Below are positions 1-64,000 of a stretch of 64,000 nt of DNA, piece after piece. The notes under the pieces were generated by a model. It ran no database searches. It was not told where the DNA came from and saw only the letters and a list, made by a program, of their open reading frames with translations. Numbering within the stretch: the stretch's first letter is position 1; each line of letters begins with the position of its first letter. The position numbers and the translations under genes were made by a program. Origin of the DNA: Anaerolineaceae bacterium (GTDB taxonomy: Bacteria > Chloroflexota > Anaerolineae > Anaerolineales > Anaerolineaceae); contig JAENYZ010000005.1 of NCBI GenBank assembly GCA_016841525.1, forward strand, positions 147,084-211,083, written 5' to 3'.

Positions 1-864
1 AGTTATCCAGACCAGGAGGGTGAAATTGCAGTAAGAAGGACCCTTGAGCTGGGTCTTAATGGCTTTGTTGTCGATGCAGAAAAGGATTATGAAGATCCTG
101 CAAAAGCCCTTGCAGCAAGTCGTTATATGAATATTCTAAGAAGCAATCTCGGAAGCCTCCCCATCGCTCTGAGTTCTTTCAGATACCCTTCATACCATGC
201 CCGATTCCCCTGGAAGAATTTCCTTGAGCGCTGTGACTACAACATGCCCCAGGTTTACTGGATCCATGCCCACAACAATGCTGGTGAACAACTCCAACGA
301 TGTGTGAATGAATTCTCAAATTTACAGCCCTTCAGACCCATTATCCCTACAGGACCAACGTATAAAGAGCACGGATGGGTGCCTAATGAGAGTGAAATTG
401 TTGATTTCATGCAGATGGCAAAGCGATTAAATCTTCCGGCAGTCAATTTCTGGTATTGGGAAGGTTGCCGTCGAGATACCCCACAATTTTGGGAATTGGT
501 GAAAAATTACCAGTATGACGCTTCATCCCCACAAGCAAGTTTTCCTGAAACTTATGTGAACGCCTTAAATACCAGGAATCCAAACAGCGTCATCGATTTT
601 TATGCGAATAATGCCATTCACATTCAAGCGAATGGCGCCGTTCAAGGCCGTGAATCCATCCTACCTTTGATTGATTCCCTGATGAATCAACACCGCAACG
701 TGACTTTTGCCCTGCTCAATCAATCCCATGAAAATAATATTTACAGTTTTCAATGGCAAGCCCTGAATAATGAGGGTGCAAGAATTGAAGGGCGTAACAC
801 GGTCGGCCTTTCAAATGGAAAGATCAATTTCCATTATGCCCACATCAAACCAGTTCAAATATAG
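1..864 (+). CDS. GH25-like TIM-barrel protein with C-terminal SnoaL/NTF2-like domain (5' partial)
   Basis: The frame is open from base 1 to the stop at 864, so the gene begins before the window; the first in-window ATG at 127 is internal. The visible 287 residues contain two parts. The first, about 190 residues, looks like the second half of a glycoside-hydrolase-type TIM barrel: strand-end acidic motifs (VDAEKDYE near residue 25, YNMPQVYW) and a late aromatic strand (PAVNFWYWEG) resemble GH25/lysozyme-like barrels. The last 100 or so residues (from TRNPNSVIDFYANNAI) have the pattern of a SnoaL/NTF2-like fold. Substrate is unknown; a cell-wall or extracellular polysaccharide role is a guess. 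It ends only 6 bases before the convergent gyrA stop, with no terminator between them. Domain assignment is by pattern only. Confidence 0.6.
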   Translation, partial: SYPDQEGEIAVRRTLELGLNGFVVDAEKDYEDPAKALAASRYMNILRSNLGSLPIALSSFRYPSYHARFPWKNFLERCDYNMPQVYWIHAHNNAGEQLQRCVNEFSNLQPFRPIIPTGPTYKEHGWVPNESEIVDFMQMAKRLNLPAVNFWYWEGCRRDTPQFWELVKNYQYDASSPQASFPETYVNALNTRNPNSVIDFYANNAIHIQANGAVQGRESILPLIDSLMNQHRNVTFALLNQSHENNIYSFQWQALNNEGARIEGRNTVGLSNGKINFHYAHIKPVQI

Positions 865-870
865 ATCCGG

Positions 871-3318
871 CTAATCGAGCTTATCCAACTCATAAATCAT
901 ATCTTGAGGAATGGTTATTTCAAGGATTTCATCGCCTGATTTAACCTCGATGATCTCATCGCCCTTTTGCATACGATTACAGCTTGGTGCATCAGTGACC
1001 CGCACAAGTCGGCTGGCTGCCTTCAAGAAATGAAGCACACCATTATGTGTTAGCAGGCCAAAGACCATGCCAATAACATTTTCCTTATCGCGCAATTTCC
1101 ATGTGATCACACCATAACCATAACGGCCCTGTGTTGGGAATTCATCAGGTGCTATTCTCTTTGCTTTACCATAATTGGTAACCAAAAGCACTTCGCCCCT
1201 TCGGGTTGCAACCCCAGCGCCAACCACAAAATCACTGCCACGCAATTTGATACCGCCAACGCCCGCTGCGACAAGCCCCATTGGGCGAACATCCTCTTCA
1301 CTAAATCGGATCCCCATGCCATTTCTTGTGGCAAGGATAACGTCCTCCTCACCTTTGGTAAATAAAATTGTGCAAAGGGCATCATCATCATTGATCTTTG
1401 TTAAGGTCAGTAAATTAGCAGACGGTCCTGGGAGGTCACTCAACAGCGAACGTTTTACCATGCCGAGTCTGCTGACACTCATGAAATAACCGTCATCTTC
1501 TTCTACTTCGGCCGGAATTGAAAATAAATTAATTAACAGGTGATTTTCTGTAAGCGGTGTGATCATTGGGATCGAAGCACCTTTTTCAGGTGACTCTGCC
1601 ACAGGGATTGCATGGACGGATAATGCAGCCGCTTCACCATTTTCAGCAACAACATAAATTGTCTGGTGGGTGGTCGTTCTCAAAATCAACTTCGGTGCAT
1701 CCACACCCCACTGCCTGAAGGATTTGTCATCATCCGTTCGGGCGATCCGGTTATCCCGGGAAACCGCAACCCAAACAACCTTCTCCGGCATCACATCTGC
1801 CGTGGTCACCAGGTCTACAGCTGTCTCACCCTCATCCATCTGGATGATCTGGGTTCGCCTTGGGTCAGCATAACGTTCACGGACAACCTTGAGTTCTTCA
1901 ATGATTACACTGCGCATCATCTTTGGCGATCTCAGCAGTGTTTGCAGTTCTTTGATCCTTTTGATCACCTCTTTGTAATCATCTTCAATTTTTCGGCGTT
2001 CCAGGGCAGCCAGACGGCGCAGAGGCATATCTAAAATCGCCTGTGCCTGGATCTCATCCAAATTGAATTTTCGCATCAAATTTGTTCGGGCAGTTTCTAC
2101 CCGCTGTGACCGTCTGATCGTTTCAATGACTTCATCCAAATTTTCAATCGCAATCAAATAAGCTTCAAGAATATGCTGGCGTTCTTTCGATTTGCGAAGT
2201 TCGTACTCGCTGCGACGTTTAACAACCTCCAAACGGTGATCAAGAAAAACCTTCAACGCCTGTTTAAGGCTCAGTTTATGGGGTTCTCCTTTGACCAAAG
2301 CCAGCATGTTAATGCCAAAGGTGCCCTGCATTGTTGTCCGTTTATAAAGGGTCTTCAAGATCGCATCCGGATTTGCCGATTTATTCAGCTCAATCACAAT
2401 CCGCATTCCCTGTCGATCCGACTCATCTCGCAAGTCGCTCACACCCTCAAGATCGCCATCACGGACAAACTCTGCAATTTTCTCAATTAAAGAAGATTTG
2501 TTCGTCATATAGGGCAGTTCAGTGACGATAATGCGTTTCTTTCCCCGATTCATTTCTTCCAACCGAACCCGGGCACGCATACGAACGCGCCCCTTACCGC
2601 TGCCGTATGATTGGGCAAGGGTTTCAGTTCGATCATCCGTGATAATCAAGCCGCCTGTGGGAAAGTCAGGGCCCTTGATGTACTTCATCAGGTCTTCGAC
2701 CCCAACATCATCAATTTTTGACCAGTTTTCCAGCATCATCACCAGGGCATCGACGACCTCCCCCAGGTTGTGGGGCGGAATATTTGTCGCCATGGCAACT
2801 GCAATGCCCGAAGCACCGTTAATCAGCAAATTAGGGACGGAGGAAGGCAAGACTTCCGGTTCTTCTAACGACCCGTCAAAGTTTTCGATGAAATCAACAG
2901 TATCCATCCCTAGCTGCTGAATGATTTCCATCGATAAGTTCGTCAGGCGTGCCTCTGTATAGCGCATCGCAGCCGGCGGGTCACCATCAACACTGCCGAA
3001 GTTCCCCTGACCTTCCACCAGCATATAGCGTTGAGAAAAATCCTGTGCAAGGCGTGCCATCGCATCATAGACTGCCATATCACCATGGGGATGGTATTTA
3101 CCCAAAACCTCACCCACAATCCTGGCAGACTTTTTATGTGGGGTATTGGGTCGCAGCCCCATATCATACATCGCATAGAGGATCCTGCGCTGGACAGGTT
3201 TCAATCCATCCCTTGCGTCTGGCAGCGCGCGCGCAACGATCACACTCATAGCGTAATCAAGATAGGATTGCTGCATCTCCTCATTGATATTTATCGACCG
3301 AATAGTACCTAAGTCCAT
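871..3318 (-). CDS. gyrA: DNA gyrase (type IIA topoisomerase) subunit A
   Basis: 815-residue DNA-cleaving subunit of a type IIA topoisomerase. The N-terminal winged-helix region is intact, with catalytic Tyr120 in [10 protein letters not shown] and the HPHGD motif at residues 76-80. The C-terminal half is a beta-pinwheel of repeated GIKLR-like blades. The canonical GyrA box (QRRGGKG) is present only as QGRYGYG near residue 730, four of seven matches, so supercoiling activity versus ParC-like decatenation cannot be decided by sequence inspection alone. The residue equivalent to E. coli GyrA Ser83 is Met81. The start at 3318 is preferred over an in-frame ATG at 3348 because a strong AGGAGG lies 7 bases before it and inside the longer form. 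No gyrB is adjacent. The gene lies downstream of rpoC, separated by the rpoC terminator. Confidence 0.9.
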
Positions 3319-3402
3319 AATTACTCCTCCTGTCTCATTGAATTTCATATCTGACAGGCGTCAAGATAAAAACAGTAAAGAACATATGTTTCATTGTAAC
3401 AC

Positions 3403-3434
3403 AAAAAATCCCGAGGAAAAACCTCGGGATTTTT
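3403..3434 (-). terminator. Intrinsic terminator of rpoC
   Basis: On the minus strand a perfect stem TCCCGAGG/CCTCGGGA, extended by A-T pairs, with a 5-base loop is followed by a run of six T. It starts about 25 bases after the rpoC stop and separates rpoC from gyrA. Confidence 0.9.
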
Positions 3435-3457
3435 AATTTTAATTAAAGGCGATCAGA

Positions 3458-6400
3458 TCAGTCATCGATCTCGATATCGTCGTCATCATCAAATTCGTCA
3501 ACCAGGATATCATCGTCTTCGTCTTCGTCTTCTTCATCATCGAAATCTTCAAGATCCAGATCCTCATCATCGATGTCATCTAAGTCTTCGTCATCAATGA
3601 GATAGTCTTCATCAATTTCATCCTCAAACAAATCCAGAACTCGCCCCTCGAGCATCTCGCCAGACGGTTGTTCGCCAGGCGTTTCATCAGAAAACTGCCC
3701 GGGCTCAAAGCCGGTACCGGCAGGAATGAGTTTACCAATCATGATGTTCTCTTTCAAACCGTAGAGTGGATCCGTTCGAGAAGCAACTGCTGCCGCAGAT
3801 AAGACCTTGATCGTGTGCTGGAAGGAAGACGCCGACAGGAATGAATCCGTTTCCAGAGCTGCTTTCGTGATACCAAGCAAGACCTCGATATAGCGTGCAG
3901 GTTTTTTGCCCTGGGCAACAAGCTCTTCATTCACACGTCTGATCTCAAGTCGGTTAACCAGGTCCTGAGGTAAGTATTCAGAATCACCGGGACGGATAAC
4001 CTGAACCTTACCCAGCATCTTGTGAATAATCACTTCAAAATGCTTATCATTAATATTCTGACCCTGGGTTCGGTAAACTTTCTGAATTTCTTCCATCAAG
4101 TATTTCTGGCAGGCTTCACGCCCTTTGATCCGCAAAATTGTATGGGGATTTAATGAACCTTCTGTAACAGGCTGACCAGCTTCGATCTTATCACCTTCCT
4201 GAACAATCAGGCGTGAAGTCGTCGGGATATCATATTCTTCAGATTCTTTAACCTCATAAGAAACGATCACCTGGTTGTCCTCAATTCGGACACGACCGCT
4301 GTGCTGCGCCTTGATAACGGCTTCATCTTGTGTTGCTATTACAGCCCCGTTTTCAACCTGGTCTTCTTCCTTAACCTCAATGGTCCAGTCCTCAGGGATA
4401 TCGTATGCATCTGATACAATTTCACTCTGGTCCACGCGAACGACCCGTTGATCGGTGTATTTCTCGGAATAAATCACATGGGCTGTACCAGAAATTCGTG
4501 CAATGATCGCTTCACCTTTTGGTGCTTTTCGTGCTTCAAACAACTCCTCAACACGGGGGAGACCGGTCGTAATATCACCACCTGCAGCAACACCACCTGT
4601 GTGGAAGGTGCGCAAGGTCAATTGCGTACCAGGCTCACCAATGGATTGTGCAGCAATAATGCCGGCAGTCGAACCTAACTTGACCATGTCACCACGGCCG
4701 AGGTCAACACCATAGCATTTGGCACAAATGCCGTGAACCATTTCACAAGTCAATGGCGAGCGAACTTTGATTGCTTCAACGCCAACCTCATTGACTTTCT
4801 TTACCATGTCATGGGTCAGTAAATCATCTTGTTCCATGATGATTTCACCCGTATTAGGATCAATCACGCGTTCAGCCAAAACGCGTCCGAAAATTCGCTC
4901 TGAAAATGTTTGACCGGCGATATCCTGATCGGCACGAATCCAAATGCCATCAGTTGTTCCACAGTCTTCTTCATTCACAATAATGTCCTGGGCAACATCC
5001 ACCAGTCGCCTGGTCAAATAACCAGCATCAGCCGTTCTCAAAGCGGTATCAGCCAGACCTTTACGTGCACCATGGGTTGAAATAAAGTATTCGAGTGCGG
5101 TCAGACCTTCACGGAAATTGGAGCGGATCGGCATGGGGATAATACGCCCAGCCGGATCTGCCATCAAACCACGCATACCAGCAAGCTGGGCAATGGAGTT
5201 GAAACCACCTTTGCTGGCGCCTGATTTTGCCATGGTTGCCAGGTCGCCTGTCGGATCAAGCGATATTTTCACAGCTGATGCCACTTCATCTGTCGTATCC
5301 TGCCAGATTTCAATAACTTTTTCATCACGCTCTTGCTCGGTCAACAAACCTCGACGGAAGTCACGGTTGATCACATCAACAGAATCAAGGGCTTCTTGAA
5401 TAATCACTGGTTTCTCTGGCGGAACGGTAATATCCGCAACGGCAATGGTTGAACCTGAACGGGTTGCATATTTGAACCCAATTTCTTTGATGCGGTCAGC
5501 AATCAAAACGGTCTCTTCCTGACCTGTGACCTCATAAACATCCGCAATCAGGTCTTTGATCCCGCCCTTATCCAGCTCGCCGTTATAGAACTGCATCCGA
5601 TCTGTCAGGGCATTATTAAAAATAGCACGTCCCACCGTCGTATCGATGACACGGACTTTGGGTTCAGCCGTTCGTTTATTATTTTCTTCATACCAGGTTT
5701 TTGCCTGGATTTTGATGTGTGCGTGGATATCCACCTGCTTCAGGTCATAAGCCATTGTAACTTCATCAATATTTGAGAAGATACGGCCATCGCCCTTATG
5801 CTCCTGGTCAATTTCCATTGTAAGGTAATAGACACCCAACACCATGTCCTTGGAAGGACTGATGATGGGTTCGCCACTGGCAGGTTTTAACAAGTTTTTA
5901 GTCGCCAGCATCAATTCACGCGCTTCTGTAACAGCTTTCTGAGAAAGAGGTACGTGAACAGCCATCTGGTCGCCATCAAAGTCCGCATTAAACGCGGTTG
6001 TGACCAGGGGGTGAAGCTGAATCGCGCTACCTTCAATTAGAATTGGCTCAAAGGCCTGGATACCCAATCGATGCAGTGTAGGTGCACGGTTTAAGAGAAC
6101 CGGGCGGTCTTTGATAACATCTTCAAGAGCCTCCCAAACCTCGGGGCGATTACGTTCAATTAATCGGCGAGCACCTTTGATATTTGCAGCATATTCCTGT
6201 GCTACCAATCGTGAAATTACAAAGGGTCGATACAACTCCAAAGCCATTGATTTTGGTAAGCCGCATTGATCCAATCGCAAGTATGGGCCAACAACGATCA
6301 CGGACCGACCAGAGTAATCCACACGCTTCCCTAACAAGTTACGGCGGAAGCGTCCTTTCTTACCCTTGAGCATGTCGGACAGGGAGCGTAATTCACGGCG

Positions 6401-7867
6401 TCCTCGTCGTGAAAGGGCTTTGCCGCGCTGTGAATTGTCTATTAATGAATCCACCGATTCTTGCAGCATACGCTTCTCGTTGCGCACAATCACATCCGGT
6501 GCACCCAACTCAAGCAGTCGTTTCAGGCGGTTATTGCGGTTGATGACTCTGCGATAAAGGTCATTCAAGTCCGATGTCGCAAAACGGCCGCCATCAAGCT
6601 GAACCATTGGGCGCAAGTCAGGTGGAATAACCGGCAGTTCGGTCAGAATTATCCATTCAGGCTTGTTACGTGAATTGCGAAACGCTTCAACAATACCTAA
6701 ACGACGTGTTGCCTTTTTCCGTTTTTGTTTACTTCGTGTTGTTCGGATTTCTTCCCATAATTCCTCAGACATTGCATCCAAATCAATTCGTTTGAGGATA
6801 TCATAAAATGCTTCCGCACCCATGTCGGCACGGAAAACCTGCCCCCAACGTGATTTCAACTCACGATAACGTGCTTCGCTGAGGAATGTGAAAGGTTCTA
6901 ATTCATAAAGTTCGTCACGCAGTCGAGCGGACTCGGTTTGTGTTTCTTCTGCCTGGTCTTCAAGGGTATTGCGAAGCGATTCCATTTTCAATTCAGCTGC
7001 TGCTTTAATCTCTTCTCGCTGAATTTTCAAGTGTTCAAGCTCGCGATCTCGCTGATCCTTAAGATCTGATTCAAGATCTTCAATCATTTCTTTTACAATT
7101 GTTTGTACTTCACTCAAGTGCGAAGAGCCAACTTCAAGACCAGCTTCAACAATTGTCATTTCTTTGTCAAGGGCCTTGAATTCAATCGGTTTGCGAATCT
7201 TCTTACCCATGCGGGTTTGAATCTCGCTCTCCAAACGCTGCCCTTCTTTGATGACGGGATCAATCCGACTGCCTATTTGTTCGTCATAATTTTCCTTCAA
7301 AGAATCACGCTGGGAATCAAGTTCTTTTAATTCCCTGTCACGGTTCTTTTTGACTTCAGCAATCTGGGCGTTAACTTTCTCACCCAATTCTCTTTCTGAT
7401 AAGCTGATTTCATCTTCGAGCCGTTTCAATGCCTTTTGCCGTGCATCCTCATCAACATATGTGACGATATATTGCGCAAAATATAAAACCCGATCAAGAT
7501 TCCGTCGGGAAATATTCAACATCAGACCTAAAAATGAAGGGATTCGACGAGTGTACCAGATGTGGGCGACAGGTGCAGCCAGTGAAATATGTCCCATGCG
7601 TTCACGGCGAACCGAAGAACGGGTTACTTCAACACCACACTTGTCACAAACGATCCCCTTATAACGGGGATTTTTATACTTGCCGCAATAACACTGGTAA
7701 TCACGTGTGGGGCCAAAAATTGCCTCACAAAATAGTCCATCTTTTTCAGGACGTAGTCGTCGGTAGTTGATCGTCTCAGGCTTTGTGACTTCACCATAAG
7801 ACCAGCTGCGAATAACCTCAGGAGATGCAAGACCAATCCGCAGTGCTTTTAAACCCTTTGTTTCCAC
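3458..7867 (-). CDS. rpoC: DNA-directed RNA polymerase subunit beta'
   Basis: 1469-residue beta' subunit. Visible landmarks: zinc ribbon Cys59, Cys61, Cys74, Cys77; catalytic magnesium motif NADFDGD at residues 627-633; the second zinc site (DCGTTDG, CEMVHGICAKCYG); bridge-helix/trigger-loop region (GEPGTQLTLRTFHTGG). Two departures from the minimal enzyme stand out. Residues about 140-325 form a highly charged, coiled-coil-like insertion that places the active site about 170 residues later than in E. coli. The last 60 or so residues are an extreme acidic tail made mostly of Asp, Glu, Leu and Ile. The start is GTG at 7867, with AGGAGG 6 bases upstream. The gene stands alone: upstream lie its own promoter and a histidine kinase, not rpoB. 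Confidence 0.98.
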   Translation of the reverse strand: METKGLKALRIGLASPEVIRSWSYGEVTKPETINYRRLRPEKDGLFCEAIFGPTRDYQCYCGKYKNPRYKGIVCDKCGVEVTRSSVRRERMGHISLAAPVAHIWYTRRIPSFLGLMLNISRRNLDRVLYFAQYIVTYVDEDARQKALKRLEDEISLSERELGEKVNAQIAEVKKNRDRELKELDSQRDSLKENYDEQIGSRIDPVIKEGQRLESEIQTRMGKKIRKPIEFKALDKEMTIVEAGLEVGSSHLSEVQTIVKEMIEDLESDLKDQRDRELEHLKIQREEIKAAAELKMESLRNTLEDQAEETQTESARLRDELYELEPFTFLSEARYRELKSRWGQVFRADMGAEAFYDILKRIDLDAMSEELWEEIRTTRSKQKRKKATRRLGIVEAFRNSRNKPEWIILTELPVIPPDLRPMVQLDGGRFATSDLNDLYRRVINRNNRLKRLLELGAPDVIVRNEKRMLQESVDSLIDNSQRGKALSRRGRRELRSLSDMLKGKKGRFRRNLLGKRVDYSGRSVIVVGPYLRLDQCGLPKSMALELYRPFVISRLVAQEYAANIKGARRLIERNRPEVWEALEDVIKDRPVLLNRAPTLHRLGIQAFEPILIEGSAIQLHPLVTTAFNADFDGDQMAVHVPLSQKAVTEARELMLATKNLLKPASGEPIISPSKDMVLGVYYLTMEIDQEHKGDGRIFSNIDEVTMAYDLKQVDIHAHIKIQAKTWYEENNKRTAEPKVRVIDTTVGRAIFNNALTDRMQFYNGELDKGGIKDLIADVYEVTGQEETVLIADRIKEIGFKYATRSGSTIAVADITVPPEKPVIIQEALDSVDVINRDFRRGLLTEQERDEKVIEIWQDTTDEVASAVKISLDPTGDLATMAKSGASKGGFNSIAQLAGMRGLMADPAGRIIPMPIRSNFREGLTALEYFISTHGARKGLADTALRTADAGYLTRRLVDVAQDIIVNEEDCGTTDGIWIRADQDIAGQTFSERIFGRVLAERVIDPNTGEIIMEQDDLLTHDMVKKVNEVGVEAIKVRSPLTCEMVHGICAKCYGVDLGRGDMVKLGSTAGIIAAQSIGEPGTQLTLRTFHTGGVAAGGDITTGLPRVEELFEARKAPKGEAIIARISGTAHVIYSEKYTDQRVVRVDQSEIVSDAYDIPEDWTIEVKEEDQVENGAVIATQDEAVIKAQHSGRVRIEDNQVIVSYEVKESEEYDIPTTSRLIVQEGDKIEAGQPVTEGSLNPHTILRIKGREACQKYLMEEIQKVYRTQGQNINDKHFEVIIHKMLGKVQVIRPGDSEYLPQDLVNRLEIRRVNEELVAQGKKPARYIEVLLGITKAALETDSFLSASSFQHTIKVLSAAAVASRTDPLYGLKENIMIGKLIPAGTGFEPGQFSDETPGEQPSGEMLEGRVLDLFEDEIDEDYLIDDEDLDDIDDEDLDLEDFDDEEDEDEDDDILVDEFDDDDDIEIDD

Positions 7868-7916
7868 TAGGAGCCTCCTGTTATATGGAAAAAATTAATG
7901 CTTTTTACGTTAACGC

Positions 7917-7951
7917 GAGAAAAACCTTGAGAGAGCAACAGCTTCTCAGGT
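7917..7951 (-). promoter_or_regulatory. Possible attenuator hairpin in the rpoC leader
   Basis: Within the roughly 120-base rpoC leader the minus strand can form an imperfect stem (ACCTGAGAAGC pairing with GCTCTCTCAAGGT, two bulges) with a TGTT loop, followed directly by TTTTTCTC. This has the outline of an intrinsic terminator placed before the coding start. Bulges and the short T run make it tentative. Confidence 0.35.
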
Positions 7952-7997
7952 ATTTTCGATGTCTTTTGTAGTAGTTTTCATTTGCATGCAAACCGTA

Positions 7998-8027
7998 ATT
8001 ATAACAAATTTGTATATATTTTGTCAA
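7998..8027 (-). promoter_or_regulatory. Consensus sigma-70 promoter of rpoC
   Basis: Minus strand carries TTGACA (8022-8027) and TATAAT (7998-8003) separated by 18 bases, a full match to both hexamers. A start site near 7991 gives a leader of about 124 bases before the rpoC GTG. Confidence 0.8.
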
Positions 8028-8069
8028 ATAACTCAAGATGAGAATTCTACCACAACCGAGTATGAAAGT

Positions 8070-11000
8070 CTATAAATTAGCCCCGCTGTTATATTTGATC
8101 GGAATTTCTAAGTAAAAGATGCTTCCTCGTGCAAGCTGGCTCTCAAACCAAACTTTCCCCCCATGTCTTTCAGTAATGCTTTTGACAATTGCCAATCCTA
8201 AGCCACTCCCTTTCGATTCTTGCCCTAAATTTACGCTGGGGCGTTTGAATTTCTCAAATAGGTGCCGCTGATCCAGGGGAGCAATACCAATACCGGTGTC
8301 TTTGACAGCAAACACCACTCTATCTTCCTTTTTTCTAAGAGATAGAACCACATCGCCGCCCATTTTCGTGAATTTAATTGCATTTTCCAAAAGGTTTTTT
8401 AATGCCTGGGCAAGAAATGCCTCGTCACCCTCAAATTCAATCGGCACATCTGGCAGCTCATGTTCCAGGTGAATGTTCTTTTGTCTGGCAAAAGGCTGCA
8501 TGCTTTCCACAACATTTTTTGCTATGCCCTGGGCTGAAATCCGTTTGATTTCTAACGTGTTCCCGGATTCCAAACGTCCAAGATCAAGAAGGTTGAGAAC
8601 CAGCGTTTTCAGCTCCTCAACCCCATTAATGATATTGTTGATATAAGCATCTTGCTGCTCATTCAAATTTCCCGTCAGACGTAATAATTTTGCATACCCA
8701 TGGATCAGTGTTAGCGGTGAACGCAGCTCATGGGAGGCTGTTGTCACAAATTCCGACCCAAGCATCTCTCGCTTTTTCGCGCTGCGAATATCTTTTAATA
8801 TCACCACCTTACCCTGCTGCTGACCCGCAAGATCAACCGTTGAAATTTCCAGCTTACAAACGGTGTTATCCACCAATCTGAACTCTTGAGGTTCATTGCC
8901 CCAGTTTTCACCTGTCAATATGGCTTCAGATAAGAGTCTGTCACTTACCAAGGATGTGATGGGCACATCAACCAAGGTGATATGTTCCAGCCCAAGCATC
9001 AGCCGAGCAGCATGATTATGGTAAACAACCACGTTTGCACCATTCAAAAGAAGAATGCCATCCGTGAGATTGTCCAATATCGCTTCTAAGTGAGTCTTCA
9101 GCGTGACAGCCTTATCAAAGGAAATTCCCTTTGCAATGATCGCTGCTGACTTGCTGGATAATGAATGGAAAAAGTCAATATCTTCAGCAGTAAAGGACTT
9201 CTTTTTGTGGTATCCCACCCAAAAAACACCATGGTCATCCCCCTGCCATGTCATTGGCAGCCCAATTATTGCTGAAGGATAAGATAGGTTTTTATTGTAT
9301 GTCAATCGCTTGCCAATTTGAGAATCTCGCAAAACCAGTTCACCCTGTGAACGCACAATCGCAGCAACTTCTTTGTCAAGGTGGCCGTAGGAATCTGATT
9401 GAGAACCAGCATAAAATCTCCCTTTGCTATCCGCCACTCCATCATTGAGAATCAGTCGAACAGAAGATATCCCCCGACTGAGGGCAGATTGCATGATGGC
9501 TTGCAGTGAATCATGAAGATTATTCTGGAAGGACATTTTTTCGTTCAGCGTTAATAAATCCTCGTGCTTTTTCATTCGATTACCGAGCGTCCCGGTCATC
9601 AGGTAAAAACGTTCAAATAATTGTGAAACTTCACCCTTTGATTTTGGCTCAGAAAATTGAATTTCAAAACGGCCATCAGAAAGTTTTTCCATTTCGTCAG
9701 AAATTAAACGAATGTCTTTGAGAACGGGCGTCCATGTAAATAATGTCGTAATAAGAAGAACAATTAAAACACCTATTCCAATCAATAAAACCGGCAAAGA
9801 TTGCTGCCAGGCAGCCTGGTAAAGGACAGATGCAGGGATTTGCGTGAATACTGCCCAAGCCGTCCCTTCAATTGGTGCGTAATAATTCATCAATGGCTGG
9901 CCATCTGGAGATACTGTCTCATAAAAAGTCGGCGTTGTGAAGGCTGCTCCAGGTAAATCTCCGTATTGAGAGTCAGGATCCAATGCAAACAGGATTTCTC
10001 CATTACGGGTCAGGATCTGTCCATCAGCATCAAATTTATTAAGTGAATCAAAGGCTGTCAAAAATGCACTGGCATAAGCGCTCTGCTCAATGTTTGTTTG
10101 CCCCAACAATACTCGCGCCATCCCGTCAGAAGCTTGGGGAAGGAACTCAAAAAAGTTTAGCTCAGCATCCTGTCTTCCAGAACGGACAACCACCTTCACG
10201 CTATCATCGCTGTCAGCAAAAACCGCTTCTGGTATATCGATTGGCTCGACATCCCCTGAACCTGGATAGACTGAGATAATTTCCCCATCAGGTGAAAGGA
10301 TAATGAGACGATCGAAGAAAGACTCCTCTTCAATTTTCTTAGAAAGCAGCTGCTGGAAACCAGGATCTGCTTCACCAGATGATTGGACAGCATTGCCAAT
10401 TTCATCCAGGGCAAGAAAACCTGTATCAACAAAGGAGGTCCAGGCGCCGGCACCTACTTCAGAGGCATTCACCAACCTGCTAACCAGATCACTTCGTAAA
10501 GAATTGACATTCACATGCCATAAAACGCCAATAAAGAGGATCAAAATTCCCAGCATGATTGGAAGCGTAGTCAGCAAAAATCGGCTCTTTACACTTCTTT
10601 CACTTGGTGACGGCATTAACATTGCTGAGTTAGCCCATTTATTCGGAAAAAGTGCACGCAAGATTACACAAACGAGGCTGCCAGAAAACAGCATCCCGCC
10701 GTAGGATATTAATAATGCTGGCATCCTCGCCAAAACAACCGCAATTCTGAGGGGATATTCTCCAGAACTTATAAGTATCTGGGTCAGGAAGATCAGCGGT
10801 GTCGTCATAACTAAGGCTAATAATGCAGAAAAAACCGGAATCCGCAAATAACGGTAAAAAGCGGTGCGATAATTCTGCCGAACACCCCAGGTAAAAATTA
10901 ATGCAAAACTGATGAAGATCAGCGGTGTAAAAATGTGGTGTGTTTCCAAATATGCATATAACAGCCCTGAAACACCCGCTAATAAACTCGCGGGAATGAA

Positions 11001-11315
11001 CCCGATAATGCCGCCAGCAGCGAGCCAGGGCACGGCAGCAAAAAACATGATATGAAAAGTTTTCCCCGGGTTTAAGACATCCCCCCCGTCAATTTCCAGC
11101 GGGATACCAATAAATGGGGTAAATGCCAGAACCAGGACGCTCAAAATCGCCATCCAGATTAGAGACTCGCGTCTTATTTTTGTTCCCTTTTCACTCATGC
11201 GAAAAATGAAAAATACAATGATCCCAAACAAGAGCACCCATGCCGCTAAGGCAATGGGGGCCTTTGGGAGGTCAATCGTATATTCTGGCATGAGCGGTGC
11301 AAAGATTTCTGACAT
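8070..11315 (-). CDS. Orphan membrane sensor histidine kinase (multi-TM, cache-like, HAMP, GAF, PAS, HisKA, HATPase)
   Basis: 1081-residue hybrid-less sensor kinase. In order: an N-terminal block of about seven hydrophobic segments (residues 20-220); another membrane helix near 250; an extracytoplasmic sensing region of about 230 residues; a helix ending near 520; a HAMP-like stretch (ISDEMEKLSDGRFEIQF); a GAF-like domain; a PAS domain; the phospho-acceptor H-box SHELRSPL with His862; and an ATPase domain with N-box (KNLLENAIKF), G1 (DTGIGIA), F (LFEKFKR) and G2 (GSGLGLA) motifs. All catalytic boxes are intact. No response regulator is encoded in the window, so the partner must lie elsewhere. 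A TATAAT-like box sits at 11344-11349 on the minus strand without a good -35. The signal is unknown. Confidence 0.88.
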   Translation of the reverse strand: MSEIFAPLMPEYTIDLPKAPIALAAWVLLFGIIVFFIFRMSEKGTKIRRESLIWMAILSVLVLAFTPFIGIPLEIDGGDVLNPGKTFHIMFFAAVPWLAAGGIIGFIPASLLAGVSGLLYAYLETHHIFTPLIFISFALIFTWGVRQNYRTAFYRYLRIPVFSALLALVMTTPLIFLTQILISSGEYPLRIAVVLARMPALLISYGGMLFSGSLVCVILRALFPNKWANSAMLMPSPSERSVKSRFLLTTLPIMLGILILFIGVLWHVNVNSLRSDLVSRLVNASEVGAGAWTSFVDTGFLALDEIGNAVQSSGEADPGFQQLLSKKIEEESFFDRLIILSPDGEIISVYPGSGDVEPIDIPEAVFADSDDSVKVVVRSGRQDAELNFFEFLPQASDGMARVLLGQTNIEQSAYASAFLTAFDSLNKFDADGQILTRNGEILFALDPDSQYGDLPGAAFTTPTFYETVSPDGQPLMNYYAPIEGTAWAVFTQIPASVLYQAAWQQSLPVLLIGIGVLIVLLITTLFTWTPVLKDIRLISDEMEKLSDGRFEIQFSEPKSKGEVSQLFERFYLMTGTLGNRMKKHEDLLTLNEKMSFQNNLHDSLQAIMQSALSRGISSVRLILNDGVADSKGRFYAGSQSDSYGHLDKEVAAIVRSQGELVLRDSQIGKRLTYNKNLSYPSAIIGLPMTWQGDDHGVFWVGYHKKKSFTAEDIDFFHSLSSKSAAIIAKGISFDKAVTLKTHLEAILDNLTDGILLLNGANVVVYHNHAARLMLGLEHITLVDVPITSLVSDRLLSEAILTGENWGNEPQEFRLVDNTVCKLEISTVDLAGQQQGKVVILKDIRSAKKREMLGSEFVTTASHELRSPLTLIHGYAKLLRLTGNLNEQQDAYINNIINGVEELKTLVLNLLDLGRLESGNTLEIKRISAQGIAKNVVESMQPFARQKNIHLEHELPDVPIEFEGDEAFLAQALKNLLENAIKFTKMGGDVVLSLRKKEDRVVFAVKDTGIGIAPLDQRHLFEKFKRPSVNLGQESKGSGLGLAIVKSITERHGGKVWFESQLARGSIFYLEIPIKYNSGANL

Positions 11316-11600
11316 TTTTTATTTGATATATAAAGGTTAATTTATTATAGCATTATCCGGACTCAACGACACAAAAATTCGGATAAAACAGGGTCGTATA
11401 ATGCGATTTACTTACAAACGATCAGCTTGGTTTCATTCACATGAAAAATCTCACCATAAGTGGAAGAATCTTTTCATTATCTTGATGATATGAATATGGG
11501 ATAAAAAGCAATTCACATGCTTCATTTGGCTCATGATTGCTGTTTTTCCCAAAATTCACAGATCCGTTAACCTTTGCATTTTCCCAGGACTGCAAAGGTA

Positions 11601-12281
11601 TCACACATTGTAAATCAACGCCTTCGCTGTTTTGAAGACCTGGCAAATATTCAAGTTATCTGAATTGATGATGTAAGCATCCTCAGCTGGTTTTAGGGGT
11701 GCAATTTCACGATTCGAATCAATTTTGTCCCGGTTTTTTAAAGACGCTAACACCGCGTTGAAATCAGGTGTCTCACCCCTTTCGAGCATTTCCTGGTATC
11801 GACGATGTGCTCTGACCTCTACAGATGCGTCAAGGTAAATCTTCAAGTCTGCATCCGGGATCACAACGGTACCGATGTCCCTGCCTACCATCACGACGTT
11901 ATTCTCCTGGGCTATCCGGCGCTGCTGCTCTGTCATCGCATCACGTACCGCACGCTGTGTAGAAACAGGTGAGACCCAGGCATTTACAGCATCCTGGCGA
12001 ATTTCCCAGGTAACATCTTCTCCATCCAGCAGAACATCCACGTCGCGGCCGTCATCAATCGAGGGTGGTCGAACATCGATGCGAACTTTCCGAGCAAGCT
12101 CACCAATAGCAAATTCATCGTCGAGACTTAATCCCGCCTTGATCACTGCCAGTGTGACTGCTCGGTACATCACACCTGTGTCTAGATATAAAAAGCCGAG
12201 GGCTTCTGCCAGCAAAGATCCCAGGGTTGATTTTCCCGATCCTGCTGTGCCGTCAATTGCAATTGTTTTTGGTAATCCCAT
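11601..12281 (-). CDS. cmk: Cytidylate kinase
   Basis: Phosphorylates CMP and dCMP with ATP in pyrimidine nucleotide salvage. The P-loop (IAIDGTAGSGKST) is at the very N-terminus, followed by the family DTGVMYRAVT motif and MVGRDIGTVV. Length is 226 residues, normal for the family. An upstream in-frame ATG at 12332 would add 17 residues and overlap the preceding gene; I chose 12281 because Cmk proteins usually begin just before the P-loop, though neither start has a convincing ribosome site. The 285 bases between this gene and the sensor kinase hold no gene I can support. Confidence 0.9.
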   Translation of the reverse strand: MGLPKTIAIDGTAGSGKSTLGSLLAEALGFLYLDTGVMYRAVTLAVIKAGLSLDDEFAIGELARKVRIDVRPPSIDDGRDVDVLLDGEDVTWEIRQDAVNAWVSPVSTQRAVRDAMTEQQRRIAQENNVVMVGRDIGTVVIPDADLKIYLDASVEVRAHRRYQEMLERGETPDFNAVLASLKNRDKIDSNREIAPLKPAEDAYIINSDNLNICQVFKTAKALIYNV

Positions 12282-12312
12282 TTGTAAATAATTCCAATCC
12301 TGTAAGTAAAGG

Positions 12313-14034
12313 TTATTGTGAAAATTGTTCATCTGGCATTAAATCTGTTCTTACCCAGAAGATGATTTCCTTGGTTGTTTCCGGTGCGTCCCGAGTTATA
12401 AACCAGTTTAGATTCTGAAAAGGCATCATCCCCTGCCAATCCGGGGTCTGTGACCAGACCAGATCCTGCCCGCGATAAGAGTTCGAGATTTCGGGCTGGG
12501 TCAGTGTGTCTGAGATCAGTACGCCTGGCTGCGACGAGGGCGGCACATAAGGCACAAAAACCACATTCTCGTAATCCCGCAGGACCCAGCGCATCCCGGG
12601 GGTTTCAAAGTCAGCCACAGCGATTTCAACGGGCATTGTCGTTCTTTTATTCCATTCTAAAACCCGATCAAGAGAAATCTTTACCCACTGTGTTGATAAA
12701 CTGGATTCTTGTGGATACCATGATTCATGGGTCCTTTCCAGGCTGATGCTGGTGGTTCTGACTGAAAGTGAAAGCATCCCAAGAAGAACCACGACGGAAA
12801 GACCCATCAAAAATCCGGGTAATGCCACATCCTCCGACCATCCATAAGTCACAAGCAATACCAATGCAATCAATAAGACCAGACCACCGGCAAGCGCGAT
12901 GAATGTCGTCAAACGCGCCTCCGTGTTGATGCTTGGACTCACCAGTGACCGCATTGCCAAAAGGGTGAATGCAAAAACAACCACAACCATCACAACAGTG
13001 ATGACCATCACAAATTTATTTTCCTCAGGCCAGCGCCATACAGCGGCAATCACCCTGGCAGACAAGGTCCAGAGCGGTAACGTAACCCAAATAATATCCG
13101 CAGGGGTTGCGTTGGGGTAAAGCAGCAGGTAAATAAAGCCGGCCAGCGCTGCGATCAACAAGAATATATCAAGTTTATTGCGCTTGATCAGCCCCCGTAT
13201 TCCGCCCCAGATACCAAAGATAACCGCAGGAAGGCTGTATGCAGCAAGCGCAAGGGGTTTCAAGACAAATGGTTCGATATAAGGCATTCCAAATCCACGG
13301 ACAAAATCAACACCACCTGAAAACACCCCGCTTAAGCCCTCTGGTGCCAGTGAAAAACCTGTGGCAACCAGCAATACTGTTAATCCAAAGGCGATCAGGA
13401 ACTTCAAACGATCATCCTTGTGTTTGAAAAATTCGTCAAGATAATCATGAAAAGATAATTTCAAAATTACTTTGGCAGCTAACAAAATGAACCCAATCAA
13501 AACAATACCAGTCCAAAAACCTGAACCACCCATTAAAGCCAGGGCGAATGACACACCAGATAATATGGGCTTCTTTCGAATGATCAATCCAAATGCCAAA
13601 AGCAGCATCACAAAGGCGATCATCGGTGAGCCGATCACCCGAGAAAGGCCAACCATTTCAGGCGATAATGCAAGGATGAAAGACAGGATGCTGGCAGGCC
13701 AATGCCCGAGTTGTTTTCGAAAAAGAAAAGGGACAAAAACGATCAGCGCACCAAACATCGCAGGCCAAAACCGAGCCAAAAAATTGCTAGCATGTAACAG
13801 GAAAAAATCGAACCCTGTCAAACCCACATAGGTCATGTGTCCGCCAAGAACTGTCTCTGTTTTTTGCCCAACAGCCAGCGCTTGCAATGCAATACGCGCT
13901 TCCATATCCGTCAAAGGCATTGCCCCCAATCGGACCAACCTGAGCGCGAGGGCAGTGATAAAAGCGCTTGATAAAAGCAGCCTATGAAAAATGGGTTTGT
14001 TTTCTAACTTCATAAAGTTATTCCATGATGCCAT
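12313..14034 (-). CDS. GT39-like polytopic membrane protein (ArnT/PMT-like)
   Basis: 573-residue protein with about a dozen hydrophobic segments. The early loop after the first membrane helix (RLVRLGAMPLTDMEARIALQAL) carries the acidic position typical of GT-C fold, lipid-phosphate-sugar-dependent glycosyltransferases. After the helices comes a soluble C-terminal region of about 130 residues. By family it should move a sugar from a polyprenyl-phosphate carrier onto an extracytoplasmic acceptor; donor and acceptor cannot be read from sequence. It lies upstream of cmk and downstream of two related membrane proteins, so it probably belongs to the same surface-glycan locus. The alternative is a non-catalytic homologue. 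Confidence 0.7.
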   Translation of the reverse strand: MASWNNFMKLENKPIFHRLLLSSAFITALALRLVRLGAMPLTDMEARIALQALAVGQKTETVLGGHMTYVGLTGFDFFLLHASNFLARFWPAMFGALIVFVPFLFRKQLGHWPASILSFILALSPEMVGLSRVIGSPMIAFVMLLLAFGLIIRKKPILSGVSFALALMGGSGFWTGIVLIGFILLAAKVILKLSFHDYLDEFFKHKDDRLKFLIAFGLTVLLVATGFSLAPEGLSGVFSGGVDFVRGFGMPYIEPFVLKPLALAAYSLPAVIFGIWGGIRGLIKRNKLDIFLLIAALAGFIYLLLYPNATPADIIWVTLPLWTLSARVIAAVWRWPEENKFVMVITVVMVVVVFAFTLLAMRSLVSPSINTEARLTTFIALAGGLVLLIALVLLVTYGWSEDVALPGFLMGLSVVVLLGMLSLSVRTTSISLERTHESWYPQESSLSTQWVKISLDRVLEWNKRTTMPVEIAVADFETPGMRWVLRDYENVVFVPYVPPSSQPGVLISDTLTQPEISNSYRGQDLVWSQTPDWQGMMPFQNLNWFITRDAPETTKEIIFWVRTDLMPDEQFSQ

Positions 14035-14236
14035 GCCAGCATAAAGATTTGTAATAAATTATCGTTAAAGGACTTTGCTGCTAAACCTCATCCGAAGGAA
14101 GTGCAAACAAATATCTCAAACACCGCCATCCTAAATAATATCACTTGATATTATACTTGCCAAAACCATTCAGGCGTCTTAATTTCCAGTTTAAATAATA
14201 TTGACGGTCGGCTCGTTCCAATATCAAAAATCAAAA

Positions 14237-17200
14237 TTAATTTGGAGACGCCTCCAGCACTTGATAAATAGTAGTCTCCCCAACTTGATAGACCTTCTCC
14301 CATTGCTGCCCTTCATATGCCTCAAATTTATCCAGGCCTGGACCCGGGTAAAAGATTTTTTCCAATTGACCCACAACGATATACTTGACATCATATTTAT
14401 TGATGAATTCGACGGCATCACCAATGTTTTCAGTCAGGTAGAAGGCGTTGACTGAATCAACACGTTCTTGCACAATATTGCTTTTCAAAATCGCGCGCTG
14501 CTGACGTTGATGCCAGTTCCAGCCGACAACCCCTGGCAAGCCTGTGTAAATTGTGTATCGGTTTCCCCAACGATATTCGTAAGCCTGCCCCTCAAGGATC
14601 ATCGGAGAACCCTGGATGTTTTCCTGCATCCAGCGGATCGCCTGGTAATCTTCACTTAAAGTCATTTGGGCACCCAGATCATAATATGTCGCATACTGCA
14701 TGTATGCCATACCATCTAAAGTGTGCGGTGCATCCAAAGCCATTCGGTCCTGGATTTTGTCCATTGTTCCCATCACGGTGAACAAAGCTGCGCCAGCCAG
14801 CAACAGATACAACATCGCTTGCCATAAAAATGCCAGGTGCTCACGCCAATAACGCAGTGATTTTACAACCCACCCCAAGCACACACCTGCTGATAAGGCA
14901 AACATTACCCATGCCTGTAAATAAAACTTGAAGACCGTATTCATTCGTCCGATATCACCGGGAAGATAGATCAATTCAACAACCAGGGTCAGTGTGACAG
15001 CAGTTCCAATTAAGAATAACAAAAAGCGCATGCCATCAGACCGTCCCGGTCGAAGCATCAATATAACAACCCATAAGCCTATCGGGACAGCCACCAGGCC
15101 GACAACCACACCGGACACAAGGAAAATTAGCAATAATATTGCCAGCGAGATCAATCCCGATAATAACCATGGTTTATAAGGTTCAAGACGAGCTAAAGCT
15201 GAACGTGGTGTGGTCTTCATCCAATGGTAGCTTTCCCAGGCCATCCAGCTGATGATGATGAACAGGAATAATCCCCAATGGATGAAATAAGACTTCAACG
15301 GGGTTCGATCTCCCTGCCAGAATTCAATTTGGGTATAACCCTGTCCAAACCAGTATGCAAAAGGCTGATAGAACAGCAATGCCAAACCGACCAGCAAAAG
15401 AACAGACCCCAGGGCAACAACTGCCTTTTCCGCAAATCTTGCCCTCTTAAATGTCAGCTTCAACCTTGGCTGGTAATTCTTAAAAACGCTGTAAAGCAAT
15501 GCCAGGGAAGCCAGGACAATATAGGTATAAAAATCCCAGGTATTGGTCGGTCTCAAAGCGCCAATAACAATTGCCCCCAGGATGAATCCGGTGGCTCTCC
15601 CTACCCATTTGAATTTTCCGTCGGCTTCACCCCAACAGCCCTTGCTCAAAACCACAGAAAGGCTCCAGCTGATCACAAATATGGTAATCGGAAAGGCGAT
15701 CAGGTGTGCGTGAAGATCGCCATAAATAAATGTAAAATATGGGAATTCTGTAATAGGATCGCCCGGAATGACCCTGCTTGGGAACCAGTACCAATCGCCC
15801 GGGTAGAAGGGCATGGGCGTCCCTTGTAAGAACTGGAAGAATCCCTGGAAAGCCCAGCTAACCCGCTGACCAAAACCCGCTTCATCAATCAGTGCCCCCC
15901 CAGAAGCGATGCGCTGAAAACCGGTAATGATCAAGTCGATTGTGCCCAAATTCCCTAACAAAGCCAGCAAGATGGCAGATCCCAAACCTACCCAAAAGGC
16001 TGTCGGAAAGAACTTTTTCTTACCCTTTTCTACATCCGAAAAGGCACTTAATAGTGGAATGCCTCTAAACAGATTCCATCCGACAGAAAATGCGCTCAAA
16101 ATCAGAATACTGTACCAGATCGGGAGGACGATGTTATATGCAATTGCAGGCACGATCCCTAATAATTTGATTGGAACCCCGAGGATCACAAAACCAAAAT
16201 AATAATAATTAATATAACCCCCCGCAAACCAGGGATCATAAGGTGGGAAGCTTGTGCTCTTGAGCACAGCGTTTAAGTAGGAGAAATCCATGGGCTTTTC
16301 ACCGCCCTTGAACGGATGCCATAAATCCGGATTGCCCGTCCGCACCAGTATGAAGTAGACAAAGGCAATCAATGCCAGGATTTCAACAATTAAGAAATAT
16401 CGCCAATTTTCCTTCAGTTCACGCCAAAGCAGTCGCCTTTGCATCCAGATGAAAAGTATGGAGATGAGGATCATTCCTAACAAGACAAACATAATCGTTG
16501 TCACAGAAAAAGATATACCAAATGAACCCAGAATCCATACTGCAAATGCCAGGATCAACAATCCAGCCAGTTTGGACAAGGGGTATCCCCTATCCGCCAG
16601 ACCCGGTAAAGCCATCCGAATGATCGGGTATGTTAGCAATCCCAGGATGCTTACCAGGCAGTAAAAAGCAGTGCTCGCCAGCAATTGTGATGAATTGATC
16701 AACCGATCTCGATCAAATAATGCTGACCAGGTGCCCCCTTCTCGCTGACGTTCAAGCCGGTCTTCGGGAAGCATCAGGTTGAATCGAGGTTCGTAAAGTC
16801 CTTCAGGATCGGGTCCTTTATAATTTGCCGCTTCACCAGGCGTAAAATAGACCACCTTGCTCAAATCCACTGATCGCAGAACTTCTCGCATCTGGATCGG
16901 GTCATAGTCGTTTGATTTCTTGAAAATCAGAACCTTCGGGTGATCATAAACGGTGAAAGCTTCTTCAGCAAATTGTGTATTAATTTCCAGGGGTCCGATA
17001 CTGGGATGAGAGGTAAAGGTTTGAACCAGCTCAAAGCCAAGCGTCCCTTCGAACATCCCGGGTTCTGCAACAGAATAACACAATTCAATGTCTTCTTCCT
17101 GCGGGCAGCCTAAAAGGTTACGGTAATAGGCTGTCGTCAATAAGTACCTTTCAGGGACCCGTGTTGTGGTTCCCCATTGGCGGCTGGAGGTTATAAAAAT

Positions 17201-19633
17201 ATAGTCTGCCAGGTCAAGATTGGTTTCAAATCTCTCAAGTTTAAGCTGGTCGTCCGCCCAATACATTTCAAAGTTTAAATCACCTCGATATATGCCGCCG
17301 CTTTCGCTGTAAGGGCTGAATCCGTCAACAGGGTAAGGAACAGCGTCATCCCAGCTGCTTTCATGCACCGGTGCCGGTGCATGGGGAACCAGGCGTACAC
17401 CCTCATCGTCCGTGGTCAGGGTAACCGTTAGTGTTTGTCCTTCTTTAACATCAAGCGGTTGATCCAGTTCAAATGTATATGCTTTACCACGTGAATCACC
17501 CCCGGGATCAAATGCTGATTGAAGAACAGATGATCCTAAAACACCAGCCTGATCAACAAGCGTCAGGTTGAGGTTCAGCGTTTTTTCGCCCGCTTTTCCA
17601 GATTGGTCAACCAAATACGGTGTGGTGACAGCATTTATTTGACCATCCCGTACAAGCTGAACGTTCATGGTGTAGGGGTTGTCCTTACGAACACCTTGTT
17701 GAATGCGTGGTAAGGGGCTTTTCAGGGCTTGTCCATCCAGGGTCACGATGATCATGGATGGCGAACCATTCAACAGGAAAGTCGCTTCGCCTTCAAGCTC
17801 GTCCAAAGAAAAATAATACAGATTCCCCTCTGCCAGGGTTATTGGACGATCTAAAACAAATTCATAAGCTGCGCCGCGCCAATCGCTGTCTGTCGCACCG
17901 AAGCCATCCTGTATGCGAGCACTTGCCAGCACTTCCTCAGGGGCATCAGCAGAAACAACTGTCAGCAAGAGGGTCTTCTGCTCTGGAATTTGCGATTGAT
18001 CCAATATATACGGGAAGCTCAGGCTGGTCAGGCTGCCATTTGCATCAGCGTAAAATGGCATGCGAAAGCTTTCGCCCGGGCTAAAAATATCGCCTGCGCG
18101 ATAAGGCAATGGCTGCCGAAAATCACCGGATTCTGTCTCCAGCTCGAGTGTCAATGCACCTGGAATATTTTGATAAATCCAGCGGCTGGCAGCAACACGC
18201 GTATGTGGCTGTGTGTAAATCCGAGAAAAGGCAAACGCCCAGCTGGTGGTGCTCACGATGATAAGGATTGTCAGGGTAAGTGCTGCTGTACATAGGATTT
18301 TCGGCTTGATCCTAACCGAACCGAGCTTGATGGTTTTCTTTACAGTGAAAAGCTCAACCAGGCCCCATCCGGCAATTATTGCCAATGATGGATATATCAA
18401 GACCTGATAGCGCATGGATCGCACCCACGAGAAGGACTGCCAGGCAAAATACAAACCTGTGAAAACCCACAAGGGCAGGTGCGTGGTCCAATCCCGTTTT
18501 CGAAGTATTGCCCAACCCATTCCCAGGAACGCTAAAGATGCAAGAATCCCCAGGGGCCAACCAAGACCCCAGGCAGTCATGTTCTCCCATGAAAATGTGA
18601 TCGGTCGTCTTGCCCATTGCAAAGCCGGTGGAAAATCTACTTGCCCTGAAGCCTGTGATCGTAAATTTTGAATGCTGAGCCACCAGTTCTCATTGATGCC
18701 AAAATTTAAGAACCCCGGCCCATTAAACGCATATGGCTGCCCGATACGGAAGACAATGAAACTCAGAACCGCTGCCAGTGCTAGGTTGCGAATAATCGGG
18801 AGAATTTCCCTATCCCGCTCTTCAGGCGCCATTTTTAAGTAACGGATTGCTTCAACAAAAGGCAAAACCATCGCCACCACGACAGCGTTGATCTTTGAAG
18901 CTGTCGCTGCGCCCAGGGCAATGCCAAATAAAATGTACGGCAATAAATCCTTGATGAGCAAACCAATACTTTTAGGCCCTTCCTCTTCACGATCAACATC
19001 ATCATTTGAGTCAACCTCAGCCTGATCCTCCGCACCAATAGAATGTTCTATTTCCATAACGGATCGACGCTTAAGCGCCCAAACGCCTGCATAAATTGCC
19101 AGGAATGTGAAAGTATTGGTGATTGTATCCACTGTCATATAATGGGAAAGTTGTATTGGCAACACAGCAGCGGCATAAAATACTGCACCGAGCAAGCCCA
19201 CCCAACGATTGTATAGTTTTTTTCCGATAGCAAACACCAGTAAAATCGTCAGCACGTCAAATATTGCAGAGACATGACGGCCAACAATCGTAATTGCGTG
19301 GTAATCCGTTTTTCCCAGGGCTTCCCCAACATAACGGATGATAAAAATTGGCAATGTCCCGTAAACAAAAAAGGTATGTCCACGATTTGCCGGGTTCAGG
19401 CTGGACGTTTCTGTGTTGAAATATTCTGAAACGCCGTTGACCGGGGAAATCGCGGATTGAACTAAACTGAGAAACCGCTCATCAGGGTGCATATGCTGGT
19501 TTTCATCCCAATTTACACCTACCAGGCGAAAATAAGCTCCTCCAGCAAGCGTCACAAGCAATGCAACCAGAATAAAAATATTGCCCCAGTTGCGCGTTTT
19601 ATTCCGAGCCGATTTATTACGATTAATTGCCAT
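14237..19633 (-). CDS. Giant PMT-like + DUF2298 (YYY) fusion membrane protein
   Basis: 1798 residues. The N-terminal third is a GT39/PMT-like membrane unit whose first external loop holds DENQHMHPDER, with acidic residues and a histidine at the place of the GT-C catalytic site. A long soluble middle region (about residues 480-1010) is rich in beta-strand-like sequence and repeated QTLTVTL/EKTLNLNL-like stretches. The C-terminal half is a second polytopic module containing the DUF2298/YYY signature (PWFAGGYINYYYFGFV and YGDLHAHLIAFP). The start at 19633 overlaps the stop of the upstream gene by 11 bases and has GGGAG just before it; a longer in-frame start at 19663 lies deeper inside that gene. 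The family is known from Chloroflexota and archaea but its reaction is not established; transfer of a glycan to a surface acceptor is a reasonable guess. Confidence 0.8.
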   Translation of the reverse strand: MAINRNKSARNKTRNWGNIFILVALLVTLAGGAYFRLVGVNWDENQHMHPDERFLSLVQSAISPVNGVSEYFNTETSSLNPANRGHTFFVYGTLPIFIIRYVGEALGKTDYHAITIVGRHVSAIFDVLTILLVFAIGKKLYNRWVGLLGAVFYAAAVLPIQLSHYMTVDTITNTFTFLAIYAGVWALKRRSVMEIEHSIGAEDQAEVDSNDDVDREEEGPKSIGLLIKDLLPYILFGIALGAATASKINAVVVAMVLPFVEAIRYLKMAPEERDREILPIIRNLALAAVLSFIVFRIGQPYAFNGPGFLNFGINENWWLSIQNLRSQASGQVDFPPALQWARRPITFSWENMTAWGLGWPLGILASLAFLGMGWAILRKRDWTTHLPLWVFTGLYFAWQSFSWVRSMRYQVLIYPSLAIIAGWGLVELFTVKKTIKLGSVRIKPKILCTAALTLTILIIVSTTSWAFAFSRIYTQPHTRVAASRWIYQNIPGALTLELETESGDFRQPLPYRAGDIFSPGESFRMPFYADANGSLTSLSFPYILDQSQIPEQKTLLLTVVSADAPEEVLASARIQDGFGATDSDWRGAAYEFVLDRPITLAEGNLYYFSLDELEGEATFLLNGSPSMIIVTLDGQALKSPLPRIQQGVRKDNPYTMNVQLVRDGQINAVTTPYLVDQSGKAGEKTLNLNLTLVDQAGVLGSSVLQSAFDPGGDSRGKAYTFELDQPLDVKEGQTLTVTLTTDDEGVRLVPHAPAPVHESSWDDAVPYPVDGFSPYSESGGIYRGDLNFEMYWADDQLKLERFETNLDLADYIFITSSRQWGTTTRVPERYLLTTAYYRNLLGCPQEEDIELCYSVAEPGMFEGTLGFELVQTFTSHPSIGPLEINTQFAEEAFTVYDHPKVLIFKKSNDYDPIQMREVLRSVDLSKVVYFTPGEAANYKGPDPEGLYEPRFNLMLPEDRLERQREGGTWSALFDRDRLINSSQLLASTAFYCLVSILGLLTYPIIRMALPGLADRGYPLSKLAGLLILAFAVWILGSFGISFSVTTIMFVLLGMILISILFIWMQRRLLWRELKENWRYFLIVEILALIAFVYFILVRTGNPDLWHPFKGGEKPMDFSYLNAVLKSTSFPPYDPWFAGGYINYYYFGFVILGVPIKLLGIVPAIAYNIVLPIWYSILILSAFSVGWNLFRGIPLLSAFSDVEKGKKKFFPTAFWVGLGSAILLALLGNLGTIDLIITGFQRIASGGALIDEAGFGQRVSWAFQGFFQFLQGTPMPFYPGDWYWFPSRVIPGDPITEFPYFTFIYGDLHAHLIAFPITIFVISWSLSVVLSKGCWGEADGKFKWVGRATGFILGAIVIGALRPTNTWDFYTYIVLASLALLYSVFKNYQPRLKLTFKRARFAEKAVVALGSVLLLVGLALLFYQPFAYWFGQGYTQIEFWQGDRTPLKSYFIHWGLFLFIIISWMAWESYHWMKTTPRSALARLEPYKPWLLSGLISLAILLLIFLVSGVVVGLVAVPIGLWVVILMLRPGRSDGMRFLLFLIGTAVTLTLVVELIYLPGDIGRMNTVFKFYLQAWVMFALSAGVCLGWVVKSLRYWREHLAFLWQAMLYLLLAGAALFTVMGTMDKIQDRMALDAPHTLDGMAYMQYATYYDLGAQMTLSEDYQAIRWMQENIQGSPMILEGQAYEYRWGNRYTIYTGLPGVVGWNWHQRQQRAILKSNIVQERVDSVNAFYLTENIGDAVEFINKYDVKYIVVGQLEKIFYPGPGLDKFEAYEGQQWEKVYQVGETTIYQVLEASPN

Positions 19634-21749
19634 TGGCTCCCGTTCCCTGTGTTGGCGGCACAAAAAATATCATGAAATCCTTATTCTCAACTTCCGAGTC
19701 GTGTTGCCACAAAGTACCCTGGGGAAATGTTTCTTTGAGTAATTCGATATTTTCAGTATCGAACATGTTCACAAAAAACATTTTTGCGCGAGGGTCATCC
19801 TGTGTTGCAGGGATTTGCTCCGGGAAAATTGCAAAGTCCCTACCTACCTGCCCTGCATTGATCGCCACCAATCGTGAATCCACCCAATGGGGATACCCAA
19901 CAAGATACGTGGTCTCCGCCGAACCAATGGATTCGATGAAGAACCTGGCAGCATCGCCAATCTCCGAAGTATTCCAGCTGGATGCTTTATAGATCTGATA
20001 GTATTGGTTAAAGACAAGATCGTAATTATTCAAGCCAGACCACAACACCAATATACCCAGGATTACAATTGGCGCGATTTTTGCAAACATACCTAAAAAT
20101 CTTGCACGAAATGTGCGGATGTAAGTTTCAAGGGATAGTCCAATAACCACAAAAACAGGCACCACAGCACCTGCCGTTCGGTTCAAACTTGGGTTCTCCC
20201 CCGGGTATGCCAGGGATAAGATGGACGGCATCATCATCATTGGGATTGAGACCAGCAAGAATAAATCAATCCATTGACGTTTACGGATGTAACGGACCAG
20301 CAAACCGACTATACCTGAAAAATATAACGCGCCAGAGACTATCTCAAGTGCAGGCCTTCCAGGAATAGAATGCGCCCAGATCACACCGTTATCCCAAAAG
20401 AACATGATGCTTGCTTTCCAAAAATTCTCCAAAAAGATCAATACAGGTGCTTTTTGAAATCCAGCTTCCATGCCTGTCAACCGTGAGAAAGCACGATAGG
20501 CAAACAGATCCGGATTTGCCAGCCAATAACGCAGCAATGGAACAAACACCACCAGTGAAACCAGTGTGATTAAAGCTAACGCGAAAATTACTTGTAAGCG
20601 CTTGTTCTCAGCGGGTTTATGAATAAGAAAAATGATTGTCGCCAGAACAACAAAGATCGGCACAATTCTGAAAGGGGTATATCCGTACAAACCTAGGCCA
20701 AGAAACAGCCCTGTCAGCAAAATATCCATAACATCTTGCCGGCGAAAACCACGAACCATAAAATACATGACTGGGGCAACAAACAGTGGATAATAGGGAA
20801 TACGCAGCGCTAACCTTGTGAACAAAAGAGGCCAGTAAGCCATCCCTGCAAATAACGCCGCCCCTAAACCCACCCATTTATTTCCAACCTCTTTGCCAAG
20901 TAAGTAAATGAAGAAAAGCGTCAACAAATTCGCAAAGACTGCAACGATTTTCAGGTTCAAAAATGAAACTTCCAGGTTGAAAACCGCCATAAATAAAGCC
21001 GTCAGGTAAAAGTGTATCGGCTCTCTGCCTGTATTTCGAGGGAAATAAACTGCTCTGCTCCCATTGAGAATATCATTGATGTCCAGTAATTTTTCTGCCT
21101 GGTCTGAAACCATCTCCGGTGGAACAGAATCAAGGCGATAAAAATTGAAAAACAGGATAATTGCGATCACCGCCAGGACGATGATCGTCCAGCGAGAGAT
21201 GCAGATGCGCCAATTCTCCGCTCTAAACCAGCTGAGAATATCTTTGCGCGACCGTCGTTCCTTTTGATTTGTCTTCCCAAAAGAAAGGAAAATAAAAACG
21301 ATTGAAAGCAGCAACAGGGAAGTGTTCAGCAAGCCAAAATTTCCGCTGCCAAATAAAACGAATGCAAGAATTGCCAGAAGAAGTCCAATCAAGAAAAAAT
21401 CAAGCCGGAATGCTGTGTTCATCGGCTCATCCTGGTCAGGTTTGAGGTCGGGCAATCGCCATTCTCGACGAAAAATTGATGCCAATAAACATCCCCCTGC
21501 CGCTAAATACAAAATAATCCCGGGCAACGGTGTTCGTCCAGACGAAGGTTCAAATGTTAGTTGAGCCATTAACCCGAGAATCAAAGACACCAGGCTCAAC
21601 CATGGAAAAGCAGGTTTGTTTTTAATTGTTCCTGGAGCTTCTATTTTTTCTTTTTCAACCGGGATATGCGTCCAGAATTTAATTTTTTCAACAAAATAAT
21701 CCCAAACGCTGTCCTGGTTTTGATTTTCCGGTTCATGTTGATGGTTCAT
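19623..21749 (-). CDS. GT39 family (PMT-like) membrane glycosyltransferase
   Basis: 708-residue polytopic protein. After five N-terminal hydrophobic segments comes an external loop (MVSDQAEKLLDIND) carrying the acidic position, then REPIHFYLTA, a pattern common to PMT_2/GT39 proteins such as ArnT relatives. The C-terminal 100 residues are soluble and may face outside. It is immediately upstream of, and overlaps, the YYY fusion gene, which suggests the two are translationally coupled and act in one process. Substrate is unknown. Confidence 0.75.
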   Translation of the reverse strand: MNHQHEPENQNQDSVWDYFVEKIKFWTHIPVEKEKIEAPGTIKNKPAFPWLSLVSLILGLMAQLTFEPSSGRTPLPGIILYLAAGGCLLASIFRREWRLPDLKPDQDEPMNTAFRLDFFLIGLLLAILAFVLFGSGNFGLLNTSLLLLSIVFIFLSFGKTNQKERRSRKDILSWFRAENWRICISRWTIIVLAVIAIILFFNFYRLDSVPPEMVSDQAEKLLDINDILNGSRAVYFPRNTGREPIHFYLTALFMAVFNLEVSFLNLKIVAVFANLLTLFFIYLLGKEVGNKWVGLGAALFAGMAYWPLLFTRLALRIPYYPLFVAPVMYFMVRGFRRQDVMDILLTGLFLGLGLYGYTPFRIVPIFVVLATIIFLIHKPAENKRLQVIFALALITLVSLVVFVPLLRYWLANPDLFAYRAFSRLTGMEAGFQKAPVLIFLENFWKASIMFFWDNGVIWAHSIPGRPALEIVSGALYFSGIVGLLVRYIRKRQWIDLFLLVSIPMMMMPSILSLAYPGENPSLNRTAGAVVPVFVVIGLSLETYIRTFRARFLGMFAKIAPIVILGILVLWSGLNNYDLVFNQYYQIYKASSWNTSEIGDAARFFIESIGSAETTYLVGYPHWVDSRLVAINAGQVGRDFAIFPEQIPATQDDPRAKMFFVNMFDTENIELLKETFPQGTLWQHDSEVENKDFMIFFVPPTQGTGANGN

Positions 21750-21857
21750 AAAATTTCCCGGTATGGTGAAAACTGCCTTACATTGAATACTTTTAAAATA
21801 ATAAATTATTTGGAAATGATACTTCAGGCTTGCCCTGCTGACAACCTGTTACAGCAT

Positions 21858-22658
21858 TTACACGCTTTCAGCATAAAGGTAGCCAATATCATCGTGGACA
21901 AAATTATCATGACAATAAACCCTATAGCCTTGCCGCTCAAGGAGTGATACCAGGTAATCGTGATGGTGACCATCGATATCATGGTATTCCATAATGATTC
22001 TCTCAATTTTGTTGAACACTTCAGGAGAAGCACCTGAGAGGATTTCATATTCTGCCCCCTCACAATCAAGTTTCAACAGGTCTAGCTTTTCTATTGCATA
22101 CGTATCAAAAACCTGTGACAGCGGCATTGCCCTGACCTTTATCGCACTTTTTTCATTTATTGCAGCGTGCATTTGTTTACTGATGATTTGCAATGGTTCA
22201 CCGCTGACATTATCCAGATGTAAAACCCCTGCCTGACTCCATATCCCTGTCTGAAAGGGGAAAACGTTTTCAATGCCATTCAAGGCGATGTTTCTTTCCA
22301 GCAAATGATAGGATTCCGGAAATGGCTCAAAGGCATAAACCTTCGTTTGTGGATTCGAATGCCCTGCAAAAATACTGAAATCTCCAATCCCTGCGCCAAT
22401 ATCCACAACCGTCCATCCATCTTTTATTGGGACACCATAACGAATATAAAACGCATCCAGGAAGGTTTCCTTGATCGCCCAATTATCCATCGCACCCCTG
22501 GCAACCAGGCGTATGCCGCTTTTACGTAAAACAACCTCAGTTTGTTCAACCCTTTCTCGATTAAGAAAGAAGGGGATGAGTGAAAAAATGTTTTTGAAGC
22601 CAAATACCATCCTGAAAATGGAACTTACATAATAAGTCAGTTTCTTCAGCAGTCTCAT
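21858..22658 (-). CDS. FkbM family methyltransferase
   Basis: 266-residue SAM-dependent O-methyltransferase of the FkbM type, often acting on sugars. The SAM-binding loop VVDIGAGIGDFS, the acidic motif YAFEPFPES and the FkbM-typical LLKLDCEGAEYEIL are all present. The start ATG at 22658 overlaps the upstream stop as ATGA, with GGAG 6 bases before it; a longer in-frame start at 22688 is less likely. It is the last gene of the lepA-flippase-GT4-methyltransferase series, so it may finish a glycan made by that set. Confidence 0.87.
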   Translation of the reverse strand: MRLLKKLTYYVSSIFRMVFGFKNIFSLIPFFLNRERVEQTEVVLRKSGIRLVARGAMDNWAIKETFLDAFYIRYGVPIKDGWTVVDIGAGIGDFSIFAGHSNPQTKVYAFEPFPESYHLLERNIALNGIENVFPFQTGIWSQAGVLHLDNVSGEPLQIISKQMHAAINEKSAIKVRAMPLSQVFDTYAIEKLDLLKLDCEGAEYEILSGASPEVFNKIERIIMEYHDIDGHHHDYLVSLLERQGYRVYCHDNFVHDDIGYLYAESV

Positions 22659-23452
22659 GGCATTCTCCGCGCAATGAAAAACGAACACACTCCTTGCTCT
22701 GACCGTGGGTTATCAAGGTATTTCCTGGTCCAATGCCAGGGGATCGCCAAATTCCACCGTTTTGGGAACAATACCCAGCGTCCAAAGAGCTTCTTTGACA
22801 AAAGTGACGGCAAACCCAATGGATGCCCCCATTCTAATATCGTCAGAGCTTCAGGTGGAAAGTAATCCCAGGTATCCACAAGTTCAAACCCTACACGCTC
22901 AAGACGAGCTTGCCACACGGGTGGGGAATCGGTGTGAGCATGACGGGCAATTTTATTAAAGAAACGACTGTAAGCCTCTGCCATGCGTTTGAAGCCCAAT
23001 TTATCAAGAAACCTTTTGCCCCAAAGCAATTCGGGAAAGCGATGGTTTGGCACACAAAAAACAAATTTACCGCCGGGCTTTAAAATCCGTGCTGCCTCAA
23101 CCAAAACAGGTTCGATGTCTGGAATATGTTCCAGAACAGAGGTGCTGGTCACAGAGCCAAAATAGCCATCTGGAAAGGGGATGTGTGCACCTTCACCCAT
23201 AACAAGCAAGCGATAGGTGTCTCGCCCGCGTGCTTCAAGGGTCGGTTCAACCCAGGGGTCCAGGCCCACATCTAATTTATCTTCAAAAGCGACCGATGCA
23301 AAATGACCATCACCCGAACCCAGGTCAAATACCGGCGCTGGCAAGTCAATCTCCTGGTAAAAACGGTCTTCTACAGCCCGCAAAAAACCACGGAAGTATG
23401 GGAGGCTGGAGAGATGCCGGCAAAGAATGTCATCCAGCTGCTGCTTATTCAT
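22655..23452 (-). CDS. Class I SAM-dependent methyltransferase (Methyltransf_11-like)
   Basis: 265 residues. SAM-binding motif I is FDLGSGDGHFASVAF near residue 42, with an acidic residue after the next strand (VGLDPW) and the SVLEHIPD motif typical of Methyltransf_11, followed by RILKPGGKFVF. The C-terminal region has no signature I recognise. It overlaps the GT4 gene by 8 bases and the FkbM gene by 4, so the genes are co-translated. A role in modifying the glycan or lipid carrier is an inference from context. Confidence 0.82.
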   Translation of the reverse strand: MNKQQLDDILCRHLSSLPYFRGFLRAVEDRFYQEIDLPAPVFDLGSGDGHFASVAFEDKLDVGLDPWVEPTLEARGRDTYRLLVMGEGAHIPFPDGYFGSVTSTSVLEHIPDIEPVLVEAARILKPGGKFVFCVPNHRFPELLWGKRFLDKLGFKRMAEAYSRFFNKIARHAHTDSPPVWQARLERVGFELVDTWDYFPPEALTILEWGHPLGLPSLLSKKLFGRWVLFPKRWNLAIPWHWTRKYLDNPRSEQGVCSFFIARRMP

Positions 23453-24611
23453 CTGACCTCATCAATTTTTGATACAAAGATTCATATTCTTTTGCGACCG
23501 TTTCAGGAGAATAATGCTCTTTCAATGTATTTAACTTTTCATTATCAAGCCGATCTGATGAATTCAAAACAGCAATGATCCCTTCTGCCAGGGCTAATGA
23601 ATCTTTGACAGGGACAATCTTCCCCATACCTGAAGAAAGCACGGGCTGCCGTACACCGGGGAGGTCCGTGGCTACCACAGGTGTACCGCAGGTCATCCCC
23701 TCGACCTGCACCATCCCAAAAGACTCGGTGCTGTTGATAGAAGGCAAAACAAGCACGTCACAAAGTTGAAAGAAAGCGGCCTTTTCAGCTTCCGAGATTA
23801 TTCCCAGGAACTTCCAGCGCTCTCCGAGTTTTTCAATCATCGGTAAAATCTTTGCTTTATAGGCTTGTTCACCAATCACATTCTGGTAATTGCCAACAAA
23901 TATAACCTGCGCATTATCAATCTGCTTTATCACTTCAGGCAGAGCATCGACAAGGTATTCAACCCCCTTCTCGCTGGCTAATCTGGCAACCATACCAATA
24001 ATTTTTCGTGATGGATCAATCTCAAATTTTTCTTTAAATTGAGCGATTTCTTCTTCAGATACTGTGGTAACCACGATCGGCGGCTGGATAACCGTCAATT
24101 TATTCAAATACCTTTTGAGAAATTTCGAATGCTGGGCAAAATCGCATGTGTTTTGAACAAGGGCATCCGACAAGCTTGCCGAAATATGGTTGGAAAGTAC
24201 AGCGCCCCAACCTGCAAGTTTATTAATGGCACCTGCCGGCATTTTTATATCGCAATGATATGTTGACACCAGTGGCTTATTTCTGATTTTTGCCAATATT
24301 GCTACAACCGCAGCATCGCCCTGCGGCAGGTGTAAGTTTACAAGATCTGATTCACCAATCAATTTCCAGGCAGTGGATAAAATCCTGGGCATGATAACGC
24401 CTTTTGACAGCCGAAACGCAACTGGCAATCGGATGATTCTTACACCTTGCAATAGCTCATTCGTGGGTAAATTCCGGTCATATTGCGATGTTAGAACGGT
24501 CACGTCATGTCCCATAGCAGCGAGTGCCTGTGCTTGGCGCTCAGCATATATAGTTAGACCGGATTTATAGGGGTAGTAATAAGTCAAAACAATTAATATT
24601 CGCATCTTCAT
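23445..24611 (-). CDS. GT4 family glycosyltransferase
   Basis: 388-residue retaining glycosyltransferase of GT-B fold. The N-terminal glycine-rich region (YYYPYKSGLTIYAERQAQAL), the ASEKGVEYLVDALP motif and the donor-binding EX7E motif (ESFGMVQVE, followed by GTPVVATDLPGVR) are complete. No membrane helix is evident, so it acts at the cytoplasmic face. The ATG overlaps the stop of the flippase-like gene (ATGA). Donor and acceptor are unknown; neighbours point to a lipid-linked glycan. Confidence 0.9.
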   Translation of the reverse strand: MKMRILIVLTYYYPYKSGLTIYAERQAQALAAMGHDVTVLTSQYDRNLPTNELLQGVRIIRLPVAFRLSKGVIMPRILSTAWKLIGESDLVNLHLPQGDAAVVAILAKIRNKPLVSTYHCDIKMPAGAINKLAGWGAVLSNHISASLSDALVQNTCDFAQHSKFLKRYLNKLTVIQPPIVVTTVSEEEIAQFKEKFEIDPSRKIIGMVARLASEKGVEYLVDALPEVIKQIDNAQVIFVGNYQNVIGEQAYKAKILPMIEKLGERWKFLGIISEAEKAAFFQLCDVLVLPSINSTESFGMVQVEGMTCGTPVVATDLPGVRQPVLSSGMGKIVPVKDSLALAEGIIAVLNSSDRLDNEKLNTLKEHYSPETVAKEYESLYQKLMRSDE

Positions 24612-25630
24612 TCTTGGGTTTGAGCTTTTGGAGACCGCTGAATTGCACGCTGGTAAAGGTCAACCAATGCCTCACCTTTCAAGTGCAAACCAATCAAGCC
24701 AAAAATATTATTATATACAATACTTATCGTGTGAATAATGATCGCATGTGCAAAACCAAGACCTGCATCCTCACCTAGCAAGGCAAACCCTGCCACCATT
24801 GCGCCTTCAAACACCCCTAAGCCCGCCGGTCCGGAAGGCAGCGCAATCCCAAAGGTGCCGATGCTCAGCACAAAAACCATCCACCAGAATGGGGGATTCG
24901 GGTAAAGCGTTCTAAAAACAACGAGGTTTTGAACAAATGCGAGCATCCAGCTGATAAATAAGCTGCCGAATGCAAGGAAAAATAAGCGAGGATTACTGAG
25001 AACAGATAAGCCTTCTAAAATTTGAGCTGCCTTTGGTTTCACCCAACGCTCAATGAAAGCGGCTTTTTCTCCCCAGCGAGCCAGCCAAACAAGCATTTGC
25101 TTGCGAAACCTGGCAATCAAGTACAAAACGAGGATCCCCAGCATTGCCACGGAAAAAGCGATATAAATAACGGTTTGTTGGGTATCGCCTGCCAGAACCC
25201 TCGGCAGCATGACCAAAACAAAGACTGCTGCAAGGAACACATCAAAAACCCGCTCGACAATCACGCTTGAAAAAGCCTCAAGCGCAGAGGGGCCTTCAGG
25301 ATTATCCAGAAGCAGGGCTCTCCCGATCTCCCCCAAACGAAATGGAAAAACATTGTTCAACAAATAACCGGCATTCATGGTAAAGAAAGCGTCTTTAAAT
25401 GAAACTTTCCGCCCCAATAAAACATACCAGCTAAAAACTCGAAAAAATAAACTTAAAAAGTGGAGGAGTGTCGCATATAACAATGCTTCAAAACCCACAC
25501 GCTTAAGGTTAGATACAAACTTTGATAAGTCAATATTGCGTAAGACCAGCCAGAAAGCTAAAACACTGATTAAAAGCGGAATCAGCCAGCGGCTAATCTT
25601 TTTAAGCAATGTTGACTTCTGAGAGCTCAT
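24608..25630 (-). CDS. Flippase-like LPG_synthase_TM (UPF0104) membrane protein
   Basis: 340 residues with about eight hydrophobic segments. The family marker [17 protein letters not shown] is clear, as is the [10 protein letters not shown] loop near the C-terminus. This family includes the membrane half of lysylphosphatidylglycerol synthase and many proteins in glycolipid loci. It overlaps lepA by 4 bases upstream and the GT4 gene by 4 downstream, so it probably serves the same glycolipid pathway. Transport or lipid-modifying activity is not proven for this subgroup. Confidence 0.85.
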
Positions 25631-27429
25631 TTTGTCTGGTCCAGGCGCAAGATCGCCATAAAGGCTTCCTGTGGGATTTCCACATTCCCCACCATTTTCA
25701 TCCTGCGTTTGCCTTTTTTCTGCTTTTCAAGCAGCTTTTTCTTCCGTGTAATATCACCACCATAACATTTAGAAAGGACGTCTTTTCTTAAGGCTTTCAC
25801 GTTTGCTCGTGATATAACCCTGCCCTGGGCGTATGCCTGGACTGGAATGGTGAACATCTGTCTTGGGATCAACTCTTTTAATCGAGAAACTAAAGCCTGT
25901 CCCTTATGATAAGCATCTTCCTTATGAACAATCGCCGTCAGGGCATCAACCGATTCGCCGTTAACCAAAATTTCAAGCTTCACCAGTTTCTCAGTACGAT
26001 ATTCAATAAACTGGTAATCCATTGAAGCGTATCCGCGGGTACCTGATTTAAGCTGGTCAAAAAAATCGATAATCAATTCAGAGAGCGGAATTTCAAATTC
26101 TATCTGTACGCGGTTCGGGGATGGGTATTCTTGTGAAATAAAGATGCCCCGCTTTTTCGTAACCAGTTCCATCACGACACCGTAATAATCAGTTGGTGTG
26201 AATATTGTCAGATCCATCCAGGGTTCCAAAATTTGATCAATTTCATTTTCATCCGGAAGCTGCGCCGGAGAAGAGATCGTGATCATTTCGCCGTTATTGA
26301 GCTTGATCTCGTACTCCACAGATGGCGCTGTAAAAACCACATCCATATCATATTCGCGTTCTAGACGCTCCTGGATGATATCCATATGAAACAGCCCTAA
26401 AAACCCGACCCGAAATCCAAAGTTCAAAGCCTCCGATGTCTCGGGCTGGTATTCCAGTGAGGCATCATTTAACTGCAGTTTCTCAAGGGCATCCCTCAAA
26501 TCTGCGTAATCTTCACCATCCGTAGGATAAACGCCAGCGAAGACCATCGGTTTGGCATGCTTATAACCGGGCAGGGGCTTTTCAACACCATTATTTGCGT
26601 AGGTTATAGTGTCACCCACACGGCACTCAGACACGGTTTTCAAGCCTGTGGCGATATAACCCACTTCACCTGAAGTGAGGTTTTTGACAGGGGTCATGTT
26701 CGGGGCAAAAATTCCGATTTCCACCGGGGTAGCTTTTACTTTGGTGGACATCATCAATAATTGATCATCCCGTGTAATGGAACCATTGAACACACGCACA
26801 TAAGCCACAACGCCCTTATAGGCATCGTAATGCGAATCAAAAATCAGGGCTTCCAGCGGTTCAGCATCATCGCCCTTTGGGGGAGGAATAAAATCGACGA
26901 TCGCCTGCAGAACCTGCTGAATATTTGTTCCCTGTTTCGCTGATATCTGGATGATTTGATCCTTTGGTGTACCCAACAAATTGTGGATATCATCCGAAAC
27001 CTCTTCTGTTTGAGCAGAGGGCAGGTCGATCTTGTTAATGACCGGAATAATAACCAGATTTGCTTCCAGTGCAAGGTATAAATTTGCCAGAGTTTGTGCT
27101 TCAATTCCCTGAGCGGCATCCACCACCAGCAGCGCCCCCTCGCATGCTTCAAGCGCCCGGCTAACTTCATAATTGAAGTCAACATGACCGGGTGTGTCAA
27201 TCAAATTAAATTCATAAGCTTTGCCATCTGCCGCGTCAAAATTCATTCGCACAGCAGACGCTTTTATCGTCACGCCCTTTTCACGCTCCAGGTCCATGGT
27301 GTCCAGAACCTGTTCGGTCATATCGCGATCGGAGATGGTACCGGTTAGCTGGAGCATACGGTCTGCCAGGGTGGACTTGCCATGGTCCACATGGGCGATA
27401 ATACAAAAATTTCTCACCAAATTTTTCAT
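25627..27429 (-). CDS. lepA: Elongation factor 4 (LepA)
   Basis: 600-residue ribosome-binding GTPase, full length for the family. P-loop AHVDHGKST near residue 12, switch [14 protein letters not shown] for guanine recognition and the LepA-specific C-terminal domain ending in [16 protein letters not shown] are all visible. It back-translocates or remodels stalled ribosomes. The start is preceded by AGGTGTT. It is the first gene of a series of five overlapping genes that otherwise concern glycan synthesis. Confidence 0.97.
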
Positions 27430-27664
27430 AACACCTGAGTATAACCTTAAACGCTGGGTTAATTAATCACCAAAAGGGTCATCAATACGATGAATTATTA
27501 AAGTAAAAAATCATAATCCACAAAACACAACAATAGATAAATTATACCAAAGCGAGTTTTCTCGTTGAAAATCATTGATTGATTCCAATAAAGGATTAAC
27601 ACTAATAATCGCCCTATCGGGTAAGATAAGCCTGAACTATCTCATAATAATAAAAAAATATCTA

Positions 27665-28828
27665 ATGAAACTTAATCTCAAACTCTATTTTAAAACAATC
27701 TGGTACAGTTTTTTCAAATCTGAAGGAACCCCAGGCAGGTTAACCCCAAAAAGGTTCTTTGTACTCCTGATCATTTTCTTGCTCTATCCCTTATGGCATT
27801 TCAGTATTCGATTGGCATATGGTCTTGACATGCTTTTTTATCCACAGGTCAAGTCACAAAATATCGAAAAACCAATCTTTATTGTCGGAAATTTTCGATC
27901 CGGCACCACCCTGCTACATCGTTTGTTGGCGAAAGATGAACGGTCGACCGGAATGAAAGCCTGGGAAATTTATATTGCACCTTCAATTGTCCAGCGAAAA
28001 TTTGTCCATTGGACAATGAAAGCAAATCGTCTGATCGGTAATCCCTTCGGAAAGATCATCAACATCTTTGAAAAGGCATTAAAACAATATTCATACATGC
28101 ATCCAACAGGCTTGAACGAGATTGAAGAGGATGGGCACGTCTTCTTACACACATGGTCCACCTACAATCTTTTTGCTTTTTTCCCCTTCCCCGATTTGAT
28201 TAATAAATACATTTATTATGATGAAGAAGTATCAGAAGAGCAAAAAGAGCAGGACATGAATTACTACCAGGAAGTCCTGCAGCGTCATATCTATGCGAAT
28301 AACGGAAAGCGCTACATTTCAAAAAGCCCCACCTATTCTCCAAAGGTAAAGACGCTCCATAGGAAGTTCCCCGACGCCAAATTCATTAACCTTATTCGCT
28401 CTCCCCTGAGGGTGATTCCCTCCTCTGTCAGCATGTTCTCTAATCATTGGAAGACCTACGGAGAACCCGAAGGCGACTATCCACAAGCTGCACAGGATGT
28501 GATGCGGAAACAGGCAAAGCACTGGTACATCCATTCCCACCAGTACTTAAAAACTTTACCGCCTGACCAATATGTGATGCTGCGATTTCAAGATTTAGTC
28601 GACAATCCCAAAGCAGCCATTGAAAATATTTACGAGCGTTTTGGCATTGAGATGACGCCAGAATATCGGCAGATACTAATTGAAGAAACAGAAAAAGCGA
28701 AACTATTTACAAGCAATCATGATTATTCTCTCAATGAGATGGGATTTGAAAGCCAAAGCCTCTCCGACGAATTTGAACCTGCTATGAAAGAATACAGCGC
28801 TGAAACACCCCTCATCAAATCAGCCTGA
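27665..28828 (+). CDS. Sulfotransferase family protein
   Basis: About 387 residues. The PAPS 5'-phosphosulfate loop FIVGNFRSGTTLLHRLL and the 3'-phosphate region LIRSPLRVIPSSVSMF are well preserved, so transfer of sulfate from PAPS is likely. A hydrophobic segment near the N-terminus (FFVLLIIFLLYPLWHF) could anchor it to the membrane. The acceptor is unknown; the glycolipid-type locus next door makes a glycan or lipid plausible. The start is uncertain: the frame also has a TTG at 27575, and neither start has a clear ribosome site; I prefer the ATG at 27665. It is the only plus-strand gene between 871 and 52784 and is divergent from lepA. Confidence 0.82.
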   Translation: MKLNLKLYFKTIWYSFFKSEGTPGRLTPKRFFVLLIIFLLYPLWHFSIRLAYGLDMLFYPQVKSQNIEKPIFIVGNFRSGTTLLHRLLAKDERSTGMKAWEIYIAPSIVQRKFVHWTMKANRLIGNPFGKIINIFEKALKQYSYMHPTGLNEIEEDGHVFLHTWSTYNLFAFFPFPDLINKYIYYDEEVSEEQKEQDMNYYQEVLQRHIYANNGKRYISKSPTYSPKVKTLHRKFPDAKFINLIRSPLRVIPSSVSMFSNHWKTYGEPEGDYPQAAQDVMRKQAKHWYIHSHQYLKTLPPDQYVMLRFQDLVDNPKAAIENIYERFGIEMTPEYRQILIEETEKAKLFTSNHDYSLNEMGFESQSLSDEFEPAMKEYSAETPLIKSA

Positions 28829-28882
28829 AGACTAACCGATTTCTCTACGCACCAATTCCCCCAGCAAAAATATCAACCGGGT

Positions 28883-29677
28883 TTATTCCGGAATCGCCGA
28901 TAAAGCCTGCTCGATCATCTCACTAAGATCCTGGTGATTATCCGCCCCTTTCAAACGCAGGTCTACCAAAAATTCCACATTACCTTTCGGACCCTTGATG
29001 GGAGACGGGATTAATCCGACCGGGAAAAATCCCAAAGAAATCGCGCTCTGAAGCGTTTCCATGATCACCTGTTCGTGAACGGCTTCATCCTTGATCACAC
29101 CAGCGTGCTTAGCAGCAGCTTTTCTTCCTGCCTCAAACTGAGGTTTGATCAGGGCGATGGTTTGTCCTGCTTCAGAATTAAACCAGGTTCTTATTGCCGG
29201 CAATAACAGGGCTAAGGAAATAAAAGATGCATCAACTGTTGCCAGGCTGATAGACTCCGGTAATGTGTCAAGATAACGTGCATTGGTTCGTTCCATCACC
29301 ACCACACGTGGATCGTTACGCAGCCTCCAGTGCAGCAGCCCATAACCGACATCAATCGCATAGACTTTCTTCGCACCGTTTTGCAAAAGACAATCCGTAA
29401 AGCCGCCAGTGGATGCACCCACATCCGCACAAATCTTCCCGGAGACATCAACTTCAAAGGCATCCAATGCAGCCTCCAGTTTCTTGCCACCGCGTGAGAC
29501 GTACTTGGGGCGCTCCATCACCTCAATCTTTGAATTCATAGCTACCTGGGTTGAGGATTTATGCACCATCTCGCCGTCAACACGCACCTCTCCCGCCATC
29601 ACCAGGCGCTGTGCCCTGTTGCGGCTTTCTGCAAGGCCGCGATCAACAAGCAAGATGTCAATCCGTTGCTTTTTCAT
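28883..29677 (-). CDS. tlyA: TlyA family rRNA (cytidine-2'-O)-methyltransferase
   Basis: 264 residues. The N-terminal S4 RNA-binding domain (residues 3-60, RAQRLVMAGEVRVDG) is followed by SRGGKKLEAAL and a FtsJ-like methyltransferase domain with SAM motif DVGASTGGF at residues 85-93 and the LIKPQFE motif containing the catalytic-type lysine. TlyA proteins 2'-O-methylate cytidines in 16S and/or 23S rRNA. It converges with the sulfotransferase gene. Close relatives were once annotated as hemolysins, which is not implied here. Confidence 0.93.
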   Translation of the reverse strand: MKKQRIDILLVDRGLAESRNRAQRLVMAGEVRVDGEMVHKSSTQVAMNSKIEVMERPKYVSRGGKKLEAALDAFEVDVSGKICADVGASTGGFTDCLLQNGAKKVYAIDVGYGLLHWRLRNDPRVVVMERTNARYLDTLPESISLATVDASFISLALLLPAIRTWFNSEAGQTIALIKPQFEAGRKAAAKHAGVIKDEAVHEQVIMETLQSAISLGFFPVGLIPSPIKGPKGNVEFLVDLRLKGADNHQDLSEMIEQALSAIPE

Positions 29678-29737
29678 AGCTTAATTCTAATGCCAAATTA
29701 GAAGTTGCACATACGAGCTGCAATAGAAATCACCAAC

Positions 29738-29771
29738 ACAAAATGCCGAATAAATTAATTCGGCATTTTGT
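29738..29771 (-). terminator. Terminator after udp, end of the 21-gene cluster
   Basis: Perfect 14-base stem ACAAAATGCCGAAT/ATTCGGCATTTTGT with a 6-base loop, placed about 90 bases after the udp stop. The T tract on the minus strand is TTTTGTGTT, so termination strength is moderate. It is symmetrical enough to act on either strand. Confidence 0.75.
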
Positions 29772-29857
29772 AATGGACTCCGTTGTTCTTCAATTGCAAT
29801 AAAATTCAATACATTGACACATCTCTACATAAAAATGAGTTTGATGTTTTAGATTGG

Positions 29858-30616
29858 TCAATTCTTTTTATCAGATTGGATTATGATCTTTAATGCTTCA
29901 ACAGCGGTATTCACAAGGCCTTTCATATTCCAATTCCGATCTTCAACCTGTTCACCACTCTCCTGGTTGCCAGTAATTAACATCACACCGCCAGTACGGA
30001 GTTTATATATGCTGCCTAATATAAATAATGCAGCGGCTTCCATCTCTGAGCAAATTGTGCCGCCCATCTTCCAGGCTTTCCAGCGTTCAAGAAGGTGTTT
30101 GTCAACAGGCATTCGCTCTGGTTGATGCTGCCCGTAAAATGAATCCTTTGATTGTGTGATGCCTGTAAAGTAAGTTTGATCCAATTTTTCGGCAGCTTGA
30201 ACTAAAGCATTCGCCACTTGTAAGTCCGGGATGGCTGGAAACTCAATTGGCATATATTGAATCGTCGTTCCCTCATCCCTGATTGCCCCGGTAATGATTG
30301 CCAGATCACCAATACGCATATCTGTGCGAAGTGCCCCCGATGTACCGACGCGAATAAAAGTATCTGCACCCAGCAGCCGCAGTTCTTCAATGCCAATGGA
30401 TGTAGAAGGGCAACCGATTCCCGTTGACATCAAAGAAACTTTTTCACCTAAAACCGTGCCAGTATATGTTGTGTATTCGCGATTTGATGTTACAAATTCG
30501 CAAGTATCAAAAGCTTGTGCAATTATCTCACTCCGACCAGGATCACCAGGCAGTAAAACATATCTACCCACATCGCCCTGTTTCATATTGATATGATGCA
30601 TTTTTTCTTCGTTCAT
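29858..30616 (-). CDS. udp: Uridine phosphorylase (NP-I nucleoside phosphorylase)
   Basis: 252 residues. Phosphate-binding GDPGR at residues 24-28, STGIGCPSTSI, RVGTSGAL and the ribose-binding CSEMEAAAL motif place it in the NP-I family, closest in pattern to uridine phosphorylase (uridine + Pi giving uracil + ribose 1-phosphate). Specificity for uridine over purine nucleosides is inferred, since the base-contacting residues cannot be checked without a structure. The start has AAGGAG with ideal spacing. It is the last gene of the long cluster that begins with a nucleoside-type ABC importer, so it may act on the imported compound. Confidence 0.85.
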   Translation of the reverse strand: MNEEKMHHINMKQGDVGRYVLLPGDPGRSEIIAQAFDTCEFVTSNREYTTYTGTVLGEKVSLMSTGIGCPSTSIGIEELRLLGADTFIRVGTSGALRTDMRIGDLAIITGAIRDEGTTIQYMPIEFPAIPDLQVANALVQAAEKLDQTYFTGITQSKDSFYGQHQPERMPVDKHLLERWKAWKMGGTICSEMEAAALFILGSIYKLRTGGVMLITGNQESGEQVEDRNWNMKGLVNTAVEALKIIIQSDKKN

Positions 30617-30677
30617 TTTGTCTCCTTAAAGAACCTTTGAGAGGAATTCCAAAAATTTTTGTGATCCCATCTTGAAA

Positions 30678-31661
30678 TCACATCCTTACAACTTTATTTC
30701 TCAATACGCCAATTCCTTCAACCTCAAGCTCAATTACATCACCGGGTTTAATCCAGCGGTTAAGCTCAATTCCCGTACCGGTGGGGCATGTGCCAGAAGC
30801 CAGGAAATCACCGGGATACAAAGTCTCGGATTGAGAAATATATGCTATCATTTGAGGGAATGACCATAACATGCCATCTGTGGTACTCTGCGACCATAGT
30901 TCGCCATTAATACGTGCGGTCATCAAATGGCTTTTTCCTGAAAATTCATCCAGGGTAACCATACAAGGTCCGAAAATCTTCGAATTATCGAAATCCTTCC
31001 CTTTTGCGGGACCAAAGGTCATTGCCATCTCTTTTTCTTGCTGGTCACGAGCAGAAATATCATTAAAAATTGTGTATCCGGCAATATAATCATCGGCTTC
31101 TTCTACCGGGATATTTTTCCCCTGTTTTGAGATATAGACACCAAACTCCAACTCAAAATCCAATTTTTCTGTAAAAGAAGGCCAGTGGATATCCTCTTCG
31201 GGACCAATTGTGTTATCCGGATTTGCCTTCCAATAAACCGGTATTTCATAGAATACATCCGGCACTTTTCCACCGCTTTTTTGTAAAGTTACCCGCTTTT
31301 GGTGTTCTTCGAAGGTTGAGAAATCTCGAATCGTGTTCGGCCTTGGTACAGGCGCCAGGAGTTTAATATCTGCCATCTCATAATAAAACCTGGCGTCATC
31401 ATTACTTTGCGATTCCTGTTCACCAATAAGGGTAAGGATGTCCTGTATTGCTTCAATTCCTCTTTTTCCGCTCTTGAAAAAACCGATCATGTCCGATGGA
31501 AAATACAGGGTTGCCAATTTTTGAGCAAAGGAAGGATCTTCATCTGCAAGAATTAATTCCGCATACGCACGTTTTAAATCCAAAATTTTTTGCTGAAAAA
31601 TCAAACCGATGCGCGTGGATGTGGCAAAATTATCTCTTAAAATAAAACTGACTAATTTCAT
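30678..31661 (-). CDS. Fumarylacetoacetate hydrolase (FAH) family protein
   Basis: 327 residues. The FAH fold metal site is readable: the Glu pair in LDFELEFGVY and the Asp of GYTIFNDISARD; later motifs are AKGKDFDNSKIFGPC and GTCPTGTGIE. Family members hydrolyse, hydrate, tautomerise or decarboxylate beta-keto-type acids or 2-oxo acids with a divalent metal. The exact reaction here is unknown. The gene sits 15 bases after the hydantoinase gene, so it may act on a product further down the same route. Confidence 0.85.
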   Translation of the reverse strand: MKLVSFILRDNFATSTRIGLIFQQKILDLKRAYAELILADEDPSFAQKLATLYFPSDMIGFFKSGKRGIEAIQDILTLIGEQESQSNDDARFYYEMADIKLLAPVPRPNTIRDFSTFEEHQKRVTLQKSGGKVPDVFYEIPVYWKANPDNTIGPEEDIHWPSFTEKLDFELEFGVYISKQGKNIPVEEADDYIAGYTIFNDISARDQQEKEMAMTFGPAKGKDFDNSKIFGPCMVTLDEFSGKSHLMTARINGELWSQSTTDGMLWSFPQMIAYISQSETLYPGDFLASGTCPTGTGIELNRWIKPGDVIELEVEGIGVLRNKVVRM

Positions 31662-31676
31662 ATTAAATATTCGCTT

Positions 31677-33050
31677 CTAAGCTAATTCTCTTTTGATGAA
31701 ACGACCCACGCCAGTCCTGCCAACGAACTTGCGATCCTCAACAATCACTTTACCTCGCGAGATCGTCATTTCTGGCCAACCCTGCATGTCAACACCTTCA
31801 TAAATCGAAAAGCCACTGGGTGTTGCCAGATCCTGATGTCGAATTGTTTTGACTGTGTTCGGATTAAACAGCACGAGGTCTGCATCAAAACCTACTTCAA
31901 CCCGCCCCTTCTCCTTCAAGCCAAATTCCTCGGCAGGAGAAGTCGACAGCAAGCTAACCATTTTCTCAGGACTCATATTCCGTTTAACAACACCTTCACT
32001 GTGTAAAAAGGTAAGAAGCATCTCGCTTCCGCCCAATCCAGGCGGCACTGTCCGCCAATCAGCATATTTTTCCTTCACTGCCCGTCCAAATGCATTGTGG
32101 TCGGAAGCCACAATTTCGATCGTGCCATCCATTAATCCTTCCCAAAGAGCCTCAGCATTGCCTTCAGGACGTAATGGCGGTGTCATGGTAAACAGGTAAC
32201 CATCATCGCGCTTAAGAACTTCGTCAGTATAAAATAAATAATGCGGACAGGTTTCTGTTCTGATCTTCACGCCCTTCGATTTTGCTTCCCGTATGACATT
32301 TAATGCTTTTTCTGTTGTCAGGTGGACAATATGCACCCTGGAGCCAGCTTCCTTCGCCAAAACAGCCAACTCATAAACCGGGATTTCTTCAGCAAAATCG
32401 GGACGTGTAGAAGCAAAATAAGTCATCGAATCTTCATCTTTATGTTTTTCTTTCAGATATTCAAGTATGTCATCTTGCTCACAATGGACACAAGCAACGC
32501 CATTATGTTCTTTGAATAAATTAAATACATCCCACAAGAATCCTAAATCAACTGAAAAGCCCCACTTTTTATAAGTAGTGAAAAACTTAAAGGATGGAAT
32601 GCCCATCTCAAAAATTCCGGGAATATCATCCAGGGTTTGTTTCGAAGCATTTGTGATACCGCAGTGAAATCCAAAATCGATACAGCTGCCTTCGGTTGCC
32701 ATCACAATTCGTTCTTCCAAAAAGTCCTTTAACCGTCGCTTTTGCGGACAAATGGCATAATCGAGAAAAGTTGTTACACCTCCCACTGCACAAGCGATCG
32801 GTCCTGTTTCATAATCGTCATCGGAAAGGACGGCATCCTCCCCCTGTCCCTGCCGCAAGGCAAAATGAACATGGGTATCAATAACGCCTGGCAATACCCA
32901 TTTCCCCTTTGCATCAATTTCCTTTTTTGCTGCAATAGGTGTCTGTGTGATTACAGCTATTTTTCCATCTTTTATACCGACATTTGCAAACATCTTATGG
33001 GTTGAATTGATGACCAACCCATTGTTTATGGCAAGATCATATTTAGTCAT
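31677..33050 (-). CDS. Dihydropyrimidinase/hydantoinase family cyclic amidohydrolase
   Basis: 457 residues of the amidohydrolase superfamily. The binuclear metal site is complete: DTHVHF, the lysine to be carboxylated in SFKFFTTYK, CVHCEQD, HIVHLTT and ASDHNAFG. TMTPPLRPEG is the hydantoinase/dihydropyrimidinase signature. These enzymes open cyclic ureides or imides (dihydrouracil, hydantoin, allantoin) to N-carbamoyl acids. Which ring is opened cannot be decided from sequence. The neighbouring DUF1116 and FdrA genes, linked elsewhere to carbamoyl transfer, suggest an N-carbamoyl product used for carbamoyl phosphate formation (inference). Confidence 0.87.
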   Translation of the reverse strand: MTKYDLAINNGLVINSTHKMFANVGIKDGKIAVITQTPIAAKKEIDAKGKWVLPGVIDTHVHFALRQGQGEDAVLSDDDYETGPIACAVGGVTTFLDYAICPQKRRLKDFLEERIVMATEGSCIDFGFHCGITNASKQTLDDIPGIFEMGIPSFKFFTTYKKWGFSVDLGFLWDVFNLFKEHNGVACVHCEQDDILEYLKEKHKDEDSMTYFASTRPDFAEEIPVYELAVLAKEAGSRVHIVHLTTEKALNVIREAKSKGVKIRTETCPHYLFYTDEVLKRDDGYLFTMTPPLRPEGNAEALWEGLMDGTIEIVASDHNAFGRAVKEKYADWRTVPPGLGGSEMLLTFLHSEGVVKRNMSPEKMVSLLSTSPAEEFGLKEKGRVEVGFDADLVLFNPNTVKTIRHQDLATPSGFSIYEGVDMQGWPEMTISRGKVIVEDRKFVGRTGVGRFIKRELA

Positions 33051-33131
33051 AGCAAACCTCTCCTTATTGAGATAAAAAATCTATTGAAAAACTAAAGGGT
33101 TAACTGCAAGCTCCTTCAAAAACATTAGCAA

Positions 33132-34211
33132 TTACAAAAAATCAGGTTTAAAATCTGGAATCTTTTTTTCAATCACGTATTTCATAATTTCAATAGCATA
33201 TTGGACATCATTGAGGTCTATGATTTCATTGGGTGTGTGTCCATATCGACGAGGTATCGAAAGAAAGCTTGTTGGCACGCCGCTGCCGCTTGTGTGGATT
33301 GCAGCACCATCCGTAACCCATTTTCCATAGGCAGCAACACATTGTATTGGCAAGCCCAATTCATCGGATGCATCACAGAGCAATTTCGAAACGCTCTCAC
33401 TGGCAACAGTACCAAGGAAAAGATCGTCTCTACCAATCCATTTTTGAAGCACAGGGCCATCGCCTAATCGCAGAGGGACATCAGGCATGCTTTTTAATGG
33501 CGTATCATCCAATGGAACAGTGTCAATCACGATGGCAAAATCGGGATTAATTCGATTCGTAATCATTCGAGCGCCCCGCATCCCTATTTCCTCCTGGACT
33601 GTTGCAACGCCGCATAAAGTTCCGGAGAATTGTTTTCCTTGCAAATATTCAAACAATTTGAGCAATATCAAACAACCTACCCGATTATCAACAGCCTTCC
33701 CCATTACAAGATTTTCCTGGGTTAATTTCGTTAAGGGGCTGACGTAATTGACTGCCATCCCGGGTCCAATATGCCATTCAGCAACCTGGGCAGCGGACTT
33801 CGCCCCAATATCAACAAGGAGTTCCTGAACATCATTTTTCTCTGATCCCTGCCTGCTGCTGGTGTGACCGGGAACACACACAACCGTTCCAATTATACGG
33901 TTATCAACCAGCAGCCTGATGCCAGGGAAAATTTTGCAATCAACAACCCCGACAGTATGGATCCTTAAGAAACCATCCGGTGTTACAGCAGTAACAACAG
34001 CCCCAACCTCATCAGAATGAACTGCAACCATTACCTTTGGGCCCGGCAATCCACCATCCAGTAAGGCTGCCACATTACCAAAGGAATCAACAATGACATC
34101 AGCCGCAAGAGAGGAAAATTGTTCTTTTAGAACCTTAACAACCTCGTGTTCTCTTCCCGAAACTCCTGTCAAAGCTGTTAATTCTTGAAGTTTATTAAAC
34201 AATCCATCCAT
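33132..34211 (-). CDS. M42 family metallo-aminopeptidase-like protein (FrvX/SgcX type)
   Basis: 359 residues. All expected metal and catalytic residues of the M42 family are visible: His in MVAVHSDEVG, Asp in GKAVDNRVG, the Glu pair in TVQEEIGMRG, Asp in IVIDTVP and the final His in YGHTPNEIID. M42 members are dodecameric aminopeptidases, but close homologues (FrvX, SgcX) lie in sugar-catabolic operons, and cleavage of non-peptide amides is possible. The start at 34211 has GGTGG just upstream and does not overlap the previous gene; an in-frame start at 34277 would. No peptidase context is evident here. Confidence 0.85.
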   Translation of the reverse strand: MDGLFNKLQELTALTGVSGREHEVVKVLKEQFSSLAADVIVDSFGNVAALLDGGLPGPKVMVAVHSDEVGAVVTAVTPDGFLRIHTVGVVDCKIFPGIRLLVDNRIIGTVVCVPGHTSSRQGSEKNDVQELLVDIGAKSAAQVAEWHIGPGMAVNYVSPLTKLTQENLVMGKAVDNRVGCLILLKLFEYLQGKQFSGTLCGVATVQEEIGMRGARMITNRINPDFAIVIDTVPLDDTPLKSMPDVPLRLGDGPVLQKWIGRDDLFLGTVASESVSKLLCDASDELGLPIQCVAAYGKWVTDGAAIHTSGSGVPTSFLSIPRRYGHTPNEIIDLNDVQYAIEIMKYVIEKKIPDFKPDFL

Positions 34212-34233
34212 GATTCCACCAATCTTTATATGA

Positions 34234-35655
34234 CTAATCCGCCCAATTCTGATATGCATACTCAATGGCTTTAGCAAAAGCCTCGAACGGCGCCTTCACC
34301 ACACCGGCGCCAACCAATCCATACCCGGGGTCTTTGTGAGCGATTCCTGTGTTAATCACGGGAACAATACCGCTCTCAACGACCAATCGAGCATCAATGC
34401 CCGCAGGTGTCCCATTGAAATCCATTGTGGGAATGGTAAACTGGGGATGCCTTCCCAGTGTAATTTTCGTCATCTCTTTGGTGTATCGGATAGCATCCGC
34501 AGGTGAACCGCCAACAAATCGAACAATGGCAGGCGCACCAGCCATCGCAAATGCTCCCAGACCTGCTGTTTCTGTAATTGCGCTGTCTCCCAAATCAGGA
34601 CCTGCATCTTTCTCTGAAAAACCAGGGAAATATAAACCCTCCGGAATAGCCGCGGTCCCGGTAAACCAGGTACTGCTACCAGAGCCGCTCATCAATAAAC
34701 CGACTTCAACACCGTTACGAGCCATCGCAGTAATCATCGTACTGTAAGGAATATTACTGGCTGATAAAAGGCTGGCTTTACTGGCAGCCATACAAATATT
34801 CAGGAAGAAATGTTCGTGCTGAGATAGAAAATCTAGAATTGAACTGCGTTTTTCATCATCTTTACAAACTTTAAAAATCGCAGGCGTAATTTCCTTATAG
34901 AACAGCGCAGTGGCAGCTATATCTCTATTGTGACATTCATCGCCCATATGCAAAGCTCTTGATATCAAATTTTTAACATTGATGCCACCGTGATCAGCAA
35001 TTGCCAGGTTGAGAACAGGTCCCAATACCTCTTGCATCCAATCAAGGCGATCAATCACATCCGTATCATTTGCGCCAAACCTTAAGGTGCGTCCCCATCC
35101 CTCATTCAAAGATGCAAAACCAGCAGTACCATGCTCTTCATCCTCAACGCGCATCACAGGCATATGGGCGGTCAAAACACCCGCCATAGGGCCAACTGCA
35201 TCTTGTGAATGACAGGGCGCAAATTCAATCTCTCCGCTTCCTGCCAATGCTTCAGCTTCTTCGTGGTTCGTCGCAAGTTTCTCGTAGATCAAACCGCCAA
35301 CAACTGCGCCTTTCATTGCGCCGCACATTCGTTCCCATTCAATCGGCGGTCCCGCATGAAGTACTGTTTTTGGGGTCATGTTTTTAAGGGCTTGATAGGC
35401 TGGCTTTATTTCTTTCAAAATTGTTTTTGAATTAATCATTCTCTTAAAGGCTTCTTGATTAGCATTTTTAATTTTCAATCCTAAGCCTTCATTATCATCA
35501 GCCAGGGTAGATACCATGCATGACAATGATGGATCCCCGCCATAAACAGGTTTCCATTTCTTTTCTACCACCTCATATCCATTCTCCCGTAAATCCTTTG
35601 AGAATTTCTCGAGACCGATATTTAATACTTTAAAATCTGAACGTAGAATATCCAT
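34234..35655 (-). CDS. DUF1116 protein (YlbE/AllG-like, FdrA partner)
   Basis: 473 residues with the DUF1116 signatures LHAGPPIEWERMCGAMKGAV, IEFAPCHSQDAVGPMAGV and the later GGSPADAIRYTKEMT. In E. coli the family member YlbE is encoded with FdrA and YlbF and has been linked to oxamate carbamoyltransferase activity in anaerobic allantoin use; I recall this assignment but cannot verify it here. By analogy this protein and the FdrA at 37083-38654 may transfer a carbamoyl group between a ureido acid and phosphate. The third E. coli component (YlbF, DUF2877) and a carbamate kinase are not in the window. Confidence 0.82.
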   Translation of the reverse strand: MDILRSDFKVLNIGLEKFSKDLRENGYEVVEKKWKPVYGGDPSLSCMVSTLADDNEGLGLKIKNANQEAFKRMINSKTILKEIKPAYQALKNMTPKTVLHAGPPIEWERMCGAMKGAVVGGLIYEKLATNHEEAEALAGSGEIEFAPCHSQDAVGPMAGVLTAHMPVMRVEDEEHGTAGFASLNEGWGRTLRFGANDTDVIDRLDWMQEVLGPVLNLAIADHGGINVKNLISRALHMGDECHNRDIAATALFYKEITPAIFKVCKDDEKRSSILDFLSQHEHFFLNICMAASKASLLSASNIPYSTMITAMARNGVEVGLLMSGSGSSTWFTGTAAIPEGLYFPGFSEKDAGPDLGDSAITETAGLGAFAMAGAPAIVRFVGGSPADAIRYTKEMTKITLGRHPQFTIPTMDFNGTPAGIDARLVVESGIVPVINTGIAHKDPGYGLVGAGVVKAPFEAFAKAIEYAYQNWAD

Positions 35656-35664
35656 TTTTATAAT

Positions 35665-36342
35665 TTACAAATCTTCTGCCGTCATTGTCAGTCCTGCTTG
35701 CATCATATGTCCATCAGAGCCATGGTCTGCCATCGCCTGCAGTAATTTTGCAGCACGCTCAGTATTGAATACACCGCAAACACAGGGTTCGCCCAATTTC
35801 TTCGCAGCCTCGTCAGCTGTAATCCTACCTTTGCGAATCCGTGTGGCGTAATAATCAACCAGGTTCGATGCAACCATTCCATGTCCGCACATTGTTGTCA
35901 CTTGCAGAACTTCTTGCGAAGGAAGCTTATCCATATCTCCCCAAACACCGCCGGAGCAATTAACCGTATGCTGCTTTAATCCTGCAGATTCACCCATTTC
36001 TTTGACCTTATTGAGTAAACCGCTCACAACAACTGAAATACCCAAATCTGCTTCTTTGACCTGTTTCAATAAGGCAGCAACCGTTGCTTCATCTTTATAA
36101 ACAGCATGAACAATGCTCACATCCTGGATGTTATTGTAAATATCTTCTTTGTTAGTTTTTAAAATATTTCCTGTTTTCATATCACCCATATTAATGGGGT
36201 CAAATTCCAAACAAATCTCTAGAAATTTCAGCATGGGGGCGGCAGAACCATCCTCGTTAAATCCCTTTGCCGACATAGCAAAAACAACATAATCATCACT
36301 GAGATTTTCAGTGTTTCCTAATCGATGTAGTGTATGTGTCAT
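35665..36342 (-). CDS. Unrecognised 225-residue Cys-containing protein of the FdrA cluster
   Basis: I do not recognise a named family. The protein is soluble, with a probable alpha/beta N-terminal half (DYVVFAMSAKGFNEDGSA, VSIVHAVYKDEATVAALL, ISVVVSGLLNKVKEM). The C-terminal half holds cysteine-containing motifs that look functional: NCSGGVWGD, TTMCGHGMV and PCVCGVFN. They could bind metal or an iron-sulfur cluster, or form a nucleophilic site. A good ribosome site (AAGGAA) precedes the ATG. It lies between a 4Fe-4S protein and the DUF1116 gene, occupying the place where other FdrA loci carry DUF2877, so it may be a functional replacement (inference). Confidence 0.85.
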   Translation of the reverse strand: MTHTLHRLGNTENLSDDYVVFAMSAKGFNEDGSAAPMLKFLEICLEFDPINMGDMKTGNILKTNKEDIYNNIQDVSIVHAVYKDEATVAALLKQVKEADLGISVVVSGLLNKVKEMGESAGLKQHTVNCSGGVWGDMDKLPSQEVLQVTTMCGHGMVASNLVDYYATRIRKGRITADEAAKKLGEPCVCGVFNTERAAKLLQAMADHGSDGHMMQAGLTMTAEDL

Positions 36343-36370
36343 AATTGGTTCCTTCTTCTTCTAAAATTAA

Positions 36371-37093
36371 TTAAAAAGCGTATTCTGGTCTACCCAAGCC
36401 CATGTTATTCTTGCCATTAGGCGATGGGCTGATGCCTGCTTGACGCATGATCTCAAGCATGGGCGGTTCCTCTTCATCGCCAACGTATGAGATCACATCA
36501 AGGCTGAAAACGGTATCGATCTCATCAGAAACTTTAATGATTTCCTTTAAAACGGCATCTGCTTTCTCAACAGGTAATTCAAATTCAATAATCCCTGACA
36601 GAACACGTTCATTCATCACTTCAGGATTAATCTTGCCAGTCCTTTTATCCGTCATCAAAAAAGTTACTGGATTTTCAGGACAAAATGCGACGCCATGTTT
36701 TGCGATCGCCTGGGCAACTTTTTCAATATCAACAAAACTTGCACCAGTTCCAGGTCGCCCCATTTCGACGGCTATCCCCAAATAACCGGGCTTAAACCTG
36801 CCGGTGATATCATTCGTTTTCATCTCTTCCGTACCGCGACCAGGAATTCGCGTTCGAGGATCTACCAATAATGGATTGCTCAAACCAGCACGAATTGATC
36901 GCGGCCAAACCAACTCATCCTCCATAAACGAGTCCGTTGGGCATACGCCGATCCGATAACAAACACCACATTCAACACATTGCTCATCGTCAATAAAAAC
37001 TATCTTTTCGGATTTTTCGAAAAGGATGGCGTTAACCGGGCAAACGGGGATACATTTTTTGCATGCAATGCATGTGTCTTGATCAATTTTCAT
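36371..37093 (-). CDS. 4Fe-4S dicluster protein with C-terminal domain of unknown function
   Basis: 240 residues. Residues 8-19 (CIACKKCIPVCP) are a standard ferredoxin cluster motif; residues 39-52 (CVECGVCYRIGVCP) form a second with five rather than three residues before the last Cys. About 180 residues follow with no family I recognise, including a possible ACT-like stretch (IIEFELPVEKADAVLKEIIK). It is presumably an electron carrier or redox subunit for a neighbouring enzyme. The start has AAGGAG at good spacing and overlaps the fdrA stop by 11 bases, implying coupled translation with FdrA. Confidence 0.85.
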   Translation of the reverse strand: MKIDQDTCIACKKCIPVCPVNAILFEKSEKIVFIDDEQCVECGVCYRIGVCPTDSFMEDELVWPRSIRAGLSNPLLVDPRTRIPGRGTEEMKTNDITGRFKPGYLGIAVEMGRPGTGASFVDIEKVAQAIAKHGVAFCPENPVTFLMTDKRTGKINPEVMNERVLSGIIEFELPVEKADAVLKEIIKVSDEIDTVFSLDVISYVGDEEEPPMLEIMRQAGISPSPNGKNNMGLGRPEYAF

Positions 37094-38654
37094 GTTTCTC
37101 CTTCAATGTGGATAATTTTTTTAAGGTCTTTACAGCCAATAAAGCAGCCTTGGCATTGGTCTCAGCTATCAGAACCCCTGCATCTTCTAAAATTCTTTTT
37201 TGCTTTTCAAAATTCTGGGGATCCTTATCGGTACCAATGATCGATGCGATAAAAGTCAATCTCCTGCCAGCCTTTTCAGCCGCCAGTACTGCATTGGAAA
37301 TACTTTCAGAAATCGATGATGCCGGGTCAGGGTCTGCGCCCAAGCCCAGTATCAGATCAAATAAGACAACACCAACATCCGGGTTTTGGGCTGTTCTGTT
37401 GATCAGATCAGATCGCCACCGTCCATCGATCATCGGATGTGGGCGCCCGGTTGTAAACTCTTCAGTACCTAAATCCAAAACAATATGCTGGTTCTTTTGA
37501 AGGTCTTTCAATTCGCATAAATACTCAGACTCAAGAGGGGTATTTGAGTAAACCTCGTCTAATTCCTCCTGTAAAATCAGATAAGCTTCATAGGCAAGCG
37601 TGCCGCCGGAATAAAAGCCTCGCAGTGATTTCGTCAAATTCGTTGGCTTTGTCCCAATTTTTTGCTTGTATTCCTTTTCTTTAACCGGGATGCCTCTGGA
37701 TAAGTTAACTGCTTTCTCAGCCATTTCATCAATTGTCGTGGCAAAATAGACGCGCTCATCAATGCTTTCTCTTGCTTTTCCTCCCAGCAAACAAACCACA
37801 ACTGGTTTGTTCAAATTTCTAACAAGGCTTAATATTTCTTCTGCAATTATTGGGTCAGGCGGTTTAGACAACAAGGCAATCACTTTGGTATTGCTGTCTT
37901 CTTCCAAAAGATTCAAGCCCATTTTTGTCGTGATCCCTTTGACAAGACCTTTTAGATCGCGTCCGCCCGTACCTATTGCATGGGAAATGCCGTAACCCAA
38001 TCGATCTATCTGGCAGGTTAACGCTTGTAAACCGCTGCCAGCCGCAGCTACAATACCAATATCGCCCCGCCGAACATTATTGGCAAAGCCTAAAGGCACA
38101 CCGTTGATGATTGCTGTACCGCAGTCCGGTCCCATAACCAATAAGCCCTTATCTTTCGCAGTCTTTTTTAGCGCAATCTCATCCTCAAGAGATACATTGT
38201 TGCTAAATAACATCACATGGCGATTTTTCTTCAAGGCGTGCCAAGCTTCGGCAGCAGCATATTGCCCGGGGACAGAAATCAAGGCAACCTTTGCATCCTC
38301 AGGCACTTCCCGCCAGAGCATCACATCGTTTTCCTCGAAATCTCCGAAATGGCTTTCGGTTTGCCCCCATCCAGCTTCATTTGATAGTAATTTTTTCGCA
38401 ATCGCTTGAATCGCAGTGTCAGCATCCCCTTTTGTTTCAGCTTCAACAGCAATAACAATATCATCGTAGGAAATGTCTTTCTCATCTACAACAAGGAGCG
38501 AGGATTCTCGCAGTGTCTGAAGTACGGATGGCGTTCCCATCATGATCGCCGCTTTTTTTATTCTCGGCATCATTTCTAATTCCAGGGAATACTGCATTAA
38601 TACAATTGAATCGTTATAAGTATGTTTAAGGATTTTATTTTGAATCGTTGTCAT
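37083..38654 (-). CDS. fdrA: FdrA family protein (succinyl-CoA synthetase alpha-like)
   Basis: 523 residues. The central domains resemble the CoA-binding and ligase domains of succinyl-CoA synthetase alpha: MGPDCGTAIINGVPLGFAN, GIVAAAGSGLQ and GTGGRDLKGL are characteristic of FdrA. FdrA proteins occur with DUF1116 and carbamate kinase genes in ureide degradation; a role as a subunit of a carbamoyltransferase is the working assignment for E. coli. The chemistry fits carbamoyl or acyl phosphate formation on a phosphohistidine-type scaffold, but this is inferred. It overlaps the ferredoxin gene and follows the alcohol dehydrogenase gene by 5 bases. Confidence 0.87.
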   Translation of the reverse strand: MTTIQNKILKHTYNDSIVLMQYSLELEMMPRIKKAAIMMGTPSVLQTLRESSLLVVDEKDISYDDIVIAVEAETKGDADTAIQAIAKKLLSNEAGWGQTESHFGDFEENDVMLWREVPEDAKVALISVPGQYAAAEAWHALKKNRHVMLFSNNVSLEDEIALKKTAKDKGLLVMGPDCGTAIINGVPLGFANNVRRGDIGIVAAAGSGLQALTCQIDRLGYGISHAIGTGGRDLKGLVKGITTKMGLNLLEEDSNTKVIALLSKPPDPIIAEEILSLVRNLNKPVVVCLLGGKARESIDERVYFATTIDEMAEKAVNLSRGIPVKEKEYKQKIGTKPTNLTKSLRGFYSGGTLAYEAYLILQEELDEVYSNTPLESEYLCELKDLQKNQHIVLDLGTEEFTTGRPHPMIDGRWRSDLINRTAQNPDVGVVLFDLILGLGADPDPASSISESISNAVLAAEKAGRRLTFIASIIGTDKDPQNFEKQKRILEDAGVLIAETNAKAALLAVKTLKKLSTLKEKHEN

Positions 38655-38659
38655 AATAT

Positions 38660-39739
38660 TTAAGGTTTTATTGCTACTCGCAGTGCCTGGCCTCTGCTCT
38701 CTATGAAGAAATGCATCGCCTCATCAGCTTTTTCGAGGGGGAAAGTTTGGGTAACCATCTTGTCAATGTGATATTTCTGGCTGTTGATTATTTCCACAGC
38801 AGGTTCTGTATCCCATGATTGGCCCAGACCGCCTAAAAGCTCAATTTCCTTGAAGACAATCTTATCCGTCGTCAGGGGGACTTTATTAAACCCGCAGGTG
38901 CTGACCAAAATGTAACGGCCGGCTGGCTTGACCAAATCTAAACCCATCTCAACCAGGTGCGGTGCACCCGTGCACTCTACAACGACATCCCCCATCTTGC
39001 CGTTGGTGATTTCGCGAACGGTTTCTAATGGATGATCATCTTCGGCTAAATCTACCAGGTGGGTAGCACCGTATTCTTTCGCCAGTTCCCATTTCAGATC
39101 CAGATCTTCTTTACCAAGAATAATGATCTTTCCAGCATTGGCTTCATTTGCAGCTACAATCGTAGCAAGACCCTGTGCTCCTGCACCTGTAATGATGACC
39201 GTCTCACCAAATTTAACCTTTCCTTTTGTGCGAATCCACCTGACACCATTTCCAAGCACAGAAGAAAGAACTGCTGCTTCATCTTTCACACCAGGTTCAA
39301 TCTTATGGACTTTCGAACCAGGTGCTACGTACATATATTCACCATAAGCGCCCCAAATATGCGGCGGCGTGTCAGAGGAGATGTTAACGCCATAAGCGCG
39401 GGAATTTTCACACAACTGGTAGTTGCTGTTCAAACAGTAATAACATGTGCCGCAAACAATATAAGGCTCAACAGTAACCTTATCGCCTTCTAAAACGCCA
39501 TAAATTTTTGAGGCAGTCTCACCTATTTGATCGACCGTGCCCACCATTTCATGCCCTAGAATGAGCGGGTAGTGCGTTTTGACATTTCTGCCCTCAAATT
39601 CGATTGGATCGCCGCCGCAAATGCTTACCAGGTCAACTTTCACAACCATATCACCAGCATTCACCTGGGGATACTCAAATTCCCGCATTTCCATCTTGTA
39701 AGGTTCATAGAGAACCATTGATTTTACTTTTTTGTTCAT
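38660..39739 (-). CDS. Zinc-dependent medium-chain alcohol/polyol dehydrogenase
   Basis: 359 residues of the MDR family. Catalytic zinc ligands lie in SICGGDP and LGHEMVG; the structural zinc site is the four-cysteine CGTCYYCLNSNYQLC; the NAD-binding loop is IITGAGAQGLATI. The pattern resembles sorbitol, threonine and ribitol-type dehydrogenases. It probably oxidises a hydroxyl group of a sugar or polyol intermediate with NAD. An upstream extension to 39889 would run into the SDR gene and lacks homology, so ATG 39739 is chosen. It is 13 bases after the SDR gene, and the two could act on consecutive intermediates. Confidence 0.87.
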   Translation of the reverse strand: MNKKVKSMVLYEPYKMEMREFEYPQVNAGDMVVKVDLVSICGGDPIEFEGRNVKTHYPLILGHEMVGTVDQIGETASKIYGVLEGDKVTVEPYIVCGTCYYCLNSNYQLCENSRAYGVNISSDTPPHIWGAYGEYMYVAPGSKVHKIEPGVKDEAAVLSSVLGNGVRWIRTKGKVKFGETVIITGAGAQGLATIVAANEANAGKIIILGKEDLDLKWELAKEYGATHLVDLAEDDHPLETVREITNGKMGDVVVECTGAPHLVEMGLDLVKPAGRYILVSTCGFNKVPLTTDKIVFKEIELLGGLGQSWDTEPAVEIINSQKYHIDKMVTQTFPLEKADEAMHFFIESRGQALRVAIKP

Positions 39740-39752
39740 TTCATCTCTTTTC

Positions 39753-40517
39753 TTATGTAATCGTCCAGCCGCCGTCAACAACCAGGGAATGCCCCACCAC
39801 ATAACTCGATTCTTCTGATGCCAGGAATAAGGCACAATTCGCAACGTCCTGTGGGACACCCAATCGCGGTAATAATGTTCGAGCCTCATATTCAGCCCGT
39901 AAATGAGGAGTATCCAAAAACTTTTGACACATTTCGGTTTGGATTGTTCCAGGGGTGACTGCGTTGACGCGAATATTTAGGGGTGCATATTCCACGGCCA
40001 ACTGCTTTGTGAGGTTTTCAACGCCGCCTTTACTTGCACAATAAGTAACTGCTGTGCTTGTGCCGCGAATACCATGAATTGAAGAGATGTTCACAATTCG
40101 ACCTTCTCCAAGGTCCTTCATCATTGGCAGTACTTCACGACAGGTGTTGAAATAGCCTGTCAGATTGATCCCGAGCACATGCGCCCATTCCTCATCGCTG
40201 ACATCAACAATCTCATTTCGGACGAAAATGCCTGCACAATTGACCAGGATGTCGATCTTCTCAAATTTTTCAATTATTGCCTGAACACCAGCCTTCACAT
40301 CTGCGCTTTTTGAAACATCCGTCTTAATGAAAATGGCTTCCCCACCCCTGTCATTGACCAATTGGACAGTATCAGGTGTTTCATCCTCGCATCTTGATTT
40401 AAGCTGCAGGTCAAGGCAAGCTACCTTTGCACCTTCTTTTGCAAAAGTTAATGCAACTGCCCTTCCTATTCCGGAAGATGCACCAGTGACAATCGCAACA
40501 TCATTTTCTAATCGCAT
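39753..40517 (-). CDS. Short-chain dehydrogenase/reductase (SDR)
   Basis: 254 residues, classical SDR. Cofactor motif TGASSGIG at residues 11-18, the NCAG strand, the catalytic Ser in NISSIHG and YCASK carrying Tyr and Lys are all intact. An Asp at the end of the second strand (VACLDLQ) favours NAD over NADP. Sugar or polyol oxidation is likely from context; the substrate is unknown. It is followed after 13 bases by the Zn-dehydrogenase gene. Confidence 0.88.
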   Translation of the reverse strand: MRLENDVAIVTGASSGIGRAVALTFAKEGAKVACLDLQLKSRCEDETPDTVQLVNDRGGEAIFIKTDVSKSADVKAGVQAIIEKFEKIDILVNCAGIFVRNEIVDVSDEEWAHVLGINLTGYFNTCREVLPMMKDLGEGRIVNISSIHGIRGTSTAVTYCASKGGVENLTKQLAVEYAPLNIRVNAVTPGTIQTEMCQKFLDTPHLRAEYEARTLLPRLGVPQDVANCALFLASEESSYVVGHSLVVDGGWTIT

Positions 40518-40536
40518 TACCTCTCCAATTCTTTAA

Positions 40537-41661
40537 CTATCGCTCTACTTCACTGCCAAATATTTGTTTAAAATTCACTTCTTTGACTTTAGGATTGTCA
40601 AATCCAAGCATCTTCAGATCATTCTCGACAGCCACGTGAAAAGCGAATATCTCGCCGGGAACACAATAAACTATGGGCGAAAGCAGTTCATCAAAATCCC
40701 CCATGATTGGGGCAACAATATCCGCATCATTGCTTGTCTCCAGATCATCAATGGAGCAAATTGCAACACACTTTGAGCTCATTTCCTTTATTGCATACAT
40801 TTGCTCGCGTGCACGGTTTATGCTTGCGCCGGGAGGTGCAATCACAAAGGTCAAAGTATTTTCGTCAGTAATGAAATATTGCTCGTGAGCCCATTCTTCT
40901 AATTCCTGCCCCACAGCCCCGGTGCGAGTTGACTCGATCATTTTCGCCATTGAGAAGAAAGCTGTGCCATAATTTGGTCCGCCACCAATAAAAATGACCT
41001 TGTCAGAGAGTTTGGTTTCCTTCGCTAATGCTTCCAATATCGGTAGATTTTCCTCAATTGATTGTTCAATTGAATCTCCCAATGCAGAAATTTCACCCAG
41101 TTTTGCCTGAACCTGCTCCTCATCAAACTTCCCAGCAAGCTCAGCCAGGTAAATTGCCAAACAATATTGCACAATCAAGGAAGCCATGTAACTGCTGGTG
41201 CCGGGCGCAAAACTCATCTCTGAATATCCCAATTCAATCACACAATCAGCTTCCTGTGAAATTCCTTCTTCAAAATTCGTTGTCGCCGCAATGGTATACA
41301 TACCTCGCTTCTTAGCTTGAACAACACTCTCTAAAGTCCTTGAAACTCTGCCAGAGTTTGAAACTGCCAATAACAAACTATTTTCTGGCGCATAATTCAC
41401 CAGGTAGCGTGAAAACTCCAGTGCCTGGATACCTTCAGTTGGTATTCCCGTCCACGCCTCAAAAGCAAAACGAGTTGCCATGCCGCAGTACCATGAATCC
41501 CCGCAGCCGCTTAGAAAGATTCGCTCTGGCAGTCTTTCTAACTGAACTTTTTCTTTAATTGATTGGTAAATTTTTGGGGGACTGTAGCGAACAAAATCAG
41601 CCTGGGCTTTGATCCCTTTAAGCATGTTTTGCCATTTTAAATCAATATTTCCGTAATCCAT
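40537..41661 (-). CDS. Double-SIS-domain sugar-phosphate protein, copy 1
   Basis: About 374 residues with two SIS domains. The first has the phosphate-binding SGCGDSWYCG loop and SNSGRVSRTLE; the second has IGGGPNYGTA and ELEEWAHEQY, where Glu and His match the catalytic region of GlmS-type isomerases and FrlB/FraB deglycases. No glutaminase domain is present, so it should isomerise, deaminate or deglycate a phosphosugar. The start at 41661 has AGAGGA at good spacing, 1 base after the PfkB stop; a TTG at 41679 would overlap. One of three divergent paralogues in the cluster. Confidence 0.85.
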   Translation of the reverse strand: MDYGNIDLKWQNMLKGIKAQADFVRYSPPKIYQSIKEKVQLERLPERIFLSGCGDSWYCGMATRFAFEAWTGIPTEGIQALEFSRYLVNYAPENSLLLAVSNSGRVSRTLESVVQAKKRGMYTIAATTNFEEGISQEADCVIELGYSEMSFAPGTSSYMASLIVQYCLAIYLAELAGKFDEEQVQAKLGEISALGDSIEQSIEENLPILEALAKETKLSDKVIFIGGGPNYGTAFFSMAKMIESTRTGAVGQELEEWAHEQYFITDENTLTFVIAPPGASINRAREQMYAIKEMSSKCVAICSIDDLETSNDADIVAPIMGDFDELLSPIVYCVPGEIFAFHVAVENDLKMLGFDNPKVKEVNFKQIFGSEVER

Positions 41662-41662
41662 T

Positions 41663-42607
41663 TTAATTCCTCTTTTCAATTTTTTGCTTAACCGACATGA
41701 GTCTTTGCTCTTTGTCGAAATGATCCATCAATAAGGCATTTATTGCGCCCCTACTTTCAACAACATATGAAGCCGCAATCGTTCCATAACATGCTGAGAG
41801 GACTGCATCGCCGTTCTCAATATAAGCCCTCAAGAACCCCCCGCAATAAGAGTCTCCTGCCCCGGTCGGATCAAGGGTTTTACTTTGACAAATTGGAATG
41901 TGGTAAAAATGCCCATTAGATTTCGTGTATACCAGCGAGCCTTTGGTATTCATTTTTATAGCAACCACTTCCGGACCAAAAGAGGCGTATTTTTCAGCCG
42001 CTTGCATGAGATCCATATCTCCATTTTCCATTGCATAAACTTCTTCTTGACTCGGCAAGAACAAATCAACATAAGCCAGCATTTGATGAGCCATTTTGTT
42101 CATCTCAGGCTGTCTTAAATACAAAAGATGCGGGTCCCAGGAAATGATCGTGTTTTCTTTTCTTAATCCATTCAATTTCTTCAAAATATGAAACTGGACA
42201 TCTGTGGGCATCGCCGCAACATGGACCGCATCCATTGTCAGAATTTCATCTGGCAATTCATTATCAGTAATCGACATCTGGTAATAATTCCCAGATGAAA
42301 GCTGGTTGATAAATTGCCGTCCGCCGCCGCGCTCATACAACGCCCACTCATGGATGTCGTTATTATCAACATTTACTAAATATGAATCGATGCCAAAGCT
42401 TTCAAATTGATCAACAGCTGTTTTTGGGAAATTTCTCCCAATCCTTGCTGCGATCTTGGACGAACCATCCCATATCCTTATTCCGACAGCCGAATACAAT
42501 GCATCGCCGCCGATTGTATCCGGGAATATTTCCATGGAATCCAACATAACCACATCATCAACGGTTAAGTTTCCAATGGTCAAAATCCTGGAATCCTTTG
42601 AGGTCAT
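41663..42607 (-). CDS. PfkB/ribokinase family carbohydrate kinase, copy 1
   Basis: 314 residues. N-terminal substrate motif TVDDVVMLD with GGDALYSAVG, and the C-terminal anion hole DPTGAGDSYCGGF carrying the catalytic Asp. Family members phosphorylate sugars, nucleosides or fructosamines. The start ATG at 42607 is preferred over GTG 42628 because GCAGGAA precedes it. Directly followed by SIS copy 1, the same kinase-plus-SIS pairing as in FrlD/FrlB and FraD/FraB Amadori-compound operons. Substrate unproven. Confidence 0.87.
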   Translation of the reverse strand: MTSKDSRILTIGNLTVDDVVMLDSMEIFPDTIGGDALYSAVGIRIWDGSSKIAARIGRNFPKTAVDQFESFGIDSYLVNVDNNDIHEWALYERGGGRQFINQLSSGNYYQMSITDNELPDEILTMDAVHVAAMPTDVQFHILKKLNGLRKENTIISWDPHLLYLRQPEMNKMAHQMLAYVDLFLPSQEEVYAMENGDMDLMQAAEKYASFGPEVVAIKMNTKGSLVYTKSNGHFYHIPICQSKTLDPTGAGDSYCGGFLRAYIENGDAVLSACYGTIAASYVVESRGAINALLMDHFDKEQRLMSVKQKIEKRN

Positions 42608-42662
42608 CAGTTCCTGCTTTTTATTCACTTAAGAATGGGTCACACAAAAATCAAATATCCGA

Positions 42663-43919
42663 TTATTGTTCACCTTCAGATGAATTGAACTTGAGCCCAT
42701 ATGCACCACGTTCAGCTATGGTCCTGTCATCCGGATATGGGATGTCAAATTCAGCAACTTCTGGTAAAAATCTGCTGTAGTGAATAGTTTTATAATGTTC
42801 GACAAACTGATCTTCGGTTTGAAATCGCTTCTCTGAATAACCAATATAAGCGGTGTAAAAATCAGCCAATCGAGCAAAAATATTCCCTGCAACCATCCAA
42901 TAATCCTTCTCCTCAACAAATTCAGTGGTTGCAATAGTATATTTTGCTCTATCAACGAGGACATCAGGGATTGGACTTGTCGTTAATAAAACGGTGTTCA
43001 AATTCAGGAAGTTCTGTTCATCCAAATTTTCAGCACAGCGCTGTGCACTTTTTCCCGCAGGGCAGATGCTGAAAATAGTATCGCCTTCAGCCCTTCGGTT
43101 ATGCACCCAATATTGTTCATGACCATATTCTTCTAACTGCTGGCAAATCCCATCCGCTGCTGCTTCTTCCATGAACTTTGCAGCGCCGTACTCCGTGAGT
43201 GTCAAACAAGGTCCCGCACCCAGGAAATAAAACTTTGTTTGATGTTTTGCTTTGAACATGATCTCTTTCAAAACGTCTTCATTCGAGATAACGGTTTGAA
43301 AGCCAATTTCCATCGTTTTCAGAATGCGATCATATTTTTCTTGTGTTTCGTCAAGAGGGATATTGCCATTCCAGACGCCAATCTTAATACCAATCAATTT
43401 CAACAGCAGCGCAAGACTGATGTAGTTTCGGCTTCCATCGATGAACGCCTCTTTTTGCGTTGAAAAGCAGAGAACGTTTTCAGTCGATGCTGTCAGACGG
43501 CTCTCTGGTGATAGTGTCACAGCAACGACAGTCGCTGCCCTACTTTGTGCAAGAAAGCTGGATTCCACAGTTCGAGCTGCCGACCCGCCGCCTGAACAAA
43601 TAAAAACAAGAGAATTTTCAGGCATGTAGTCAAGGTAATAATTATTAAATTCCTGTGATTCCAATACCTCCATTTGAATACCGGTATCTTCCCAAAAGCC
43701 AAGCTTAATTGACTCTGCGGAGTACAATGAATCACCAATACCAACGGCATAGAGTTTGTCGTACTTTTTATCGATAACCGTTTTTAAATTCTCGATTTCA
43801 TTTGGGAAATGATCACAAACATTCTTAATTTCGTTAACATAAGAAAGCAAATCATCATGAGTGAGGTTCTCACTCTTTTCTCTTTTAAAATAATGCATTG
43901 CAGGAATATTTTCACTCAT
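42663..43919 (-). CDS. Double-SIS-domain sugar-phosphate protein, copy 2
   Basis: 418 residues, the longest and most divergent of the three SIS proteins. Phosphosugar loops are VGIGDSLYSAE and CSGGGSAARTVE in the first domain, with LGAGPCLTLTEYG and LEEYGHEQYW in the second, so the Glu-His pair is kept. It differs from copies 1 and 3 in Tyr-Gly in place of Trp-Ala before the His and in a longer C-terminus. A different substrate or a different step is likely. It lies between the BtpA-like gene and PfkB copy 1. Confidence 0.83.
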   Translation of the reverse strand: MSENIPAMHYFKREKSENLTHDDLLSYVNEIKNVCDHFPNEIENLKTVIDKKYDKLYAVGIGDSLYSAESIKLGFWEDTGIQMEVLESQEFNNYYLDYMPENSLVFICSGGGSAARTVESSFLAQSRAATVVAVTLSPESRLTASTENVLCFSTQKEAFIDGSRNYISLALLLKLIGIKIGVWNGNIPLDETQEKYDRILKTMEIGFQTVISNEDVLKEIMFKAKHQTKFYFLGAGPCLTLTEYGAAKFMEEAAADGICQQLEEYGHEQYWVHNRRAEGDTIFSICPAGKSAQRCAENLDEQNFLNLNTVLLTTSPIPDVLVDRAKYTIATTEFVEEKDYWMVAGNIFARLADFYTAYIGYSEKRFQTEDQFVEHYKTIHYSRFLPEVAEFDIPYPDDRTIAERGAYGLKFNSSEGEQ

Positions 43920-43959
43920 ATTTTGAACCTTTAGCTATTTATCTCAGTGTTGTTTTTAT

Positions 43960-44820
43960 TTATTGAATCTTTTTGTAGAGTTCCATGAACCGGGTCAATT
44001 TTTCCTGGTCAAGATCACCCGTCATATTTCCTGTATCCTTTAAACATGAGGCTACAAAGGCACCATCAGCCGCTTTATAAACCTCTTCAAGATTATTGAA
44101 GTTTGCACCACCACCTAAAAACACATAGGTATCAGGCAAATTTTCTTTCACAAGGTTAATTTTTGCTAATGATTCTTTGAAATCTTTTCCTGCAATAATA
44201 AGTGCATCTGCCAAACCCTGACTGAGTGCTTGCTGGCATGCATCAATCAAATTAACTTCACCCAGGGGTGTGGTGCTCCGATCGTGAACATCGGGCCAGA
44301 TTTGAACATCGCATTTCAATTTGTAACGCATTTCCAGCACTTCATCGACTATACCGGCATGGATTCCGTCGACGCCAATCACAGCACCCACATACCCTTT
44401 TGGTCGAATGTAATCCGCTTCAATAGCAGAAGCAATTGAAACCATTGCATCAGCGTCATCGCGCAGCACACTGACACCTAAAACCAGGTCATCAGGCAAA
44501 GTCTCACGAATCGCATAACCAATTACAGTCATATAGGAAACAATATTGGTGCCAACGTGGACATACATTGGCAGATCGTTAACGTTTTGAATCAGAATAT
44601 TTCTGATTCCTGCAGCATAGAGCATTTCTGCTTCTTTGACGGCTTTCTTCAAAATTTTCTTGAAGGACAAAGTGTTTTGCGTTGTTCCAGGCAAAGCCTG
44701 AATACCGACCACGGAAGCCAATCCATAAGGAGTCAATAATTGCTCAGGCTGCCCTTCTCTGGGTTCTTCCTGGTAACGAACCTTTTTTGTAATTGCGTAG
44801 TTTAATATTTTGTTTACCAT
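43960..44820 (-). CDS. BtpA/SgcQ family TIM-barrel protein
   Basis: 286 residues. The family pattern is clear: VVGIQALPGT near the start, AGIRNILIQNVNDLP, VLGVSVLRDDADA, YVGAVIGVDGIHAG, and the late LIIAGKDF and VFLGGGANFNNL glycine-rich phosphate-loop region. BtpA was named from a photosystem I biogenesis factor in cyanobacteria, but non-photosynthetic members such as E. coli SgcQ are in sugar operons and probably bind phosphorylated ligands in a TIM barrel. The start codon overlaps the preceding stop by one base (TAATG), so expression is tied to SIS copy 3. Confidence 0.85.
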   Translation of the reverse strand: MVNKILNYAITKKVRYQEEPREGQPEQLLTPYGLASVVGIQALPGTTQNTLSFKKILKKAVKEAEMLYAAGIRNILIQNVNDLPMYVHVGTNIVSYMTVIGYAIRETLPDDLVLGVSVLRDDADAMVSIASAIEADYIRPKGYVGAVIGVDGIHAGIVDEVLEMRYKLKCDVQIWPDVHDRSTTPLGEVNLIDACQQALSQGLADALIIAGKDFKESLAKINLVKENLPDTYVFLGGGANFNNLEEVYKAADGAFVASCLKDTGNMTGDLDQEKLTRFMELYKKIQ

Positions 44821-45992
44821 TAGTCTGCACTTTCTTCACTCAAAGGGACAATTTTAGATTCAAATATTTGTCTGAAATTCTCGGTTTTCCGCCAGGGTTT
44901 TGATTCGAATTCGAACGGGGTGATTCCTAAGGCATCGCTGATATGTAAGGCAATCAATTCCAGTGGAATGGGATAAATCAGTTGTGTAAACTCCTCTTTA
45001 ATATTTTCCATGCCGACAATGGGCAAATAAATATCCGCTGCGCGAGCTAATTCATCATCGGATTCTTCGCCAATGACAATCTTTTTGCCATCCATCACAC
45101 CAACAGCCTGGAGCACTTCAAGTGCACGATCTCTTGATTCGCCTTTAGGCGCTAAAACGATGACATGGGTACCGGGTTTCGTCGTGAAGTATTGCGTGTG
45201 TGCCCATTCCTCAATCCCCTGGGGAACAGAGTCAAACCCTGATGCTTCTAACAACTTCATTGATCCAAATTGCGCGGTACCCCAATTAGGCCCACTTCCC
45301 AAAATATGGAAAATCTTGATGCGATTGGGGTTCTCTTCTTCAGTGTATGCTTGAACATATTTCTTAATCAAATCAAAATTTGCTTCAACGGTCTGCTTCA
45401 TAGCCGGCCCCATTTCGGCAATGTAATCGAAGATCTGATCTGCTTCTTCTTGTGTAAGAACACCACGTTCCTTGCCAAGTGCAATTGCAAAGCTGATAAT
45501 CGCTAATTGGGATGCAATGTAAGACTGTGTGCCTGGTGCAACACCGACCACATCCGGTATTTGAACAACAATTTTTTCATTAGCTGTCTTTGCAAGTCTG
45601 CTTTCTGGATCTCTTGTAACACCAATGGAAACTGCTTTCTTTTCTTTTGCTCTTAACGCGCACTCGATCGTCCTTGCCACTCGCCCGGAAGATGAAATTG
45701 AAAGCACAACGGCCTTATCATCAACCTCATTTGGACAAACATAGCGAGAAAATTCAATCGCCTGGTATACCTCAACGTGGATTTTTGCATACTTAACAAA
45801 TAAATCTCGACATGCCAGCCCGGCAAGATAAGAATCACCACAACCCGTAATATAGACTCGATTAATCTTTGATGCGAGATCTGTTTTAGAAAAGATGTCA
45901 TTGACCTGTTCAATAATGTCTGGTCCGCATAATTCGAATACTTTTGACTGGGCTGAGATCTCCTCAGCCATAATTTCCATTGATTTTGCCAT
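44820..45992 (-). CDS. Double-SIS-domain sugar-phosphate protein, copy 3
   Basis: 390 residues with two SIS domains: TGCGDSYLAGL and ISSSGRVARTIE in the first; LGSGPNWGTAQFG and GIEEWAHTQY in the second. It is closest to copy 1, sharing the EEWAH motif and a C-terminal ENFRQIFESK-like tail. GlmS-type isomerase, aminosugar deaminase or FrlB-type deglycase activity are the candidates. It follows PfkB copy 2 by 18 bases and is coupled to the BtpA-like gene. Confidence 0.85.
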   Translation of the reverse strand: MAKSMEIMAEEISAQSKVFELCGPDIIEQVNDIFSKTDLASKINRVYITGCGDSYLAGLACRDLFVKYAKIHVEVYQAIEFSRYVCPNEVDDKAVVLSISSSGRVARTIECALRAKEKKAVSIGVTRDPESRLAKTANEKIVVQIPDVVGVAPGTQSYIASQLAIISFAIALGKERGVLTQEEADQIFDYIAEMGPAMKQTVEANFDLIKKYVQAYTEEENPNRIKIFHILGSGPNWGTAQFGSMKLLEASGFDSVPQGIEEWAHTQYFTTKPGTHVIVLAPKGESRDRALEVLQAVGVMDGKKIVIGEESDDELARAADIYLPIVGMENIKEEFTQLIYPIPLELIALHISDALGITPFEFESKPWRKTENFRQIFESKIVPLSEESAD

Positions 45993-46010
45993 TACTGTTT
46001 CCCTTTCTGT

Positions 46011-46970
46011 TTATAAAATCTTTTGTTTGTTTCGATCTAAACTCGAATACAAAGCATTAAAACGTTGTTTTGCCATTTCATGTTTGGTAGAAAAATTATG
46101 AATCACGCCATAATCCTCTAAATTGAGTGAAGAAGAGACAATGCCAAGGATTGCAGAGACAAAGCTATCCCTGTTGCGCACATAACTTGCTAAAAAACCA
46201 CCACAAAATACATCGCCGCATCCCGTCACATCGACAAGCGCACCTTCAACATATGCTGGTACATGCCATGCTGCCTGTGCATTTTTGTCATAAACCAGAA
46301 CGCCGTGTTCCCCTAATTTCACACCGACGACCTCAGGCCCTTTATTTGAAACCTCTTTAAGATAAGGAATATAATTGCCAATATCACTTTCAGGTGAGAT
46401 GCTAAAAAACCGCAGCAGTTCTTCTTCACTTGGCAAGAAAATATTTATTTTTTCAAGTAATTCTTCCCAAATCTCATAATATTTTGGATACACACCCTGA
46501 AAATGGGGATCCACCAAAATTGTCGCTTCAACTGGTAATGCGCGAACGACTTTTGATTGCCATTCAACCGGGTAAGCGGCAACCAAAAATGCGTCTGCAT
46601 TGAAATAATCGTTGGGAATGTCTTCCGGTAGAACGCCCATAATATCATCATCTGATCCCCACCGCTGTTTGATAAAATACCGATTTCCTTTTCGGTCAAA
46701 AAGGTTCCAAATGTGAATACTTGGTGCATTAAGCTTGTTTACACCTTTGAGGTCCACATTGTTTTCAATTTTTTCAAAAACAGGTTTAAGATCATAATCA
46801 TTACCCTGCCTTGTAACAAAGCCTAAAAGGCCTGTCTCCCAAAAACAGACACCAGCCAAGGCATACAGACCCGAGCCACCCGGCGAATCTAGCCGCGCAG
46901 GCTGATCAAACAAAACCACATCATCCAGGGTAAGCTGTCCTATGACGACAATTTCATAGTTTTCAGTCAT
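46011..46970 (-). CDS. PfkB/ribokinase family carbohydrate kinase, copy 2
   Basis: 319 residues. VIGQLTLDDVVLFD and GGSGLYALAG form the N-terminal substrate region; VDVTGCGDVFCGGF is the anion-hole motif with the catalytic Asp, where the usual TGAGD is TGCGD. It is the first catalytic gene after the transporter genes, consistent with phosphorylation of the imported compound. It pairs with SIS copy 3 as copy 1 pairs with SIS copy 1. Confidence 0.86.
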   Translation of the reverse strand: MTENYEIVVIGQLTLDDVVLFDQPARLDSPGGSGLYALAGVCFWETGLLGFVTRQGNDYDLKPVFEKIENNVDLKGVNKLNAPSIHIWNLFDRKGNRYFIKQRWGSDDDIMGVLPEDIPNDYFNADAFLVAAYPVEWQSKVVRALPVEATILVDPHFQGVYPKYYEIWEELLEKINIFLPSEEELLRFFSISPESDIGNYIPYLKEVSNKGPEVVGVKLGEHGVLVYDKNAQAAWHVPAYVEGALVDVTGCGDVFCGGFLASYVRNRDSFVSAILGIVSSSLNLEDYGVIHNFSTKHEMAKQRFNALYSSLDRNKQKIL

Positions 46971-46991
46971 AATCTAATATTCTCAATTCTT

Positions 46992-47945
46992 TTAAGACAT
47001 ACCCTTTTGGAAAGGTTTTCCTTCTGCCCTAGGGCCAGTCAAACCCTTTGGCCCAAAAGCCAGCACGATCATTGTGATCAAGTAAGGCATCAATTTGTAA
47101 AATTCACTGGGAATACCAAGGGTATTGAAGAAAGGTAACCCAGAATAAATCGCTGACATTGTCTTTAACGAGCCAAAAAACATTGAAGCAAAGAAAATCT
47201 TCATCGGACTCCACTGCCCAAAAATCATCACAGCCAGCGCCAAGAAGCCATAACCAGAAACTTGGCCGTTAAAGTTTGTACTGTTGGGCAGCACAAAAAC
47301 AAGACCTCCCAAACCACCCAGAGCGCCAGATATCATGACACCAAAATAACGGAACTTACGAACATTAATGCCCACTGAATCAGGTGCTTGGGGATGTTCT
47401 CCACATGCCCTCAGGCGTAATCCAAACCTGGTTCGATACAGAACAAAATTCGCAACTATCAACACGATAAAGCCCAGGTATGTTGTTAGATATACATCTC
47501 GGAACAAAATATCACCAATAAATGGGATTTTAGATAGAAATGGAATTTCTTCAATGATGAAGAAATTTCTAAAAGAAATGATTGAATCACCAAGAATAAT
47601 TCGCGCAGCAAACACGGAGAAAGCAGGAGCAAACATATTCAAGGCTTGGCCTGAAATTATTTGGTCCGCATTGAGGTTTATGGACGCAAATGCATGCAGC
47701 AAGGAAAAAATTAACCCGGTAGCTATCGAAATAATGATCGCAATAATGATCTGTAACTGGGGTGGCATTATTCCTTCAGTAAAACGAATAAACATAAAAC
47801 TGGTGAAGGCGCCCATGATCATGATGCCATCAAGACCAATGTTTACCACACCGCTCCGTGAGGAATACATACTCCCAATGGCAACAATTAATAATGGGAT
47901 TGAAAAATTCAACATTTGACGTAAAAAGAAGATTAATGTCTCCAT
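46992..47945 (-). CDS. BMP-type nucleoside ABC transporter permease, second subunit
   Basis: 317 residues, about eight or nine membrane segments, BPD_transp_2 family (ribose/nucleoside/branched amino acid type). The N-terminal SRSGVVNIGLDGIMIMGAF and the cytoplasmic EHPQAPDSVGINVRKFRY coupling loop are typical of the NupQ/YufQ subunit of BMP-family importers. The ATG is preceded by AGGAGT. It partners the permease at 47957-49144. Confidence 0.9.
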   Translation of the reverse strand: METLIFFLRQMLNFSIPLLIVAIGSMYSSRSGVVNIGLDGIMIMGAFTSFMFIRFTEGIMPPQLQIIIAIIISIATGLIFSLLHAFASINLNADQIISGQALNMFAPAFSVFAARIILGDSIISFRNFFIIEEIPFLSKIPFIGDILFRDVYLTTYLGFIVLIVANFVLYRTRFGLRLRACGEHPQAPDSVGINVRKFRYFGVMISGALGGLGGLVFVLPNSTNFNGQVSGYGFLALAVMIFGQWSPMKIFFASMFFGSLKTMSAIYSGLPFFNTLGIPSEFYKLMPYLITMIVLAFGPKGLTGPRAEGKPFQKGMS

Positions 47946-47956
47946 ATGTACTCCTA

Positions 47957-49144
47957 TTAAAGTTTTGTCGATGTATCAGCAATTACGTCTGGATCAGTAA
48001 CGCCAGCCCCAAGCTCCAGTTCTAATTCGGACGCTGCGTCGATCATGCTTCCAGATCCTCGATATTTTCTCCGAGTGAAATACTTGATTAGCATATTCTT
48101 GAAAACCAGAGAAAATGCGCTGAAATAAATGATGACGGCTGTGATAATACCCACCGTTTCGACTGGGAACCCATACCCCTGGCTTAACGAACCGCCTACT
48201 GTAATGTGCGCAATAAAAAAGCTTGAGAAGATGATCCCAAGAGGATGCGAATGCCCTAGAAGGGCAACAGGTATGCTGTAACCCGGTTCATTAATAAAGG
48301 TTTCTGAAATCTTATAAACTTTAGTAATGGATGATTGATAATTGATCCCGCCAGCCAAGCCCGCAATAAAACCAGCAATTATCATAACGAGGAATATATT
48401 CCTCTTTTCATTAATGCCTGCATATTGACTGGCATCTCTGTTCAATCCACAAGATCTCAGACTATAACCGAAGGTTGTCTTATATAAAATGATATACATT
48501 ACTATAGCGACAAAAATGGCAATAAACAGACCTGAGTTTATGGATGAACCGGGGAAAATTTTATCCAAACCTAGCTTTGGCATCAATGCTGTTTTTTCAA
48601 TATAAGCTGAAGCAACAATAGATTTGTCGTAATGCGTTGTATAGACCAAATAATTAACCAAATAGATGGAAATATAATTCATCATGATGGTTGTGATAAT
48701 CTCGCTCACATTGAAGAATGCTTTTAACAAACCCGGGAAAGCAGCCCAGATTGCGCCAGCAACACCGGCGCCAAGCATTGCAACAAGCCAATGAACCGAT
48801 CCTGGCAAATTGGTCACCTTTGCACCAATGATGATCGCAACGTATGCAGCAATGGTGAATTGACCGATCACACCAATATTAAAAAGGCCGTTTTGGAAAG
48901 AAAATCCAACAGAAAGCCCTACTAATATGTAAGTGGTTGTGTAGTAAAGCACCTGGCCAATGCCACGAGCCTGGTCTGTAAGACCACCCTGAAGCATGGT
49001 TAAGAAACCTGGCCATGCACCTTCCGGATTAAAAATGTACATCACTACAAAACCAACAAGCAAACCCATTAAAATAGGTATCAGTGAAGACAAAATACTA
49101 TTGAAAGCGTTGTTGACTAATAATTTGTTTAGTAATTTTTTCAT
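47957..49144 (-). CDS. BMP-type nucleoside ABC transporter permease, first subunit
   Basis: About 395 residues with roughly ten hydrophobic segments. NGLFNIGVIGQFTIAAYVA and LRSCGLNRDASQYAGIN are the membrane-entry and coupling-loop motifs of the NupP/YufP subunit. A C-terminal charged tail of about 40 residues is extra. The start at 49144 lies 1 base after the ATPase stop; GTG codons at 49153 and 49156 are alternatives. Confidence 0.88.
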   Translation of the reverse strand: MKKLLNKLLVNNAFNSILSSLIPILMGLLVGFVVMYIFNPEGAWPGFLTMLQGGLTDQARGIGQVLYYTTTYILVGLSVGFSFQNGLFNIGVIGQFTIAAYVAIIIGAKVTNLPGSVHWLVAMLGAGVAGAIWAAFPGLLKAFFNVSEIITTIMMNYISIYLVNYLVYTTHYDKSIVASAYIEKTALMPKLGLDKIFPGSSINSGLFIAIFVAIVMYIILYKTTFGYSLRSCGLNRDASQYAGINEKRNIFLVMIIAGFIAGLAGGINYQSSITKVYKISETFINEPGYSIPVALLGHSHPLGIIFSSFFIAHITVGGSLSQGYGFPVETVGIITAVIIYFSAFSLVFKNMLIKYFTRRKYRGSGSMIDAASELELELGAGVTDPDVIADTSTKL

Positions 49145-49145
49145 T

Positions 49146-50672
49146 TTATGCACCACGCTTTGAACCTGACATGTACAGACCTAAGTCTCTTTCAGACACT
49201 TCATCGGGCTTTACATTCGCAACGATCTTCCCTTCAAACATGACAAGAATTCTGTCGCTTACATTCATCACTTCATCCAATTCTAACGAGATCAACAATA
49301 TTGCCTTGCCAGAATCCCGTTCCTTGATAAGTTGTTCATGAATGTATTCAATTGCACCAACGTCCAAACCGCGAGTTGGTTGAACAGCAATCAATAGATC
49401 GTGCTTTCGATCCATTTCCCTTGCGAGGATTGCCTTTTGCTGATTTCCACCAGACATACTTCTCACTATTGTGTCTGGTCCTTTGGCAGATCGGATATCG
49501 AACCTATCGATGAGAGCTTCCGCATGTGCTCTGATATTCGAATAATTTAAAAACCCATTTTTACTGTATTGATCCATGAAATATGTTTGTAAAATGAAAT
49601 TATTCGACAGATCAAAATCAAGAATTAAACCATGTTTTTGCCGATCAGCAGGAATATGTGAAACAAGCTCAATATTCCTATCGCGGATTGACCAATCCGT
49701 GATGTCTTTATCATTAATAAAAATTCTTCCAGAGGTTGCTGGCAATAAACCGGTTATTGCCATGACCAATTCTGATTGACCATTGTTTTCAACGCCAGCT
49801 ACTGCAACAATCTCACCTTTATGCACATCTAATGAGACGTGATGAACTTTATTGTATTTGCTGTTGCCCGGTGCTTTGACGACCAAATCATCCACTTTTA
49901 AGCAAACATCACCAATTTCTGGGTCAGACTTTTCAACCTGCAGCATTACTTTTCGACCAACCATCATCTCTGAAAGCTGCTCATCGGTGACATCAGCAAC
50001 ATCCACCGTAGCAATCCGCTGCCCCTTTCGTAAAATTGTGCAGCGATCACCTACTCGTTGTATTTCTTTAAGCTTATGGGAAATAAATATGATGGATTTC
50101 CCTTCAGCAGCAAGATCTTCAATGATCTTCATCAACTCATCAACTTCCTGGGGAGTCAGAACGGCTGTAGGTTCATCAAAAACGAGGATATCACTTTCTC
50201 GGTACAGCATTTTCAAAATTTCTACTCTTTGCTGCATACCTACCTGCATATCATCAATCTTTAGATCTAAATCAACAGATAGGCCATATTGCTGGCTAAG
50301 CGCTTCGACCTCTTTCCGGGCTTTATCCATCTGCAACACGCCCTTATTAGTCGTTTCAACGCCTAAAATAATATTTTCCAAAGCAGTGAAAACTTCTACC
50401 AACTTAAAGTGCTGGTGAACCATGCCAATCCCAAGACGTTCAGCATCCTGAGGGTTGTTAATTTTTTCTTCATTTCCCCGTACGTAGATTTTTCCGCCAT
50501 CTGGCTCATAAAGGCCAAACAACACATTCATCAATGTGGATTTGCCAGCACCATTCTCACCAAGTAATGCATGGATTTCACCCTTTTTCAAATTAAAATT
50601 AATGTTGTCATTCGCAATAATACCCGGGAACAGCTTGGTGATATTTTGCATTTCGAGAATATAATCTTCCAC
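49146..50672 (-). CDS. BMP-type nucleoside ABC transporter ATPase (two nucleotide-binding domains)
   Basis: 508 residues with tandem ATPase domains. The first has Walker A GENGAGKST, the D-loop region FDEPTAVLT and a switch His in FISHKL; its signature motif is the weak MQVGMQQRVEI. The second keeps SGGNQQKAILARE but has a degenerate Walker A (GVENNGQSE), which is usual for RbsA/NupO-type sugar and nucleoside importers. It energises uptake by the two permeases that follow. Confidence 0.93.
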   Translation of the reverse strand: MEDYILEMQNITKLFPGIIANDNINFNLKKGEIHALLGENGAGKSTLMNVLFGLYEPDGGKIYVRGNEEKINNPQDAERLGIGMVHQHFKLVEVFTALENIILGVETTNKGVLQMDKARKEVEALSQQYGLSVDLDLKIDDMQVGMQQRVEILKMLYRESDILVFDEPTAVLTPQEVDELMKIIEDLAAEGKSIIFISHKLKEIQRVGDRCTILRKGQRIATVDVADVTDEQLSEMMVGRKVMLQVEKSDPEIGDVCLKVDDLVVKAPGNSKYNKVHHVSLDVHKGEIVAVAGVENNGQSELVMAITGLLPATSGRIFINDKDITDWSIRDRNIELVSHIPADRQKHGLILDFDLSNNFILQTYFMDQYSKNGFLNYSNIRAHAEALIDRFDIRSAKGPDTIVRSMSGGNQQKAILAREMDRKHDLLIAVQPTRGLDVGAIEYIHEQLIKERDSGKAILLISLELDEVMNVSDRILVMFEGKIVANVKPDEVSERDLGLYMSGSKRGA

Positions 50673-50694
50673 AATTCACCTTTTATTCTTCGTA

Positions 50695-50732
50695 GCAGGT
50701 GCTGAGCAAAGAAATCTAAGCCCAGCACCTGC
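50695..50732 (-). promoter_or_regulatory. Stable hairpin between binding-protein and ATPase genes
   Basis: Perfect 10-base inverted repeat GCAGGTGCTG/CAGCACCTGC with an 18-base loop in the 108-base gap after the BMP lipoprotein gene. No T run follows it on the minus strand, so it is more likely to protect the upstream mRNA or slow polymerase than to terminate fully. Such structures commonly let a binding protein be made in excess over its membrane partners. Confidence 0.65.
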
Positions 50733-50780
50733 GATCTACTTGTCCAATCCTGATCAGTACAAACGAGGGGTTTTTGTACT

Positions 50781-51905
50781 TTATTGAACGTAAGTTAATG
50801 TAATGGCCTGCAAAGGAATCTGGGTTGGATCTTCATAATCCTCATCAGTGGGAATGCTTGATGCAATACCATCAACATCATTAGAAATCCGCTCAAGAAG
50901 TGTGTCATAATCTTCTTTAGTGAAGTTCTCAAACTTGGTTGATTCCCAGGGTAAGCCAACGCCACCTTCAGCAGCACCATAAACAACGATCTTTCCACCT
51001 TCAAAGGTGCCATCCTGCCAGGCTTTCAATGAATTGTAGGTAACATTGGCAAGATCTTTAATGGCTGAAGTAATAATGGTTTCTGATTCATTGACCTGGT
51101 CCGAATCAACACCGATCACAACACCGTCATTTTGTTCAGCTGCAGCAAAGACAGATGCGCCCATTGGGCCTGCTGCAACATGGATGATCTCTGTTCCACT
51201 CTGGAACCATGAAGCTGCGCGAGCCTGGTTCTCAGGGGTGGGTTTGAAATCACCGGAGTAGTTGTACATCATTTCGACATCGGTCAAGCCGAGGTCAACG
51301 GCTGCTGCGTCAGCGCCAGCTACGAAACCATAACCAAAACGCACAACAGCGGGAACAGGCATGCCGCCCATGAAGCCTAATTTACGGTAGCCTTCAACAA
51401 CTGCAGCATAACCTGCAATAAAGGTCGCTTCATGTTCTTTAAATTGGATAGCAAGGATGTTGTCGGTAAGTACCTGGTTTCCATCTTCATCTATCGGAAC
51501 TGTGTCGAAGATGATGAATGTGACATCCGGATGAGAATTCATCATTTGATAGGCAGCAGCTTTAAATTGATCGCTGTTGATGATGATGAATTCAGCACCT
51601 GCTTTGATAGCAGTATCTGCAATGGTAACCTGAGCTTCAACGGTATCCTCTACGGGTTGATAATAATCGTAGGGCAGATCGTAATCAGCAGCAAAATTCT
51701 TAACGCCTTCCCAGCATGCCTGGTTGAAAGCGCGGTCATCCAGCGTGCCCGCTGCAGAAATTAACAATGCGATTCCTGGTTTTTCTTCTTCTACAACTTC
51801 AGGTTCTTCCCCGCCTGTTTCTGGTTCTTCAGCTTGAGGGGCACATCCTGCAATCATGGATAAAACCAAAATTGCAAGAATTCCATATGACAATAGTTTT
51901 TTCAT
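50781..51905 (-). CDS. BMP family ABC transporter substrate-binding lipoprotein
   Basis: 374 residues. The N-terminus is a lipoprotein signal peptide ending in the lipobox IAGC (Cys21), followed by an acidic Pro/Glu linker. The rest is a PnrA/BMP domain with LISAAGTLDDRAFNQACWEG and VIGVDSDQVNES. BMP proteins of this type bind nucleosides such as guanosine, uridine or inosine, but paralogues bind other ribosides. The start at 51905 has TAGGAG at ideal spacing and leads straight into the signal peptide. A further in-frame GTG at 51971 lies inside an unusually perfect AAGGAGGTGA, but would bury the signal peptide behind 22 residues. Confidence 0.92.
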   Translation of the reverse strand: MKKLLSYGILAILVLSMIAGCAPQAEEPETGGEEPEVVEEEKPGIALLISAAGTLDDRAFNQACWEGVKNFAADYDLPYDYYQPVEDTVEAQVTIADTAIKAGAEFIIINSDQFKAAAYQMMNSHPDVTFIIFDTVPIDEDGNQVLTDNILAIQFKEHEATFIAGYAAVVEGYRKLGFMGGMPVPAVVRFGYGFVAGADAAAVDLGLTDVEMMYNYSGDFKPTPENQARAASWFQSGTEIIHVAAGPMGASVFAAAEQNDGVVIGVDSDQVNESETIITSAIKDLANVTYNSLKAWQDGTFEGGKIVVYGAAEGGVGLPWESTKFENFTKEDYDTLLERISNDVDGIASSIPTDEDYEDPTQIPLQAITLTYVQ

Positions 51906-52010
51906 TTTTTCTCCTATATTGATAAAAAATCGATAAACAAACTTGTAAAGCAAATATTCGATGAACTTCACCTCCTTCCAAAGGCGTTACGATAATCATC
52001 CTGCTATCTC

Positions 52011-52784
52011 TTACATGGATCTAACCAATAATATATTCATCATTTTATCGTTGTGATAATTCACACAAAATAACAATGGTTTGGAATAAGAATTACAAAA
52101 ATGCGTTTGCTCCAGACAAATAAGAGGTGTTCCAATATCAATCTTTAATTTTATTGCTAAGTCATTATCTGCTGATACGGCGTGGATGTTCGTAAGCGCA
52201 GAATTGAATTCAAAGTTGGAAGTTAGGAAATAATCATAAATAGACCAGTTATCTAATTTTGCAAATGGCGAAAGGTCATAATCCAGGCCTGGAATGTTTG
52301 CCGGATAATACTCATCAGAATTAATCACAGGAATACCATCAGCGGTGCGTACACGAGAAACATGCATTACTTCCGTTGTTTGGCTAATTTTTAAATTTTC
52401 AGCGACCAATTTAGAGGGGAGTTCAAAGTTGAATCTAAAACTTGTTTGCCCTGGTGATTTTTTCTGACTGGAGATCATGCTTGAGGTGCCAACCATGTTG
52501 GTCAGGTTTGTATTTAACATCACCTCCGACTGCGGTGTGATAAAAGTACCCACACCCCTTTGACGATAAATAAACCCTTGTTCACTGAGAGAATTGAGTG
52601 CTTCTCGTAAGGTATTTCTGCTCACCCCTAGCTGATCAGCCAATGCTGGTTCACTGGGCAGCTTTTCTCCGGGAGAAAAAACATTCTCACGAATAGCGTT
52701 TAATATTTGGTCAATAACCTCATCAGTGATGGATGGGTAATTTATTTTCTGAAAAATTTGGTTACTTTGTTGGTTGTCCAACAT
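52011..52784 (-). CDS. GntR family (HutC/FrlR type) transcriptional regulator with UTRA domain
   Basis: 257 residues. The N-terminal winged helix-turn-helix (residues 17-80; LPSEPALADQLGVSRNTLRE, QRGVGTFI) is followed by a UTRA ligand-binding domain (VMHVSRVRTADGIPVINSDEYYP). UTRA regulators usually sense a sugar phosphate or other small catabolic intermediate and release DNA on binding it. It is the first gene of the 21-gene cluster, with its own near-consensus promoter and a very short leader, so autoregulation and control of the whole cluster are likely. SD AAGGAG precedes the ATG. Confidence 0.92.
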   Translation of the reverse strand: MLDNQQSNQIFQKINYPSITDEVIDQILNAIRENVFSPGEKLPSEPALADQLGVSRNTLREALNSLSEQGFIYRQRGVGTFITPQSEVMLNTNLTNMVGTSSMISSQKKSPGQTSFRFNFELPSKLVAENLKISQTTEVMHVSRVRTADGIPVINSDEYYPANIPGLDYDLSPFAKLDNWSIYDYFLTSNFEFNSALTNIHAVSADNDLAIKLKIDIGTPLICLEQTHFCNSYSKPLLFCVNYHNDKMMNILLVRSM

Positions 52785-52803
52785 CCTACTCCTTTCAAAA
52801 CCT

Positions 52804-52832
52804 AGTATATAATAGCTTTATTATTCTGTCAA
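52804..52832 (-). promoter_or_regulatory. Promoter and possible operator of the gntR-led cluster
   Basis: Minus strand TTGACA (52827-52832), 17-base spacer, TATACT (52804-52809). The predicted start site is only about 13 bases before the gntR ATG. The spacer contains an inverted repeat ATAATA-AAGC-TATTAT, well placed for repression by the GntR protein. Confidence 0.75.
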
Positions 52833-53023
52833 TAGTGTTTTAAGAGATTGTTAAGGCATAATTCAATAGTGTGTAGAGAATTTTTGCCAATTGAGTACGC
52901 CTTTGTAGTGGAAGAATTTCGATCTCTTTTTTATCAGACAAATTTTTTACTTTTGATTTATTCCCTAAATATTCATTTTCCCTCCTAATTGAAATCCATG
53001 CCCCAATATACCCTGATTTTTCT

Positions 53024-53032
53024 TGGTATAAT
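53024..53032 (+). promoter_or_regulatory. Candidate extended -10 promoter for the ubiA-mvk-ipk operon
   Basis: TGGTATAAT on the plus strand, an extended -10 element, about 70 bases before the UbiA-family start. No matching -35 hexamer is evident. The stretch from 52860 to 53020 is AT-rich and shows nothing else I can support. Confidence 0.45.
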
Positions 53033-53102
53033 CACCTTGCTATTAATTTTATCTTGCAGCTAATTTTAACCCAACAAGATTTATTTTTTCATCAATAATT
53101 AT

Positions 53103-53981
53103 ATGCTTAATCAACTTCGTCTCATCATCAAAACAATGCGCCCCAGGCAGTGGCCAAAAAATCTTTTTGTATTGGCTGGATTGATATTCGACGGTCAGCT
53201 CAGTAATTTCACCTCCCTATCCGTCACACTGTTAGCCTTTGCCCTATTTTGCCTGGCCTCCAGTCTGGTTTACATTATCAACGACTTAACGGATATCAAA
53301 TCTGACCAGCTGCATCCCCAAAAGCGTAAACGTCCGCTTGCATCCGGCCAGCTCTCACAAAAAACAGCTATCATCGCAGCGCTTATTCTTATTATCATTA
53401 CATTTCCGATAGCATTTTCCTTAAATGTCAATTTTGGACTGATCATCACTGGCTATTTCCTGTTGATGTTAGCCTATTCTTTCTGGCTTAAAGACATCCC
53501 CATTATTGATGTGATGATCATTGCCGCCGGTTTTGTCCTGCGTGTGGCAGCGGGTGTCGTTGTGATTGTCACGACAGAATTTTCACCATGGTTGTTCGTC
53601 GCCACCACCTTCCTGGCTTTGTTCATAGCCCTGGGCAAACGTCGTGCCGAGATCGATTTACTGGAAGGCGCGGCTGATTCCCACCGCCAGGTTTTGAAGG
53701 GCTATTCACTTGAACTGCTGGATCAATTGTTGACCATCGTCATGGCGAGCACCCTGATGACCTACTGCCTCTACACCTTTTCCTCCCCAATCACACCCGG
53801 GAATCATGTGATGATGCTCACCATCCCCTTCGTCATTTATGGACTTTTCAGATATCTCTACCTTATCCGCATGGAACATATCGGCGGTGCACCTGAAGAA
53901 ATCGTCCTGACGGATCTTCCCATGCAGATTGCTGTAGGATTGTGGGGTCTTACAATCGTCATTATCCTCTATATCCTTTAA
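53103..53981 (+). CDS. UbiA family prenyltransferase, decaprenyl-phosphate phosphoribosyltransferase-like
   Basis: 292 residues, about eight or nine membrane helices. The first aspartate motif is NDLTDIKSDQLHPQKRKRP (residues 60-78) and a later KRRAEID is present; both match the pattern of DPPR synthase (Rv3806c type), which joins phosphoribose from PRPP to a polyprenyl phosphate. The Lys/Arg-rich extension HPQKRKRP is the feature separating it from quinone-type UbiA proteins. It starts an operon with two isoprenoid genes. Other UbiA activities cannot be excluded. Confidence 0.8.
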   Translation: MLNQLRLIIKTMRPRQWPKNLFVLAGLIFDGQLSNFTSLSVTLLAFALFCLASSLVYIINDLTDIKSDQLHPQKRKRPLASGQLSQKTAIIAALILIIITFPIAFSLNVNFGLIITGYFLLMLAYSFWLKDIPIIDVMIIAAGFVLRVAAGVVVIVTTEFSPWLFVATTFLALFIALGKRRAEIDLLEGAADSHRQVLKGYSLELLDQLLTIVMASTLMTYCLYTFSSPITPGNHVMMLTIPFVIYGLFRYLYLIRMEHIGGAPEEIVLTDLPMQIAVGLWGLTIVIILYIL

Positions 53982-53993
53982 TCAGGTGAAGCT

Positions 53994-54950
53994 ATGGCTG
54001 TGATTACAGGAAAAGCCCCGGGAAAGATCATCCTTTTTGGTGAACATGCAGTTGTCTACGGACAACCCGCCATCGCCATCCCGGTAGCGAAAGTAAAAGC
54101 AGCAGCGCATGTCTTTCCGGATTTTGAATTTAGGACTGGGGAAATCCACATTCAAGCCGGTGATATCGATATGGATACTTTCTTATCCGAACTCGATCCA
54201 CAACACCCGCTGGCAGCCGCAGTTAATCTGACCCTGGCAGAACTTCAATTGGAACACTTCCCCGCTTTTCAGGTGCAGATTTCCTCAAGCATCCCGATCT
54301 CAGCCGGCATGGGATCCGGCGCAGCAATTTCCGCTGCCGTCATCCGGGGCGTATCTGCATTCCTAGGACGTCCCCTGCCAGATTCCACCGTCTCGGCATT
54401 AACTTACGAGGTTGAAAAAATCCACCACGGCAACCCCTCCGGCATCGATAACAACGTGATCGCCTATAACAAGCCAGTTTATTACCGGAGAGGCCAAGCG
54501 CTTCAATTCTTGCAAATAGAAAAAGAAACCCACTGGGTGATTGGGGATACCGGTGAAAAGACCCCCACACTGGATACGGTCTCTGATTTGGGAAAACGCC
54601 ACGCCGACAACCCTCGATATTACGATGAGATTTTTCAAAAAATCGGGGGGATTGCACAAGGGGCACGCCGGGCGCTGATTGAGGCTGACATCAAAACCCT
54701 TGGACAGATGTTAAATGAAAACCAGGTGCTATTAACCAAACTTAACCTGAGCTGTGCTTCATTGGACAGATTGATCCAGGCAGCATTAAATGCCGGTGCT
54801 GAGGGTGCTAAATTATCAGGCGGTGGGCGCGGCGGCAATATGATTGCACTGGTATCACCATCAGAAATGGATCCCGTAGAAAAAGCCCTGTATAATGCCG
54901 GTGCTGTCAATGTCATTTCCACAAAATTAGCCAGGGAGCCGCAGTCATGA
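53994..54950 (+). CDS. mvk: Mevalonate kinase
   Basis: 318-residue GHMP kinase. N-terminal GKAPGKIILFGEHAVVYG, ATP loop PISAGMGSGAA (residues 101-111), HGNPSGIDN (145-153) carrying the catalytic-region Asp, and the C-terminal AKLSGGGRGGN are diagnostic of mevalonate kinase. It makes mevalonate 5-phosphate. The ipk ATG overlaps its stop (ATGA), so the two kinases are coupled. Confidence 0.93.
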   Translation: MAVITGKAPGKIILFGEHAVVYGQPAIAIPVAKVKAAAHVFPDFEFRTGEIHIQAGDIDMDTFLSELDPQHPLAAAVNLTLAELQLEHFPAFQVQISSSIPISAGMGSGAAISAAVIRGVSAFLGRPLPDSTVSALTYEVEKIHHGNPSGIDNNVIAYNKPVYYRRGQALQFLQIEKETHWVIGDTGEKTPTLDTVSDLGKRHADNPRYYDEIFQKIGGIAQGARRALIEADIKTLGQMLNENQVLLTKLNLSCASLDRLIQAALNAGAEGAKLSGGGRGGNMIALVSPSEMDPVEKALYNAGAVNVISTKLAREPQS

Positions 54951-55750
54951 ACCCTTCTGGAGTGACCTTCTTAAAACTGGGCGGCTCGCTGATCACAGAT
55001 AAAAGTCAACCGCTCACCGCTAACCCTGAGATCATCCGTCAGATCGCACATGAAATTACAGCGTTTCGCCATTTACACCCGAAAACGCCGCTGTTGATTG
55101 GTCACGGATCCGGTTCCTTTGGCCATGCTGTTGCCAGTCAATACCAAACACAAAAAGGCGGAGCAGGGGGTACTTATTGGAATGGTTTTGCAGCCGTCTG
55201 GCGGGCAGCTCGTGAACTCAATCAAATCCTGATAGAGATTTTCCACCAGGCAGGACTGCCTGTTATTTCTTTTCCACCCTCAGCCGGGGTCATTTCACGA
55301 GATAAAGACTTGATCAGTTGGGACTTGAAGCCGATGGAACTCGCACTGTCGAACAATCTTATCCCAGTCGTCCAGGGTGACGTCATCTTTGATTCCATAA
55401 TTGGCGGCACCATCTTTTCGACGGAGAAAATTTTCAAATATTTGTGCGGACAATTACGTCCCAAACGGATCCTGCTGGCGGGTTTGGAAGAAGGTGTTTA
55501 CAGCGACCCCCAGGTACCCAAAAACGTTTATCCAAAAATTACACCTTCAATTTTTGAGGATATACGTTTTGCCATTTCTGGCTCTCAGACGGCTGATGTT
55601 ACAGGTGGGATGCTCTCAAAAGTTGAGATGATGCTGACCCTGGTCGAAAAGAATCCTGAGCTAAAAGTCCAAATCTTTTCCGGCTTGAAACCTGGCAATA
55701 TTAAAAAAGCCCTTGGTGGAGAGACCTTTGGAACCAGCATTGGCATTTGA
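54947..55750 (+). CDS. ipk: Isopentenyl phosphate kinase
   Basis: 267 residues of the amino-acid-kinase superfamily. KLGGSLIT at the N-terminus, GHGSGSFGH at residues 52-60 with the IPK-specific His60, VVQGDVIFD and DVTGGMLSKV match isopentenyl phosphate kinases. It converts isopentenyl phosphate to isopentenyl diphosphate, the last step of the archaeal-type and Chloroflexota alternative mevalonate route, which needs a phosphomevalonate decarboxylase encoded elsewhere. Confidence 0.93.
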   Translation: MNPSGVTFLKLGGSLITDKSQPLTANPEIIRQIAHEITAFRHLHPKTPLLIGHGSGSFGHAVASQYQTQKGGAGGTYWNGFAAVWRAARELNQILIEIFHQAGLPVISFPPSAGVISRDKDLISWDLKPMELALSNNLIPVVQGDVIFDSIIGGTIFSTEKIFKYLCGQLRPKRILLAGLEEGVYSDPQVPKNVYPKITPSIFEDIRFAISGSQTADVTGGMLSKVEMMLTLVEKNPELKVQIFSGLKPGNIKKALGGETFGTSIGI

Positions 55751-55788
55751 ACCAAAAACACACCTGATTTAATTCAATACAAATCCGG

Positions 55789-55794
55789 TATAAT
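55789..55794 (+). promoter_or_regulatory. Candidate -10 box for dgt-greA
   Basis: TATAAT about 33 bases before the dGTPase start in the 76-base gap after ipk. The -35 region (GATTTA) is a poor match. Confidence 0.4.
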
Positions 55795-55826
55795 CTGAAA
55801 TCAAACAAAATAGTGGAGAAAAAGAC

Positions 55827-56981
55827 ATGATATTTACGCGTCAGCAATTAGAAGAGATCGAAGACCAATTTCTGGCGCCTTATGGCATCCGCAGCAAAGA
55901 CAGCAAAGGACGGTCACACCCTGAAGATGAGCCCGATTACCGAACCGTCTTTCAGAGGGACCGGGACCGAATTTTGCACACCACAGCATTCCGTCGGCTT
56001 GAATATAAGACGCAAGTTTTTATCAATTATGAAGGTGACTATTATCGCACCCGCCTGACTCACACCCTGGAAGTCGCTCAAATCGGGCGCAGTGTTGCCC
56101 GTGCACTTGGTGCGAATGAAGACCTTGTTGAAACCATCTGTCTGGCGCATGACCTGGGGCACCCACCTTTTGGGCATTCAGGCGAACGCGAATTAGCAAG
56201 GATGATGGTCGATTTTGGTGGCTTTAACCACAATCAACATTCCTATCGCATCGTGACCGAGCTTGAAAAACGATACCCTGAATTTGATGGACTCAACCTC
56301 ACTTATGAAGTGCTGGAAGGGATGATCAAGCACGAGACAGAATATGATGTCTCTGATGCATCGGAATATGACCCAAACCTGCGGGGGCATCTTGAAGCGC
56401 AGATTGCCAACGCTGCGGACGAATTAGCTTACACAGCCCATGACCTTGATGATGGACTCCGTTCAGGGATGATCACCCCAGATGACCTGGCTGGCATCTC
56501 CTTATGGGAGGTTATCAATGAGAGCGTTGGACGGCGTCGATCAGACCCGTTGGATGACCTATCCCGCCACCGGTTGATCAGAAGGCTGATCAATATCGAA
56601 ATCACAGACCTGACCCAATCTATCGACAGGATGATCCGCAGAAGCGGTGTGCGAAATGTGGAAGAATTACAAAAGCTGCCGTATAACGTGGTCGGTTTCA
56701 GTGAGGACATGCACCGGCGAAACCGTGAATTGAAGGATTTTCTTTACAACAATCTTTACAACCATTATCGCGTTGTAAGAATGGCGGTTAAGGCCGAACG
56801 CGTGGTTGAAAGCCTGTTCAAAGCCTTCATTGAAGAACCCACCATTTTGCCGGACGCATTTCAAAGAATGATTGATGACAAGGGACTGGAACAAACCATT
56901 TGTTATTACATCGCTGGCATGACCGATCGTTATGCCATTGACGAGTATCAAAAATTGTTTGACCCGGCTGTTCTGCCGTAA
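55827..56981 (+). CDS. dgt: dGTPase-like HD-domain triphosphohydrolase
   Basis: 384 residues. HD superfamily metal residues are clear: His79 in TRLTHTLEVAQ and His108-Asp109 in AHDLGHPPFGHSGE; the later AYTAHDLDDGLRSG supplies another Asp. FRRLEYKTQVF upstream is typical of the dGTPase family, which removes triphosphate from dGTP or other dNTPs. Length fits the shorter, type 2 bacterial proteins. GGAG lies 9 bases before the ATG. greA follows after 41 bases. Confidence 0.92.
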   Translation: MIFTRQQLEEIEDQFLAPYGIRSKDSKGRSHPEDEPDYRTVFQRDRDRILHTTAFRRLEYKTQVFINYEGDYYRTRLTHTLEVAQIGRSVARALGANEDLVETICLAHDLGHPPFGHSGERELARMMVDFGGFNHNQHSYRIVTELEKRYPEFDGLNLTYEVLEGMIKHETEYDVSDASEYDPNLRGHLEAQIANAADELAYTAHDLDDGLRSGMITPDDLAGISLWEVINESVGRRRSDPLDDLSRHRLIRRLINIEITDLTQSIDRMIRRSGVRNVEELQKLPYNVVGFSEDMHRRNRELKDFLYNNLYNHYRVVRMAVKAERVVESLFKAFIEEPTILPDAFQRMIDDKGLEQTICYYIAGMTDRYAIDEYQKLFDPAVLP

Positions 56982-57022
56982 ACTCAAAGAAGAAAAAAGA
57001 AATTTAACACAAAGGACAACAT

Positions 57023-57490
57023 ATGAATGACATTCATTATTTAACACCTGAAGGAAAACAAAAACTTGAACAAGAATTGGCTGAATTAACCACAAACGGG
57101 CGCAATGAACTTGCTGTCCGATTAAAACATGCCATCTCCATGGGCGATCTTTCCGAGAATGCCGATTATCACAAAGCCAAAGAAGACCAGGGCTTTCTTG
57201 AAGGTCGTATTCAGGAGATTCAAAACACACTTAAAAACGCCGAGGTGATTGAATCGCAAGATTCATACAGTGAGGTCTCTCTGGGTGCGACAATCACCAT
57301 CCAGGAAGAAGGCTACCCACCGGAGACATATCACCTAGTTGGCATTAAAGAAGCCAACCCAAGAGAGGGGAAAATTTCACACGAATCACCTATCGGAAAA
57401 GCTTTATTAGGACACAAAGTGGGTGAAGTGGTCAAGGTTAACTTGCCTAATAATAATTCCACAGAATTTAAGATTTTAGCAATTGAGTAA
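57023..57490 (+). CDS. greA: Transcription elongation factor GreA
   Basis: 155 residues, normal size. N-terminal antiparallel coiled coil (residues 8-75) with the acidic tip in MGDLSENADYHKAKEDQ, then the FKBP-like C-terminal domain (SPIGKALLGHKVGEVVKV). It stimulates transcript cleavage by backtracked RNA polymerase. AAAGGA precedes the ATG. Confidence 0.96.
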   Translation: MNDIHYLTPEGKQKLEQELAELTTNGRNELAVRLKHAISMGDLSENADYHKAKEDQGFLEGRIQEIQNTLKNAEVIESQDSYSEVSLGATITIQEEGYPPETYHLVGIKEANPREGKISHESPIGKALLGHKVGEVVKVNLPNNNSTEFKILAIE

Positions 57491-57500
57491 TTGATCTTAT

Positions 57501-57540
57501 AAATAAAAAGAGGATATCATTTTTGACATCCTCTACTTAT
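57501..57540 (+). terminator. Probable intrinsic terminator of greA
   Basis: AGAGGAT-A-TCA ... TGA-C-ATCCTCT stem (57509-57534) with one internal mismatch, flanked by AAATAA and TTATTT that can extend it; moderate T content follows. Confidence 0.65.
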
Positions 57541-57561
57541 TTAATGTGGGGGAATTACATA

Positions 57562-57677
57562 TTCCGGAGCGCGGACTTCAGTCCGCATATTTTGATACGA
57601 TCATCTATTTTTTTATTATGCAATCAATAAACTTAGATAATCGTATAAAAGCGGGTTGAAACCCGCAATCCGAAAGA
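57562..57677. repeat. Inverted pair of REP-like palindromes
   Basis: Two short palindromes, GCGGACTTCAGTCCGC (57571-57586) and GCGGGTTGAAACCCGC (57651-57666), sit in inverted orientation inside a longer imperfect inverted repeat. The inner arms ATACGATCATCTA (57595-57607) and TAGATAATCGTAT (57634-57646) match at 12 of 13 bases. The whole unit could fold as one long cruciform. It resembles REP doublets mobilised by RAYT transposases, none of which is encoded here. The remaining bases to 57790 are AT-rich and hold no supported gene. Confidence 0.7.
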
Positions 57678-57793
57678 TTAATGTTTTCGAGGATAGACAA
57701 ATATTCATTTATCTGATTTTAGTTGGATTAATCCTCACAGTTCTCAGAAAAAGAAAAAAATTTACACTGCGGAATTTTTATAATTCTCCATTT

Positions 57794-57826
57794 AAAAAAA
57801 AAGAGGTTGCCTCATTGACAACCTCT
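57794..57826 (-). terminator. Intrinsic terminator of the 57862-58920 gene
   Basis: Minus strand stem AGAGGTTG/CAACCTCT (57802-57826) with a 9-base loop, followed by eight or nine T. A textbook terminator about 36 bases after the stop. Confidence 0.88.
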
Positions 57827-57861
57827 CAATTTCTTTCTTTATTCAAAGCATAAGAATTTTT

Positions 57862-58920
57862 TTACTTCGGCCAGATTGCCAGCTCTAGGGTCAGACGTTG
57901 GAAATAGCTGTAATCAGGGGCAGCACCCTCACCGTATTCCATGTCAATCACGCGTGCTTCAAGCTGCAAAGTTGCTGTCTCAAGCAGAACTTGCTTGCCG
58001 GGTTCAGCGAGGACGGGTTCACCCTTTGATTCAAGTCGCATGCGAATTTTATCCTCATCATAGGCATGAGCACTCATAATGACCTTCGTCACAGTTTGGA
58101 TATCATTTTTATCAAACAACCAGACCTCAAAAGCAGTCACCCGTTTGGGATCGCCCACGCCAACAGTTTCTGAAATACCGACGCCGCACTCACCAAGAAA
58201 TTCACCTGTTGGTGCATCAATGCTAAAAGAATCATCATACAGATCGTCCCCTATCATGTATGTGGTCATAAATTGCGCGACTGGCATTGTCTGTTCATCC
58301 GGAACTGACGGGCTCACATTGGCTTGGCTTACAAATCGTTGTTCTTCTCTTTCATAGCCAAAATCACTCTCTGACCGTCCCTTCGTACCCAGAATTTCTC
58401 TCTGAACACCTTCCCTCGAACGATCACGCAGGATGAAGAAATAAATCACAGCTGCAGCGACAACCAGTAAAACCAGGCAAAGACCCCCAAGTAAAAACCA
58501 GTTTGGACCGCCGCCCTCATCCTCTTCTTCTTCAATTTCTGTTATTTCAGTCATTTCTAAAGTGGGTGTAATCGGGGATGATTCTGCGCCGACAATTGCT
58601 GCGAAACTTGTAATCTGCTGCGGATTCAAGTAACGCGGGTCATTCCTAACAGCAGCTAAAGTTTCTTCCGCAGTCTCCGCCAATTCCAACCAGGCTTTGG
58701 TTGCGATCGATCCGTCACCAATCGTCGTTGACGTATAAATTGACATCCTCAAGTAATCTTCACGAAGATCCTGGCGCAGGTGATAAGGTGCAAGATCTGT
58801 CCATTGGACCGGCCAAATTCCCCATCCGATGACCAAGCCTAAAATCAAGCCCAAAATAACCCCTACGGGTATTGAGATCCGGTAATCCTTAAGGTAGGAC
58901 ATTATTTTTTCTGAGTCCAT
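57862..58920 (-). CDS. Conserved-looking membrane protein of unknown function
   Basis: 352 residues; no family recognised. A first membrane helix (SIPVGVILGLILGLVIGWGIW, about 15-38), then a helical region with RLSIYTS/AWLELAETAEETLAAV-type repeats, an acidic linker (EITEIEEEEDEGGG), a second helix (about 138-164), and a soluble domain of about 190 residues ending in strands (LLETATLQLEARVIDMEYG). The soluble part contains FEVWLFDKNDIQTVTKVIMS, perhaps a beta-sandwich. Both ends may face the cytoplasm. The start at 58920 is chosen for AGGAG at 6-base spacing; ATG 58923 is also possible. It is transcribed alone between a promoter and a strong terminator. Confidence 0.85.
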   Translation of the reverse strand: MDSEKIMSYLKDYRISIPVGVILGLILGLVIGWGIWPVQWTDLAPYHLRQDLREDYLRMSIYTSTTIGDGSIATKAWLELAETAEETLAAVRNDPRYLNPQQITSFAAIVGAESSPITPTLEMTEITEIEEEEDEGGGPNWFLLGGLCLVLLVVAAAVIYFFILRDRSREGVQREILGTKGRSESDFGYEREEQRFVSQANVSPSVPDEQTMPVAQFMTTYMIGDDLYDDSFSIDAPTGEFLGECGVGISETVGVGDPKRVTAFEVWLFDKNDIQTVTKVIMSAHAYDEDKIRMRLESKGEPVLAEPGKQVLLETATLQLEARVIDMEYGEGAAPDYSYFQRLTLELAIWPK

Positions 58921-58964
58921 CATCAACTCCTATCTTGGCTGTCTGAAATAATCGCTTTGTGACT

Positions 58965-58993
58965 ATTGTAGAATAAATGCTTGCTTTCCGCAA
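58965..58993 (-). promoter_or_regulatory. Candidate sigma-70 promoter for the 57862-58920 gene
   Basis: TTGCGG (58988-58993), 17-base spacer, TACAAT (58965-58970) on the minus strand, about 45 bases before the start codon. Confidence 0.55.
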
Positions 58994-59030
58994 TTATAAT
59001 TCATGATACTCAGAAAATTGATTGCAACCT

Positions 59031-61352
59031 TTATGCCATTTCGGATTCTTTCAAAACCTTTTCCTGCAGGAATGTTTTTTTACAATCCATACAATGCACA
59101 TCACGTCTGTTGGCTATTACCAAGGTGCCGCCGCAATTAGGACAGGGAGTCGGAACGGGTTGTTTCCAGGATGTAAAATCACAATCCGGGTACCGTGAAC
59201 AACCGTAGAAGGTACGACCCTTACGGGTCTTTCGCCTAACAACCTCACCTTCGCCACATTCAGGGCAAGTCATCCCAATTTTTTCGAGATAAGGCTCTGT
59301 GTATCGGCATTTAGGAAAATTGCTGCAGCTGATAAACTTTCCATAACGTCCCCAACGAATGATCAAATCATGATCGCATTTAGGACATTGGCGGCCAACT
59401 TTCTGCAATTCGGCTTTCTTCTCGGGCATTTCCTCTTCAGCATGTGCAAGTCGCTCAGAAAAGGGGCCGTAAAATTCACGGACAATCTCCACCCAATCTG
59501 CTTCACCAGACGCAATCAGGTCAAGATCATCTTCCAGGTGGGATGTGAAATTAATGTCAACAATGCTGGGGAAATACTCCACAACAAGGTCATTAACCAG
59601 GAAACCTGTTTCCGTTGGCTCAAGCCGCTTATTTTCACGAACAACATAGCCGCGATTTTGAATGGTAGATAATATCGCCGCATAAGTTGAAGGGCGACCA
59701 ATGCCATTTTCTTCAAGTGCCTGAACCAGTGATGCCTCGGTGTAACGGGGCGGCGGCTGCGTAAAATGCTGATCCGGGTAAAGTTCTTCTAAGTTCTGCT
59801 TTTGTTTTTCCTTTATTTCACCGATCGGGATGGTGTCGCTATCAGCTTCATCTTCTTCCGTCTGGTCCTCATCCCGCCCTTCCTCATAAACGACCAGGAA
59901 ACCGGGAAACTCAAGTTGACTGCCAGAAGCGCGTAACAGGTACTCGTTTTCCGCACCTTCACCAATGATTTCAACAGACAGCGTTTTATAAACCGCAGGA
60001 TTCATCTGTGAGGCAACAAATCTTTGCCAGATCAAGCGATATAAGCGGAATTGATCCCGCGACAAATATTTTTTAATGGCTTTTGGCTTCCGCATCACAG
60101 AAGTTGGACGGATAGCCTCATGGGCTTCCTGGGCAGATTGGGTTCTTGTTTTATATTTTGGAGGAACTTTAGGCAAATATTCCTTGCCGTATTTATCTTT
60201 GATGTAATTTCTAACTTCGTTCGATGCGACATCAGAAATATTCGTGGAGTCTGTTCGCATGTAGGTGATCAAACCGGTGGTACCCTGACCATCCAGTTCA
60301 ATACCTTCATATAATTGTTGGGCGACAGACATCGTCTTCTTCGCCGTGAAACCCAATTTTCGTGAGGCATCCTGCTGCAAGGTGCTGGTAATAAATGGTG
60401 CGGATGAATTTCGCCGGCGTTTACCGTGTTTAATCGAGTCCACAATGTAGACTGATTCACGCATGTCATCAAGGATCTTGTTGACTACGTCTTCACTTCC
60501 CAGTTCAGGGTCATCGCCGTTAATCTTTGCTAATTTTGCACGATATGTTGTTTTACCGCCTTCTGGCAGAAAATCAGCATCGATTGACCAGTATTCATCA
60601 GGAATAAAAGCATCAATTTCGCGCTCCCGCTCTACAACCAATCTAAGCGCAACTGATTGCACACGCCCCGCTGAAAGACGGCTTCGAACCTTTTTCCAGA
60701 GAATCGGGCTTATGCCGTATCCCACCAATCGGTCAAGGATCCGGCGCGCTTGCTGCGCATCCACCAAATCCATATCAATGGTTCGGGGATGTGCAAAGGC
60801 ATGGGCAACAGCATCTTCTGTAATCTCATGAAAAACCACACGATTGGTGCGATCTTCTTCAATTTCAGCCGCTTCCATCAGGTGCCAGGCAATCGCTTCA
60901 CCTTCACGGTCCGGGTCTGTTGCCAAATAAACCGCTTCTGCCTTCTCGGAAAGCTTTTTCAGCTCTTTCACCACATCACGCTTCTCATTCGGTACTCGAT
61001 AACGCGGTTCAAAATCATTTTCCACATCAACAGAAAGTTTTGATCGCAATAGATCGCGCACATGACCCACAGATGCCCGCACAGTATAACCTTTGCCTAA
61101 AAATCGTCCAACGGTTTTGGCTTTTGCAGGTGATTCAACAATCACCAATTTTCCTTTGCGTTTAATTTCTTTTTTACGAGAAATTTCAGGCTTTGGGATC
61201 CCTTCATGCGCATCTGTTCGCCCCATACGATATACTTTTGTACCACAGACCGAGCATGTGCCCTTTGTAACAGGGGCACCGGCAGCGTTATAGGCTGCCA
61301 CTGGATCTTTAATTTCTCTTTTTTCTCGACATTTTACACAATATGCTTCCAA
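59031..61352 (-). CDS. topA: DNA topoisomerase I with an extra N-terminal zinc ribbon
   Basis: 773 residues, type IA topoisomerase that relaxes negative supercoils. Toprim domain from KLVIVESPAKAKTVG (about residue 68), ATDPDREGEAIAWH metal site, and active-site Tyr364 in LITYMRTDST. Three C-terminal zinc fingers follow (CPKC...CSNFPKC, CPEC...CSRYPDC, CPNC...CMDC). Unusually, the first 40 residues form another four-cysteine ribbon (Cys5, Cys8, Cys33, Cys36) ahead of the Toprim domain. It lies 12 bases after the guanylyltransferase gene in the rimM-dprA operon. Confidence 0.97.
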   Translation of the reverse strand: MEAYCVKCREKREIKDPVAAYNAAGAPVTKGTCSVCGTKVYRMGRTDAHEGIPKPEISRKKEIKRKGKLVIVESPAKAKTVGRFLGKGYTVRASVGHVRDLLRSKLSVDVENDFEPRYRVPNEKRDVVKELKKLSEKAEAVYLATDPDREGEAIAWHLMEAAEIEEDRTNRVVFHEITEDAVAHAFAHPRTIDMDLVDAQQARRILDRLVGYGISPILWKKVRSRLSAGRVQSVALRLVVEREREIDAFIPDEYWSIDADFLPEGGKTTYRAKLAKINGDDPELGSEDVVNKILDDMRESVYIVDSIKHGKRRRNSSAPFITSTLQQDASRKLGFTAKKTMSVAQQLYEGIELDGQGTTGLITYMRTDSTNISDVASNEVRNYIKDKYGKEYLPKVPPKYKTRTQSAQEAHEAIRPTSVMRKPKAIKKYLSRDQFRLYRLIWQRFVASQMNPAVYKTLSVEIIGEGAENEYLLRASGSQLEFPGFLVVYEEGRDEDQTEEDEADSDTIPIGEIKEKQKQNLEELYPDQHFTQPPPRYTEASLVQALEENGIGRPSTYAAILSTIQNRGYVVRENKRLEPTETGFLVNDLVVEYFPSIVDINFTSHLEDDLDLIASGEADWVEIVREFYGPFSERLAHAEEEMPEKKAELQKVGRQCPKCDHDLIIRWGRYGKFISCSNFPKCRYTEPYLEKIGMTCPECGEGEVVRRKTRKGRTFYGCSRYPDCDFTSWKQPVPTPCPNCGGTLVIANRRDVHCMDCKKTFLQEKVLKESEMA

Positions 61353-61364
61353 TTTAAATTACTC

Positions 61365-62456
61365 CTACAAATAATCGTCGCGACCGTCATTTTCTAATTT
61401 TCGAACGGCTTCACGCACTCGTTGAGCTTGCTTTCGGTCGCAAACGAGCAGCGCATTGCCAGAATCAACAATAATCAAATCTTCAACGCCAATCGTCACA
61501 ATTAAACGATCTGTTGAATCTTCGCAAATAAGTGTACCGTGTGTGTCAAATGTGACAGCATCCCCAGACATGTGGATATTGCCGGCATCATCACAATCCA
61601 ATGCCTCGAATATTGAATCCCAGCTCCCCACATCATGCCATCCAAGATCCACGGATGGGATCACAGCAGCTTTTCCTGCACCTTCCATAATGCCATAATC
61701 AATGGTTTCTTTCCGAATGGTCGGCCAGACTGCAGCTAACACCTCTGCACTTTCCTGAGTTGACCAGCTTTCGTTAATTTTTTCAAGTTTTTCATATAGA
61801 TCAGGCATCTGACGTTCTATCTCAGCTATTACCGTGTCAACTTCCCAGATAAACATACCAGAATTCCACACATGTTCTCCATCTGATACGAGGTTCTTTG
61901 CGGTTTGCTCATCAGGTTTTTCTTTAAACCTTTTGACTTTAAAAGTTTGCAATCCCTCATAGGTACCCAAAGGCGCTCCTTTTTGGATATAGCCATAGCC
62001 AGTTGATGGATAGCTTGGTTTGATTCCCAGGGTCACCAGGTAGGATTCCTTGCTAAGTTGATATGCGGCTTTCAGCAGCTGCCGAAGATGATCTTCATTT
62101 TTTATCAGGTGATCAGCTGTCAGGATTGCCATTGCACCTTGAGGATCTCGGTGTTTGATCTCAATTGCAGCTAAACCCACAACAGAGGCAGTGCCTCTTG
62201 GCAGAGGTTCGATCACGTAATTTTCATCGGGAATTTCCGGGCATTCTTTTTTTAACAGCGCGACCTGTTCCTCGACAGTTACGATAAGAATGCGTTCATA
62301 TGGGAAAAGCCCCTGTAAGCGATCAACTGCATGCTGAAACAAGGTACGGTCCCCAAGAAAAGATAAGGACTGCTTTGGACGGTTCCTTCGTGAAAGCGGC
62401 CATAGACGTGTGCCGCTGCCGCCAGCCATGATGACTGCATAATAATGCTCAAACAT
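61365..62456 (-). CDS. manC: Mannose-1-phosphate guanylyltransferase
   Basis: 363 residues. The nucleotidyltransferase signature GGSGTRLWPLSRRNRPKQ (residues 12-29), VIEPLPRGTA, ILTADHLI and the FKEKPD motif (with Lys and Glu contacting the sugar phosphate) identify GDP-mannose synthesis from mannose 1-phosphate and GTP. There is no C-terminal isomerase domain, so it is monofunctional. The ATG at 62456 has AAGGAGG at 6-base spacing, better than the TTG at 62462. GDP-mannose would feed the glycan genes elsewhere in the window. Confidence 0.92.
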   Translation of the reverse strand: MFEHYYAVIMAGGSGTRLWPLSRRNRPKQSLSFLGDRTLFQHAVDRLQGLFPYERILIVTVEEQVALLKKECPEIPDENYVIEPLPRGTASVVGLAAIEIKHRDPQGAMAILTADHLIKNEDHLRQLLKAAYQLSKESYLVTLGIKPSYPSTGYGYIQKGAPLGTYEGLQTFKVKRFKEKPDEQTAKNLVSDGEHVWNSGMFIWEVDTVIAEIERQMPDLYEKLEKINESWSTQESAEVLAAVWPTIRKETIDYGIMEGAGKAAVIPSVDLGWHDVGSWDSIFEALDCDDAGNIHMSGDAVTFDTHGTLICEDSTDRLIVTIGVEDLIIVDSGNALLVCDRKQAQRVREAVRKLENDGRDDYL

Positions 62457-62473
62457 CGTCAACCTCCTTATTT

Positions 62474-63568
62474 TTATGAAAACTCTCGAACCACAGCATA
62501 CCGCATCGCCCCCACATGTTGGACCAGGCCCTTCAGCTCCATCATTGTCAGCGCTGCAGATACCTTATCAACAGACAGGCTGACTTCGTTGCAAATTTCA
62601 TCGATATGCATGGGTTCAAAATTCATCACTTGCAAAATCCTGGCTTCGGTTTTATCTGCAGGTAAAACTTGGCGGGCTGTCTTGATGGATTCAAGCTCCG
62701 ATAAATTCAATACATCCAAAACGTCCTGGGGCGAAACCATCGCATAAGCCCCATTTTGAATTAATCGATTGGTTCCTCGACTGGCAGGGGAAAGCACATT
62801 ACCAGGGACGGCAAATACATCCCGACCCTGTTCAAGGGCAAAGTCAGCAGTAATTAATGCGCCGCTTCGATCACCCGCTTCAACAACAATCGTCCCCAGC
62901 GACAAACCTGAGATAATCCGGTTCCGGGGTGGGAAATTGACGCCTTCAGGTTGTGTCCCTAAAGGATAATCACTGATGACTGCGCCGTTCTCGCTAATCG
63001 CTTCTGCTAATTTTCGATGTTCTGGTGGATAAATAACATCCACGCCGCTGCCCAACACAGCAATCGTACGACCGCCAGCCTCAAGTGCATGTCGATGCGC
63101 AATGCCATCCACGCCCCTCGCCAATCCGCTCACGATGGTCAATCCATGACCCGCCAGAAAGATACTGGTATCCCGTGTAATTTGCTGTCCGTACTCACTG
63201 ACTCGCCTTGTTCCCACAATTGCAATTGCAAATTCATCTGCTGGTGTCAGGGCACCTTTAACATAAATTACAGGCGGTGACTGGTCAATTTCCTTTAACA
63301 AACGGGGGTAATCATCATCCAATAAAGTCAGAACCTTGATGTCCTTTTCAAGGATCGACTCATAGACCTTATCGAGGTCAATTTGTTTTCGCAATTTGAG
63401 AAAATTTGTGACTGCGCGACCGGGTAACCCTGCTTGCTTGAAGGATTCTCCTGGTGCATTCCAGGCGACAGACAAATCGCCAAAATAATTTTTTATTTGT
63501 TGAAATCGAACCGATCCTATTCCTCTGACAAGGTTGAAGCCGATCCAGTACTTTTTTTCATCGGACAT
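62474..63568 (-). CDS. dprA: DNA processing protein DprA
   Basis: 364 residues. N-terminal helix-hairpin-helix-like segment (residues 8-60), Rossmann-like core with VGTRRVSEYG (118-127), SGLARGVDGIAH, LGSGVDVIYPPEH and FPPRNRIISGLS, and a C-terminal winged helix. It loads RecA on incoming single-stranded DNA in transformation. The ATG overlaps the rimM stop by one base (TGATG). No other competence genes are in the window. Confidence 0.95.
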   Translation of the reverse strand: MSDEKKYWIGFNLVRGIGSVRFQQIKNYFGDLSVAWNAPGESFKQAGLPGRAVTNFLKLRKQIDLDKVYESILEKDIKVLTLLDDDYPRLLKEIDQSPPVIYVKGALTPADEFAIAIVGTRRVSEYGQQITRDTSIFLAGHGLTIVSGLARGVDGIAHRHALEAGGRTIAVLGSGVDVIYPPEHRKLAEAISENGAVISDYPLGTQPEGVNFPPRNRIISGLSLGTIVVEAGDRSGALITADFALEQGRDVFAVPGNVLSPASRGTNRLIQNGAYAMVSPQDVLDVLNLSELESIKTARQVLPADKTEARILQVMNFEPMHIDEICNEVSLSVDKVSAALTMMELKGLVQHVGAMRYAVVREFS

Positions 63569-64000
63569 CAGTCCCCCTCACCGTACCAGTTCATTTTGCC
63601 AACGACCATCTTCTCTTCAGACAAATCAATGTCTAAAATCATCTCTTCCGTCGCCGGGATCAAAGTTTCAATACCGGATTCATCTTCAACAATGTAAACA
63701 TCGTTGGCACCCGTTTCCAAAATCTCAATCAGGATTCCTAAGTAATGGCCATCCTCTTCGTACACGCCCAAACCAATTAATTCGTGAAGATAAAACTCAT
63801 CTTCAGGAAGCGGTGGGAGCTGCTCCACTGCCACATACACCAATTGATTGGTCAGAGCGGAAACAAGGGTGCGATCGTTCACGTTGTAAAACTTCAATAA
63901 TAATAGGTCGTTTTTATAACGTGTCTCTTCTATGGTATACGATTGATGCTCTTCCCCGATATAGACGACGCTCTCAGGAACCAATAATTCCAGCATGTGT
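63568..64000 (-). CDS. rimM: Ribosome maturation factor RimM (5' partial)
   Basis: The frame is open to the window edge, so the N-terminal part is missing. The visible 144 residues show the end of the N-terminal beta-barrel (YTIEETRYKNDLLLLKF), LTNQLVYVAVEQLPPLPEDEFYLHELIGLGVY and the PRC-barrel domain ending in LIPATEEMILDIDLSEEKM, a RimM pattern. It assists 16S rRNA processing and 30S assembly. An internal ATG at 63996 is not the likely start because RimM proteins are usually about 170 residues and their N-terminal GRPHGVRGE-type motif is not in view. Confidence 0.88.
   Translation of the reverse strand, partial: HMLELLVPESVVYIGEEHQSYTIEETRYKNDLLLLKFYNVNDRTLVSALTNQLVYVAVEQLPPLPEDEFYLHELIGLGVYEEDGHYLGILIEILETGANDVYIVEDESGIETLIPATEEMILDIDLSEEKMVVGKMNWYGEGD

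Follow-up and report, generated by a model that had tools for sequence, protein, structure and literature searches.

A run of 21 co-oriented genes in the genome of an Anaerolineaceae bacterium places an importer beside kinases, dehydrogenases and hydrolases, and raises the question of which compound is taken up and how it would be degraded. The window, by which we mean the whole stretch of 64,000 nucleotides analyzed (contig JAENYZ010000005.1), holds these genes on its minus strand, to which all coordinates below refer unless stated otherwise. The operon probably serves to take up some nucleoside-like compound and to degrade it for energy and nitrogen. We see an even chance that it does so as one unit and under anaerobic conditions, with a substrate in which (deoxy)ribose is joined to a ring of pyrimidine or hydantoin type. 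A first and rather doubtful guess at this substrate is uridine, dihydrouridine or a modified pyrimidine nucleoside related to these.

Layout of the cluster and its two modules

The 21 open reading frames run from the GntR gene at 52784 to the phosphorylase gene at 29858, with intergenic gaps of at most 108 bp and overlaps at six of the 20 junctions, among which those of SDR with MDR (137 bp) and of AllG with M42 (44 bp) depend on longest-ORF starts. The upstream neighbor lies on the opposite strand (53103+), and the downstream neighbor is TlyA (28883-29677, minus strand), 180 bp off. A sigma-70-like promoter, TTGACA-17-TATACT (52832-52804), recognized solely by its consensus match at 11 of 12 positions, ends 19 bp ahead of the first gene; it is the sole 11-of-12 site among those listed in a scan whose total of nine sites is not above chance (6.4 +/- 2.9 in shuffles). 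At the other end stands a terminator-like hairpin (29771-29738) with a 14-bp stem and a 6-base loop (folding energy -18.9 or -25.1 kcal/mol, depending on which of two 50-nt windows is taken), which is not among the sites given by a terminator scan of 28000-31000, probably because the T run falls within the stem. Rfam gave no matches in the window. Co-orientation with short gaps and several overlaps, a near-consensus promoter and a closing hairpin had all been claimed in the preliminary description, and we recovered each of them. The 21-gene combination is not a chance run, and the cluster appears to divide into two linked modules. One is a nucleoside/sugar unit made up of the BMP importer, PfkB-SIS-BtpA and uridine phosphorylase; the other is an allantoin-like ureide unit with FdrA-AllG, whose AllH and carbamate kinase are sited elsewhere in the genome.

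The first gene encodes a GntR/UTRA regulator (52011-52784; PF00392 75.3 bits and PF07702 67.1 bits, both above cut-off). It is followed by a BMP/PnrA-type lipoprotein with the lipobox IAGC (50781-51971; PF02608 145.3 bits), an ABC ATPase (49146-50672; PF00005) and two permeases (47957-49156 and 46992-47945; both PF02653), which is the BMP/PnrA-type importer layout of a Bmp-domain lipoprotein, two BPD_transp_2 permeases and a double ATPase. The best NCBIfam model of the ATPase, the B6 importer NF047930, scores 441.5 bits, under its cut-off of 670. By family the importer is nucleoside-type, and nucleoside binding is predicted; the best plasmid relative of the lipoprotein (43.7%) adjoins a phosphorylase relative and DeoC.

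The sugar genes comprise PfkB kinase 1 (46011-46970; PF00294 66.7 bits; DVTGCGD motif), the GlmS-isomerase-like SIS protein 1 (44820-45992; PF01380 84.8 bits; GlmS alignment and EEWAHTQYF motif), a BtpA/SgcQ-family protein (43960-44820; PF03437 164.2 bits; TIGR00259 177.1 bits, exceeding the cut-off of 153.4), SIS protein 2 (42663-43919; PF01380 43.3 bits; EEYGHEQYW), PfkB kinase 2 (41663-42628; PF00294 95.2 bits; DPTGAGD) and SIS protein 3 (40537-41679; PF01380 78.4 bits; EEWAHEQYF). At the far end of the operon, the uridine phosphorylase (29858-30616) passes the TIGR01718 equivalog cut-off with a one-bit margin (281.3 versus 280.3 bits). A search of the PDB with BtpA returned a single chance-level entry (E 0.03). 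SIS protein 2 was found in two of 400 genomes of its own phylum at E 1e-30, its own genome counted. SIS protein 3 had six matches at E 1e-25 among 19 U225-holding genomes, four of them with the GlmS motif and the EEWxH form only in two Hungatella genomes; its absence from all 395 genomes in the phylum of G946 is uninformative. With the non-carboxylating pentose bisphosphate pathway for nucleosides in halophilic archaea, the unit shares an operon of a uridine-phosphorylase-family enzyme, a PfkB kinase and an isomerase (PMC9700705). The archaeal isomerase described there is a homologue of R15P isomerase, whereas the window has SIS protein and BtpA instead (PMC9700705), and its PfkB kinases stay far under the cut-off of the ribose-1-phosphate kinase model NF053626 (28.9 and 22.4 bits versus 330).

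Downstream of the sugar genes come an SDR dehydrogenase (39753-40517; PF13561 237.9 bits) and a zinc-type MDR dehydrogenase (38660-39889 as longest ORF; PF08240/PF00107), the true start of which probably lies downstream, near 39730. Next come the FdrA/AllF subunit (37083-38654; NF004760 488.8 bits, cut-off 433) and, beyond two iron–sulfur-related genes treated below, the AllG subunit (34234-35655; PF06545 288.3 bits, cut-off 27), an M42-family metallohydrolase (33132-34277, a longest ORF of unsure start; PF05343 221.8 bits), a hydantoinase/dihydropyrimidinase-like cyclic amidohydrolase (31677-33050; PF01979 80.1 bits; dihydropyrimidinase TIGR02033 345.2 bits, under its cut-off of 393.25) and an FAH-family hydrolase/lyase (30678-31661; PF01557 191.4 bits); both M42 and hydantoinase carry metal-site-like motifs. 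In the AllG tree, the window and five core relatives form one clade (support 96/86), and carbamoyl transfer by FdrA-AllG(-AllH) is the predicted activity. Among the 21 genes, Pfam detected neither AllH (PF11392) nor, from the reductive pyrimidine pathway, a dihydroorotate/dihydropyrimidine dehydrogenase domain. That the same genome has one AllH (C5:761806) and a carbamate kinase above cut-off favors the main reading; that both lie outside the operon counts against it.

AllF-AllG-AllH is the oxamic transcarbamylase that acts with the carbamate kinase AllK in the anaerobic allantoin pathway of E. coli (PMC11326118). Compared with that pathway, the cluster shares FdrA/AllF and AllG, a ring opener of the hydantoinase superfamily, dehydrogenases and a metallo-amidohydrolase, and in the relative L095 AllH and a kinase gene follow as well. 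It differs in lacking matches to the AllB and AllC models, with no AllD or AllE seen: The hydantoinase reaches 299.3 bits against allantoinase AllB (TIGR03178, cut-off 357.85), and where the M20 enzyme AllC would be expected stands the M42 protein (NF006771 19.4 bits, cut-off 399). Moreover, AllH and carbamate kinase are at other loci, and the window joins a nucleoside/sugar unit and two further genes, Fer4X and U225, to the ureide genes.

The Fer4X-U225 pair

The most novel part of the cluster is an unnamed 225-residue protein, U225 (35665-36342), together with Fer4X (36371-37093), in which a 2[4Fe-4S] ferredoxin domain (Pfam Fer4) precedes an unnamed C-terminal domain. The family list of the preliminary description was upheld by Pfam and NCBIfam but omitted U225, which has no Pfam or NCBIfam match at E 0.001. 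Fer4X, which carries two ferredoxin clusters, has eight invariant cysteines in 52 sequences (model pLDDT 89.8); U225 has three (C152, C187, C189), besides H3, H6, H125 and H154, in 66 sequences (pLDDT 90.7). U225 occurs in 223 genome stretches with one pattern, and Fer4X stands before it in 71 of the 79 loci examined; the plasmid collection gave no U225 match. PDB sequence searches with U225 alone and with the 66-sequence profile returned nothing under E 0.4, NCBIfam gave scattered weak matches for the 66 members (best E 0.0018), and Foldseek found nothing at E <= 0.001 for either model. VIA returned ferredoxin-like entries for U225 (Z 5.1 at best); for Fer4X it recognized the ferredoxin domain and a weak ACT-like resemblance in the C-terminal half (Z about 7, e.g. 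5it4, 2nyi).

Two findings on the U225 genes speak against the main reading. A single lineage of core-cluster U225 was rejected in a tree of 79 sequences (p-AU 0.007), obtained by removing 12 long or near-identical sequences from a set of 91; the tree of 91 likewise needs five changes for the core clusters. Furthermore, the sequence closest to the U225 of the window is the core L135 with 91 sequences and the non-core L037 with 79.

Elsewhere, the neighbors of the pair are organic-acid rather than nucleobase genes, which argues against the nucleoside reading: In Desulfosporosinus, Dehalococcoidia and Hungatella the pair adjoins organic-acid transporters and ferredoxin-type enzymes. 6-Hydroxynicotinate reductase may be considered as a candidate relative of the pair. 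Tentatively, and at somewhat less than even chances, we propose that Fer4X-U225 represents a new two-subunit Fe–S oxidoreductase class of many anaerobes, in which U225 would bind the substrate at a [4Fe-4S] cluster on its three invariant cysteines and Fer4X would donate electrons via its two ferredoxin clusters for redox chemistry on 2-hydroxy/2-oxo acids or N-heterocycles, here within a complete anaerobic nucleoside-to-ATP route with an undescribed bacterial nucleoside-sugar arm (PfkB, EEWxH-type SIS, BtpA).

Conserved neighborhoods and competing readings

In support of the main reading, a single strand of G590, a genome apparently of another phylum, carries 11 gene types out of the 21 (PfkB, SIS, BtpA, SDR, MDR, FdrA, Fer4X, U225, AllG, M42, hydantoinase; locus L135), together with DeoC, AllH, PucR and importer genes of ECF type. 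Four further genomes hold subsets of seven to eight cluster genes, and MDR adjoins U225 in L018, L034, L036 and L135. The order in L095 is FdrA-AllG-M42-Hyd-Fer4X-U225-AllH, then an AA_kinase-family gene that we read as carbamate kinase. In G402 the ureide unit (L034/L126) occupies one contig, and another carries GntR-PfkB-SIS-BtpA-BMP-ABC-perm-perm-hydantoinase (L132). Some relatives have DeoC, phosphorylase or nucleoside hydrolase genes near BtpA, SIS or PfkB, as in Hungatella L207, where PfkB, BtpA and SIS are grouped with DeoC, ECF-type genes and two phosphorylases; others have hydantoinase together with FdrA/AllG/AllH. The annotated record of the Mesorhizobium huakuii plasmid pMHb shows an operon of eight genes whose families all recur in the window (UTRA-PfkB-SIS-BtpA-BMP-ABC-perm-perm), from which the window differs in gene order and by two extra SIS, one PfkB, the phosphorylase and the whole ureide unit. 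Cyanurate/barbiturate-type clusters (L146-L148) share FdrA, AllG, AllH-like and PucR-like genes, and L147 and L148 also contain a gene that resembles carbamate kinase; they differ by their ring-opening amidohydrolase of the AtzD family, examined in L147, and by an AllG that falls in its own clade. Genes of the cluster are thus kept together in distant genomes but not in the family of the organism, where 16 FdrA neighborhoods examined contained no cluster PfkB, SIS, BtpA, Fe–S, 225-residue, M42 or hydantoinase genes. Judged by search results alone, we found no literature on this gene combination; the earlier claim that it matches no pathway holds insofar as the combination is rare, yet the modules each have relatives and, given G590, it is not unique.

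It weakens the main reading that both modules on one stretch were found only in the window and one other genome, and that, of the five core relatives, four (L018, L057, L095, G402) have no PfkB, SIS or BtpA beside the ureide unit on the fetched stretch. Two independent catabolic units, joined in one transcript as their substrates co-occur and sharing no metabolite, would account for these cases, for the two contigs of G402 and for the sugar unit without ureide unit in Mesorhizobium L152 and L136. We nevertheless consider such independence unlikely, as in L135 a single strand carries PfkB-SIS-BtpA-DeoC flanked by MDR and SDR-FdrA, and a hydantoinase gene also occurs with the sugar unit of L132 and, on the opposite strand, near that of L152, with none seen in L134 or L136.

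Fructosamine (Frl/Fra) operons also contain GntR/UTRA, PfkB and SIS genes, and the GlmS-like SIS protein of the window has the Glu-x15-His pair, so that a glycated substrate of Amadori type, whether ureide or amine, must be weighed, with PfkB as its kinase and SIS as the deglycase; three SIS proteins and two kinases would fit several sugars. This explanation is improbable: The kinases score 37.6 and 29.4 bits against fructoselysine kinase models (cut-off 247) and the best SIS score for fructoselysine deglycase is 22.7 bits (cut-off 430), the window has the EE(W/Y)xHxQY(F/W) signature, BtpA and a nucleoside-type importer, several relatives travel with phosphorylase, DeoC or nucleoside hydrolase genes, and we know of no role for BtpA in Frl systems. 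Of the riboside or glycated ureide previously suggested as entering an import-to-carbon-and-nitrogen route, the glycated form is consequently not favored, while riboside and ureide are supported in part by the conserved neighborhoods, the importer and the phosphorylase. Pseudouridine or another C-nucleoside would make PfkB a nucleoside kinase, as PsuK is a PfkB-family kinase, with BtpA in place of PsuG. We regard this as very improbable, since a PsuG-family gene is already present at another locus of this genome (C1:362429, 403.4 bits); Pfam assigns PsuG (PF04227) to none of the 21 genes.

Proposed route and its meaning

Returning to the use of a nucleoside-like compound by one operon, we infer every reaction, the order of steps, the substrate and the anaerobic setting from gene content and order, conserved motifs and the co-occurrence of the modules in distant genomes. 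The BMP-type ABC importer would take up the compound, and the uridine-phosphorylase-family enzyme would cleave it to base and sugar-1-phosphate, the sugar then being converted to glycolytic phosphates by PfkB kinase, SIS isomerase and BtpA. Fer4X-U225 and the two dehydrogenases may oxidize or reduce either the base or its ring-opened acid, and ring opening by the hydantoinase would give an N-carbamoyl compound. FdrA-AllG, with AllH from the other locus, would transfer the carbamoyl group to phosphate, from which carbamate kinase would generate ATP, CO2 and NH3, and the M42 and FAH enzymes would hydrolyze the remainder. Against this route, none of the encoded enzymes has a characterized near relative from which the substrate could be deduced; hydantoinase, M42, MDR, SIS and PfkB all score below the curated cut-off for each model listed, and the phosphorylase exceeds its own by a single bit. 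Acylureas such as oxalurate, moreover, donate carbamoyl groups better than N-carbamoyl amino acids do.

The cluster provides a shared, testable pathway context for the function-unknown BtpA, U225/Fer4X, the EEWxH SIS group and core-type FdrA-AllG. Should Fer4X-U225 prove to be a new redox enzyme, a gap would be closed in the fermentation of ureides and organic acids by groups such as Desulfosporosinus, Dehalococcoidia and Hungatella.

Architecture of the operon and distribution of the ureide genes

The window (G000:C3:147084-211083, that is, contig C3 of the source genome G000, which comprises 3.2 Mb in 9 contigs) carries a run of 21 minus-strand genes from position 52784 down to 29858, with gaps of at most 108 bp and overlaps at 6 of the 20 junctions. 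The run is closed by a hairpin on the same strand (29771-29738; 14-bp stem; -18.9 and -25.1 kcal/mol in two 50-nt folding segments). A sigma-70-like promoter, likewise on the minus strand, precedes the first gene and agrees with 11 of 12 consensus positions; it is suggestive only, because promoter-like sites are no more numerous in the scanned region than in shuffled sequence. ORF, promoter, and folding analysis hence bear out the co-oriented cluster of the preliminary description, and its family content is confirmed by Pfam and NCBIfam matches. The GC content of the operon (42.3%) is slightly lower than that of the flanks (45.4 and 45.5%). Elsewhere in the window, genes for a UbiA-type prenyltransferase, a mevalonate kinase, and an isopentenyl phosphate kinase stand in a row (53103-55750), each over an NCBIfam cut-off; the row resembles a mevalonate branch of the archaeal type. 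On the minus strand, very long ORFs occupy 3458-7867 (1469 aa) and 14237-19663 (1808 aa).

Within the operon, the genes for FdrA, AllG, M42, hydantoinase, the ferredoxin-domain protein Fer4X, and the unnamed protein U225 recur together in five core relatives: L018, which belongs to another family of the same phylum; L034+L126, which share a contig of G402 (Bacillota); L057 from Firmicutes UBA5496; L095 from an uncultured Oscillospiraceae; and L135 from G590, a genome of the phylum of G402. SDR and/or MDR genes are also present in each, ECF-type transporter genes accompany the unit in all five, and a PucR-like regulator does so in G402 and L135. The 29-row AllG tree places the AllG of the window and those of the five core relatives in a single clade (96/86; recovered in 93% of 200 bootstrap trees), apart from the AllG of cyanurate/barbiturate-type clusters, of xanthine-dehydrogenase-type clusters, and of the organism's own family. 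The FdrA/AllG boundary is shifted in the window (34234-38654): The FdrA match to the 555-position model NF004760 stops at 503, and AllG residues 4-50 match positions 507-553.

According to PMC11326118, E. coli AllF-AllG-AllH constitutes the oxamic transcarbamylase (oxalurate + Pi <-> oxamate + carbamoyl phosphate), which was assayed starting with carbamoyl phosphate and oxamate and acts together with the carbamate kinase AllK. The 21-gene operon contains neither AllH nor a carbamate kinase; elsewhere in the source genome, AllH is encoded at C5:761806, and the gene at C9:382800 scores over the carbamate kinase cut-off. AllH is also found within L126 and L135, and in L095 AllH (PF11392) lies 3' of U225, followed by an AA_kinase-family gene that we read as carbamate kinase. 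A second FdrA-AllG cluster of the source genome (C5:741577-774900), with AllH about 8 kb off, is neighbored, by reading of the ORFs, by xanthine-dehydrogenase-type subunits, an NCS2-type permease, and a cyclase-family gene. In three further genomes (L146-L148; G639, G416, G615), FdrA, AllG, and AllH-like genes lie alongside a ring-opening amidohydrolase, and L147 and L148 also hold a carbamate-kinase-like gene. The L147 amidohydrolase, the one tested, exceeds both AtzD-type cut-offs (591.4 and 567.2 bits). These loci perhaps represent an anaerobic cyanurate or barbiturate route with carbamoyl phosphate as end product.

The Fer4X-U225 pair

U225 (35665-36342, minus strand, 225 aa) has no match in Pfam or NCBIfam at E 0.001 and no sequence relative among PDB entries, and NCBIfam yields only scattered weak matches against 66 of its relatives. 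A single U225 peptide pattern nevertheless returned 223 confirmed stretches from a genome collection that, as the tool describes it, covers 84,980 species: U225 is a real protein family, although rare in its own phylum (6 of 301 sampled genomes, the source genome counted). In 71 of 79 loci, taken as the best among the 223, a homologue of the adjoining Fer4X (36371-37093, minus strand) directly precedes U225 on the same strand; in six Acidobacteria loci it lies on the opposite strand about 5-6 kb off, and no homologue turned up in L075 or L084. A single clade of the core-cluster U225 proteins is rejected (AU p 0.007), so the Fe-S pair has moved more freely.

Both predicted models are confident (pLDDT 90.7 for U225 and 89.8 for Fer4X), and a clear fold match was obtained for the ferredoxin domain only. 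Eight cysteines are invariant across 52 Fer4X sequences, a number as would be expected for two [4Fe-4S] clusters. Across 66 U225 sequences, C152, C187, and C189 as well as His 3, 6, 125, and 154 are invariant; by analogy, the three cysteines suggest a putative cluster with an open site. Outside the core, where one representative per neighbor family was scanned, the pair adjoins, depending on the locus, transporters (TctABC, DctM, or 2-hydroxycarboxylate), pyruvate:ferredoxin-type oxidoreductase subunits, a ThDP enzyme, CoA-transferase III, aldehyde:ferredoxin oxidoreductase, a lactate-racemase-family protein, an FAD-linked oxidase with cysteine-rich Fe-S proteins, or a prismane-like protein accompanied by a pyridine-nucleotide flavoprotein. 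This company points to a redox reaction coupled to ferredoxin that would act on small 2-hydroxy/2-oxo acids or on ring compounds. One gene order recurs in L040, L049, L058, L059, and comparable loci of Desulfosporosinus/Peptococcaceae, in which a ferredoxin-like protein is followed by the prismane-like 515-aa protein, Fer4X, U225, and the pyridine-nucleotide flavoprotein. A tRNA with a four-base anticodon called by ARAGORN within the Fer4X gene (36723-36812) is probably false, since Rfam finds none there.

The nucleoside and sugar genes

In L135, PfkB, SIS, BtpA, and DeoC (TIGR00126, 273.7 bits versus a cut-off of 117.3) stand in line between the MDR/ECF genes and SDR/FdrA. A second contig of G402 has the order GntR-PfkB-SIS-BtpA-BMP-ABC-permease-permease-hydantoinase, its hydantoinase scoring over the dihydropyrimidinase cut-off (498.4 versus 393.25); the first eight families are annotated in identical order on the Mesorhizobium huakuii plasmid pMHb, where hydA and an SDR lie close by on the opposite strand. 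BtpA itself has 8 matches in 5 of 398 genomes, and four of these matches are adjoined by both SIS and PfkB. Among plasmids, 39 records have a BtpA match, and of six regions opened, one holds PfkB, SIS, and BtpA together and another has PfkB annotated next to BtpA. In Hungatella L207, DeoC and two phosphorylases are grouped with ECF-type genes, BtpA, SIS, and PfkB; L208 unites an ADP-ribosylglycohydrolase, a phosphorylase, SIS, and a nucleoside hydrolase. On a Streptosporangium NBC_01495 plasmid (L159, 6986-8960), some 5 kb separate BtpA and SIS from folE, queE, and 6-carboxytetrahydropterin synthase genes; here the two may have a further role in a cluster for biosynthesis of 7-deazaguanine nucleosides.

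The SIS motif K..E-x12-E-x2-H in EE(W/Y)xH, then (Q/E)Y(F/W), is present in all three SIS proteins of the window and in 6 of 7 distinct relatives (from 8 loci, two of which hold the same gene); the Streptosporangium protein departs from it (EEWEHVEVL), and two Hungatella SIS proteins retain only EEWxH. The motif stretch of SIS1 aligns to the GlmS isomerase region, and both window kinases contain the PfkB motif DxTGxGD. PMC9700705 describes how haloarchaea process nucleosides with a phosphorylase, a PfkB-family ribose-1-phosphate kinase, and an isomerase; the sugar arm is alike in logic to what is outlined there, but the scores against the kinase models fall far short of what assignment to that pathway would require.

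Proposed route and origin

The preliminary description had proposed a route from import to carbon and nitrogen for a riboside or glycated ureide. This interpretation is partly supported. The base arm is alike in logic to the allantoin pathway; the cluster does not reach the cut-offs of the allantoinase and allantoate amidohydrolase models. In our reading, a nucleoside would be taken up from outside and split by phosphorolysis; its sugar would enter a PfkB-SIS-BtpA arm, and its base would undergo a redox change, ring opening by the hydantoinase, and finally carbamoyl phosphorolysis yielding ATP and ammonia. We regard this continuous route as an evenly balanced proposition; that the sugar genes lie off the ureide-unit stretch in four of the five core relatives counts slightly against it. 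The same separation slightly favors an arrangement in which the nucleoside-sugar and ureide units share a transcript with no metabolite passing between them; we consider this arrangement rather unlikely. Pseudouridine as the substrate is spoken against by a PsuG-family gene elsewhere in the source genome.

In the organism's own family, 70 of 147 genomes, the source genome among them, encode an FdrA homologue; among the matches listed, those outside the window are 37-47% identical to the window FdrA. Sixteen FdrA neighborhoods from 16 genomes of this family (two being contigs <10 kb) match FdrA (15), AllG (15), ABC, AllH, PucR, BMP, and permease, with SDR in one; they contain no match to the window PfkB, SIS, BtpA, Fer4X, U225, M42, or hydantoinase, which makes an ancestral presence of the 21-gene operon in this family unlikely. 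Gain by transfer from elsewhere would be the simplest reading. The literature searched showed no description of this gene combination, which had been presented as matching no known pathway; the operon is composed of known families in a conserved combination plus one unnamed enzyme pair.
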